In this document: in pieces, positions 1 to 48,918 of the stretch | Numbering within the stretch: the first letter of the stretch is position 1 | Layout: every line of letters starts with the position of its first letter | Assembly: GCA_030066215.1 (NCBI GenBank) | Contig: JASJCA010000030.1 | Span: forward strand, 1 to 48,918 | Reading direction: 5' to 3' | Length of the DNA stretch: 48,918 nt | Source: Rhodobacter sp. | GTDB taxonomy: Bacteria; Pseudomonadota; Alphaproteobacteria; Rhodobacterales; Rhodobacteraceae | Notes under the pieces: model-generated | What the model was told of the DNA's origin: nothing | Seen by the model: the letters and a program-made list of their open reading frames with translations, nothing else | The model's database searches: none | Program-made: the position numbers and the translations under genes

Positions 1-954
1 GATATCCCGATCGAGAACGGCTTTGTCGGCATGGTCGACCGCGAGCACTTCGACGAATTCCTGCGCCAGCGTGCCAAGACGGCCGGAGCGCATCGCTACA
101 AGGGCACCTTCAAGAAACTCGAGCGCGACGGCGACACGACACGCGTCGTCTATCGCGACAAGGTCAGCGGCAACGACTGCAGGTTGCAGACGCGCTATGT
201 CATCGGCGCCGACGGCGCGCGCTCGGACGTCGCGCGGCAAGAGGTACCGGGCGGTGACACGATCCCTTACGTCATCGCCTATCACGAGATCATCGCCGCG
301 CCGGAACTGAAGGGCAGCTACGACCCCAAACGCTGCGACGTGGTCTATGACGGCCGGATCAGCCCCGATTTCTACGGCTGGGTGTTTCCGCACGGCGCGC
401 AAGCCAGCGTCGGCATGGGCACCGGCGTCGACGGGGTCGACCTCAAGAAGGCCACCGCGGATCTGCGCGCCGCCTCGGGCCTCGCCGACTGCCCGACGAT
501 CCGTAAAGAGGGCGCGCCGATCCCACTGCAGCCCTTGGACCGGTGGGACAATGGCCGCGACGTGGTGCTGGCCGGAGATGCCGCCGGCGTCGTGGCGCCA
601 TCCTCCGGCGAAGGCATCTACTATGCTATGATGGGAGGCCGCGTCGCCGCCACGGCCTGCATCTCGGCGCTCGCCACCGGCAACGCCAAGGACCTGAAAC
701 TGGCCCGCAAGATGTTCATGAAAGAGCATAAAATGGTCTTCAAGGTCCTGCGGAGCATGCAGGACGCCTATTATAGGTCCGACGAGCGCCGCGAGCGCTT
801 CGTCAGCCTGTGTCACGATGTCGACGTGCAACGCCTGACCTTCGAGGCCTATATGAACAAGAAACTGGTCAAGGCCCGGCCCATGGCGCATCTGAAAATC
901 GGCCTAAAGAACCTGGCCCACCTGACCCGTCTCGTCTCGCCGTCCTACGTATGA
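1..954 (+). CDS. bchP: Geranylgeranyl reductase BchP, 3' part
   Basis: FAD-dependent geranylgeranyl diphosphate/bacteriochlorophyll reductase. It saturates the geranylgeranyl tail to phytyl at the end of bacteriochlorophyll a synthesis. The reading frame is open from base 1 and has no start here. It begins in the conserved DIPIENGFVGMVDRE segment and keeps the second FAD-binding motif (VVLAGDAAGVVAPSSGEG, about codons 189-206 of the fragment) and a normal C-terminus. The missing N-terminal part is at the other end of the window (48786-48918), which suggests a circular molecule cut inside this gene. The stop overlaps the idi start (ATGA at 951-954), so the two are translationally coupled. The family assignment is firm; the break is a property of the window or contig, not evidence for a pseudogene. 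Confidence 0.93.
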   Translation, partial: DIPIENGFVGMVDREHFDEFLRQRAKTAGAHRYKGTFKKLERDGDTTRVVYRDKVSGNDCRLQTRYVIGADGARSDVARQEVPGGDTIPYVIAYHEIIAAPELKGSYDPKRCDVVYDGRISPDFYGWVFPHGAQASVGMGTGVDGVDLKKATADLRAASGLADCPTIRKEGAPIPLQPLDRWDNGRDVVLAGDAAGVVAPSSGEGIYYAMMGGRVAATACISALATGNAKDLKLARKMFMKEHKMVFKVLRSMQDAYYRSDERRERFVSLCHDVDVQRLTFEAYMNKKLVKARPMAHLKIGLKNLAHLTRLVSPSYV

Positions 955-1481
955 CCGACATGATCCCGGCCTGGGTGAACGGCACACTGACCCCGGTTGA
1001 AAAGCTCGAGGTTCACCGCAAGGGACTGAAGCACAAGGCCGTGTCGGTCTTCGTGATGGACGGCGACAAGGTTCTGATCCAGCAGCGTGCACTGTCGAAG
1101 TACCACACGCCCGGCCTTTGGGCGAACACCTGCTGCACCCATCCATATTGGGACGAGGCGCCCGCCGACTGCGCCGTGCGGCGGCTGCGGGAAGAACTCG
1201 GCATCACCGGCCTGTCGCCATCGCACCGTGACCGCGTCGAATATCGCGCCGATGTCGGCGACGGCCTAACCGAGCACGAAGTGGTCGATATCTTCACCGC
1301 AGAGGCCGGCCCGACCCTCAAGGTCGTCCCAAACCCGGCAGAGGTTGCCGAAACCCGCTGGATCGACCTCTATGAACTCTCGGCCGAGGTTGCCCGCCAT
1401 CCGGCCAGGTTCACGCCTTGGCTGCGTATCTACCTTGAAAAGCACAAAGACCGCATCTTCGGCGCCCTCGCCCGCGTTTGA
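951..1481 (+). CDS. idi: Isopentenyl-diphosphate delta-isomerase (type I)
   Basis: Interconverts isopentenyl and dimethylallyl diphosphate, supplying allylic primer for the carotenoid and phytyl chains. The protein has 176 residues, normal for type I Idi. It contains the Nudix-like core: WANTCCTHPYWDE at about residues 57-69, which holds the catalytic cysteine and metal-binding histidine, followed by RRLREELGI, the Nudix-type helix. The ATG at 951 overlaps the bchP stop. A longer upstream extension in the same frame lies inside bchP and is not needed. It is the last gene of the bchG-orf428-bchP-idi operon. With dxs on the facing strand, two isoprenoid precursor enzymes are carried on this molecule. 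Confidence 0.93.
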   Translation: MTDMIPAWVNGTLTPVEKLEVHRKGLKHKAVSVFVMDGDKVLIQQRALSKYHTPGLWANTCCTHPYWDEAPADCAVRRLREELGITGLSPSHRDRVEYRADVGDGLTEHEVVDIFTAEAGPTLKVVPNPAEVAETRWIDLYELSAEVARHPARFTPWLRIYLEKHKDRIFGALARV

Positions 1482-1501
1482 CAATCTTTGGCAATCTTTG
1501 G
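1482..1501 (+). repeat. Two tandem 10-bp repeats before parD
   Basis: CAATCTTTGG occurs twice in direct succession in the 45-bp gap between idi and parD. A TTGACA that could serve as a -35 element lies at 1478-1483, partly overlapping the idi stop; no convincing -10 is seen. Position and form suit an operator for ParD autorepression, but that is inference. Confidence 0.45.
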
Positions 1502-1526
1502 CATGGTGCTGCAAAGGAGCACTACC

Positions 1527-1784
1527 ATGGCCACGATGAACATCTCTCTGCCCGACAAGATGAAGGAATGGGTCGAGGCGCAGGTCGCCACGGGCCGCTT
1601 TGCCAACGCTTCGGATTACGTCCGCGACATGATCCGCGAAGAGATGGATCGAGAGGCCGCCCTCGCCGAATTCGACCGTCTGATCGAGGAAGCCGAAGCG
1701 AGCGGGATCAGCGAGCGCACGATTGATGAAATAATGGAAGACGCCAGGGCGCGCGCGGACGCCGCTCCGAAAAAACGGGCGTGA
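1527..1784 (+). CDS. parD: ParD-like antitoxin
   Basis: Probable antitoxin of a type II ParDE pair. It has 85 residues. The N-terminus (MNISLPDKMKEWVEAQ) and the following FANASDYVRDMIREEM are the ribbon-helix-helix DNA-binding pattern of ParD/CopG proteins. The C-terminal half is charged and helical, as expected for the toxin-binding part. The ATG at 1527 is preferred over an earlier in-frame start because AAAGGAG at 1513-1519 is correctly spaced. Its stop overlaps the parE start (GTGA), the usual antitoxin-first arrangement. It probably represses its own promoter. It sits between two photosynthesis operons and probably promotes plasmid retention. Confidence 0.85.
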   Translation: MATMNISLPDKMKEWVEAQVATGRFANASDYVRDMIREEMDREAALAEFDRLIEEAEASGISERTIDEIMEDARARADAAPKKRA

Positions 1785-2074
1785 CTTATGAACTCACCCG
1801 CGAAGCCGCAGAGGATGTGGCCGAGATCTTCGTTGCATCAAATGTTGAACATGGCCGCGCCCAAGCAGAAAAGTACCAGGCGGCGTTGATCCACAAACTA
1901 GACCTGGTTGGTGACTTCCCACACATGGGACGGCGTCACAAAAGGCGTGGCGTTGAGCTAAGGGTGGTTCCGCAAGGTGTTCACGTCATCATCTACCGGG
2001 TTATAAAGGACGACACGGCGCTCATTTTGCGGATCTTCCACCAGCGCGAAGATTGGTTTCGGTATCTGCGTTAA
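1781..2074 (+). CDS. parE: ParE-like toxin (RelE/ParE superfamily)
   Basis: Probable toxin of the ParDE pair, 97 residues. Family features seen are an N-terminal [14 protein letters not shown] helix, [10 protein letters not shown] in the middle and the C-terminal pattern HVIIYRVI...[11 protein letters not shown]. Characterised ParE toxins act on DNA gyrase; that target is inferred from the family. The start is GTG at 1781, overlapping the parD stop by four bases. Its stop (2072-2074) overlaps the dxs stop on the other strand, so no spacer or terminator separates the module from dxs. It appears intact. Confidence 0.87.
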
Positions 2075-3993
2075 GCCCGCGCCGCCCCGAATGCCGGCGC
2101 CACGACGCCCAATGCGTCCATCGCCGTCCGTGCGATATCTGCTGCCGTCAGCCCGGCCGCGGCGTACATGGCCGCCGGCGAGTCCTGGTCGATGAAGCGG
2201 TCGGGCAAGGTCATCGTGCGGATCTTCAGACCCCGGTCCAACGCCCCTGCCCCGGCCAGGTACTGCAGCACATGCGCGCCGAATCCGCCCGCCGCGCCCT
2301 GTTCCACCGTGACCAGCACTTCGTGATGCCGCGCCAATTGCCGGATCAGGCCGGTGTCGAGCGGCTTGGCGAAGCGCGCATCCGCCACCGTCGCCGAGAT
2401 ACCGCGCGCCTGCAGCTCCTCAGCCGCCGCCAGCGTCTCGCCCAGATGCGCCCCGAAGGACAGTAGCGCCACGGTCGAGCCCTCCTCTACCACACGGCCC
2501 TTGCCGATTTCCAGAACCTCGCCACGTTCCGGCATCTCCACGCCGACGCCCTCACCACGTGGATAGCGGAAGGCGATCGGTCCCTCGTCATAGGCCGCCG
2601 CCGTGGCCACCATGTGCACCAATTCCGCCTCATCCCCGGCCGCCATCACAACAAACCCCGGCAGATTCGCGAGATAAGCGATGTCGAACGCACCCGCATG
2701 CGTCGCCCCATCCGCGCCGACCAACCCCGCCCGATCGATCGCGAACCGTACAGGTAAACCCTGCAAAGCAACGTCATGCACCACTTGGTCATAGCCGCGC
2801 TGCAGGAACGTCGAGTAGATCGCGCAGAACGGTTTCAACCCGCTCGCCGCCATGCCGGCCGCGAACGTCACGCCGTGCTGTTCGGCGATGCCCACATCAA
2901 ACACCCGTGCGGGGAAGCGGTCAGCCAGGACATTGACACCGGTGCCCGACGGCATCGCCGCCGTCACCGCCACGATTTTTGGATCGCGTTCTGCCTCGGT
3001 GGTCAGCGCGTTTCCGAATACCTTCGTGTATGCCGGCGCATTCGACTTGGACTTCTTCTGTGTGCCCGACACCACATCGAATTTCGACACGCCGTGGTAC
3101 TTGTCCGCCGAGGTCTCGGCCGGCCGGTACCCCTTGCCCTTCACTGTACAGACATGGATCAATGTCGGTCCGGTCGCCCGTGCCCGAGCCGCGCGCAACA
3201 CCGGCAAAAGCTGTGACATGTCGTGGCCGTCGATCGGCCCGACGTAAGAAAACCCGAGCTCCTCGAACAGGGTCCCCTGCCCGCCCGGCAAGCCGGTCAC
3301 AAGCTGCCGCGCCCGGCGCGCGCCTTCGCGGAACGGCCCCGGCAACGCCGCTTCGAAGCCCTCGGCCATCTTCTCGAACGCCGCCGCCTGAGGGCTTGCA
3401 TAGAGACCGCTCAAATAAGCCGACATCGCGCCCACCGGCGGCGCAATCGACATCTCGTTGTCGTTCAGGATCACGAACAGCCGGCGGCCTTCGCTGCCTG
3501 CGTTGTTCAGCGCCTCATAGGCCATGCCGGCCGAGATCGAGCCGTCGCCGATCACCGCGATCGCGTCGCCCGTCGCTTGCCCCATGTCGCGGCCGACGGT
3601 GAAACCCAGAGCCGCCGAGATCGAGGTCGAGGAATGCGCTGCGCCGAACGGGTCGAACTCCGACTCCGTCCGTTTGGTGAACCCGCTCAATCCCCCGCCC
3701 TGGCGCAGCGTCCGAATCCGGTCGCGCCGTCCGGTCAGCACCTTATGCGGATAGCACTGATGCCCCACATCCCAGACCAGCTTGTCGAACGGCGTGTTGA
3801 ACACCGCGTGGATCGCCACGCTCAGTTCGACGACACCAAGCGACGAGCCCAGATGCCCGCCGGTCTCGGACACCGCGGAGATCACCTCGGCGCGCAACTC
3901 GTCGGCCAGCCGCGCCAGCTCAGCGTCGCTGAGAGCCTTCAGATCGGCCGGTCCGGCGACGCGGTCGAGGGTCGGGGTCGTGGGGCGGGACAT
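2071..3993 (-). CDS. dxs: 1-deoxy-D-xylulose-5-phosphate synthase
   Basis: Thiamine-diphosphate enzyme that joins pyruvate and glyceraldehyde 3-phosphate, the first and flux-setting step of the MEP isoprenoid route. It has 640 residues, full length. Motifs: HLGSSLG (about 47-53), [10 protein letters not shown] (about 75-84), the ThDP site [18 protein letters not shown] (about 149-166) and [12 protein letters not shown] (about 177-188). The transketolase C-terminal domain is complete. The ATG at 3993 has GGGAGG six bases upstream (4000-4005). It lies downstream of pufX, as in Rhodobacter, but is separated from the puf genes by a terminator at 4017-4054. It probably gets limited read-through from puf or a promoter not recognised here. 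Confidence 0.95.
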
Positions 3994-4016
3994 GGGCAGC
4001 CTCCCGTGCTATGATC

Positions 4017-4054
4017 AAAAGAGCACCGCCGAGGGCGCAAGCCCAGGGCGGTGC
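4017..4054 (-). terminator. Intrinsic terminator between pufX and dxs
   Basis: On the - strand GCACCGCC (4047-4054) pairs with GGCGGTGC (4023-4030). The loop itself folds as GGGC-TTGC-GCCC. TCTTTTG follows directly, giving a short U tract. It ends or attenuates the puf transcript about 24 bases before the dxs start. Confidence 0.75.
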
Positions 4055-4058
4055 CAGT

Positions 4059-4129
4059 TTCCTGTAGCCAACAGGAAGGGAACCGGGGTGTGGAGGCCCC
4101 GATGTTCGAGCCCCAACCGGGGCTCGAAC
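4059..4129 (-). other. Further hairpins in the puf 3' region
   Basis: Two more inverted repeats lie between pufX and the terminator. GTTCGAGCCCC/GGGGCTCGAAC (4104-4114 with 4119-4129) has an 11-bp stem and 4-base loop. TTCCTGT/ACAGGAA (4059-4065 with 4071-4077) has a 7-bp stem. A third, GGGCGG/CCGCCC (4143-4148 with 4158-4163), adjoins the pufX stop. Neither of the two main hairpins has a U tract, so a role in protecting the mRNA 3' end is more likely than termination. That role is inference. Confidence 0.55.
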
Positions 4130-4168
4130 CCTTTTGGAGGCAGGGCGGAGAGTGACACCGCCCCAGCC

Positions 4169-4411
4169 TCAGATCACGTGGCGACCGTCATCCAGGCGAA
4201 GCTGGGACTCGATCTGCGGCATAGGCTCGGGCGCGGTCTTGCTGTCCTCGGGCAGCAGTTCGCCAATGGCATAGATCACCAGCATGACCGCGATCAGCCC
4301 AAACAGCACCAGTGCGGCGTAGACCGCTCCCATCGCCATGTGTCGAAACACCCAGCCGTAGAGCGAAGGCTTTGCGCCCTCGTGCTCGAGAAACCACTCT
4401 TTGTTCGACAT
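4169..4411 (-). CDS. pufX: Intrinsic membrane protein PufX
   Basis: Small LH1-reaction-centre subunit that in Rhodobacter leaves a gap in the LH1 ring for quinone exchange and can organise dimers. It has 80 residues. A short polar N-terminus is followed by one membrane helix (about 28-50), with a glycine on either side of YAALVLF (positions 29 and 38), and then by GELLPED, matching the Rhodobacter pattern of G..LP after the helix. The C-terminus is polar. AGGAGG at 4420-4425 overlaps the pufM stop and fits the ATG at 4411. PufX sequences diverge strongly, so the call rests on size, topology, this motif and the position after pufM. Many roseobacters have the tetrahaem cytochrome gene pufC here instead. 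Confidence 0.82.
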   Translation of the reverse strand: MSNKEWFLEHEGAKPSLYGWVFRHMAMGAVYAALVLFGLIAVMLVIYAIGELLPEDSKTAPEPMPQIESQLRLDDGRHVI

Positions 4412-4423
4412 TTCTCAAGCCTC

Positions 4424-5350
4424 CTATTGATCGAGCGGCGCGTAGCCGTGCTCTTGCGCCCAGACGTACCAGTTGTCGACGACCGTCCCGGTCAGCAGGA
4501 TGCCGATCCCGCCGGTCAGCGTGCACAAGACCGCAAACCACCAGGCCCAGCGGTGGATGCCTTCCATCGTGGCGTTGAAGCCCATGGTCCAGCGCCAGAA
4601 CAGCGCCGCGCGTTCGCTGGCCGTGCCGCGATCGACGATCTGCTCGATCTCGCGATCGCCGCCGAAGCGTGAGACGGCGAGGATCGTCGCGCCGTGCATG
4701 GCGAAGAGCAGCGCCGAGCCGTAGAGGAACACGATCGAAAGCGCGTGGAACGGGTTGTAGAACAGGTTGCCATAGGTGATCGAAAACAGGTTGGTCCAGT
4801 CGAGATGGGTGAAGATGCCGTAAGGCACCGCCTCGGACCAGCTGCCCATCAGCACCGGCCGGATCAGACCCAGCACCAGGAACAGCCAGATCGCGGACGC
4901 GAAGGCATAGGCCACATGCTTGCCCATCTTCTGCTGTTCGGCCAGCGTCCAGGCGCGGAGCCACCAGGCGCAGACCGAGATCAGCAGGAAGAACGAGGCG
5001 ATCAGGTAGTAGCCTCCCTCAGCCAACGGCGGGAACGACAGCCCATAATCCGGCGACGGCGGATCCAGCGACAGGTAGAACAGATCGCGCATGAAGACGC
5101 CGGGGTTGTACCCCGCCTGTCCCCAAAACCACATGCCGACCATCACGAACCAGATCAGCCCGGTCGCCAGCCCGACTACACCGAACGGCCCAAGATAAAT
5201 CGGCCCCAGCTGTGCATTACCGAACCAGCCCAGAAGCGGCGAGAACGACGCGTTTTTGCTCCGGTCCCGCAGATCGGCATCCTCGACCATGCCCATTTCG
5301 GGCGGACCCTGGACTTGGACCTGAGTGAAGATGTTCTGATAGTTAACCAT
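4424..5350 (-). CDS. pufM: Photosynthetic reaction centre M subunit
   Basis: M subunit of the type II reaction centre. It has 308 residues from the ATG at 5350, beginning [18 protein letters not shown], the typical PufM N-terminus. The track upstream of this ATG is only the overlapping end of pufL. Five membrane helices can be followed. Histidine-containing segments that bind bacteriochlorophyll and the non-haem iron in this family are present (for example HLDWTNLFS and GIHRWAWW). The first 8 bases overlap pufL, a conserved arrangement that couples equimolar L and M synthesis. Confidence 0.97.
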
Positions 5351-6191
5351 TTGCGCCTCCCTCAAGGTCGACCCACCAGGGCAGTTCGATGTACCAATCC
5401 CACCAGGCAATCCACTCGTCGAACCAGACGGTGCCGGAAATTACGATGCAAACCGCGCTCCAGAACCCTGCATTCAGCGCCAACAGCAGACCCAAGCGGT
5501 GAATGCCGAGCGGCCCGATCGAATAGCCGATGAAATCGCGGAAGAACGTGTCCTCGTGATCGGGCGACCGCACGGTCTCGCCCTTTTCGGGGTTCACCGC
5601 CGACAGCACCAGCGAGCCATGCAGCGCCAGCGCCAGCGTCGTGGTGAAGAAGAACGTCACCGCGATCATATGTGCCGGGTTGTAGTGGAAGTTGCCGTAG
5701 GTGTAGCCGGTATTCGACACCCAATCGAGGTGGCTCCAGATCCCGTACGGGAAGCCATAACCCCAGGCGCCCATCAGGATCGGCCGGATCACGACCAGCG
5801 TGGTATATGCCAGGATCGCAAAGCCAAAGGCGATCGGCACATGCAGCCCCATGCCCAGCTTGCGCGCGATTTCCACCTCGCGCAGCATCCAGGATATGAA
5901 GGCCCCGTGCGCGCAGATCGTGATGATCTGCCACAGCCCGCCTTTGTCCAGCGGGGCCGCCCCCAGCCCATATTCCAGGTTCGGCGCAGGGATCGAAATC
6001 AGCCAGGGGTTCCATTCCCCCTGCAGTACCGCGCCGTAGAAGATCAGAATCGTCCCCAGGGCGGCGAAAAAGATCGTCGTCACCCCAAAGAACCCGACGA
6101 AAAACGGCCCGACCCAGAAGTCGAACATCTCTCCGCCGACAAGCGTACCCCCCGGCACGCGATATTTCCGTTCGAAGCTGAGCATTGCCAT
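5343..6191 (-). CDS. pufL: Photosynthetic reaction centre L subunit
   Basis: L subunit of the reaction centre. Together with PufM it holds the special pair, accessory pigments, quinones and iron in the cytoplasmic membrane. It has 282 residues starting [16 protein letters not shown], the invariant family start. Five membrane helices are visible, with [11 protein letters not shown] and the conserved [15 protein letters not shown] near the iron and QB region. The C-terminus is [13 protein letters not shown] plus a short tail. It lies 151 bp downstream of pufA, a spacer holding mRNA hairpins, and overlaps pufM by 8 bp. Confidence 0.97.
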
Positions 6192-6258
6192 ACTTCTGTT
6201 CTCCGCTTGTGGCGGCCTTCGTCGTCAGCGGCGAAGCCGTCGTTCCGTATCGGTGGCC

Positions 6259-6280
6259 GCGGGCGGCGCCGGCCGCCCGC
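6259..6280 (-). other. GC-rich hairpin between pufA and pufL
   Basis: GCGGGCGG (6259-6266) and CCGCCCGC (6273-6280) form an 8-bp all-GC stem with a 6-base loop. In Rhodobacter, stem-loops in this same spacer block 3'-to-5' decay and raise pufBA mRNA over pufLM mRNA. The same role is inferred here. A second, weaker inverted repeat (GCCGGGCCC with GGGTCCGGC on the - strand) lies just after the pufA stop. Confidence 0.6.
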
Positions 6281-6342
6281 AGCATTCTTGCATCGACGAA
6301 TGGGTCGAGGGTGCCGGACCCAGCCGGGCCCGGCGAACGGCG

Positions 6343-6507
6343 TCAGCCGCCCGCCGCCTTCATGGCGGCGATCTCGAACCAGTTGTAGTGGTCGGTGCTC
6401 AGCAGGACGAGGTGAATCATCGCTGCCAGCAGGAAGAGGAAGACCCCCTGCGCCACGAAGACGCGACGCGGATCGAAGATCAGCCAAATCTTGTAGAATT
6501 GGGACAT
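6343..6507 (-). CDS. pufA: Light-harvesting LH1 alpha subunit
   Basis: Core antenna alpha polypeptide of 54 residues. It begins [21 protein letters not shown], the standard LH1-alpha start, and has one membrane helix with the bacteriochlorophyll-binding histidine in [10 protein letters not shown] (His32). DHYNWFEI follows the helix on the periplasmic side. The ATG at 6507 follows the pufB stop by 13 bases. It pairs with PufB to form the ring around the reaction centre. Confidence 0.95.
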
Positions 6508-6520
6508 CCTTCAATCTCCC

Positions 6521-6670
6521 TCAGAACCACGGACGCCAGATGAACGTCGCCAGATGAGCAACCACGGCGATGGCTACGAATAGCCAAAGCCCGCTCATAT
6601 AGACGGCGTGCAGCTCTTGCGCCTGCTCGTCGGTTAGACCTGTGAACGACAGGTCGGTTCTATCACTCAT
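6521..6670 (-). CDS. pufB: Light-harvesting LH1 beta subunit
   Basis: Core antenna beta polypeptide of 49 residues: [20 protein letters not shown], a membrane helix with the pigment-ligating histidine in VVAHLATF (His39), and the typical C-terminus FIWRPWF. The ATG at 6670 is preceded on the - strand by AAAGGAGAG, a good ribosome binding site. It lies upstream of pufA in the usual BA order. Confidence 0.95.
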
Positions 6671-6748
6671 GCAACTCTCCTTTGGATCGTCAGAGTGACG
6701 CCGCGTCCCCCGCGGCCGGGTCCCCTCAAGGCTTTCGGCCCGTCAGGT

Positions 6749-6777
6749 ATTCGCCCCTCCGGGGGGGAGGGGCGAAT
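6749..6777 (-). other. Strong hairpin between pufQ and pufB
   Basis: ATTCGCCCCTCC (6749-6760) and GGAGGGGCGAAT (6766-6777) form a perfect 12-bp stem with a 5-base loop in the 121-bp pufQ-pufB spacer. There is no U tract. It may mark or protect the processed 5' end of the abundant pufBA message, or limit read-through from bchZ/pufQ. The function is inferred. Confidence 0.6.
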
Positions 6778-6791
6778 CTCGAAGTCGGCCC

Positions 6792-7016
6792 TTAGGCCGC
6801 GAATATCATCGGCGTGATGATCCGCGCCTGGCTCCAGGCGCGCGCCACCGGTCCCCGCTCCGGCACGCTCAAGGTCCGCCCGGCCTGCAAGGCCCAGGTC
6901 AGCGTCGCCAAAGGCAGGGTCGCCAGAAAGATGAGGCCGAAATAGACACAGTATTCCCGTTTCGGCGGCACATGGCTGCGCACCTGAACGGGCATGTCCG
7001 GTGTGATATCGGTCAT
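6792..7016 (-). CDS. pufQ: PufQ, bacteriochlorophyll/complex formation protein
   Basis: First gene of the puf operon, 74 residues. A short cytoplasmic N-terminus ([19 protein letters not shown]) runs into one membrane helix (about 24-45), followed by a polar region and a short hydrophobic C-terminus. Genetic work in Rhodobacter links PufQ to bacteriochlorophyll supply and complex formation; its biochemical activity is not settled. The start overlaps the bchZ stop (ATGA at 7013-7016), tying puf to the bchCXYZ superoperon. Confidence 0.88.
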
Positions 7017-8485
7017 CGGGTTCCTCCTTGTTCAGCCGCCGTCGCCCGCAGGGCCTCGACGGTTTCCTTGACCACCCGTTCGGCGCCCTGCGCCAAGGCG
7101 GCGCGTTCGGCGGCATCGCGCAGTGACTTCGCTGCGCTGATCCGGGTGAGAATGGGGTGCTCGGCCACGATCCGGTCGAGCTCTGCCTGGGCATCCGCGT
7201 CCCAGGGGAAATCGCGGCGCAGCGTGGTGGGCGTCGCCGCAGCGCTATCCATTTCTCTGGCCAGCGGCAGGATTTGGAACAACGCGTCGAACAGACCGTT
7301 GCACACCTCCTGCAACAGATAGGTCGCGCCGGCATAGCCCATGAACGGTGTGCCGGTGGCGCGCCGGATCGCGGCGCCAGGGAAGCTCGCTGGGATGAAG
7401 GCCGGCGAGGGCCCATGACCGCCCTTGGTTTCGGCCAAGTAGATCTTCTCGTTGATCGACCCCAGCACAATCAAGGGCCGGTGCTGGCCGATCAGCGCCC
7501 GCACCTCTTCGTTGTTGGTCTTCTTGCCCGCGACCCGCGCCACGGCAAAGGCGCAAGGCAGGCCCAATTCAGACTCTAAGTAATGCCGGATTCCACGCGC
7601 ATAGGTCTCGTTCGCGACGATGCCGAAACTCGCGGTGGCAAAGAAATCTTGCGTCACCGACCGCCAGAGATCCCAGACCGGCTTCAGCGTCGAATGTTTT
7701 TCGCGCTCGATGAACGGCTCAGGATCGAGCCCCAGCATCTCGCCCAGGGTCCGCAGGAACTTCGTCGTCGAGTCCACGCCAATCGGCGCCTGCAGGTACG
7801 GCTTGCCCAGCACCTCAGCGAGGCCCCGGCCAAACTCGCGGTACATCACCACATTGGCATCGGCATTCACCAGATTCCGCATCTCGGCCAGATGCGCGCC
7901 AAGCGGCATGACCATGTTGATCTCGGCGCCGATGCCTTCAACCAGCCGCCGGATCTCGGCCAGGTCCGAGGGCATGTTGAACGTGCCATACATCGGCCCC
8001 AGAATGTTGACCCGCGGCTTCGCGCCCTCTTCGCGTTTCTTCTCGGGCGGCATCCGTCCCTTGGTCATGCCGAACTCGGTGAAGATCCAGGTCATCGCCC
8101 GGTCGGCGGCCTCCCACTGATCTTCATCGATCGTCCGCGGCAGGAAGCGCTGGATGTTCGTACCTTGAGGCGTCACCCCGCCGCCGATCATCTCGGCGAT
8201 CGAGCCGGTGACGACCACGGCCGGCAGCGCCGGATCGAGCGTCTTCCACGCCCGCTTCATCGCGCCCTCGGTCCCGTCGCGGCCCAGCTCTTCCTCGCCC
8301 AGCCCAGTCACCACAATCGGCAATTCATGCGGCGGCAGCGCATCGGTGTAATGCAGAACCGAAGTCACCGGCAGATTTTCACATCCCACCGGCCCATCGA
8401 TCACCACCTGCAAGCCCTTCACGGCACAGAAGGCATAGACCGCCCCCCAATACCCCCCTGCCCTATCGTGATCCTGGATCAGCAT
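7013..8485 (-). CDS. bchZ: Chlorophyllide a reductase subunit BchZ
   Basis: Catalytic-component subunit of chlorophyllide oxidoreductase, which with BchX and BchY reduces ring B on the way to bacteriochlorophyllide a. It has 490 residues from the ATG at 8485 ([19 protein letters not shown]). Conserved segments are [22 protein letters not shown], with a cluster cysteine, and [20 protein letters not shown]. The frame stays open upstream to 8647, but that part has no family similarity. Unlike the tight joins around it, bchZ is separated from bchY by 169 bp containing tandem repeats. It overlaps pufQ by 4 bp. Confidence 0.96.
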
Positions 8486-8547
8486 GGGGACCCGCTCCCA
8501 AGCTTCATCTGGCCAAAAAAATCCTGGGGTGAATTGGCGCAGCCAAG

Positions 8548-8621
8548 AGGGGCAAAGCCCCTGCCCCACCCAGAATGCTGCGCTGCAGTACCGACGTAAT
8601 ACCGACGTAATACCGGCGTTT
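8548..8621 (-). repeat. Tandem 11-bp repeats and small hairpin in the bchY-bchZ spacer
   Basis: TACCGACGTAA is repeated exactly at 8589-8599 and 8600-8610, with a third, changed copy (TACCGGCGTTT) at 8611-8621. The 11-bp period is about one helical turn. Nearby AGGGGC-AAA-GCCCCT (8548-8562) forms a small hairpin. The spacer interrupts an otherwise overlapping operon. Its role is unknown. Confidence 0.6.
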
Positions 8622-8654
8622 TGCAGACAGCGGTTTCTGGGGCCCAAACACGCA

Positions 8655-10220
8655 TCAGATCATCTCCGCCGCCTTCGCGGCCTTGGCCTGGCGGTCGAGC
8701 TTTTTTTGATGCAGCGCGCGGAAGTCCGGCCGCAGGTTCGGATCGCCTTCCCAGATCCCCGCGGTGTCGTTTTCTCCAACGTTTTCAAAAAACTCACGCA
8801 TATGATCCATACGCGCCTTATTGCCGATGGCGGCATTGACCACCTGCGCCAACGACCCCGCCCCGGCGGGCCCCATCAACGGTCGCGCGCTGATCAGATT
8901 GGTGAAGTAAAGCCCTGGAATCCCAAGCTCTTTCGCCTTCTGCACCACCGGCGTCGTTCCAATCGCCAGGTCGGGCCGGATCGCTTCCATCGCGGCGCAA
9001 TCGTCCTCCAGCGACGCCCGGAACTTGACGGTGACACCCCGCGCCTCCAGCCACTCTCGATCCCACTGCGATTGCTTGGTTTTGTGGCAGGCCGTGCCGA
9101 CATACGGCACCTTCGCGCCGCTCTCGATCAGCAGCCGCGCCACCAACAGTTCGCTGCCTTCATAGCCGCTTAAGGTAATTGTGCCATTTATGGGCGTTGC
9201 CGAGAGGGCGCCCTTGATTGCGGGCAAGATCGCGTTTTGCGCCTCCGCCACTTTGTTGGCGGCCAGGCCGAAGGCGTCGCCGATGGCGGCCAACCAGGCT
9301 GCCGTCCCGTCATGGCCCACCGGCGCAGACCCGACGATAGGCCGCCCCGCGGCTTCGAACTCGCGCATCGATGCGCTGTAGAACGGATGGATTGCTGCCA
9401 CCGCGCCGCAGTCCAAAGCGGAGTATAGCTCGCGCCACTCGCGGCATGGCACGGTCGGACCGACGGCTAGCCCGAGCGGCTCCAAAAGTCGAGAGATAAC
9501 AACGGGATCGGCCGGGAACATCTCGCCCAGCAGAGTTACGGTTGGTCGGTCGGATTTGCCGCCCACCGGCGCCTGGACCGGCCCGGCTTCGGCCTCTTCC
9601 CGCGCATAGGCCAGCATCGCGCCCGCCAGCACGTCCTTGGCCTCGGCATGGGTCGGCACGCCGAAGCCCGGCACGTCGATACCGATGATCCGCACGCCAT
9701 TGATTTCCTTGGGCAAAAGCCGCAGCGGCACGCCGCTTGCCGTGGGCACGCACAGGTTCGTCACCACCACCGCGTCGTACCGGTCCGGATCCGCCAGCTC
9801 GTGCACCGAATCGCGGATGTCCTCGAACAACTTGCCGGTCACCAGTGTCTCGGAATTGAACGGCACATAGCCCACCGACCGCCGCGCGCCGTAGAAATGC
9901 GACACGAAAGTCAGGCCATAGACACAGCAAGCCGATCCCGAAAGCACCGTCGCCACTCGCCGCATCCGCAAACCGACGCGCAATGACCCGAAGGCCGGGC
10001 ACATCGACTGCGGCTTGTCATGGGGCCCTTGTGGATAGTCCCGGGCGTAACGGTCCAACACATCCGACTTCCCCGCCGCCCGCGCCGCAACCTTCATCTG
10101 ATCGGCGCCCGCGTGACAGCCCATGCCATCGCCACTACGCAGATCAGGGGCCTCGCCCCCGGCGCGCGCCTCGATCACCTCGGCCTCACTGGCGGTGTCG
10201 TATGTGACTTCAGCAGCCAA
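8655..10220 (-). CDS. bchY: Chlorophyllide a reductase subunit BchY
   Basis: NifD-like partner of BchZ in chlorophyllide oxidoreductase, about 521 residues. It contains [25 protein letters not shown] and [12 protein letters not shown], with cysteines of the kind that hold the iron-sulphur cluster. [19 protein letters not shown] and [16 protein letters not shown] are also characteristic. The start is uncertain. A TTG at 10218-10220 directly follows the bchX stop (TGATTG) and would give translational coupling; a later ATG (about codon 33) would remove residues not strongly conserved. The gene is intact. Confidence 0.93.
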
Positions 10221-11225
10221 TCAGACCTCGTCGTAGATCACTTCAAGCGACTGTTTCGGCTTGGCATTCGCCCCTCGCATGTCTTCGTCGGTCGCGGGTT
10301 CCAGCACGAAATCCGCCCCCGTCTCGTCCGCAGAAAACAATGCAAGCAGCGCGTCCTGAGACAGGGGCGCGGGACGAAGGGGTGGCGCGTCGGCCACGTT
10401 GGCAGCAAGCTCGGTGAACATATCGCCCCACGGCCCCGCCTTCGTTCCCACGATCTGGTAATTGGCTGATTTCTTGCGCAAATCGTCGTCCGCCGGGATC
10501 GACGCCAGCACCGGGATGTCGACCGCGCGCGCAAACGCCGCCGCTTCACCGGTGCCGTCGTCCTTGTTGATCACCAGCCCCGCGACGCCGACATTGCCGC
10601 CGAGCTTGCGGAAGTACTCGACCGCCGAGCAGACGTTGTTGGCGACATAAAGCGATTGCAGGTCGTTCGATCCCACTAGGATCACCTTCTGCGCCATGTC
10701 GCGTGCGATCGGCAGGCCGAAGCCGCCGCAGACCACGTCGCCCAGAAAATCGAGAAGCACATAGTCGAAGTCCCAGTCATGGAAGCCGAGCTTCTCCAAG
10801 AGCTCGAAGCCATGGATGATCCCGCGCCCGCCGCAGCCCCGTCCGACCTCTGGCCCGCCGAGTTCCATCGCGAAGACGCCGCCGCGTTTAAAGCACACGT
10901 CGCCGATATCGACCTCTTCACCGGCGAGCTTCTTCTGGGTCGAGGTCTCGATGATCGTCGGGCAGGCCTTGCCGCCGAACAAGAGCGAGGTGGTGTCTGA
11001 TTTCGGGTCGCAGCCGATCAGCAGCACGCGCTTGCCCATCTCGGCCATCATGTGGCTGAGGTTGGCCAGCGTGAACGACTTGCCGATCCCGCCCTTTCCG
11101 TAGATCGCGATGATCTGCGTCTTCTTGGTCGGCGGGTCCAGGGGCACCTCGAGCGTCGGCTCTTCGGCCGCTTCGTCCTTTAGCTTTGCATCGTAGGCAC
11201 GCAGATTCGGGATATCGAGCGTCAT
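10221..11225 (-). CDS. bchX: Chlorophyllide a reductase iron protein BchX
   Basis: NifH-like ATP-dependent electron donor to BchYZ, 334 residues. The P-loop YGKGGIGKS is at about 42-50. The two cysteine motifs for the bridging 4Fe-4S cluster are in [11 protein letters not shown] and [10 protein letters not shown]. The acidic, variable N-terminus before the P-loop distinguishes it from BchL. The ATG at 11225 overlaps the bchC stop (ATGA). Confidence 0.96.
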
Positions 11226-12163
11226 GCGTGCCCCTTCCAGTCGAGGATCATCTTTAGACAGGCCGGATCGCTGAACGCCGTTTCATAGGCCTCGGCCGCC
11301 TCGCCTGCGTCGGCGCGATGTGTGATCAGACCGTCGAGCGACAGCGCCCCGGCCTCGATCAACTGCCGCGTGGCAAGCAGATCGTCGCGGGTCCATTCGG
11401 CCGCCACCCGCATCCGCGCCTCTTTCATGAAAGCCGGCGGGAAGGCGAACGAAATCGGGTCGGTGTAGAACCCGGCCAACACGATCTCTCCGCCCTTGAC
11501 GATCCGCCCGATCAGCGAGTTCAGCAGCGCGCCGTTGCCCGAGGCGTCGTAGATCGATCGATAGTCGCGTCGCTCGTCTCGGTCGGGATTGAGCACCGTG
11601 TAACCCTGTGCTCCGGGTGCGCGGTCGGGGTCGATCTCCCAGACCATCGGCGCGGGCGCACCGGCGGCGATGGTCATCCGCGCCAGCAGCCGGCCCAGCA
11701 CACCATGTCCGACAATCAGGTCCGGCGGCGCCTTGTCGAGACCGGCCATCGCATGCCGCGCCGTCGCCGCCAACGCCAGCAATGCACCTTCGGCCCCAAG
11801 CTCCGGGTCGACCCTGGTCACGCGTGCGGCATCGGTCACCAGGCGCCGCGCCGCGCCACCAAAGAGCCCGCGCGCGCCGTCGAAGCAATTGGCCCCCGGC
11901 ACGAAGACCCGGTCGCCGGGCTTGAAGGTCGTATCCGCCCCAGCCTCGACCACCTCGCCTACCGATTCGTAGCCCGGCACCAGCGGATAGCCCATGCCTG
12001 GGAACGGCGGCATCTCGCCCGACCAGAACAGCTTTTCGGTGCCGGTGGAGATGCCGGAATGCGAAATTTCGACGACAAGGTCGGTGGCCCCGGGTGGGCT
12101 CAGTTCGAGGCTTTCGAGGCTCAGCGACCTCGGCCCCGACAATATGACAGCGGTGGCGTGCAC
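11222..12163 (-). CDS. bchC: 3-hydroxyethyl bacteriochlorophyllide a dehydrogenase
   Basis: Zinc-type medium-chain dehydrogenase that oxidises the C3 hydroxyethyl group to acetyl. It has 313 residues, starting at GTG (12163) with [19 protein letters not shown] in frame. [16 protein letters not shown] and [16 protein letters not shown] fit the BchC subgroup. First gene of bchCXYZ-pufQBALMX. Its promoter region (12164-12276) holds two PpsR boxes 8 bp apart, the same arrangement known for the Rhodobacter bchC promoter. Confidence 0.95.
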
Positions 12164-12224
12164 CAGCGTCTCCCCGCATGCTCGGACGGTTGCCGAGACT
12201 CACGCCCGGTGGTTTACAGGCGTA

Positions 12225-12242
12225 TGTCAGTTTAACTTGACA
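12225..12242. promoter_or_regulatory. PpsR/CrtJ box upstream of bchC (proximal)
   Basis: Perfect TGT-N12-ACA palindrome-type box (TGTCAGTTTAACTTGACA), 62 bp upstream of the bchC start. Such sites bind PpsR/CrtJ, which represses under oxygen or light. Confidence 0.85.
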
Positions 12243-12250
12243 CCTTTGGC

Positions 12251-12268
12251 TGTCAACTCATTTGGACA
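12251..12268. promoter_or_regulatory. PpsR/CrtJ box upstream of bchC (distal)
   Basis: TGTCAACTCATTTGGACA, a second TGT-N12-ACA, separated from the proximal box by 8 bp. Paired boxes at this spacing allow cooperative tetramer binding. It lies 8 bp from the crtF stop. Confidence 0.85.
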
Positions 12269-12276
12269 TATTTGTG

Positions 12277-13431
12277 TCAGGCTGGCGTACTGCCGGCGCG
12301 GGCGGTGACAACGCTGGCGACGAATGGCCGACGCGGGCGCGGCGTTTCGATCCCCGTGAAGCCTGCGGCGCGCAGAAGCTCGGCGATCTGGTCGGCCGAT
12401 CGGGTCCGCCCGGTGCGCATCGCCATGCAGTAGAACGCGAAATAGGCGTCCCCGGCCCGGTCGGGCGTTACGCCGCCAAGCATGGGTTCGGCGACGACGA
12501 GCAGCCCGTCGGAGGGCAAAACGGCTCTAACTTGGCTCAAAAGCGCGACGATAGTGTCGTCTTCATGGTCGTAGAGCACCCGAATCAGGCTGATGGCGTC
12601 CGCGCCCGGCGGCAGCGGATCGTCGCGGAATGACCCAGGCACGACGCGAACCCGGTCGGCGATCCCAGCCGTTGCAAACCGGGCCTCGGCCCCCGGCACC
12701 ACCACCGGCAAATCGAACAGCGTCATGGTCAGGCCGGGATGCGCGGCCCCGACGGCGGCCAAGAACGCTCCGGTCCCGCCGCCCACATCCATCAGGTGCG
12801 ACACGCCGCGGAAGCTGACGGTCTGCAGCACATCTTCGGCCACCAGCAGCTGACTGTCGGCCATCAGATCGGAGTAGGTTTGCGCGGTCTGAGGATCGCC
12901 CGCCGCTGCTGCGCCGAAGACGTAGGGCCAGAACCCCGCCAATTCGGTCTCTGTCTCGCCGCGCAGAAACGCCACCGGGTCCTCCAGATCGCGGTAGAGC
13001 ACCCGGTGATGGCGGATCATCGCCTCGAGCCCCGGCACGCCCAGCAGCGCGGCCCCGCGTTGCGCCAGGTCGAACCGCCCGTCGCGCCGTCGTTTCAGCA
13101 GCCCGATGGCCGCACCCGCCCGCAACAGGGTCTCCAGCCGATCCGTCGGCACCGCGGCGCGCCCCGCCAGGGCGGCGGCGCTCGCTGGGCCCTCGGCCAG
13201 ACGGCGCAGCAGGCGCAGCTCGACCAGTGCCAGCAGTACCTGGCTGTAGACGAAGCCCGAGACCAAGTCGAAGATCGCCTCGCCCTCGCGCCGGGCGAAG
13301 CCGCGGGTCAGGGGGAACCGGCTGGCCCAGCGTTGAAACGCGCGCGAGGCGGCCAGCCGGTTGCGCCAGCCGGTCCAGCCGAGCCGTTTCGGTGCCGGCA
13401 ACGGGGTCGGGCCGTGCCTCGTGTCGGTCAT
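12277..13431 (-). CDS. crtF: Hydroxyneurosporene O-methyltransferase
   Basis: SAM-dependent O-methyltransferase that methylates the C1 hydroxyl of neurosporene/spheroidene-series carotenoids. It has 384 residues. An N-terminal dimerisation/winged-helix part (about 50-170) is followed by the SAM site DVGGGTGAFLAAVG and a Rossmann-type C-terminus including LIRVLYDHEDD. It starts 1 bp after the crtE stop, so crtE-crtF form one operon that reads on toward bchC, as in Rhodobacter. Confidence 0.94.
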   Translation of the reverse strand: MTDTRHGPTPLPAPKRLGWTGWRNRLAASRAFQRWASRFPLTRGFARREGEAIFDLVSGFVYSQVLLALVELRLLRRLAEGPASAAALAGRAAVPTDRLETLLRAGAAIGLLKRRRDGRFDLAQRGAALLGVPGLEAMIRHHRVLYRDLEDPVAFLRGETETELAGFWPYVFGAAAAGDPQTAQTYSDLMADSQLLVAEDVLQTVSFRGVSHLMDVGGGTGAFLAAVGAAHPGLTMTLFDLPVVVPGAEARFATAGIADRVRVVPGSFRDDPLPPGADAISLIRVLYDHEDDTIVALLSQVRAVLPSDGLLVVAEPMLGGVTPDRAGDAYFAFYCMAMRTGRTRSADQIAELLRAAGFTGIETPRPRRPFVASVVTARAGSTPA

Positions 13432-13432
13432 C

Positions 13433-14302
13433 TCACGCGCGCTGGCGGGCCGGGGCGACCGGCGTCACCTTTTCGGCATAGGCCGTGACCATCTGCGCCA
13501 GGGCGGCCTCGCCCGGGCAGGCGGGGATCGAGGCGATCGCGCCGCTCAAGATATCCTTCAGCCGCCCGATGGCGCCGTCGACCCCCAGCGAGGCCACCGC
13601 GTTCGGCCGCTGGTGCAGGGCGTCTTGCCCAGCCGGCTTGCCCAACGTCGCTTCGTCAAAAAGCGCGTCGCGCAGATCATCGGCCACCTGGAACGCCTCG
13701 CCGATCCGCGCGCCGAGCTCGAACCAAGGCTCGGCCTCCTGCCCCGCCGCCACCGCGCCCATCTGCGTCGCTGCGATGAACAGCGCGCCGGTCTTGGCGC
13801 AGTGATAGGCCGACAGGTCGACCGTCTCTTCGCTCTCCCAGCCCTGGCCGGCACAGATGCCACCCGGCATGCCGGTGCGGGTCGCGAGAATCCGGATCAG
13901 CTCCAGCGCCCGGGCCGGGTCGTCCGCGCCGGCGCGCGACAGAACGTCGAAGGCCAGCACGATGAGGCTGTCGCCGGTCAAAAGCGCCAGCGGCTCGGAA
14001 TAGGCGCGATGCACCGCAGGCTTGCCGCGGCGGATGTCGGCGTCGTCGAAGCACGGCATGTCGTCGTGAACCAGGCTCGCGCAGTGGATCAGCTCCAGCG
14101 CCGCGGAGGCGGCGTCGGCGAGGCCCGGTCTGTCGTCACCGCAGGCCAGCGCGACGCTGAGGCAGATCGTCGGCCGGATCCGGGCCCCGCCGGGGGTCAC
14201 GGCATAGTCCAACGCGGCGGCGAGCCGAGGCGGTGCCGCCCTGCCCTGCCCGCGGCGTATCGCTTGCGACATCGCCGTCTCGATTCTGGCCTTGAGGGGC
14301 AT
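13433..14302 (-). CDS. crtE: Geranylgeranyl diphosphate synthase
   Basis: Prenyltransferase that makes C20 geranylgeranyl diphosphate for carotenoids and the phytyl tail. It has 289 residues from the ATG at 14302 (MPLKARIETAM), with GGAG upstream. An in-frame TTG at 14332 would add 10 residues but overlaps a PpsR box. The two aspartate-rich motifs are HDDMPCFDDAD, the first (FARM-type), and FQVADDLRD, the second. Transcribed away from crtD across a region with two PpsR boxes. Confidence 0.94.
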   Translation of the reverse strand: MPLKARIETAMSQAIRRGQGRAAPPRLAAALDYAVTPGGARIRPTICLSVALACGDDRPGLADAASAALELIHCASLVHDDMPCFDDADIRRGKPAVHRAYSEPLALLTGDSLIVLAFDVLSRAGADDPARALELIRILATRTGMPGGICAGQGWESEETVDLSAYHCAKTGALFIAATQMGAVAAGQEAEPWFELGARIGEAFQVADDLRDALFDEATLGKPAGQDALHQRPNAVASLGVDGAIGRLKDILSGAIASIPACPGEAALAQMVTAYAEKVTPVAPARQRA

Positions 14303-14326
14303 GCGCGGCTCCAACCTATCCCACGA

Positions 14327-14344
14327 TGTCAAGCCAAACTGACA
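14327..14344. promoter_or_regulatory. PpsR/CrtJ box in crtE-crtD region (1)
   Basis: TGTCAAGCCAAACTGACA matches TGT-N12-ACA exactly. It lies 24 bp from the crtE start in the 94-bp divergent region and could control both crtE and crtD. Confidence 0.82.
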
Positions 14345-14349
14345 TCAAG

Positions 14350-14367
14350 TGTAAATCATACTGGACA
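14350..14367. promoter_or_regulatory. PpsR/CrtJ box in crtE-crtD region (2)
   Basis: TGTAAATCATACTGGACA, a second exact TGT-N12-ACA, 5 bp from the first and 29 bp before the crtD start. Confidence 0.82.
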
Positions 14368-14396
14368 CTTGCGACGGTCGAGTCAACAATCCTGGC

Positions 14397-15965
14397 ATGT
14401 CCAGCGCGGTTGACAGAGTGATCGTGATCGGCGCCGGAATGGGCGGACTCGCCGCGGCGATGCGGCTCGCGCATGCCGGGCTCGACGTCACCGTGATCGA
14501 CCGCCACGCCGCGCCCGGCGGCAAGATGCGCACCGTCGACAGCGTCGCGGGACCGGTCGATGCGGGGCCCACGGTGCTGACGATGCGGCGGGTCTTCGAT
14601 GCGCTCTTCGACGCGGTGGGCACGCGGCTCGACGACCACGTCGCGCTAGACTCAGACCCTATATTGGCCCGGCATTGGTGGCCGGACGGGTCGCGGCTGG
14701 ATCTTTTCGCCGACCCCGAGGCCAGCGCCGCGGCGGTGCGCGACTTTGCCGGACCCCAGGCCGAGGCGGCGTTTCGCGGCTTCTCGGCAACCGCCGCGCG
14801 GCTGTTCGAGGCGTTCGATGCACCGATGATGCGGGCCGCCGCGCCGCGCGTCGGACGCCTTGCCGCGCAGGTGCTGAAGACCCCCGGTCTGATTCGTCAC
14901 ATGGCACCGCATCGGACACTGGCGCAGACGCTCGCAGGCCGGTTCGAAGACCCGCGTTTGCAGCAACTCTTTGGGCGCTACGCGACCTATGTGGGCGGCT
15001 CGCCGTTCCGATCGCCCGCCATCCTGGGCCTGATCTGGCATGCCGAGGCGCAGGGGGTCTGGGCAGTCAAGGGCGGCATGCACCGGCTGGCGCAGGCGAT
15101 GGCGCAGGTGGCCGAGGCCAACGGCGCACGGCTGGTCTTTGGCGCCCATGCCGCGCGGATCGAGGTCCAGGACGGCGCCGTCGCGGCGGTACATCTGGCG
15201 GACGGCACGCGTTTACCGGCGGGTCGCGTCGTCTTCAACGGCGACCCGGCGGCCCTGGCCAGCGGCCTTCTCGGTGCTCCGGCCAGATCGGCGGTTCCGC
15301 GCTCTGCCGTGATCCCGCGCAGCCTGTCAGCCTATGTCTGGAGCTTCGCGGCCAGGCCGCAGGGGCCGGAGCTTTCGCACCACAACGTGTTCTTCGGCGC
15401 CAATCCTCGGCGCGAATTCGACCCGATCGAGGCCGGACACCCGCCCGAAGACCCGACGCTGTACCTCTGCGCACAGGACCGCGCCGCGGGGGCCGAACCA
15501 AGAGGCCCCGAGAGATTCGAGATCATCATGAACGGGGCGCCCACGGGCACCGGCGCGCCAGAGGAGCCAGAGACATGCCTGACACGGACCTTCGAGACGC
15601 TGCGGCGGTTTGGCCTGAGCTTCGACCCGCAACCGCGACCGGAGGCTCTGACCACGCCGGCGGGCTTCGACCGGCTGTTCCCGGCGAGCCAGGGATCGCT
15701 TTACGGGCGCAGCCCTCATGGCCTGATGGCGGCGTTCAAGCGCCCGACGGCCCGGACGCGCCTGCCAGGGCTCTACCTGGCGGGTGGCGGGGCGCATCCG
15801 GGGGCCGGCGTGCCGATGGCCACCCTCTCCGGCACGCACGCGGCCGCGGCGATCTTGACGGACCGAACTTCCACCTCGAGGTCCCGCCGAACGGCTACGC
15901 CTGGTGGTATGTCGACGGGATCAGCGATGACGGGGCCCGTGCGGTCTCGGTCATCGGCTTCATAG
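14397..15965 (+). CDS. crtD: Methoxyneurosporene dehydrogenase (C3,4 desaturase)
   Basis: FAD-dependent carotenoid 3,4-desaturase of the spheroidene pathway. It has 522 residues. The N-terminal dinucleotide site is VIVIGAGMGGLAAAMRLAHA (about 8-27). The C-terminal FAD motif LPGLYLAGGGAHPGAGVPMA (about 456-475) is followed by a serine/arginine-rich tail from about residue 490 that is encoded where crtC begins. The tail is probably a by-product of gene overlap. Transcribed divergently from crtE. Confidence 0.93.
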   Translation: MSSAVDRVIVIGAGMGGLAAAMRLAHAGLDVTVIDRHAAPGGKMRTVDSVAGPVDAGPTVLTMRRVFDALFDAVGTRLDDHVALDSDPILARHWWPDGSRLDLFADPEASAAAVRDFAGPQAEAAFRGFSATAARLFEAFDAPMMRAAAPRVGRLAAQVLKTPGLIRHMAPHRTLAQTLAGRFEDPRLQQLFGRYATYVGGSPFRSPAILGLIWHAEAQGVWAVKGGMHRLAQAMAQVAEANGARLVFGAHAARIEVQDGAVAAVHLADGTRLPAGRVVFNGDPAALASGLLGAPARSAVPRSAVIPRSLSAYVWSFAARPQGPELSHHNVFFGANPRREFDPIEAGHPPEDPTLYLCAQDRAAGAEPRGPERFEIIMNGAPTGTGAPEEPETCLTRTFETLRRFGLSFDPQPRPEALTTPAGFDRLFPASQGSLYGRSPHGLMAAFKRPTARTRLPGLYLAGGGAHPGAGVPMATLSGTHAAAAILTDRTSTSRSRRTATPGGMSTGSAMTGPVRSRSSAS

Positions 15966-16792
15966 GATCCGTCTTTTCGCCCTGGTACCGCTGGTCGGGG
16001 CGGCGGCGGCCGGCCAACCATTGCTGCATCAACGTGGCCACCTACGGCCGCGGCGGGCGGTTCACAATGACCGACCGGGGCGAGCGGGCGCTGCGGACCT
16101 CGCGGGACGTCTTTCAGGTGGGGCCGAGCTCCATGCGGTGGACCGGCGGCAAGCTGGTGATCGATGTCGACGAGATCTCGTCGCCGCCTCTGATCAGCCG
16201 GGTCCGGGGCCGGATCACGGTGACGCCCTCGGCGCTGACAGAGGTCGAGCTGCCGTTGGCCCAAGACGGCACCCATGTCTGGCGGCCCTTCGCCCCAACC
16301 TGCGTCATCGAGGTCGACCTCAACCGCGGCTGGCAGTGGACGGGGCACGGGTATTTTGATGCGAATTTCGGCACTCGGGCGCTGGAGCAGGATTTCAGTT
16401 ATTGGACCTGGGGGAGGTTCCCGCATCGGGACGGGTCGGTCTGTTTCTATGATGCGACGCGGAGGGATGGGTCGGACCTGGCCGTGGGGCTGCGGTTCGG
16501 AGAGGACGGGTCGGCCGCGGTGGTAGAGGCGCCGCCGAAGGCAAAGATGAGCCGGACCTTGTGGGCGCTGCGGCGCGAGGGTCGCGCGGATGAGGGATAC
16601 CGGCCGCGGCAGGTGAAGGCGATGCTGGATGCGCCGTTTTATTCGCGCGCGGCGGTCCGGACGAAGATCTTCGGCGAGGAAACGGTCGGCGTGCACGAGG
16701 CGCTGGACCTCGACCGCTTCGCCTTGCCGTTTTTGAAGCCGATGCTGGCGGTGCGGGTGCCGCGACGGCCAGGATGGACCTTCCAGGATTGA
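15854..16792 (+). CDS. crtC: Hydroxyneurosporene synthase (carotenoid 1,2-hydratase), start unclear
   Basis: Adds water to the C1,2 double bond of neurosporene/lycopene-type carotenoids. The frame encodes GPNFHLEVPPNGYAWWYVDG, FIGSVFSPWYRW, HVWRPFAPTC and GHGYFDANFGTRALEQDFSYW, all typical of CrtC, and the C-terminus is complete. No ATG, GTG or TTG exists in this frame near the expected start, so the 5' boundary given is only approximate. A TTG at 15855 is one base out of frame; one extra C in GACCGAAC (15861-15868) would give a start encoding MTDPNFHLEV. Possible explanations are a one-base sequence error, a mutation, or a -1 frameshift from crtD. The gene otherwise looks functional. Confidence 0.85.
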   Translation, partial: LDGPNFHLEVPPNGYAWWYVDGISDDGARAVSVIGFIGSVFSPWYRWSGRRRPANHCCINVATYGRGGRFTMTDRGERALRTSRDVFQVGPSSMRWTGGKLVIDVDEISSPPLISRVRGRITVTPSALTEVELPLAQDGTHVWRPFAPTCVIEVDLNRGWQWTGHGYFDANFGTRALEQDFSYWTWGRFPHRDGSVCFYDATRRDGSDLAVGLRFGEDGSAAVVEAPPKAKMSRTLWALRREGRADEGYRPRQVKAMLDAPFYSRAAVRTKIFGEETVGVHEALDLDRFALPFLKPMLAVRVPRRPGWTFQD

Positions 16793-16826
16793 CCGACGGG
16801 CGCGGCCGGTGGCCCGGCGCCCCGGC

Positions 16827-17297
16827 TCACGCCGAAACCGGCGTATCCCCGCGGTTGTTGCGCCAGATCCAGAAGTTCAGGGCACCGGCATAGCTGACCC
16901 AAACGAGATACGGCACCAGCATCAGCGCCGCGGTCCGGTCGAGCAGCACGGTAGAGACCAGCATGCCCACCACCGCGACCCACAGCGCGACCAGCACGGC
17001 CATCCCCTGCCCTAGCCGCCGAAGTCCGAAAAAGATCGGCGTCCAGAGCGTGTTCAGCGAAAACTGCAGCGCGAAGAACGCCAGGGCGACGCCGTTGCCG
17101 GGCACGAAGGCCACCCGCGTGGCCGCCCAGGCGATCAGGACGTAGAGCACCGTCCAGGCGATCGGGAACAGCCAATTGGGCGGAGTCCAGCCGGGTTTTT
17201 TGAGGCTCTCGTACCAGGGTCCGGGCGGGAAAGCCGCGCCGGTGGTGCCGGCGGCGAAACAGGCGGCGAGGAAGATCGCGAAGACGAGGTATTCCAT
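16827..17297 (-). CDS. tspO: Tryptophan-rich sensory protein TspO (CrtK)
   Basis: Membrane protein of the TspO/MBR family. In Rhodobacter it tunes photosynthesis gene expression to oxygen, probably by handling porphyrins. It has 156 residues and five predicted helices. Tryptophan-rich segments: PGPWYESLKKPGWTPPNWLF (about 26-45), FALQFSLNTLWTPIFFG, and LNFWIWRNN near the C-terminus. The ATG at 17297 lies 30 bp after the crtB stop. It is the last gene of crtI-crtB-tspO and faces crtC. A GC-rich inverted repeat (GGGCGC/GCGCCC, 16798-16822) in the 34-bp gap may help terminate both. Confidence 0.93.
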   Translation of the reverse strand: MEYLVFAIFLAACFAAGTTGAAFPPGPWYESLKKPGWTPPNWLFPIAWTVLYVLIAWAATRVAFVPGNGVALAFFALQFSLNTLWTPIFFGLRRLGQGMAVLVALWVAVVGMLVSTVLLDRTAALMLVPYLVWVSYAGALNFWIWRNNRGDTPVSA

Positions 17298-17327
17298 GCG
17301 GCTATTATAGCCTCGGAGACCCCGGCT

Positions 17328-18356
17328 TCAAACCCCGCGCTGTGCGCGGTCCTGGGCCTCGAGTTGGGCGAAAATCGACAAAAGCGCGCCGGAGCGCCCG
17401 TCGCCCCAGTCGCTGCGCGGGCGGACGCGAGCGCGGGCCGCGGCATCGACCAGAAAGGCAACCTCTGGCGCGGGGGCGGCGTGTAGCACGGCGGACCGCG
17501 GCATGACCGAGGTTACGCCCGAGCGCAACATCGACAGGCCGAGCCAGCCGAGCTTTTGCCCCTTGGTGGTGCGGCCGCGCCAGGAGATCGTGTCATAGCC
17601 GTTGCGGCGAATCGCGCCGCCGATCCCGGCATAGATATGCCGCGCGGCAAAGATGCCGGGGCGGCAGTCGAGCGGCAGAGCACCGATGCCGGGTTCGGAG
17701 CGGGCGTAGAACCGGTCGGCGACGTGCAGGAGTTGCCGGACCATGGCGCGGACGGACTCGCTGGGCAACGGATCGGCGAAGAAGGCGTCCGGGTCGATCT
17801 CGGCCTCTGCCATCCAATCGAGCGGCAGGTAGAGGCGGCGGGCCCTTGCGTCCTCGCCCACATCGCGGGCGATGTTTGTAAGTTGCATTGCCAGGCCGAG
17901 ATCACAGGCGCGGGCAAGCGCGTCGGCGTCGCGGACCCGCATCAGTACGGCCATCATCGCGCCGACGGCAGAGGCAACGCGGGCGGAATAATCGAGGAGT
18001 TCACTGAGAGTCTGGTATTGCCGCCCGACAGCGTCCCAAGCGAGGCCTTCGAGCAACGCCTCGGGCAATGTGCGCGGCATGTCGAAGCCCTCGACGATCG
18101 CGGCAAAGGCGCGGTCGGCGGGGGCGTTGCGTGGCCGGCCGGCATAGACCAGATCGAGCCGGTCACGCAGGCTGAGCACGGCGTCGGCCTTTTCCTGGTG
18201 CTCGTCGACCGAATCGTCGGCCAGCCGGCAGAAGGCGTACAGCGCCAGCGCCGGGTCGCGGACACGGGCGGGCAGCAGCTTCGACGCCGTGTGGAACGAC
18301 AACGAGCCGACTTTGATTGCCTGACGGCAGTGGTCCATGTCGCGAGGATCGATCAT
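17328..18356 (-). CDS. crtB: Phytoene synthase
   Basis: Condenses two geranylgeranyl diphosphates to 15-cis-phytoene. It has 342 residues. The two acidic substrate-binding motifs are RLADDSVDEHQ (about 44-54) and LTNIARDVGEDARARRLYLP (about 158-177). The ATG overlaps the crtI stop (ATGA at 18353-18356). Cotranscribed with crtI. Confidence 0.96.
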   Translation of the reverse strand: MIDPRDMDHCRQAIKVGSLSFHTASKLLPARVRDPALALYAFCRLADDSVDEHQEKADAVLSLRDRLDLVYAGRPRNAPADRAFAAIVEGFDMPRTLPEALLEGLAWDAVGRQYQTLSELLDYSARVASAVGAMMAVLMRVRDADALARACDLGLAMQLTNIARDVGEDARARRLYLPLDWMAEAEIDPDAFFADPLPSESVRAMVRQLLHVADRFYARSEPGIGALPLDCRPGIFAARHIYAGIGGAIRRNGYDTISWRGRTTKGQKLGWLGLSMLRSGVTSVMPRSAVLHAAPAPEVAFLVDAAARARVRPRSDWGDGRSGALLSIFAQLEAQDRAQRGV

Positions 18357-19924
18357 TCAGCGGCCATTTTTGCTGTAACAGGGACGTATTCGGCGTCCGG
18401 CACCAGTTTTGCCAGAACCTCCGCAGAGGAGACCACGCCGGGCAGGCCGGCGCCGGGATGGGTGCCCGCGCCGGTGAGATAGAGGCCGGGCAGTTCCTCG
18501 CTGACATTGTGCGGGCGGAACCAGGCGGATTGCAGGATGCGCGGCTCTATCGAGAAGCCGGCGCCATATGGGCTGAGATAGCGATCGCGGAAGTCGTTGG
18601 GGGTGAAGACCAGGCTGGCCGAGAGGTGGCCGCCGAGCCCGGGCAGCAGTTGGTCCTCGAGGATCTTCTGGACCTTTTGCCGGTAGGGCTCTGCCTCTTT
18701 CTGCCAATCGACGGGATCGTCGAAACCGAGATGCGGGACGGGAGAGAGGGCGTAGAACGTGTCGCCGCCGTCCGGTGCCGCACTGGAGTCGGTGACCGAG
18801 GGGCGGTGGACATAAAGGCTCATGTCATCGGCCAGGTGGCCGCGGAGAAAGATGTCGCGCACGAGGCCCTTGTAGCGAGGACCGTTCAGGATCGTGTGGT
18901 GGCCGGCGTCGGGCCACATCTTCGCGGTGCCCTTTGTCCCGAAGTACCAAACGAAAAGCCCCATGGACCAGCGCGTGCGCTTCAGCCGCGGCGACGTCCA
19001 GTGGCGTTTGCCATGGTTGCGCAGAAGCCGGTCGTAGGTGTGGCCGGCATCGGCGTTGGAGACGGTGATGTCGGCCGGGATCGTGGTGCCGCCGGTCATG
19101 CGCACACCGGTGGCGCGGCCCTTGCCAATGAGGATTTCGTCCGCCTCGGCCCCTTGCAGGACCTGGCCCCCCTGCCCTTTCACCACACGCACCATAGCGT
19201 CGGCGATGGCCTGGACGCCGCCCATGGCGTAATGCACGCCGAACTCTTTCTCGAGGTGGCTGACCAGGATGTACATCGAGGTGACGTGAAACGGGTCGCC
19301 GCCGATGAAGAGCGGGTGGAACGAGAGCGCCATGCGCAGGCGTTCGTCTTTGACCCGGCTGGCGGCGTGGGCGTAGACGGAACGGTCGGCGCGCAGCCAG
19401 GCGAAGGTGGGCAGGACCTTGATCAGCTCCCACAGCTCGTTCATCGGGCGGCGGCCGAGGTTTTCGAAGCCGAACCAGTAGCGGCGTTCGCTGTCTTTCA
19501 GGAATTGGTCGTAGCCCCTGAGGTCTTGCGGCGACAGGCGGGCAACCTCGGCGCGCATGGCGTCTGTATCCTGGCGGGCGGTGAAGGTGCTGCCGTCGGG
19601 CCAGCGGATTTCGTAGAACGGGTCGAGGGCGCGGAGGTCGACGTCTTGGTCGAAATCTCGTCCGCAGGCGGCCCAGAGCTCGCGAAAGACCTGTGGCACG
19701 GTGACGATGGTGGGGCCGAGGTCGAATCGGTGGCCGTTCTGCGTGATCGAAGAGCCGCGCCCGCCGGGGCGGTCGAGCCGGTCGAGCACCGTGACGCGGT
19801 AGCCCTTGGCGCCGAGCCGCATCGCCGAGGCCAGGCCGCCGAGCCCTGCCCCGATCACCACCGCATGCGGGCGGGTGTCGGTAGGGACCACGGGCCGGGG
19901 GATTGGATCGGCTCTTGTCAACAT
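18353..19924 (-). CDS. crtI: Phytoene desaturase
   Basis: FAD-dependent multi-step desaturase that converts phytoene to neurosporene. It has 523 residues. The N-terminal site is AVVIGAGLGGLASAMRLGAK (about 23-42), followed by RPGGRGSSITQNGHRFDLGP, and the C-terminal motif is LYLTGAGTHPGAGLPGV. Product specificity (three versus four steps) cannot be read from the sequence; the presence of crtA, crtC, crtD and crtF suggests the spheroidene series. It is transcribed away from crtA over two PpsR boxes, one only 16 bp from its start. Confidence 0.95.
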   Translation of the reverse strand: MLTRADPIPRPVVPTDTRPHAVVIGAGLGGLASAMRLGAKGYRVTVLDRLDRPGGRGSSITQNGHRFDLGPTIVTVPQVFRELWAACGRDFDQDVDLRALDPFYEIRWPDGSTFTARQDTDAMRAEVARLSPQDLRGYDQFLKDSERRYWFGFENLGRRPMNELWELIKVLPTFAWLRADRSVYAHAASRVKDERLRMALSFHPLFIGGDPFHVTSMYILVSHLEKEFGVHYAMGGVQAIADAMVRVVKGQGGQVLQGAEADEILIGKGRATGVRMTGGTTIPADITVSNADAGHTYDRLLRNHGKRHWTSPRLKRTRWSMGLFVWYFGTKGTAKMWPDAGHHTILNGPRYKGLVRDIFLRGHLADDMSLYVHRPSVTDSSAAPDGGDTFYALSPVPHLGFDDPVDWQKEAEPYRQKVQKILEDQLLPGLGGHLSASLVFTPNDFRDRYLSPYGAGFSIEPRILQSAWFRPHNVSEELPGLYLTGAGTHPGAGLPGVVSSAEVLAKLVPDAEYVPVTAKMAAE

Positions 19925-19939
19925 GGAAATACGATATAC

Positions 19940-19957
19940 TGTCCAGTTAAGTTTACA
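19940..19957. promoter_or_regulatory. PpsR/CrtJ box near crtI
   Basis: TGTCCAGTTAAGTTTACA matches TGT-N12-ACA, just upstream of the crtI start. Confidence 0.83.
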
Positions 19958-20016
19958 ACCCTGCCGTTGAACTGTGCCGCATCAACGCGGTACGGGTTTT
20001 CAAGTCAGGGTGGCTG

Positions 20017-20034
20017 TGTCAGATTGAGTTGACA
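20017..20034. promoter_or_regulatory. PpsR/CrtJ box near crtA
   Basis: TGTCAGATTGAGTTGACA matches TGT-N12-ACA, 23 bp before the proposed crtA start and 59 bp from the crtI-side box. With that box it can control the divergent pair. Confidence 0.83.
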
Positions 20035-20057
20035 GTCCGGACCGGGGGGATCTTGCC

Positions 20058-20768
20058 ATTCAAACTGTTTCGCTGAGTTTTTTCCGGTTCGGGTCCGTAG
20101 CTGCGCGGGCCTGGGCGTTGGGCATGATGGGAGCGGCGCGGCTGGCGATGCCAAGGGTCCCGGATATCGAGTTCTGGAAGCTCTGTGGATCAGGCACTGG
20201 CGAGGGGTTTACGCCTGTGCCGAACACAGCTGTCTACGCCATCCTGGCCACCTGGCCATCGCTGGGCATTGCGCGTGACCGCGTCGAGAATGCCCCGATT
20301 TTTCGGCGCTACAGCGACAAAGCTCGTGAGAACTGGACAGTTTTCTTGAATCCGACATCCGCGAGGGGGCGCTGGTCCGGCGTGGCACCGTTCGATCCGG
20401 CAGCGCGCACTCTGCCGGGGCCGATCGCGGCGTTGACGCGAGCAACGATCAAGCCGTCGATCCTGCTGAAATTCTGGGGCCGAGTTCCGGATATTTCAAG
20501 TGTCATCGGCGACGACCCGAATGTGCTGTTCAAAATCGGGATCGGCGAGGTTCCCTGGCTGCATCAAGTAACGTTTTCGATCTGGCCCGACGCTGAAGCG
20601 ATGGCCGCATTCGCCAGAGCGGATGGGCCGCATGCTCACGCTATTCAAGCGGTGCGCGAGGGGAATTGGTTCCGCGAGGAGCTTTACGCCCGGTTCCAGA
20701 TCGCCGGCGATCGAGGCAGTTGGGGCGGGCTCAGCCCGCTTCATACCTCAAGGTCCGCGGCGGCATGA
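20058..20768 (+). CDS. crtA: Spheroidene monooxygenase
   Basis: Oxygen-dependent carotenoid 2-ketolase that turns spheroidene into spheroidenone under aerobic conditions. It has 236 residues from the proposed start. The family N-terminus (QTVSLSFFRFGSVAARAWAL) is encoded directly after an ATT at 20058 with GGGGGGA eight bases upstream. No ATG or GTG is in frame there, and the first in-frame TTG (20118) would delete conserved sequence. FWKLCGSGTGEGF and PNTAVYAILATWPS are characteristic of CrtA. Either this is a rare AUU start or the ATG has mutated. The stop overlaps bchI (ATGA). Confidence 0.88.
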   Translation: MQTVSLSFFRFGSVAARAWALGMMGAARLAMPRVPDIEFWKLCGSGTGEGFTPVPNTAVYAILATWPSLGIARDRVENAPIFRRYSDKARENWTVFLNPTSARGRWSGVAPFDPAARTLPGPIAALTRATIKPSILLKFWGRVPDISSVIGDDPNVLFKIGIGEVPWLHQVTFSIWPDAEAMAAFARADGPHAHAIQAVREGNWFREELYARFQIAGDRGSWGGLSPLHTSRSAAA

Positions 20769-21772
20769 CAGCACAGCCCTTCCCGTTCTCCGCCATCGTC
20801 GGACAGGACGAGATGAAACAGGCGATGGTGCTGACGGCCATCGACCCGAGTATCGGCGGCGTGCTGGTGTTTGGCGATCGGGGCACAGGAAAGTCGACTG
20901 CGGTCCGTGCTTTGGCGGCGCTCTTGCCGCAAATCAACGTTGTGGCCGGCTGTCCAATCAACTCCGAGCGACTGGAGGATTGTCCGGACTGGGCAGAAAT
21001 CGGATCGAGTCGCATCGTCAAGCGTGCGACGCCGGTCGTGGACCTGCCGTTGGGCGTCACAGAGGATCGCGTAGTTGGGGCACTTGATATCGAACGTGCC
21101 CTGACCCGTGGCGAAAAAGCGTTTGAGCCCGGCCTGCTGGCGCGGGCCAATCGCGGTTATCTTTATATCGACGAGGTGAATCTGCTTGAGGATCATATCG
21201 TCGATTTGCTGCTTGACGTGGCGCAATCAGGGGAAAACGTCGTCGAGCGCGAGGGCTTGTCGATCCGTCATACAGCACGCTTCGTGCTGGTCGGATCCGG
21301 CAATCCGGAGGAAGGTGAACTTCGGCCGCAACTGCTGGATCGATTTGGTCTGTCGGTAGAGGTGACCTCGCCCACAGATATCGAAGAGCGTATCGAGGTG
21401 GTCCGGCGCCGCGATCAGTACGAAACTGAGACGGCGAAATTCATGAAGCGGTGGCGCGCCGCCGACACCAGACTGCGCAAACAAATCGTCCGCGCAGGCG
21501 ATGTTTTGGCCAAGTTAGAGACGCCTCGAGAGGTGCTGCGGGACTGCGCCGCTCTTTGCGTCGCATTGGGCTCGGACGGCCTGCGTGGCGAGTTGACCTT
21601 GCTGAAGGCTGCGCGCGCCTTGGCGGCCTTCGAGGGCGAAGCGCGTGTCCAAAGAACACACCTAACGCGAGTGGCGCCGTCTTCTCTCAGGCATAGGTTG
21701 CGCCGCGATCCACTGGACGAGGCCGGCTCAACAACGCGGATCCATCGTGTGATGGAGGAGGTGTTCGGCTGA
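20765..21772 (+). CDS. bchI: Magnesium chelatase subunit BchI
   Basis: AAA+ ATPase subunit of Mg-chelatase, which with BchD and BchH inserts magnesium into protoporphyrin IX. It has 335 residues. Walker A is GDRGTGKST (about 37-45) and Walker B YLYIDEVNLLEDH. VLVGSGNPEEGELRPQLLDR is the sensor 1/arginine-finger region. The ATG at 20765 overlaps the crtA stop. Its stop lies within the CTGA that starts bchD. Confidence 0.96.
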   Translation: MTAQPFPFSAIVGQDEMKQAMVLTAIDPSIGGVLVFGDRGTGKSTAVRALAALLPQINVVAGCPINSERLEDCPDWAEIGSSRIVKRATPVVDLPLGVTEDRVVGALDIERALTRGEKAFEPGLLARANRGYLYIDEVNLLEDHIVDLLLDVAQSGENVVEREGLSIRHTARFVLVGSGNPEEGELRPQLLDRFGLSVEVTSPTDIEERIEVVRRRDQYETETAKFMKRWRAADTRLRKQIVRAGDVLAKLETPREVLRDCAALCVALGSDGLRGELTLLKAARALAAFEGEARVQRTHLTRVAPSSLRHRLRRDPLDEAGSTTRIHRVMEEVFG

Positions 21773-23442
21773 CGGACAGCAGGGCAAAATGGCGGCGGGC
21801 AATGCTGGCATTGCAGCTATTGCGGATCGCCCCTGACCGGCTGAACGGCCTCTGGGTGCGTGCCCGATCGGGTCCGGTGAGGGACCGATTTTTAGAACGG
21901 ATCCACGCTTTGTGGCGCGACAACGGCGTAATTCGAATTCACCCGAATGTAGATGACGAGGCACTATACGGCGGCCTTGACTGGACGGCCGCTCTGACCG
22001 GTCGTGGGGTTCGCCAGAGGGCTGGGCTTTTGGAGCGGCGGGCCTTGCTTTTGTTATCCATGGCCGACCGTTGCACTTCGGCGCTGTCGGTGCGGTTGGC
22101 CCAGGCTCTCGACCGTCCGGAGACCTCGGTCATTGCCTTGGATGAGGGCGAAGACGGATTGGCACCTGCGATTGTGGATCGGCTGGCGTTCTTCATCGAC
22201 TTAGAGGGAATTGCGTACGGGGATTGCGTCGAGCCGACAGGCATTGAAGGGCACGGCGACGATGGTGCCTTAAGGCCAAGTGACGTGGATAGTTCGCGCG
22301 AGGCGATTGACTCGATGACCCGATTGGCGGCCAGCCTTGGTATTGGAAGTCTTCGAGCCCCTTTGTTGGCGCTACATGCCGCCAAAGCACATGCTGCAAA
22401 TTTCGGGCGAATTAGTCTCGATTTCCGCGATATCCAAACCGCAGCCGAGCTTGTGTATCCGCACCGCGCGACGGCCTTGCCCACTGAACCCGAAGACTCC
22501 AATCAGGATCCGCCGCAGCCGCAAAGCAATGGCCAGAACGCGCCGGAAGATACAGGCGACAGAGCTGGTAGCGGTGCCGATGAAATCTTGCTCGATGCCG
22601 TCAAAGCAGCCCTGCCCCGCGAGGTCTTGGAACGTCTAGCTGCTGGCGAGGCATCGCGACGGGCAGTCGGCAGCTCTGGCAGCGGGGCGGCGCGGCGGGG
22701 AAATCGGCGTGGACGACCCCTGCCCTCCCGACCAGGTCGGCTTAATGTGGGCGCACGTTTGGACCTAGTCGCGACCTTACGCGCGGCGGCACCATGGCAA
22801 AAGATTCGAAAAAGCGCGTCCCCGCGGGGACAAAAGGTACATATCCTGCCGTCTGATATCAGACTTAAGCAATTCGAGCAGCGGTCAGACAGGCTTCTGG
22901 TCTTTGCTGTCGATGCATCTGGATCCGCTGCCATGGCTCGGCTTGCGGAGGCGAAGGGTGCGGTGGAGCTGTTGCTGGCCGAAGCATATGCGCGCAGAGA
23001 CCATGTCGCTTTGATTGCGTTCCGGGAGAAGGCGGCTGAGTTGCTGTTGCCGCCCACACGGTCGCTCGTACAAACAAAACGGCGCCTCGCCACGTTGCCC
23101 GGTGGGGGCGCGACACCTTTGGCGGCGGGGATGTTTGCGGCCTCCGAATTGGCAGATCATGCAAAAAAACGTGGCTATACACCGACGCTTGCGATTCTTA
23201 CCGATGGACGGGGCAACATCGCTTTGGACGGGACCAGCAATCGCGCGGTGGCTCAGAACGACAGCGAGGCAATTGCGCGACTGATCCGACACCAAAGAAC
23301 ATCGAGTATCGTGATCGACACGGCCACACGGCCGCAGCGTCCACTGAAAGACCTCGCACGGCTTATGGGGGCCGAGTACTTGCCACTGCCCAGAGCCGAT
23401 TCGCACAGACTTGCACAGAGACTAACGGGCTGTTTGGAGTAG
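21769..23442 (+). CDS. bchD: Magnesium chelatase subunit BchD
   Basis: AAA+/von Willebrand A subunit that couples BchI to BchH. It has 557 residues if it begins at the CTG at 21769. An N-terminal degenerate AAA+ half (no intact Walker A) is followed by an acidic, proline-containing linker (about 210-260) and a C-terminal VWA domain with the MIDAS motif DASGSAAM. GGAGGAGG at 21754-21761 is ideally placed for the CTG. The TDSRAKWRRAMLALQLL segment so included resembles the usual BchD start, whereas the ATG at 21802 has no good binding site. A palindrome shared with parA lies within the gene (22818-22831). Confidence 0.92.
   Translation: MTDSRAKWRRAMLALQLLRIAPDRLNGLWVRARSGPVRDRFLERIHALWRDNGVIRIHPNVDDEALYGGLDWTAALTGRGVRQRAGLLERRALLLLSMADRCTSALSVRLAQALDRPETSVIALDEGEDGLAPAIVDRLAFFIDLEGIAYGDCVEPTGIEGHGDDGALRPSDVDSSREAIDSMTRLAASLGIGSLRAPLLALHAAKAHAANFGRISLDFRDIQTAAELVYPHRATALPTEPEDSNQDPPQPQSNGQNAPEDTGDRAGSGADEILLDAVKAALPREVLERLAAGEASRRAVGSSGSGAARRGNRRGRPLPSRPGRLNVGARLDLVATLRAAAPWQKIRKSASPRGQKVHILPSDIRLKQFEQRSDRLLVFAVDASGSAAMARLAEAKGAVELLLAEAYARRDHVALIAFREKAAELLLPPTRSLVQTKRRLATLPGGGATPLAAGMFAASELADHAKKRGYTPTLAILTDGRGNIALDGTSNRAVAQNDSEAIARLIRHQRTSSIVIDTATRPQRPLKDLARLMGAEYLPLPRADSHRLAQRLTGCLE
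22818..22831. other. Candidate parS palindrome inside bchD
   Basis: GTCCCCGCGGGGAC, a perfect 14-bp palindrome identical to the core of the one in parA (25687-25702). Two copies of such a sequence on one small plasmid suggest a ParB binding site. No binding evidence exists. Confidence 0.5.
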
Positions 23443-23447
23443 GATTT

Positions 23448-24302
23448 GTGGAGTGGCCGCCACCGCAAGACTGGCCGAATAGACCGGCGTCGAGGCGTGT
23501 GTACTGTCCTCCGCACCGTTGGCATGTTCAGGAAGACGGAGAGGGCAAGACGCTACTTCTTCTGCACGGCGCAGGGGGAGCGACTCAGACATGGCGCGGA
23601 CTTTTTCCATTGCTAGCGAAACGGTACCACGTTGTTGCACCGGATTTGCCCGCGCAGGGCTTCACGCAGCTCGGAACCAGGCAGCGGCGCGGTCTCGATG
23701 AAATGTCAGAAGATTTGGTGCAGCTTTGCGAGCAGGAACAGTGGCGGCCCTATGCGATTGTTGGACATTCCGCCGGCGCAGCGATCTCGTTGCGGCTATC
23801 GGAGCTTTTGACCCCCAAACCCCGTGCGATCGTTGGCCTGAACGCGGCGCTAGGGGAGTTCGACGGAGTGGCGGGCGTGTTGTTTCCGTTCCTTGCGAAG
23901 GGCTTCTCCGCCGTACCCTTTGCCCCGGACGTCTTGTCCCGTTTGATCGGGACCAAGCGTCGGGTCACGCAAATGCTGAACGCCACGGGCTCGCAAATTG
24001 GAGCGAACGGCCTGCGTTCGTATATGCGCCTCGTTCGAGATCCCGCACATGTGAAGGGCACCTTGCTGATGATGGCGCAATGGCGATTGAAGCCGCTGTT
24101 GTCTCGGTTGGACCATTTAGACACGCCGACGTTGTTCCTCGTCGGGGGAAATGATCAAACCGTTCGGCCAGACATCTCGCGAAACGCGGCAGAAAGAATG
24201 CCGAATGCAGTGGTGAAGGAGTTTCCTGGCCTAGGGCATTTGGCGCACGAGGAAGCACCTGGCGACACCGCGGACGAAATTCATCGGTTTGTCTCGGCTT
24301 AG
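23448..24302 (+). CDS. bchO: BchO, alpha/beta hydrolase of the Mg-chelatase operon
   Basis: Alpha/beta-hydrolase-fold protein always found after bchID; an accessory role in Mg-chelation or pigment synthesis is assumed but its reaction is not established. It has 284 residues starting at GTG (23448) after the bchD stop, with a GGAGTAGG-type site upstream. The oxyanion region is LLLLHGAGGATQTWRGLFP. The nucleophile elbow is GHSAGA, and GGNDQTVRP and GLGHLAHEE carry the acid and histidine. The stop overlaps the parB stop on the other strand, marking the abrupt end of this half of the photosynthesis cluster. Confidence 0.9.
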   Translation: MEWPPPQDWPNRPASRRVYCPPHRWHVQEDGEGKTLLLLHGAGGATQTWRGLFPLLAKRYHVVAPDLPAQGFTQLGTRQRRGLDEMSEDLVQLCEQEQWRPYAIVGHSAGAAISLRLSELLTPKPRAIVGLNAALGEFDGVAGVLFPFLAKGFSAVPFAPDVLSRLIGTKRRVTQMLNATGSQIGANGLRSYMRLVRDPAHVKGTLLMMAQWRLKPLLSRLDHLDTPTLFLVGGNDQTVRPDISRNAAERMPNAVVKEFPGLGHLAHEEAPGDTADEIHRFVSA

Positions 24303-25381
24303 CTCCGGCTTTCGTCCAGGACCCGAAAGAAGGCATCGAGCGCGGCCTCGAGCTGGGTGCGTTCCAGATTCGAAAAATCGCGCTCCGCAAGCACCACGAA
24401 CCGGCCCTCGGAGGCAAGGCAGCGGACCATGCCCCCGGGACCGTTATACTTGAGTGTCGTCTTTGCTTGCCCGCGCGGCGCAACAGCCGCTTTCGGCTTG
24501 TCTGGACGCCCGGTTCCGAGTTCCCGCAGCAAAGTTACCTCTTCAAGCGTCGTTTTGGGAGGGCGGGCGCGCAACTGCGCGACAACGAACTGAGCGAATC
24601 CGGGCTCAGCACTGAGCCGTTTCTCCAGCGCAAGCCCAACCGAGCGCGGCAGCGCCTCTGGAAAGCTCAGATGCGGCCCAATCTGCGCGAGGAGATTTGC
24701 GAATCGTGCGATGTAGTTCCGTTTCTGTCGCCCGGCGGAGGCAAAAAGCGTGCGGATCGCCGAGTCTAGGGTCTGCGTCCCGGTGCCAGCGTCATCTACG
24801 AAATTCCTGGCAAGTTCGGCCATCTCTGCAAAGGACACATCTCGCCGGATCAGGTTTTCGTCGACCATCCGACGGTAGAGCGAATCGATTGTCTCGCCCT
24901 TGGCCACAAGCCCCGCAGGAATCCGCGCAAACCGCTCATCGCCGGTTTCAGCAAAAAGCTCCCGATAGGCCTCGAGCCGCCGGTAACCCTGCACCAGTTC
25001 GTAGCCATCGCCAGCCTCTTCAACACGGATCGGGTTGGACAGGCCAATCGCCTGGATTGAGGTCTTCAACTCGTCGAGTTCGGGGTCGCGTTTCGCCGCC
25101 CGATCACGCGCGAGTTTGGTCGTGACAATCCTGTCGATTGGGACCGCATCTACGATGAGACCAAGTTTCTTCAACCGCACGAATTCCCGGGCGAGCGCGT
25201 CGTTTTCGCGCCGGATTGCTGCCTGAGCTTCCTCGCGTTCGGCAACGGCTCTGGCGTTCTCATTGATTGCCGCCGCCATCGGTCCGCGCCGCGGCGTTTC
25301 GGTCTGCTCAGGCAAGGCGCTGTCACCTGCGGCAGCACCATCCCCTGGGAAATCGATGTCGAAGACCCGTCGCTTGCTCAT
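24299..25381 (-). CDS. parB: Plasmid partition protein ParB
   Basis: DNA-binding partition protein, 360 residues. Order: charged coiled-coil-like N-terminus (about 35-75); the ParB/Srx core (VPIDRIV; NPIRVEEAGDGYELVQGYRR, about 133-152, the CTP-binding GxRR-type motif); a helix-turn-helix region (about 185-250); and a C-terminal dimerisation segment. The start overlaps the parA stop (ATGA), a standard partition operon. It probably spreads from parS sites such as 25687-25702. It converges with bchO with overlapping stops. Confidence 0.92.
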   Translation of the reverse strand: MSKRRVFDIDFPGDGAAAGDSALPEQTETPRRGPMAAAINENARAVAEREEAQAAIRRENDALAREFVRLKKLGLIVDAVPIDRIVTTKLARDRAAKRDPELDELKTSIQAIGLSNPIRVEEAGDGYELVQGYRRLEAYRELFAETGDERFARIPAGLVAKGETIDSLYRRMVDENLIRRDVSFAEMAELARNFVDDAGTGTQTLDSAIRTLFASAGRQKRNYIARFANLLAQIGPHLSFPEALPRSVGLALEKRLSAEPGFAQFVVAQLRARPPKTTLEEVTLLRELGTGRPDKPKAAVAPRGQAKTTLKYNGPGGMVRCLASEGRFVVLAERDFSNLERTQLEAALDAFFRVLDESRS

Positions 25382-26679
25382 GCCGCGGCCTCCAATTCGG
25401 ACCAGACCGAAACTGCGTTGTCCCGGAACTCCTCATAAGCCCCATCAAAGGTCAGTCGGGCGCGTCGCCAGGTTTCACGCGTCATGTCGCGGTAGTCGAT
25501 TTCATAGATCGAGCTTAGGAACCGTCCGGACTGCTCCACCGCTCGGGTCATCTCGATCTGATTGGTGCACACCCGATCGCCGAACACCTTCTGAAACGCC
25601 GTATACATCGCCCGATGCAAGGCGTTGTTCGGTTCAAACCGGGTTAGAAGAAAGCGTACGTCGCGGAATCGCTTCGGCAGTGTCACTGTCCCCGCGGGGA
25701 CATTTTGGATCCTATTGAGGTCTTCCAACGCCTCAGACAATTGGCCAATGAAAGACGTGGTGCTGTCATATTCCCAGTAGCCTGGACCGGACGGGATGTA
25801 GAGCATGTCGGCCGCGAAGACGGCATTCATGGACTGATAGCCGATCGCTGGGGGGCAATCGAACAGGATGAAGTCGTAGGCCTCCGCTGGGATCGCATCG
25901 AGATACCGATCGACGGCCGCGAAAAACGACCACTCCGGGTTGAGATGCCGATACTGTGCGCTCGCGAATTCCACAAAGGCGGCATTGGCACAGCTCGGGA
26001 TCAGGTCAATTGTTGGCCAGCAAGTCGGTTTGATGAAATCCGCCGGCCGCAGATCGGCAAGACCCATATCCGTGATGGCATTCGGCAATTCGCGGTGGGG
26101 CAGGGCGGTGCCGCTCTCTGCCCCACGGGGCACCGCGTTTGTTCGCTCCGTCTCTTGGATCAAATCCCGGGCCATGATGCCCCAGACCGTATACTCCTCC
26201 GCCACGTCGCTAAGCCCCATGGAGTGGCTCAGCGTGGCCTGCGGATCGAAATCAACCGCCAGGACCCGATAGCCGTCCAAGGCCGCAGCATGAGCGAAAT
26301 GCAGAGCCACGGTGGACTTCCCGGCACCCCCCTTGAAGTTCGCAATTGCGGCGCGCAGCGCCCGCGCTCCCGCCGGGCGCATCGGCATCAATGACTTCCG
26401 ATTCACCTTCAGACGACGTCGCAGTTCATTGATTTCATCCAAGGAGTACCAGCGCTGACGCCCCTCCGGCTCGACCAACCCTTGCGGCAATGACGGATCC
26501 GCCGCCAGGCGGCCACGCAAAGTTGACTGATTGACCTTGAAGATCAGCTCCGCCACTTCCCAACTCGAGAACCGCCGTAAGGACTTTTCGAGATCCGGCG
26601 AGTAAGTTTGCTGCCGAATCCACCCCTGCATTTTGAGCGACTGCGCCTGAAGCCTCGCCAAATCGCGATGATCGAACAT
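25378..26679 (-). CDS. parA: Plasmid partition ATPase ParA
   Basis: Walker-type partition ATPase, 433 residues, with an extended N-terminus. The first about 110 residues contain a helix-turn-helix-like segment (FSSWEVAELIFKVNQSTLRG), as in large ParA/RepA proteins that repress their own operon. The deviant Walker A is FKGGAGKSTVALHFAHAAA (about 113-131). Walker A' and B-like segments VLAVDFDPQATLS and FILFDCPPAIGYQ follow. The start is the ATG at 26679. It faces the replication initiator across the putative origin. In roseobacter nomenclature such genes are also called parA of DnaA-like replicons. Confidence 0.93.
   Translation of the reverse strand: MFDHRDLARLQAQSLKMQGWIRQQTYSPDLEKSLRRFSSWEVAELIFKVNQSTLRGRLAADPSLPQGLVEPEGRQRWYSLDEINELRRRLKVNRKSLMPMRPAGARALRAAIANFKGGAGKSTVALHFAHAAALDGYRVLAVDFDPQATLSHSMGLSDVAEEYTVWGIMARDLIQETERTNAVPRGAESGTALPHRELPNAITDMGLADLRPADFIKPTCWPTIDLIPSCANAAFVEFASAQYRHLNPEWSFFAAVDRYLDAIPAEAYDFILFDCPPAIGYQSMNAVFAADMLYIPSGPGYWEYDSTTSFIGQLSEALEDLNRIQNVPAGTVTLPKRFRDVRFLLTRFEPNNALHRAMYTAFQKVFGDRVCTNQIEMTRAVEQSGRFLSSIYEIDYRDMTRETWRRARLTFDGAYEEFRDNAVSVWSELEAAA
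25687..25702. other. Candidate parS palindrome inside parA
   Basis: TGTCCCCGCGGGGACA, a perfect 16-bp palindrome. Its 14-bp core recurs in bchD. A related inverted repeat, TGCCCCACGGGGCA, is at 26119-26132, and TCCCACGGGGA occurs in the origin region. This is a likely ParB site; binding is inferred. Confidence 0.55.
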
Positions 26680-27140
26680 CCGCTTTCCGCCATAGTTGGA
26701 CGTTAAACCTGCCTATTCCTTCATTTACGCCGATTTTGAACCGAATGCAAAAACGTTTGTTTCGAGATTTCAATGTCGGTTTTCCCACGGGGACATAGCG
26801 GCGCAAGCAAACATCGATTCGCAATTGGCGTTGAGTCAGACACCTATTCGATAGCTCACACATTCCAGAAAAAGGGGACGCCAGACGCCGCCACCCTACA
26901 TAATGGGTGACAAACTAGGAGTTTTAGGGGACACTATGGTGGCCCCCAATACCAATACACCGGATTCTTTTCGGATTCTCGTCTCAAGATTTGAAGCGTC
27001 AAAGCACTGCCCTTGACAGAATCGTTTTTCCGGACGCAAATCGGGCCACAATGAGAAAAAACGCTGAGCTGGCTGCATCGAATGCAGACTTGCTCGGTTT
27101 CAGAGGCAGGCCGCCCGATGGGCGAATAGTCAGGAATGAA
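26680..27140. other. Putative replication origin and divergent promoter region
   Basis: About 460 bp between parA and the likely start of the initiator, visibly richer in A/T than its surroundings and without a convincing gene. Features seen: GGGGACA or GGGGACG at 26789, 26874 and 26927, each half of the parS-like palindrome; CGGATTCT at 26961-26968 and 26972-26979, an 11-bp period; and AAACGTTT at 26751-26758. Position between initiator and partition genes makes it the best oriV candidate. No exact DnaA box was recognised. Confidence 0.5.
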
Positions 27141-27818
27141 ATGAGCATCGCCAGACCGGTCGGGCGGGGCGCCGCCGCACAGAAATATGACATCCTAACG
27201 GCCATGGGCACTTATGCCTTGGCCCAGCCAAAAGGCCCGCAGCGCCTTGTCCTTCGTTTCATCACATTGATCACGGCGCGCTATAACTGGGCCCGCGACG
27301 AACTGAAGGTCGGACAGAGAGAGATCGCTCGGTTATGGTCGTGCGATATTCGAACCGTAAAACGAGAAACGGCGAAACTGCGCGGCTTGGGTTGGCTACG
27401 GGTCCGACGTCCCGGAGCCCGTGGGCGTGTCACCGAATACGGTCTGGTGATCGATGCGATCTTGGCCGCAACACAGCCGCATTGGCCCGCGATCGGCCCT
27501 GATTTTCCGATCCGCATGTCCGAACAGGCCGACGCAAAGGTGGTGCCACTGCCGGTGTCGGGACCGGTCGATCCGCCAGACACCACGGCCGGAACGGAAT
27601 GGGCTTTGGCACAGGGCGACCTCTATCGCGAGGACACCGGGCTTTATGCCGCGTGGCTCAAGTCATTGCGTAGAATTGAGCGGGCAGGGGGCCGTCTTGT
27701 TCTTGCCGCGCCTAGCCGTTTTCACGCGGCCTATGTCGATACCCATCTCAAAGCCCGACTGCTAGCCGCCTGCCAAGCGGCGGATGAGACCGTGCACGAC
27801 GTGGTCATCACGTCTTGA
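27141..27818 (+). CDS. DnaA-like plasmid replication initiator
   Basis: Replication protein of the 'DnaA-like' replicons known from Rhodobacterales plasmids, 225 residues from the ATG at 27141 (AGGA upstream). Earlier in-frame starts (ATG 27051, TTG 26991) would lengthen it with unconserved sequence. The N-terminal two-thirds contains a helix-turn-helix (LKVGQREIARLWSCDIRTVK) next to RLVLRFITLITARYNWA. The C-terminus (LYAAWLKSLRRIERAGGRLV then LAAPSRFHAAYVDTHLKARL) resembles DnaA domain I, which gives the family its name. Assignment is from recognised pattern only. It is followed by a strong bidirectional terminator. Confidence 0.85.
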   Translation: MSIARPVGRGAAAQKYDILTAMGTYALAQPKGPQRLVLRFITLITARYNWARDELKVGQREIARLWSCDIRTVKRETAKLRGLGWLRVRRPGARGRVTEYGLVIDAILAATQPHWPAIGPDFPIRMSEQADAKVVPLPVSGPVDPPDTTAGTEWALAQGDLYREDTGLYAAWLKSLRRIERAGGRLVLAAPSRFHAAYVDTHLKARLLAACQAADETVHDVVITS

Positions 27819-27827
27819 CACCAATAG

Positions 27828-27864
27828 AAAACGGCCGCCGGGGTTTGAACCCGGCGGCCGTTTT
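27828..27864. terminator. Bidirectional terminator between initiator gene and cycA
   Basis: AAAACGGCCGCCGGG (27828-27842) and CCCGGCGGCCGTTTT (27850-27864) form a perfect 15-bp stem with a 7-base loop and T runs on both strands. It separates the convergent initiator and cycA transcripts. Confidence 0.92.
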
Positions 27865-27880
27865 GATCAAATCTCAGGTC

Positions 27881-28357
27881 CTAGTTGGTCGCGGCCGGAT
27901 CGCCGTCCGCGTCGTCCTCGGACGGTGTGGCGTACTTGCCAAGTAGTGCGGTCAGATTCAGCGCGTCTTCCTCTTTGCGCACCTTGAAGGACATCTTGCT
28001 GCGCGCCTTCTTGTCGTCGAGATAGGTGCGCAAGAAATCCTTCGGGTCTTGTAGGTAGGCAACCAGTTGCTCTTCGTCCCAAACGAGCCCGGCCTCTCCG
28101 GCCTCAACAAGCGATTTGCCGTAGCGGAACCCATCCACCACGCCCGCCTGACGGCCAAACACGCCGAACAGGTTCGGGCCGGTCTTGGCCTTCTTGCCGT
28201 GCAGTACGTTGCCGTCGTCGTCGGCGATCACGTGGCAGGTCTGGCACTGGCTGAACGCGTCGGCGCCGGCGTCGGCGTCGCCAGTGACATGGCCCTCGGC
28301 CAGGGCGGGGGCGGCCAGCGACAGGGCGGCCAGAAGCGGAAGGGTGGTGCGGATCAT
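27881..28357 (-). CDS. cycA: Cytochrome c2
   Basis: Soluble periplasmic haem c protein that carries electrons from the cytochrome bc1 complex to the photo-oxidised reaction centre. It has 158 residues from the ATG at 28357. A signal peptide (MIRTTLPLLAALSLAAPALA) is followed by the haem motif FSQCQTCHVI and KTGPNLFGVFGR. The methionine haem ligand is in SKMSFKV. The C-terminus carries an extra acidic tail (SEDDADGDPAATN). It is the last gene of the puh-acsF-hemA group. The 206-bp gap to hemA (28358-28563) holds no feature I can name and may carry its own promoter. Confidence 0.92.
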   Translation of the reverse strand: MIRTTLPLLAALSLAAPALAEGHVTGDADAGADAFSQCQTCHVIADDDGNVLHGKKAKTGPNLFGVFGRQAGVVDGFRYGKSLVEAGEAGLVWDEEQLVAYLQDPKDFLRTYLDDKKARSKMSFKVRKEEDALNLTALLGKYATPSEDDADGDPAATN

Positions 28358-28563
28358 CGATCGGTCCTCGCTGTCAGTTGTGAACGTGCGCATCGGCGGC
28401 TTCTATTGCAGGGCAGGGGGGATTCCTCAACCCCGTCTCACGCAACCGTAATTCGCAACCTCGGCACGGCAAGGGGCCAGGCCTGAAAAACCGTCCGGAA
28501 ATGCGGCACGAATTCGCCCATCGCGCCGGGTTTTGCGTCAATTATGGAACGATCTGGGCTTGT

Positions 28564-29778
28564 CTAGGCGACCGCGTGCGCCAGCGCGCAGTGCCGCCAA
28601 AGCGCGTCCAGTGCTTCGACCAGATAGTCGATGTCGGCGTCGCTGTGCAGCGGCGAGGGCGTGATCCGCAACCGTTCGGTGCCTTTCGGCACGGTCGGGT
28701 AATTGATCGGCTGCACGTAGATGCCCCAGTCGTCCATCAGGATGTCGCTGATCTGGCGGCATTTCACCGGATCCTTGATCATCACCGGGATGATGTGGCT
28801 GTCGTTCGGCAGATGCGGGATGCCGAGTTGGTCGAGCCGTGCCCGGAGCTTCGCCACTTGCCGGCGCTGGCGCGCGCGTTCCATGTCCGACTGCTTCAGA
28901 TGCCGGATCGAGGCGCGTGCCGCGGCCGCGACGGCCGGGGGCAGGGCGGTGGTGAAGATGAACCCGCTGGCGAAGCTACGTACGAAGTCGCAGAGCGCCG
29001 CCGATCCGGTGATATAGCCACCCACGACCCCATAGGCCTTGCCGAGCGTCCCCTCGATCAGGTCGATCCGGTCGGCCAGTCCTTCGCGTTCCGATATCCC
29101 GCCACCGCGCGGGCCGTAGAGGCCGACGGCATGAACCTCGTCGAGATAGGTCATCGCGCCGTGATTCTCGGCGACCTCGACGATCTCGGCCATCGGGCAG
29201 ATGTCGCCATCCATTGAATAGACAGACTCGAAGGCGACGATCTTGGGCCGGTCGGGGCCGATCGCGGAAAGCTTCCGGTCCAAGTCCTCGACGTCGTTGT
29301 GCCGCCAGATCACCTTGTCGGCGCGGGAATGGCGGATGCCTTCGATCATCGAGGCGTGGTTGCCGGCATCTGACAGGATCACCGCGCCGGGTAGGCGGGC
29401 GCCCAGGGTGGATAGAGCGGCCCAGTTAGAGACGTAGCCGCTGGTGAAGAGTAGCGCGGCCTCCTTGCCGTGCAGGTCGGCGAGTTCCTGTTCCAAGAGC
29501 AAATGATAGTGGTTGGTTCCCGAGATGTTGCGCGTGCCACCCGCCCCGGTGCCGCATTCATCGATTGCGTCTTTCATCGCCTGCATCACTGCGGGGTGCT
29601 GACCCATGCCCAGATAATCGTTCGAGCACCAGACTGTCACCTCGCGCTCTCCGCCGTCGCAATGGTTCCTGGCCCGTGGGAAGCTGCCGCAGCGCCGTTC
29701 CAGATCGGCGAAGATCCGGTAATTGCCTTCGTCTTTCAACGTGTCCAGCTGGGCGGAAAACAGCGCGTTGAAATCCAT
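28564..29778 (-). CDS. hemA: 5-aminolevulinate synthase
   Basis: PLP enzyme of the C4 route: glycine plus succinyl-CoA to 5-aminolevulinate, the first step of tetrapyrrole synthesis. It has 404 residues. Key segments: [50 protein letters not shown] and the PLP lysine in [15 protein letters not shown]. The protein is complete. It lies 3 bp downstream of puhE, so it is in the same operon. Carrying it with the pigment genes lets precursor supply rise with pigment demand; a separate housekeeping copy elsewhere is likely but not visible. Confidence 0.96.
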
Positions 29779-29781
29779 CTC

Positions 29782-30585
29782 TCACTCTCCCGGGGTCAGT
29801 GTCTTGTCGTTGGCTTTGGGCGCAGGGATCATCCAGCGCCAGAGTTTCTCGTCCGGTAATGGCAGGACCATCAGCCAGTGTTCCAGCAGCGCCAGGGCGG
29901 TCAGAGCGGCGAGCAGGGCAAAGCCGACTGCCGCGCCGGGTGTTGCCGCGGAATAGAGACGTTCCAGCCAGCACGCGGTGGCGAAACTCAAGAGCGTCAC
30001 CGAGATCGGGAAGATCCAGCTGTGGCTGCGCTGGCGGAAATGGCTGGGCAGGTGCGATAGCGGGCCGGGCAGGAACTCGATATTAATCTTCGGCACGCCG
30101 AGAAACAGGTTCAGCTTGGCCGAGATCCGTGCAGCGTAGAGCAGCGCGAAGGTCCAGAGCGCGAAGGTGTTGACGGCTTCGCGGCTGGCGATGATCAGGA
30201 CCGCCAGGCAAAGGACCAGCAGAACCTCGTGGAAAGCGACGGTGCCCCAGGCCCGCATGAATCGCTCGAACCCGGCGGTGCCGGGAGGGCAGGGGACCGG
30301 GTTCGGGCCGGTCACGATGCCGGACAGGAACGCCAACTCGACCCAGCCCCAGATCGCCAGCGCCGAAAGGAACGCGACGTAGACCGCCGCGACACTGTCG
30401 GATCCCAGCGTCTGCCAGACCCCGTAGCAGCCCGCCATCAGGAACGGCAGGCCGAAGATGCTGGTGAGGAAATGCGCGTCTTTGCCGACGCGGTCGGCGC
30501 TCTTGACCACCCAAAGGATCGCGCCGGTGGAAAACCACCAGACGAACAGCGCAAAGAGCGCCGCGATCCAAGGAGAGGCCATCAT
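29782..30585 (-). CDS. puhE: Photosynthetic complex assembly protein PuhE
   Basis: Integral membrane protein found beside acsF in proteobacterial photosynthesis clusters. It is implicated in reaction-centre/LH1 assembly and pigment level in Rhodobacter; its mechanism is unknown. It has 267 residues with about seven hydrophobic helices. Recognisable segments are FHEVLLVLCLAVLIIASREA, RISAKLNLFLGVPKINIEFL and LPSHFRQRSHSW. The start at 30585 is preceded by AGGAGAGG; an adjacent second ATG is also possible. Confidence 0.9.
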   Translation of the reverse strand: MMASPWIAALFALFVWWFSTGAILWVVKSADRVGKDAHFLTSIFGLPFLMAGCYGVWQTLGSDSVAAVYVAFLSALAIWGWVELAFLSGIVTGPNPVPCPPGTAGFERFMRAWGTVAFHEVLLVLCLAVLIIASREAVNTFALWTFALLYAARISAKLNLFLGVPKINIEFLPGPLSHLPSHFRQRSHSWIFPISVTLLSFATACWLERLYSAATPGAAVGFALLAALTALALLEHWLMVLPLPDEKLWRWMIPAPKANDKTLTPGE

Positions 30586-30598
30586 CGCACCATGCGCT

Positions 30599-31732
30599 CT
30601 AGTAGGCCGGCTGCAGCCGCGTGGTTTCGGGCACGCGGTGTTTGTTGGCGGGGATTGTTAGCAGGGACGCAAAGGCTAGGGCCGCTTTGGCGCTGCCACC
30701 AAGCTCCTTCAGTTTGCCGCCGATGCCGCCCTGTTCCTTGCCTTCTGCAATTTGCACATTGGCTTTGTGCAGACGTTCCAGGCTCGGCTGCCAGCGCGGA
30801 TGCTCGATATCGAGTGTGATCGGGAAGATCTGTTCGCTGAGCTTCGAGGTCTTGGTGAAGACCTCATGCGCGTACCAATCCGGATCGACGCCAAGCGCCT
30901 TATGGAATGCCGGGCGCTGATGGTCGCGGACATACATCGTGGCGTAGACCGCGGTGAGGAAGAACTTGATCCAGTAGACGTTTATGCCTTGGGTCAGCTT
31001 CGGATCGGTCTTCATCAGCAGGGCGAAGGCCTCGCCGTGGCGGAACTCGTCATTGCACCATTCCTCGAACCACTTGAAGATCGGGTGGAACCGGTGCTCG
31101 GGGTTCGCCTGCAGGTGCCGGAAGATGGTGATGTAGCGGGCGTAGCCGATCTTCTCGCTGAGGTAGGTGGCGTAGTAGATGAACTTGGGCCGGAAGTAGG
31201 TGTATTTCTTCTTCTGGGTCAGGAAGCCCAGGTTCACCGCCACTCCGGCCTCGCGCAGGGCATCGTTGATGAAGCCCGCATGCCGCGCCTCGTCGCGCGC
31301 CATCAGCTGGAACAGTTGCGTGATTTCCTTGTTCGCGCCGCGGCGCTTCATCTCTTTGTAGAGCACGCAGCCCGAGAACTCGGCGGTGCAGGAGGAGATC
31401 AGGAAGTCGATGAACTCCTTCCGCAGATCCGGGTCCATGCCGTCCCAATCGACGTGGTCCCAATCCTCGTTCTTCTTGAAATGGCCTTTGTTAGGGTCGC
31501 TAACCATCTCGCCGATCAGCGGATCCCATTCGTCGCGCACGCCCTCGACGTTGATGGCGTCAAGCTCGTCGAAATCGGTCGTGTAGAACCGTGGGGTCAG
31601 CAGGGTGTTCCGCATCGCCACTTCGGTGGCCGAGACGGAATCGAGGACGGCCTGGGCCTCTTGAATGGCCAGGCCTTCCTCGACGGTGGTGGCGTCGGCG
31701 GAGTGCTGGGGCAGGGGGGTCTGGACGTTCAT
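30599..31732 (-). CDS. acsF: Mg-protoporphyrin IX monomethyl ester oxidative cyclase AcsF
   Basis: Oxygen-dependent di-iron cyclase that forms the isocyclic ring E to give protochlorophyllide. It has 377 residues from the ATG at 31732; the frame open upstream overlaps the preceding gene. The di-iron motifs are LMARDEARHAGF and EEWCNDEFRHGEAF, with CTAEFSGCVLYKE supplying a further glutamate. It is the only ring-E cyclase here (no bchE), so pigment synthesis from this cluster needs oxygen. The ATG overlaps the stop of the preceding 98-aa gene. Confidence 0.96.
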   Translation of the reverse strand: MNVQTPLPQHSADATTVEEGLAIQEAQAVLDSVSATEVAMRNTLLTPRFYTTDFDELDAINVEGVRDEWDPLIGEMVSDPNKGHFKKNEDWDHVDWDGMDPDLRKEFIDFLISSCTAEFSGCVLYKEMKRRGANKEITQLFQLMARDEARHAGFINDALREAGVAVNLGFLTQKKKYTYFRPKFIYYATYLSEKIGYARYITIFRHLQANPEHRFHPIFKWFEEWCNDEFRHGEAFALLMKTDPKLTQGINVYWIKFFLTAVYATMYVRDHQRPAFHKALGVDPDWYAHEVFTKTSKLSEQIFPITLDIEHPRWQPSLERLHKANVQIAEGKEQGGIGGKLKELGGSAKAALAFASLLTIPANKHRVPETTRLQPAY

Positions 31733-32025
31733 AGCTTGACCTCCTCGCTGAACGAGAATTCGCACAGTTCCATGACCTCGAAATCGCCGGTCAGCCGGGT
31801 CCACAGCTGTTCCAGCTTGGACGCGCGAACGATGATCGCCTCGCGGTCTTCGCTTACGATCTCACCGAAGGGCGCCATGATCTCGGGCCCTTGTACCTTC
31901 ACCTCGTCGCCGGGATAGACCACGGCGCCGTTGTTGAACCGCACGTGCGCGTGCAGGCTTTCAAAGCAGTGGCTGATTTCGACCGTGCAGGGCGCCCGTT
32001 CGATCTCTTTCGTCAGAAGTCCCAT
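31729..32025 (-). CDS. Conserved small protein between puhC and acsF, function unknown
   Basis: 98 residues, soluble, no signal peptide or membrane segment. Visible features are CFESLHAHVRFNNGAVVYPG, DEVKVQGPEIMAPFGEIVSE and an acidic C-terminus (GDFEVMELCEFSFSEEVKL). A gene of this size occurs at this spot in roseobacter photosynthesis clusters and is normally annotated hypothetical. Its stop overlaps the acsF start (ATGA), so coupling to AcsF is tight. A role as partner of the cyclase is a guess. In some other organisms an aerobic cyclase needs an additional small subunit; I see no motif proving that this is one. Confidence 0.85.
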   Translation of the reverse strand: MGLLTKEIERAPCTVEISHCFESLHAHVRFNNGAVVYPGDEVKVQGPEIMAPFGEIVSEDREAIIVRASKLEQLWTRLTGDFEVMELCEFSFSEEVKL

Positions 32026-32051
32026 GGTTTCGGTTCCCTTTTGTCTTGGCT

Positions 32052-32522
32052 TCAGTTGGTCAGCAGCCGTTCAAACGCGGCCTTGTTGTCTTGTCCGAAA
32101 TTGCCCAGCTCGGCGCTCCACCCGGTTTCGGGGTCGTGCACAGCAAGTCGGCCGTTGGCGTAGGCCACCAGCTCGACAGGCGGATTGCCGGCAACGCGGT
32201 TTTTGCCGCGCTCGTGCGCCATGGCGTTCTGGATCACGGTAATGAAGCCGCCATGCGCCAGATCGGCTAATACGGTGCCGTCCGCCGCCAGCACCTTCAC
32301 TGCCTTGGCGCCTCCGCCTTCCAACATGATCTGGCGGCTTTGCAGCACCTCGGCCTCGTGCGGCACGCCGACATGCGGCCTGTCGGTGTAGACCCCGAAG
32401 CTGACGATGACGAGCGAGGCCATGGCCAGCGCGAACATCGCCCGCACCAGCACCTTGGGGATCATTTCCCGGTCGGTGTTGCGCAGCTGCGGCGCGCGCG
32501 GGGTGTAGGTTTGATCGGACAT
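32052..32522 (-). CDS. puhC: Photosynthetic complex assembly protein PuhC
   Basis: Membrane-anchored factor needed for full reaction-centre/LH1 assembly in Rhodobacter. It has 156 residues. A short cytoplasmic N-terminus with basic residues is followed by one membrane helix (about 25-45, LVRAMFALAMASLVIVSFGV) and a periplasmic domain of about 110 residues with GFITVIQNAMAHER and NPPVELVAYANGRLAVHDP. It follows puhB by 21 bp. Confidence 0.92.
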   Translation of the reverse strand: MSDQTYTPRAPQLRNTDREMIPKVLVRAMFALAMASLVIVSFGVYTDRPHVGVPHEAEVLQSRQIMLEGGGAKAVKVLAADGTVLADLAHGGFITVIQNAMAHERGKNRVAGNPPVELVAYANGRLAVHDPETGWSAELGNFGQDNKAAFERLLTN

Positions 32523-32543
32523 CTCTTCGGTTCCCAGGTTTTG

Positions 32544-33173
32544 TTATTCCGCGGCGACGGCGGTTGGTTCGAGACGGGTGACTTCGGGCTGGCTGACCCG
32601 GGTCTCGGCGGCCTCGGCGAGGATACGCGCCACGTTTTCGGCGTCGGGGATGCAGCGCAGCGCCGGTTCGGTCTTTTTCATCCGCCAGGGGCGGACATGC
32701 GGCCAGCAGATCAGATAGCTGAGCTTGGTTTCGCCCAGCGTTTGCATCGCGATGGTGCCGGTGCCGGATGTCTTCAGATCCAGATTGGCGGTCCCGAGCT
32801 TTTTGTAGGGGATGTTGAAGGTCACGGTCAGCGCCGCACCGATCCGCATCGCCACCCGCGCGGTGGTGATCGTGTAGACCGTCGAGCGTGCCTGCACCCA
32901 GGCGATCAGGAGGATGATCGCACAGGTGACAAACCCAAGCGCCAGCAAGGGCAGGGCGGTCAGCAACACTGATGGAAAGGGCACCTCGGTCGACGCCACG
33001 CCCACGCGCCAAAGGCTGAGCAGCACGAACCAGCCTGCGACCCAATAAAGCCCCATCGCCTCGCGCGCGAGCGCCCAGGTTTGCGGCCGTCCCTGCCAAA
33101 GGATCTGCTCTCCGCTTGGCGGGCGGGCGGGCAATCCGCGGACGGGTTCAAAGGCAAAGTCGTCGTGGGGCAT
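32544..33173 (-). CDS. puhB: Photosynthetic complex assembly protein PuhB
   Basis: Assembly factor for the reaction centre, 209 residues with a few membrane helices. EQILWQGRPQTWALAREAMG (about 22-41) and the following bacterial PH-like region (YTITTARVAMRIGAALTVTF) are characteristic. It lies directly downstream of puhA (41-bp gap) in the puhABC order. Confidence 0.93.
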   Translation of the reverse strand: MPHDDFAFEPVRGLPARPPSGEQILWQGRPQTWALAREAMGLYWVAGWFVLLSLWRVGVASTEVPFPSVLLTALPLLALGFVTCAIILLIAWVQARSTVYTITTARVAMRIGAALTVTFNIPYKKLGTANLDLKTSGTGTIAMQTLGETKLSYLICWPHVRPWRMKKTEPALRCIPDAENVARILAEAAETRVSQPEVTRLEPTAVAAE

Positions 33174-33214
33174 GGCTAAAGCCCTTTCCTATCAGTGCGT
33201 TACGCTAGGTGTTC

Positions 33215-33952
33215 CTAGTCGTACATGGCGCCGCCTGCGACGTAGCCGCAGATCTTGTCTTCCTCGAGCAGGGTGACCTGATCGGCCGCCTTGGTCGCCG
33301 GAATACCGGGGAAGCGGCCGGAGTTCAGCGATTTGACCCAGACGTATCGGGGCTTGATCTTGGCCATCGTCATCGGGACCAGCCGCTTGCCGCCGCCGTC
33401 CTTCAACTCGACCTCCAGGTAGCGGACCATCTGCTCCGGCACGTCGATCCACATGTCGCTGATCGTGCCGGCGATGGTGTCGTCTTTGCCAACTACCGGC
33501 ATGCCGCGCGGGTCGGTGCCGGCGGATACCGCATAGTCCTCGACGCTGCCCATGGGCCGGATTTTGACATGCCCGTGGCCGTCCAATTCCGGAACGTCGC
33601 GGCGCGGGGCCCAGCTGGCCGGGCCGACGCCGTCTGCCAGCGCGTCGCCGGTGGGGATATGCGGGAAGCCGTCGCTGTCGCTGCGCTGCAAAGCCAGGTC
33701 GTCGCGGTCGCCACGCTGGCCCGAAGGCACAGTGACCTCGCCGCGCCCGTCGCGCAGGTGGAAGGTCTTGTCCTTCGGCACCGGGAATGGGCCCTGGTTG
33801 CCCGCTGGATTGCCGTCGTCATCCTCCAGCGGATACCCTTCGCGCATGTTCTCGGTCTGTAGGTAGTAGATCAGCAGCGCGAAAAAGATCCAGAACAGCC
33901 AGATCGACAGGCTCGCCAGATCGAAGTTGCCAAAGAAGTTTACGCCAACCAT
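33215..33952 (-). CDS. puhA: Photosynthetic reaction centre H subunit
   Basis: Third reaction-centre subunit, capping the L/M core on the cytoplasmic side and supporting proton delivery to QB. It has 245 residues. The short periplasmic N-terminus, one membrane helix (about 12-32, [20 protein letters not shown]) and the conserved [12 protein letters not shown] precede a cytoplasmic domain ending in [10 protein letters not shown]. The ATG at 33952 is 16 bp after the lhaA stop. Confidence 0.97.
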
Positions 33953-33968
33953 GTCGTGTCCTCCGAGG

Positions 33969-35408
33969 TCAGGTGGGGAAGTCGGCCAGGCCTATCTTGC
34001 CGGCTGCCCCTTGGGTTGGTTGCGGTTGGAAGCTGATCCGCACGAGCGGACCCAGGACGATGAGCGTCGCGAAAAGGAGCGCGATCTCAGTGTGATAGAC
34101 GAAGGAATAGCCGGTGGAGGCGGTATTGAGCGCCTCGCCCAGCTTGCCCGACAGCGCCAGGCCGTTGACGCTGTCGCGCAGGGTTCCGCCGAGCGCGATC
34201 GCCAGGCCCGCCGCCGTCGCCTGCGCCGCGCCCCACGCGCCGAGCGCCAGGCCGCGCCCGGCGATGCCTTGCGCAGGCATGGTCATCGCCGCCATCAGTG
34301 TGGCCACAGCAAAGAGGCCGCTGCCGAAGCCGATGCCGCAGGCGCCGGCGAAGAACAGTGCGGTGGACCCCATCGGCGCGGCGAACACGACCGCCGAGAA
34401 CGCCGCGATGCCGTAGAGCAGCCCGCGCGCGCACATCCGGTAGGGGTTCAGCCCGCGGGCAAGCCAGCGGGCGGCCAAGGCGAAGCCGGTGAGAGCGCCC
34501 GCGGCCCACAGGGCGGTCAGAAGCGTCGTCGCCGACACGGACAGTCCCAGGATTTCGCCGCCATAGGGTTCCAGCAGCACGTCCTGCATGTTGAAGGCCA
34601 GAGTGCCCAGCACCACCACGGCCAACAGCCGTCCGGCATCGCCGCCGCTGGCGTAGTCGGCCCAGGCCTCGCGGAATTTCGGCCGCGGCGCGGTGCGTTC
34701 GGCCTTTGTCATCGGCCGCACACGCTCCTGCCGCCAGAGCGCGATGAGGTTCAAAATCAGCGTCGCCACGGCGGCGCCTTGGACCACCTGGATGAGCCGC
34801 AGGCTGGAATAGTCGCGCAGCAGCCATCCGATGATCAGCGCGGAAATTCCCATACCGATCAAGAACATAACGTAGAGCATCGCCACGACCCGCGGGCGGG
34901 TTGGGTCCGTCGCGCGGTCGCTGGCAAGCGCCAGCCCGGCAGTCTGGGTCATGTGAAGGCCCAGGCCGGTGATCAGAAACGCCAACGCCGCCAGAACCTC
35001 GCCGGCGAAGGGGATTTGGTGCACCGTATCGCCGCTCAGGACCAGCAGCGCGAAGGGCATGATCGCCAACCCGCCCATCTGCCAGAGCGAGCCGAACCAG
35101 AGGTAGGGGATGCGTTTCCAGCCAATGGCCGAGCGGTGCGTGTCGGAGCGGAAGCCTAGAAGCGCCCGGAATGGCGCCACCAGGACCGGCAGGGCGATCA
35201 TGATCGCGACGATGGTTGCGGGCACGCTGAGTTCGACGATCATCACCCGGTTCAACGTGCCCAGCAGCATCACCGTGGCCATGCCGACCGAGATCTGGAA
35301 CAGCGACAGACGCAAGAGTTGCCCTAGCGGCAGGTCGTCCGACGCGGCGTCCGAGAACGGCAGCAGCCGCGCCGAGATAGTCTTGACCTGGCTGCGCGTG
35401 ACGATCAT
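33969..35408 (-). CDS. lhaA: LH1 assembly protein LhaA (PucC/BCH2-family transporter-like)
   Basis: Twelve-helix major-facilitator-type membrane protein needed for LH1 assembly, possibly delivering bacteriochlorophyll. It has 479 residues. [40 protein letters not shown] and [20 protein letters not shown] are typical. It is a paralogue of the orf428 product in this window. The ATG at 35408 overlaps the bchM stop. It sits before puhA, as in Rhodobacter. Confidence 0.93.
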
Positions 35409-36084
35409 GGTCGCAGCTCCATCGCCTGGCTGATGTAAAAGCCGCTGGTGATCCGAGTGACGGGTCGCAGCGCCGCCTTGACGCCCGCGTCGCGCAGGGC
35501 GCTGGCGATCTGCGCCTCGGAATGCGGCACGATCGCGGGAGAGCGGTCAGAGCGAGGGAACAGCTTACCGGCCACATGCATTGCCGACAGCAGTGGCGTT
35601 TTGGGCGCAACGGTGAAGACGATCTTTCCACGAGTCCGGCCGGCCAGTTCCTCCAACGCCGCCGCAATGTCCGGCGCGCGGTAGTGGATCAGCGAATCCA
35701 TCGCCATGACGAAGTCGAACCGTCCGTGGCGCGCGTCCAGCATGTCACCCGCGACGAACTCGATCTGCCGCAGCAGGGCAGGGGGGGTGCGCCGCCGTGC
35801 GACGTCCAGCAGGCTCGGTGAAATATCGACCGCCACGACCAGCGCGCCCCGTTCGGCCAGCGCGACCGACATCGGCCCGGCCCCGCAGCCCGCGTCGAGC
35901 ACGCGCGCACCGTCCAGGCGGGCGGGCAAGCACTCCAGCATCGCCGCACGCATCGCGTCGCGGCCTTCGCGCACGGTCTGCCGGATCCTGCTGACCGGCG
36001 CGTCCGATGTCAGACGCTCCCACGTCTTCGACGCGGTGCGGTCGAAATAGGTCTCTAACCTGTCCCGTGTCGCCTCATAGGTCA

Positions 36085-36085
<1 letters not shown>
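35405..36085 (-). CDS. bchM: Mg-protoporphyrin IX O-methyltransferase
   Basis: SAM-dependent methyltransferase that makes Mg-protoporphyrin IX monomethyl ester, the AcsF substrate. It has 226 residues. The N-terminal YFDRTASKTWERLTSDAPVS and SAM site VLDAGCGAGPMSVALAERGA (about 61-80) are clear, as is FDFVMAMDSLIHYRA. The ATG overlaps the bchL stop by one base. Confidence 0.95.
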
Positions 36086-43924
<7,839 letters not shown>

Positions 43925-43966
43925 TCAGGTCGTCTGCCGGAAAGACTACCGCCGCCGCCGGAAAAG

Positions 43967-43984
43967 TGTCAATCAAAACTTACA
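43967..43984. promoter_or_regulatory. PpsR/CrtJ box near bchF
   Basis: TGTCAATCAAAACTTACA matches TGT-N12-ACA, 55 bp upstream of the bchF start. Confidence 0.83.
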
Positions 43985-44110
43985 CTCAATAGGTTGACAG
44001 ATTCGCCGATTTCTGCACGGTGTCAGCCTGCATGACAGGTCGGGCCTGTCCCGTGAAAATGGCCGGTTCCATGCTTTTTATCCCCGCCCGCCGGCAAAAT
44101 CACGGCAAGG

Positions 44111-44128
44111 TGTCAACTAACTTGGACA
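44111..44128. promoter_or_regulatory. PpsR/CrtJ box near ppaA
   Basis: TGTCAACTAACTTGGACA matches TGT-N12-ACA, on the ppaA side. It probably contributes to control of ppaA-ppsR and bchF. Confidence 0.82.
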
Positions 44129-44242
44129 ATCTCTTTGACATCGACTGCCAAGCGGGCGTAGTGTCACCGGCAGTCGCGACACGTGGCGAAACGCTGCCGA
44201 TCTGCCCAGCGTTCCACTGGCGACGAGCAAGGGTACGCGTTG

Positions 44243-45046
44243 ATGATCGACGGCCCAGATTATGCGGCTGCCCGCGGGGGTGCTAGGGACGAACAGACCG
44301 TCGAGTCGCTCGCCTCTCGGGTCATCTCTGTTCTCGCGGCCCGGGTCAACGGACCGAAGACGGGCGCCGACGACCGGCTGTTGGCGCGGCTTTGCGCCGC
44401 CGCGCAGTCACAGGATCCGACCGACCATTCCGATGTGATCGAAGAGATGCTCGCCGCCGGCATTCAACGGCGCAGCATTGCCGATGTTTACATCCCCGTT
44501 GCCGCACGGCGGTTGGGCGTGGCGTGGTGTGAGGATCAGACGAGCTTCGCCGAAGTCACCATCGGCACTTCCCGATTGCAGTCGATGCTACGCGGCCTGG
44601 GCGGCGTTTGGTCCGGCGACGTGGCAGAGCCTCACGAGATCCAACCCACCGTTCTGATGATCGTGCCGGCCGATGAATATCACACCTTGGGCGCGATGGT
44701 GGCGACGGGGCAATTGCGCCGCGCCGGTGTCTCGGTGCGTCTGTGCGCCGGCCAATCCACCGCGATGATCCTGGACCTGGTTGAGTCGTTCAATTTCGAT
44801 GTCATCATGATATCCAGTGCCTCCAGCGAAAAGCTCGAGACGGTGCGCAAATTGATCGTCGACATCCGGTATTCCTTGCTGAACCCGACGCCGATCGTGG
44901 TTGGCGGCGCGGTGTTGGAGCTGGCCAGGGAAATCAAGGCGGTCACTGGAGCCGATCACGCCACCAACGACATCCAAGAGGCGCTTAGACTGTGCAAGTT
45001 GACGGCTTATCTGGCCGACAGCGCCCATTCCAATCCGCAGGGTTAG
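44243..45046 (+). CDS. ppaA: PpaA/AerR-type photosynthesis regulator
   Basis: Regulator related to the C-terminal part of AppA, with a cobalamin-binding-like domain. In Rhodobacter PpaA/AerR works with PpsR/CrtJ on photosynthesis promoters. It has 267 residues from the ATG at 44243 (MIDGPDYAAARG) with AAGGG upstream. A helical N-terminal part (about 20-115) precedes the Rossmann-like domain containing VPADEYHTLGAMVATGQLRR (about 138-157), whose histidine is the expected cobalamin-side ligand, and FDVIMISSASSEKLETV. Next gene is ppsR, 38 bp away. Confidence 0.88.
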   Translation: MIDGPDYAAARGGARDEQTVESLASRVISVLAARVNGPKTGADDRLLARLCAAAQSQDPTDHSDVIEEMLAAGIQRRSIADVYIPVAARRLGVAWCEDQTSFAEVTIGTSRLQSMLRGLGGVWSGDVAEPHEIQPTVLMIVPADEYHTLGAMVATGQLRRAGVSVRLCAGQSTAMILDLVESFNFDVIMISSASSEKLETVRKLIVDIRYSLLNPTPIVVGGAVLELAREIKAVTGADHATNDIQEALRLCKLTAYLADSAHSNPQG

Positions 45047-45084
45047 CGGATGCCGCCAGTTTCAATTTCGCGGAGGTCGGGCAA

Positions 45085-46500
45085 GTGACGTCTCGGGGCA
45101 CGCGCTACTGGACAAGCGGAGCAATTCCGCTGGTCGCGCCGGAGCTTCTGGGCGACATCATAGCCACCGCCTCGGACATCTCGTTGGTGATTTCCGATGT
45201 CGGCAAGATTCTGTCGGTCCTCGTCAATCCAACTCACCCGTCCTTCGGCAATCTCGATCACTGGGACGGCCGTGACATCCGCAGCTTTCTGACCGTCGAG
45301 AGCGTGCCGAAGCTCGATGCGGTATTGGACGACATCGCACGCGACGAGATTCCCAAGCGCGGGATCGAATTGAACCATTCGGACGGGACGACTTGGGAAT
45401 TCCCTGTCCGATACACGTTCCATCAGATCGGGCCAGACGGCGCGCTTTTGATGCTTGGGCGCGATCTGCGTCCGATCGCCGAGATGCAGCAACAACTGGT
45501 CAAGGCGCAACTGGCGCTGGAACGCGACTACGAGGCGCAACGCGAATTCGACACCCGCTACCGCGTATTGATGGAGGCGACCCGCGAAGGCGTCGCCTTT
45601 GTCGCAGTTGCGACCGGCAAGATCAGTGACGTCAACGATGCTGCCGCCACACTCTTTGGGGCCACCCGCGCCGAGCTGACCGGTGCTGCCTTCGCGCAAG
45701 AATTCGAAGGCCGCCGGCGGGGTGAACTGCTGGAAAGCCTGACCAACACGGCCATCGCCGACGGGGCACGACCGGTCGAATTGCAGGCGCGCCGGTCGCG
45801 CAAGCGCCTAAGTGTCTCGCCCTCGCTGTTCCGCGCGGCGGGCGAGCGGCTGCTGCTCTGCCGGATCGAAAGCGCCGACGAAGACGAGCCGATTACCGAC
45901 GAGCTGTCGGAAAACCTGTCAGGCCTCTACCAGGAGGGTGCCGACGGCATCGTCTTCACCGATCGCGACGGTATCATCCGCGCCGCGAACGAGGCATTTC
46001 TGGACCTTGCCGATGTCGCCCATCTGACGCTGGTCAAGGGCAAGTCGCTGGGCGAGTACCTGTCACGCGGCTCGGTCGATCTGAAGGTCTTGATCGAGAA
46101 CGCGGTTCGGTCAGGGCACATGAAGATGTACGCCACCAAGCTCGCCAGCGAATACGGCGCGCAGGTGTCGGTGGAGATTTCAGCGACATTCCTCAATGAC
46201 CGCGCCAATCCGTCGCTCGTCTTTGTCATCCGCGACGCCAGCCGGGCCGATGCCGTACGCCAGCATGGGGTCACGGTCACTGACGACGGGGTGCGTAGCG
46301 TGATGGAATTGGTGGGCAACGCCACGCTGAAGGACATCGTGGCCGAAACCACCGACGTGGTCGAAAAGATGTGCATCGAGACCGCCGTCGAATTGACCCG
46401 CAACAACCGTGTCGCGGCGGCCGAGATGCTGGGGCTCAGCCGGCAAAGCCTCTATGTCAAGCTGCGCAAATACGGGTTGCTGCACAAAGACGTCGACTGA
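45085..46500 (+). CDS. ppsR: Photosynthesis repressor PpsR (CrtJ)
   Basis: Redox-responsive transcription factor that binds TGT-N12-ACA boxes and represses pigment and antenna genes under oxygen. It has 471 residues from the GTG at 45085 (TSRGTRYWTSGAIPLVAPE follows), with GGAGG upstream. An N-terminal sensory domain, a Q-linker and two PAS domains (about 140-260 and 275-400) precede a Fis-type helix-turn-helix (NNRVAAAEMLGLSRQSLYVK). Cysteines at about 259 and 430 correspond to the redox-active pair. The ten boxes in this window are its expected targets. Confidence 0.94.
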   Translation: MTSRGTRYWTSGAIPLVAPELLGDIIATASDISLVISDVGKILSVLVNPTHPSFGNLDHWDGRDIRSFLTVESVPKLDAVLDDIARDEIPKRGIELNHSDGTTWEFPVRYTFHQIGPDGALLMLGRDLRPIAEMQQQLVKAQLALERDYEAQREFDTRYRVLMEATREGVAFVAVATGKISDVNDAAATLFGATRAELTGAAFAQEFEGRRRGELLESLTNTAIADGARPVELQARRSRKRLSVSPSLFRAAGERLLLCRIESADEDEPITDELSENLSGLYQEGADGIVFTDRDGIIRAANEAFLDLADVAHLTLVKGKSLGEYLSRGSVDLKVLIENAVRSGHMKMYATKLASEYGAQVSVEISATFLNDRANPSLVFVIRDASRADAVRQHGVTVTDDGVRSVMELVGNATLKDIVAETTDVVEKMCIETAVELTRNNRVAAAEMLGLSRQSLYVKLRKYGLLHKDVD

Positions 46501-46509
46501 TCCGGCAGC

Positions 46510-46527
46510 TGTCAACTTTTTCTGACA
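46510..46527. promoter_or_regulatory. PpsR/CrtJ box upstream of bchG
   Basis: TGTCAACTTTTTCTGACA matches TGT-N12-ACA. It begins 9 bp after the ppsR stop and lies 64 bp before the bchG start. Confidence 0.82.
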
Positions 46528-46591
46528 CATCAGGCGCGCCGAGCCAGATAAGCCTTGCGAGTCGGCCTGGATTCGGGGTCTACTTGACGTC

Positions 46592-47500
46592 ATGAGTGTC
46601 AGCGAAAGTTTACATACCCGGCGCTTGCCCGATCCCGCGGCGATGCTGGAGCTGATCAAGCCGATCACCTGGTTTCCGCCGATGTGGGCCTATCTCTGCG
46701 GCATCGTCTCGGCCGGCGTCGCGCCCTGGTCGCAATGGGGCCTTGTGCTGATTGGCGTCGTTCTGGCCGGCCCCGTAGTCTGCGGCATGAGTCAGGCGGC
46801 GAACGACTGGTGCGACCGCCAGGTCGACGCGATCAACGAGCCGCGCAGGCCGATCCCGTCCGGCCGCATCCCCGGCCGCTGGGGCCTTTGGATCGCGCTG
46901 GCGATGACGGCGCTGTCGCTGGCGCTTGGCTATACGCTCGGGCCTTGGGGGTTCGGCGCCACCGTCGTCGCGGTACTCGCCGCCTGGGCCTATAGCGCCG
47001 AGCCGGTGCGCCTGAAACGCTCGGGCTGGCTCGGTCCCGGCCTCGTCGGGCTGTGCTACGAGGGCCTGCCCTGGTTCACCGGTGCGGCGGTCCTGGCCCA
47101 GGGCGCGCCGGCCTTTCCGGTGATCGTGGTCGCGACGCTTTACGCGCTCGGCGCCCACGGCATCATGACGCTGAATGACTTCAAGGCGCTCGAGGGCGAC
47201 CGGCAGACCGGCGTCCGGTCGCTGCCCGTCACCCAAGGGCCTGAGGTCGCCGCCAGGATCGCCTGCATCGGCATGGCCGTGCCGCAACTGGTGGTCGTCT
47301 CGATGCTGGTCATATGGGGACGCCCCTGGCACGCGCTCGCTGTCGCCGCCGTCCTGCTGGCGCAACTCGCCGCCATGCGCGTGATGCTGCGCGACCCTAA
47401 GGCCAAGGCGCCCTGGTACAACAGCACCGGCGTCGTGTTCTACGTCGCCGGCATGATGATCACCGCCTTCGCCGTGCGCACGTTGGAGATCGGCCCATGA
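46592..47500 (+). CDS. bchG: Bacteriochlorophyll a synthase (geranylgeranyl transferase)
   Basis: Membrane prenyltransferase of the UbiA family that esterifies bacteriochlorophyllide a with geranylgeranyl diphosphate. It has 302 residues and about eight helices. The aspartate-rich substrate motif is SQAANDWCDRQVDAINEPRR (about 67-86), and the second is GIMTLNDFKALEGDRQTGVR (about 190-209). First gene of bchG-orf428-bchP-idi; the stop overlaps the next start. A PpsR box lies within its first codons. Confidence 0.95.
   Translation: MSVSESLHTRRLPDPAAMLELIKPITWFPPMWAYLCGIVSAGVAPWSQWGLVLIGVVLAGPVVCGMSQAANDWCDRQVDAINEPRRPIPSGRIPGRWGLWIALAMTALSLALGYTLGPWGFGATVVAVLAAWAYSAEPVRLKRSGWLGPGLVGLCYEGLPWFTGAAVLAQGAPAFPVIVVATLYALGAHGIMTLNDFKALEGDRQTGVRSLPVTQGPEVAARIACIGMAVPQLVVVSMLVIWGRPWHALAVAAVLLAQLAAMRVMLRDPKAKAPWYNSTGVVFYVAGMMITAFAVRTLEIGP
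46597..46614. promoter_or_regulatory. PpsR/CrtJ box inside the start of bchG
   Basis: TGTCAGCGAAAGTTTACA matches TGT-N12-ACA and covers bchG codons 2-8. With the box at 46510-46527 it brackets the probable promoter; being downstream it would block elongation or open-complex formation. Confidence 0.75.
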
Positions 47501-48783
47501 CGCTGTCCTGGCTGCAGATCGTCCGACTGGGACTTGTGCAGATGTGCCTCGGCGCCATCGTCGTGCTGACCACATCGACCCTAAACCGGCTGATGGTCGT
47601 CGAATTGGCGCTGCCCGCGGTGCTGCCCGGACTGCTCGTCGCGCTGCATTACGGCATCCAGATCACCCGGCCGAACTGGGGTTTCTTGAGCGACACCGGT
47701 GGCCACCGGACACGGTGGATCATCGGCGGCATGGTTGTGCTGGCGCTTGGCGGCCTCGGCGCCGCGTTCGGTGTCTTCGTGCTTGAGGCCAGTTTTGCCG
47801 CCGGCCTCGCCATCTCCATTGCCGCCTATGCGCTGATCGGCCTCGGCGTCGGCGCCTCGGGCACCTCGCTGCTCGCACTGCTGGCCACCGCGACCGCCCC
47901 GCGTCGCCGCGCCGCTGCCGCCACCATCACCTGGCTGATGATGATCGCCGGCATCGCCGTCACCGCCGCCACCGTTGGCGCGTTCCTCGACCCCTACAGC
48001 CCAGCACTCTTGCTGCGGATCGTCGCCGTCGTCACCGGCGGGGCCGTGGTGCTGACCGTCTTCGCCGTCTGGGGCATCGAGCAAAAAGTCATCGCCCGGA
48101 CCGAGCCCGACCCGATGCCGTTCCGCGACGGAATCCGCGAGATCTGGTCCGAACGCCCCGCGCGCAACTTCACTATCTTCGTGTTCCTGTCGATGACCGC
48201 CTATTTCATGCAAGAGCTGATCCTGGAGCCGTACGCTGGCCTCGTCTTCGCCTTTACGCCCGGCCAGTCCACTTCGCTGTCCGGCGCCCAGAACGGCGGC
48301 GTCTTCCTCGGCATGGTGCTCGTCGGCGTCATGGCCACCGGCCTGCGGATCGGGTCATTGCGCAACTGGGTCGTCTTCGGATGCCTCGGCTCGGCCAGTG
48401 CACTTACCATAATCATGATTATGGGACAAAGCGGCCCGGGGGCACCGCTGATGGCCGCTGTCGTGGGATTGGGCTTTTTCAACGGCATGTTCGCCGTCGC
48501 CGCCATCGGCGCGATGATGGCGCTGGCCGGTCAGGGGCGCGGCCGGCGCGAGGGGACGCGCATGGGCCTTTGGGGTGCGGCGCAGGCCATCGCTGCGGGT
48601 TTCGGCGGTCTGCTCGGCGCCGCCGCCGTCGATGTGATGCGCGCGATGACGGGCACTGCGACGGCCTTTGGCACCGTCTTTCTGTTCGAGGCGCTGCTCT
48701 TTCTCGCCTCCGCAGTAATGGCGCTGCGCATCATGGAAGGCGGCGCGCCCCGCCCTAGCGCATATCTGGTTCCGGGAGAATGA
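47497..48783 (+). CDS. ORF428-type BCH2/PucC-family membrane protein
   Basis: Major-facilitator-like protein of 428 residues, exactly the size of 'ORF428' found between bchG and bchP in Rhodobacter. About twelve hydrophobic helices are seen. TTSTLNRLMVVELALPAVLP, RPNWGFLSDTGGHRTRWIIG and FMQELILEPYAGLVFAF match the LhaA/PucC family. Its function is not settled; moving or chaperoning bacteriochlorophyll near BchG/BchP is inferred from context and homology. The ATG overlaps the bchG stop, and the stop is 2 bp before bchP. Confidence 0.92.
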   Translation: MTLSWLQIVRLGLVQMCLGAIVVLTTSTLNRLMVVELALPAVLPGLLVALHYGIQITRPNWGFLSDTGGHRTRWIIGGMVVLALGGLGAAFGVFVLEASFAAGLAISIAAYALIGLGVGASGTSLLALLATATAPRRRAAAATITWLMMIAGIAVTAATVGAFLDPYSPALLLRIVAVVTGGAVVLTVFAVWGIEQKVIARTEPDPMPFRDGIREIWSERPARNFTIFVFLSMTAYFMQELILEPYAGLVFAFTPGQSTSLSGAQNGGVFLGMVLVGVMATGLRIGSLRNWVVFGCLGSASALTIIMIMGQSGPGAPLMAAVVGLGFFNGMFAVAAIGAMMALAGQGRGRREGTRMGLWGAAQAIAAGFGGLLGAAAVDVMRAMTGTATAFGTVFLFEALLFLASAVMALRIMEGGAPRPSAYLVPGE

Positions 48784-48785
48784 CG

Positions 48786-48918
48786 ATGATCTATGATGTG
48801 GTAGTCGTGGGCGGCGGACCCTGTGGCGCGACCGCGGCCGAGGACCTGGCGCGGGCCGGCAAAAAGGTCGCGATGATCGACCGGGCGGGCCGGATCAAGC
48901 CCTGCGGCGGCGCCATCC
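48786..48918 (+). CDS. bchP: Geranylgeranyl reductase BchP, 5' part
   Basis: The first 44 codons of bchP, cut by the window end. MIYDVVVVGGGPCGATAAED contains the N-terminal FAD-binding GxGxxG motif, and the fragment ends in GRIKPCGGAI, conserved in BchP. The family continues for about 30 residues before the segment found at base 1, so 48786-48918 plus 1-954 together would give a normal gene of roughly 390-400 codons. The two parts do not join in frame directly: the missing stretch must be 2 bases plus a multiple of 3. Confidence 0.92.
   Translation, partial: MIYDVVVVGGGPCGATAAEDLARAGKKVAMIDRAGRIKPCGGAI

Follow-up and report, generated by a model that had tools for sequence, protein, structure and literature searches.

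Gene content of the window

We analysed a stretch of 48,918 bp (hereafter the window), which is the entire contig C16 (JASJCA010000030.1) of a fragmented assembly comprising 4.55 Mb in 211 contigs, with an estimated completeness of 89%. The mapped features are as follows.

1..954, + strand: bchP, C-terminal part; in a closed ring it would follow on from 48780-48918
810..1481, + strand: idi, isopentenyl-diphosphate isomerase; the ORF overlaps bchP, and the true start is probably inside the ORF
1488..1784, + strand: parD antitoxin (TIGR02606, PF03693)
1781..2074, + strand: parE toxin, 97 aa, overlapping parD (PF05016, 63 bits)
2071..3993, - strand: dxs
4169..4411, - strand: pufX (PF11511)
4424..7016, - strand: pufM, pufL, pufA, pufB, pufQ; pufB and pufQ named by position and tblastn matches
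7013..12163, - strand: bchZ, bchY, bchX, bchC
12277..14332, - strand: crtF, crtE, named from annotated relatives
14397..16792, + strand: crtD, crtC; crtC has no Pfam match and is named from annotated relatives and position
16827..19924, - strand: tspO, crtB, crtI
20118..24302, + strand: crtA, bchI, bchD, bchO
22817..22832, + strand: candidate ParB site inside bchD, a parS-like palindrome with an exact 14-bp core
24299..25381, - strand: parB; PF02195 match just under the cut-off
25378..26679, - strand: parA; the product shares 81-83% identity with the ParA proteins of four photosynthesis plasmids
25687..25702, + strand: candidate ParB site inside parA, a perfect 16-bp palindrome
26680..26990, no strand: parA-rep intergenic region, with a degenerate palindrome at 26780-26795
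26991..27818, + strand: rep, initiator of DnaA-like I type by homology
27881..28393, - strand: cycA, cytochrome c2-like
28564..35408, - strand: hemA, puhE, acsF, a conserved 98-aa ORF, puhC, puhB, puhA, lhaA (lhaA PF03209)
35405..43911, - strand: bchM, bchL, bchH, bchB, bchN, bchF
44183..46500, + strand: ppaA/aerR-like B12-binding regulator (named by position and domain) and ppsR
46592..48783, + strand: bchG, bch2 (PucC family)
48780..48918, + strand: bchP, first 46 residues (N-terminal), truncated where the contig ends

All mapped genes could be assigned except the conserved 98-aa ORF. For crtF and crtE, the matches to ncbifam methyltransferase and prenyl synthase families fell below the cut-offs, and the pufB coordinates (~6517-6700) are approximate, as the query is partly out of frame and contains stops. 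No pufC was found in the window. The 38 core photosynthesis genes of our list are all present (38/38), with bchP short of 95 unread bp. The only non-photosynthesis genes are rep, parA, parB, parD and parE, in agreement with the first-pass annotation, which had described a complete photosynthesis cluster accompanied by nothing but replication, partition and toxin-antitoxin genes. Annotated relatives, too, have idi, dxs, hemA, cycA and tspO inside their photosynthesis clusters. Coding density by our own gene list is ~95%, and an Rfam search of the window returned no matches. The G+C content of 64.3% lies within the 61.2-67.2% measured in parts of four further contigs from the same genome.

The contig ends and probable ring closure

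Both contig ends fall in one bchP, on the same strand and in the same frame, as the first-pass annotation had noticed: BchP has its C-terminal part in bases 1-954 (430.8 bits to profile TIGR02023) and its first 46 residues in bases 48780-48917. A search of the source genome with the bchP model returned these two parts and only three weak matches of <=22 bits, with nothing else of bchP grade; two separate copies were what that annotation had named as evidence against a circle. Both pufL and pufM are likewise present in one copy each in this genome. We compared the missing bchP stretch in 36 sequences, and in all 33 related clusters holding both bchP parts it measures exactly 96 bp. Since one of these bases is already visible in the window, 95 bp are missing, close to the ~30 residues estimated originally, and the implied ring measures ~49,013 bp (~49.0 kb), of which the photosynthesis cluster, spacers counted, would occupy ~91.5%, above the 80% that marks the streamlined plasmid subgroup. 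The gene order bchG-bch2-bchP-idi, which spans the contig ends, is unbroken in relatives. The two 600-bp contig ends have no 11-mer in common on the same strand and hence no terminal repeat, which, like the fragmented state of the assembly, counts against closure; circularity was judged from the contig sequence, in which the 95 bp are not seen.

The replication genes point in the same direction. Rep is 64% identical to its homologues of pDOK1-4-3 and pS3A, and the rep-parAB module sits where photosynthesis plasmids also have it, at a conserved central position flanked by bchO and cycA/hemA. By homology to a plasmid that Liu et al. 2019 name DnaA-like I, the window would belong to the DnaA-like I photosynthesis-plasmid replicon type. 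The replication origin is likely located between parA and rep; a repeat search of this gap found no iterons. Taken together, the order kept across the ends in relatives, the invariant gap and a rep-parAB module of a known photosynthesis-plasmid type argue that the contig is likely closed as a single circular plasmid of ~49.0 kb. The circle proposed by the first-pass annotation is thus well supported but not proven.

A palindrome in parA and bchD

The window carries two good copies and one degenerate copy of a palindrome, and one of 100 shuffles does as well. Across 52 related loci, all 251 sites lie at -1 to +5 kb relative to where parA starts, and in many loci one copy recurs at a set position within the coding sequence of parA. 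Of the plasmid clusters, 9 of 11 have the 14-bp core within bchD or bchO, as against 0 of 28 non-plasmid clusters, a comparison for which Fisher's p ignores relatedness; this set omits G063, the half of the S. alexandrii plasmid lacking bchD/bchO, and G366 (bchD outside the piece read), and includes G115 in addition. The 22 bchD/bchO genes of the 11 plasmids contain 27 core sites, compared with a mean of 0.365 and a maximum of 3 in 200 synonymous permutations. One plasmid, the G105 ring, lacks the common form and has four copies of one variant, which, counted post hoc as a site, would raise the figure to 10/11. Position, copy number and codon-independent conservation suggest that the palindrome is likely the ParB site.

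Two other readings bear on the nature of this replicon. The contig might be a piece of a larger plasmid or of the chromosome, with bchP split by an insertion or a large cargo block and the ends not meeting; the assembler did stop inside bchP without terminal overlap, and cargo amounting to tens of kb is found on many photosynthesis plasmids. Yet an insertion would leave a full bchP when both sides are put together, whereas 95 bp are missing. Inserts >2.5 kb in the relatives read sit at the operon boundaries idi|dxs, ppsR|bchG, bchO|cycA and crtC|tspO, the measured bchP stretch of the 33 clusters contains none, and three other genera have ring-like contigs of 48.9-50.8 kb, all of which makes this reading very improbable. 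Insertion of an IS or of cargo into bchP was also rejected as the cause of the contig break, the 95 bp being missing rather than duplicated or displaced. As for the palindrome, it could instead serve this plasmid type as a site of another kind, for recombination or regulation, given that its ParB role is a prediction and that it recurs at a fixed parA coding position in many loci. We consider this unlikely, because the 251 copies all lie a few kb from parA, usually several together, and because four variant copies in G105 are what is expected of a site that follows its ParB.

Comparison with known photosynthesis plasmids

Liu et al. 2019 (PMC6739100) describe phototrophic plasmids of 44 kb (Oceanicola sp. 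HL-35), 49.5 kb (Jannaschia pohangensis) and 54 kb (Shimia sp. wx04) which, like the window, are small, consist of >80% photosynthesis genes and have DnaA-like I replication. HL-35 and wx04 also share the placement of the replication module inside the photosynthesis cluster, while the HL-35 plasmid is of pufC type, as opposed to pufX in the window, and that of J. pohangensis has an uninterrupted superoperon, unlike the window. The 54,394-bp contig of wx04 has 2.8 kb between ppsR and bchG. What sets the window apart from all three is parDE at idi|dxs and a sister species whose cluster is off this replicon type.

Two larger plasmids, pRLO149_94 of Roseobacter litoralis (93.6 kb) and pDOK1-4-3 of Tateyamaria omphalii (77.6 kb), resemble the window in the adjacency of parA-parB to bchO, in a ParA 82-83% identical to that of the window, in gene order in the parts read, and in having palindromes in bchD and in or near parA; a palindrome in bchO is exact in pDOK1-4-3 and has one mismatch in pRLO149_94. 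They differ in carrying unrelated cargo, pufC rather than pufX, and more palindromes.

Also similar are ring-like contigs from other genera: G081 C2 (48,915 bp), G116 C33 (49,231 bp) and G105 C6 (50,779 bp). Those of G105 and G116 have terminal overlaps of 127 bp and 139 bp, respectively, and in G081 dxs runs on over the contig ends, the last six bases supplying two codons. They match the window in size, gene order, rep-par site and near absence of cargo, with proteins mostly 50-89% identical, a few lower. The G105 ring has a variant palindrome, and the G116 ring has none in bchD/bchO.

Cargo-free photosynthesis rings are already known, and the window is likely a further case. The first-pass annotation had suggested that, if closed, it would be a near-minimal, transferable replicon about half the size of known photosynthesis plasmids. 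Near-minimal it is, judged by the share of the cluster, but it is neither new nor the smallest, given the 44-kb plasmid (Liu et al. 2019) and the 48,915-bp ring-like contig; the twofold size difference applies to many plasmids, not to the 44-, 49.5- and 54-kb ones of Liu et al. 2019. We accordingly rejected the idea of a smallest or first minimal phototrophy replicon on the basis of these three plasmids and the three ring-like contigs. Transferability found no support: the gene map includes no relaxase, conjugation or mobilisation gene among the mapped genes and, at this coding density, leaves little room for one, and conjugation systems have so far gone undetected on photosynthesis plasmids of this kind (Brinkmann 2018).

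A linear sister cluster and the order of genes

The other genome of the same genus, G126, carries the same cluster in linear form on a 283-kb contig, with 38/38 core genes in window order, open exactly at bchO|cycA, the rep-par site of the window. The 140 kb read around this cluster contain no rep, parA or parB of this type, and the G126 genome has no Rep homologue; its ParB-like genes, on two other contigs, are 33-37% identical. No tRNA genes were found in those 140 kb, and the chromosomal status of the contig is not proven. A 20-gene tree joined the window and G126 with a support of 1.000. A three-gene tree agreed on this pair and differed in the next relatives, which in the 20-gene tree are the non-plasmid G180 and G140 mixed with the ring G116 (supports 0.79-0.86). 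Relative to outgroups, the genes near parB, bchI, bchD and bchO, are the top three of 38 in divergence from G126. Even so, the bchD and bchO trees group the window with G126 (1.0 and 0.94), which argues against wholesale replacement of those genes. A histidine kinase gene stands beside cycA in G126 and beside an inositol operon on contig C202 in the genome of the window; no match at 1e-150 was found in 32 other genomes searched, which gives no help in polarising the two. No empty site was shown: on the right, the flanking sequence corresponds to the terminus of contig C73.

We also compared gene order more widely. The genomes were 149 of the 166 with pufM and 150 of the 163 with puhE, with 15 more entered on the basis of bchY. 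The markers lie on different contigs in 52 of the 149, and these were left out; in the remaining 97, the puf and puh parts are on the same strand in 66 and on opposite strands in 31. We scored 28 clusters as non-plasmid, in the sense that the pieces read contain no rep-parAB of this type. Five give no cut point, as G264, G366, G144 and G157 are truncated (G144 still being labelled crtC|tspO in the 20-gene tree) and G035 has one inversion. The 23 intact clusters, six of them short of one core gene at the tblastn limits used, all show the gene order of the same ring, cut at four different points with no internal break; their conformity is partly due to selection, since all 28 came from the same-strand class. 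According to the gene map, the cluster has just three convergent operon junctions, and each of them is one of the four cut points. Some cuts lie near contig ends (G180 cycA side, 206 bp; G140 cycA side, 2.5 kb; G312 bchG side, 3.1 kb), so that the G180 cut is read from its bchO side only. The 31 opposite-strand clusters are not simple ring permutations, and G268, the sole one read (in part), has an inverted block. Many chromosomal copies may thus be the same ring opened at different points.

Ordinary block movement could have produced these circularly permuted orders with no ring intermediate: a swap of two blocks making up the whole cluster has the same outcome, breaks are tolerated anyway at convergent junctions, where three of the four cuts lie, and the 31 opposite-strand clusters among 97 indicate that other rearrangements happen. 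Against it, 23 intact clusters with four cuts keep one cyclic order, and plasmid rings with that order exist, so that we find this account conceivable but lean away from it. A related question is the direction of exchange. The ancestor of the window and G126 may have held the ring, which G126 then integrated at the rep-par site before losing rep-par. Openings exactly at this site in G126, G140 and, on the bchO side, G180, the placement of the ring G116 among them, and G063, whose lone parB and three palindromes beside bchO without adjoining parA or rep look like a relic of an integrated plasmid, speak for such insourcing, for which Brinkmann 2018 has argued. However, G126 and 27 other non-plasmid clusters lack the palindrome even at two mismatches, although G063 shows that relics can persist, and G180 and G140 have no Rep homologue. 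We judge integration into G126 rather unlikely; still, given the mixing of G180, G140 and G116 and the other neighbours in the smaller tree, a chromosome-to-plasmid direction is favoured only narrowly.

Discussion

We are fairly confident of the explanation as a whole, namely that the window represents a near-complete photosynthesis cluster with rep-parAB and parDE, likely one closed ring. Most likely, a chromosomal cluster with bchO and cycA as its ends, as in G126, was joined by the rep-parAB module, perhaps by recombining with a pre-existing photosynthesis plasmid, which would also have contributed bchI-bchD-bchO. On the plasmid, Rep would initiate replication close to the stretch between parA and rep, segregation would rely on ParA and ParB acting through the palindromes in parA and inside the photosynthesis gene bchD, and ParDE would presumably kill or slow cells that lose the plasmid. 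The host is predicted, from gene content and established pathway knowledge, to gain bacteriochlorophyll a, spheroidene-type carotenoids and an RC-LH1-PufX complex under PpsR/PpaA control.

A broader picture, to which we give even chances, is that the photosynthesis cluster is a ring at its root. Chromosomal clusters would then be rings opened at a few operon boundaries, plasmids closed rings whose centromere spreads into bchD/bchO, and the window a young ring with a single bchD site.

Movement of the whole cluster between bacteria is modelled in the literature as plasmid transport followed by chromosomal reintegration, a model built largely on trees. The present pair from one genus, a cargo-free ring and a linear cluster open at the replication site, makes such an exchange testable at the junctions. 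Should the chromosomal layouts be cuts of one ring, former ring forms could be read in many genomes from gene order alone. Should the partition site truly lie in bchD/bchO, part of the pigment pathway would double as a plasmid segregation site, these enzyme genes would be under a second evolutionary constraint, and leftover palindromes would readily mark a chromosomal cluster as formerly plasmid-borne.

A probable photosynthesis ring of about 49 kb

The window is the entire contig C16 of its own genome (4.55 Mb, 211 contigs, 89% complete), and its two ends fall in one bchP gene in the same orientation, as the first-pass annotation had stated: the C-terminal 317 residues of BchP are encoded at the left end and the first 46 at the right end. 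Elsewhere in this genome the bchP model gave weak matches only (≤22 bits), and pufL and pufM are present in a single copy each. Among the 36 sequences we compared, 33 other clusters hold both bchP parts, and in every one of these the two are separated by exactly 96 bp. Since 1 of these 96 bp is already in the window, the ring would measure 48,918 + 95 = 49,013 bp, which agrees with the earlier proposal of a circle of about 49.0 kb. The 600-bp ends, compared on the same strand, have no 11-mer in common, so the assembly is not closed. The window is likely a closed plasmid ring, with closure deduced from the split gene and its gap.

All 38 core genes of our list are present in the window. The cluster is of the pufX type. 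It has acsF, hemA, cycA, idi and dxs, crt genes including crtA, ppsR and a gene for a B12-binding ppaA-like regulator; the small puf genes and one conserved ORF of 98 aa are also present. The same genome has another dxs-like stretch on a different contig (G000, C67:273-2136), with 74% DNA identity to the copy in the window. Two further gene groups were mapped:

rep-parA-parB, between bchO and cycA
parDE pair, between idi and dxs

On the gene map these are the sole genes besides the photosynthesis set and the 98-aa ORF, which confirms that only replication, partition and toxin-antitoxin genes accompany the photosynthesis genes. By our gene list, coding sequence takes up ~95% of the window, and the cluster makes up ~91.5% of the would-be ring; on the gene map there is no relaxase gene, and the gaps are short. 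The phenotype of the host would be a prediction from gene content.

Four photosynthesis plasmids, those of T. omphalii, R. litoralis, R. ponti and Thalassococcus sp. S3, encode a ParA with 81–83% identity to the window's; the window's Rep shares 64% identity with its T. omphalii and Thalassococcus homologues. Moreover, rep-parAB sits at the same place as the replication module of DnaA-like I photosynthesis plasmids, as described in the accessible text of Brinkmann 2018 and Liu 2019 (PMC6739100), the latter of which also lists streamlined photosynthesis plasmids of 44, 49.5 and 54 kb. Among the 394 genomes of our family sample, pufM occurs in 166 and a Rep homologue in 104; in at least 12, including the window's own, Rep is on the contig that carries the cluster, ~22–23.5 kb from pufM (read from match coordinates; for three of them the distance runs round the ring). 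Three contigs are ring-like:

G116, 49,231 bp, 139-bp terminal overlap
G105, contig C6, 50,779 bp, 127-bp terminal overlap
G081, 48,915 bp, dxs runs from one end into the other with no base missing

Given these contigs and the published 44–54-kb plasmids, the observation of a probable minimal photosynthesis ring is real, though such rings are already known.

Candidate ParB sites in bchO and bchD

The window contains three matches to a parS-like palindrome:

25687, in parA, TGTCCCCGCGGGGACA
22817, in bchD, TGTCCCCGCGGGGACA with one outer mismatch
before parA, a copy with three mismatches

Three such matches were equalled in 1 of 100 shuffles. Across 52 full-length loci with a related parA, every one of the 251 exact copies of the 14-bp core lies between −1 and +5 kb from the start of parA, where a uniform spread would place 71. 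At least one core is present in 73 of 80 loci. A core lies inside bchO or bchD in 9 of 11 plasmid clusters versus 0 of 28 non-plasmid clusters, i.e. those with no rep-parAB of the window's type in the pieces read (Fisher p = 2.6e-7, relatedness ignored), and the palindrome with ≤2 mismatches is absent from 1.78 Mb of non-plasmid sequence. Twenty-two bchD and bchO genes hold 27 cores against 0.37 expected from synonymous codon shuffles (maximum 3 in 200), and these occur in all three reading frames, which points to selection acting on the DNA. The palindrome is likely a ParB-binding site, with binding inferred from the sequence, and the centromere would reach into photosynthesis genes.

G105 lacks the common palindrome and instead carries a variant, GTTCCCCGCGGGGAAC, in four exact copies (C6 5778, 7578, 8624 and 9620), located in bchO, bchD, parB and directly before parA; this replacement hints at a shifted ParB specificity. 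In G116 the palindromes are found in parA and parB only. No earlier description of the palindrome turned up in the accessible literature searched.

One further locus, in genome G063, looks like the possible remains of an integrated photosynthesis plasmid:

L274:12288-13433 (contig C17), lone parB beside the bchO 3' end, 44% identical to the window's ParB

Three exact palindromes are present there, one in bchD, one between genes and one in parB. Neither parA nor rep adjoins this parB in the pieces read, and a distant Rep homologue (38%) is on another contig.

Same-strand non-plasmid clusters mostly keep the ring order

We scored gene order in 28 non-plasmid clusters, all drawn from the class in which puf and puh lie on the same strand; this class comprises 66 of the 97 genomes with both on a single contig, and the remaining 31 have an inverted arrangement. 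The window's ring order runs without internal break through 27 of them, with one inversion in G035. Leaving out G035 and four incomplete clusters, we scored in 23 the junction at which the ring order stands open: bchO–cycA in 13, crtC–tspO in 5, idi–dxs in 3 and ppsR–bchG in 2, with all other ring junctions closed in each. The first three are the only convergent operon junctions on the gene map of the ring. At one of their two sides, three of the 23 come to within 3.1 kb of where the contig stops (206 bp in G180), and several are on megabase contigs, so that those of G369 (3.55 Mb), G188 (4.08 Mb) and G278 (2.99 Mb) are chromosomal. On the tree, the cut point changed at least six times among 24 labelled non-plasmid clusters (1,000 label shuffles: mean 10.1, minimum 6), and rings stand at six separate places.

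In the five crtC–tspO-cut genomes in which the flank beside crtC was searched far enough (loci L262, L266, L268, L270, L272), a ParA-family gene, 22–26% identical to the window's ParA, lies ~15–16 kb beyond the cluster on the crtC side. This points to a common chromosomal site.

Two arrangement types, I and III, are described in the accessible text of Zheng 2011 as a 'permutation and combination' of two regions, and Liu 2019 describes types I and II; we read each pair as a circular permutation. No statement of circular permutation for photosynthesis clusters was found in the accessible literature searched. Neither Brinkmann 2018 nor Liu 2019 has the string 'permut' in its main text, and one software paper that matched the search, as far as accessible, permutes alignments for display.

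The sister species and the direction of exchange

The sample includes one further genome of the window's genus, G126. Its 283-kb contig carries the same cluster, with identical gene order and genes 57–96% identical, mostly 80–96%. The outermost genes of this cluster are bchO and cycA, the exact joint that holds rep-parAB in the window. The 140 kb read around the cluster showed no rep, parA or parB of the window's type, and the whole G126 genome no Rep homologue; ParB-like genes (33–37% identical) are on two other contigs. The contig may be chromosomal, but no tRNA gene turned up in those 140 kb. A FastTree analysis (20 genes, 8,443 columns) joins the window and G126 as sisters at a support of 1.000, a pairing repeated in a smaller tree.

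An interspersed repeat of ~175 bp (69–83% identical) has dozens of copies in the window's genome (~40 places listed); the 140 kb read in G126 contain about five, one just past bchO (L068:641-817, C23). A PAS histidine kinase, found at a strict limit in only these two of 34 genomes searched, adjoins the photosynthesis cluster in G126 (C23:157354-159606) and an inositol operon in the window's genome (G000 C202:31665-33923).

Relative to outgroups, window–G126 divergence is highest of 38 genes in bchI (0.76), bchD (0.87) and bchO (0.82), against a median of 0.48. These three genes adjoin parB in the window, as if the tract had come with the replication module or G126 had exchanged it; trees of single genes nevertheless keep the window and G126 together, which counts against wholesale replacement of these genes. 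Repeated integration of a plasmid into the chromosome would also fit the shared bchO–cycA cut, as well as the position of the ring G116 in one small group with G180 and G140 (supports 0.79–0.86). Palindromes are absent from G126 and from its non-plasmid neighbours G180 and G140, and few in the window; on these grounds we narrowly favour the view that, in the lineage of the window, the photosynthesis cluster moved from a chromosome onto a plasmid.
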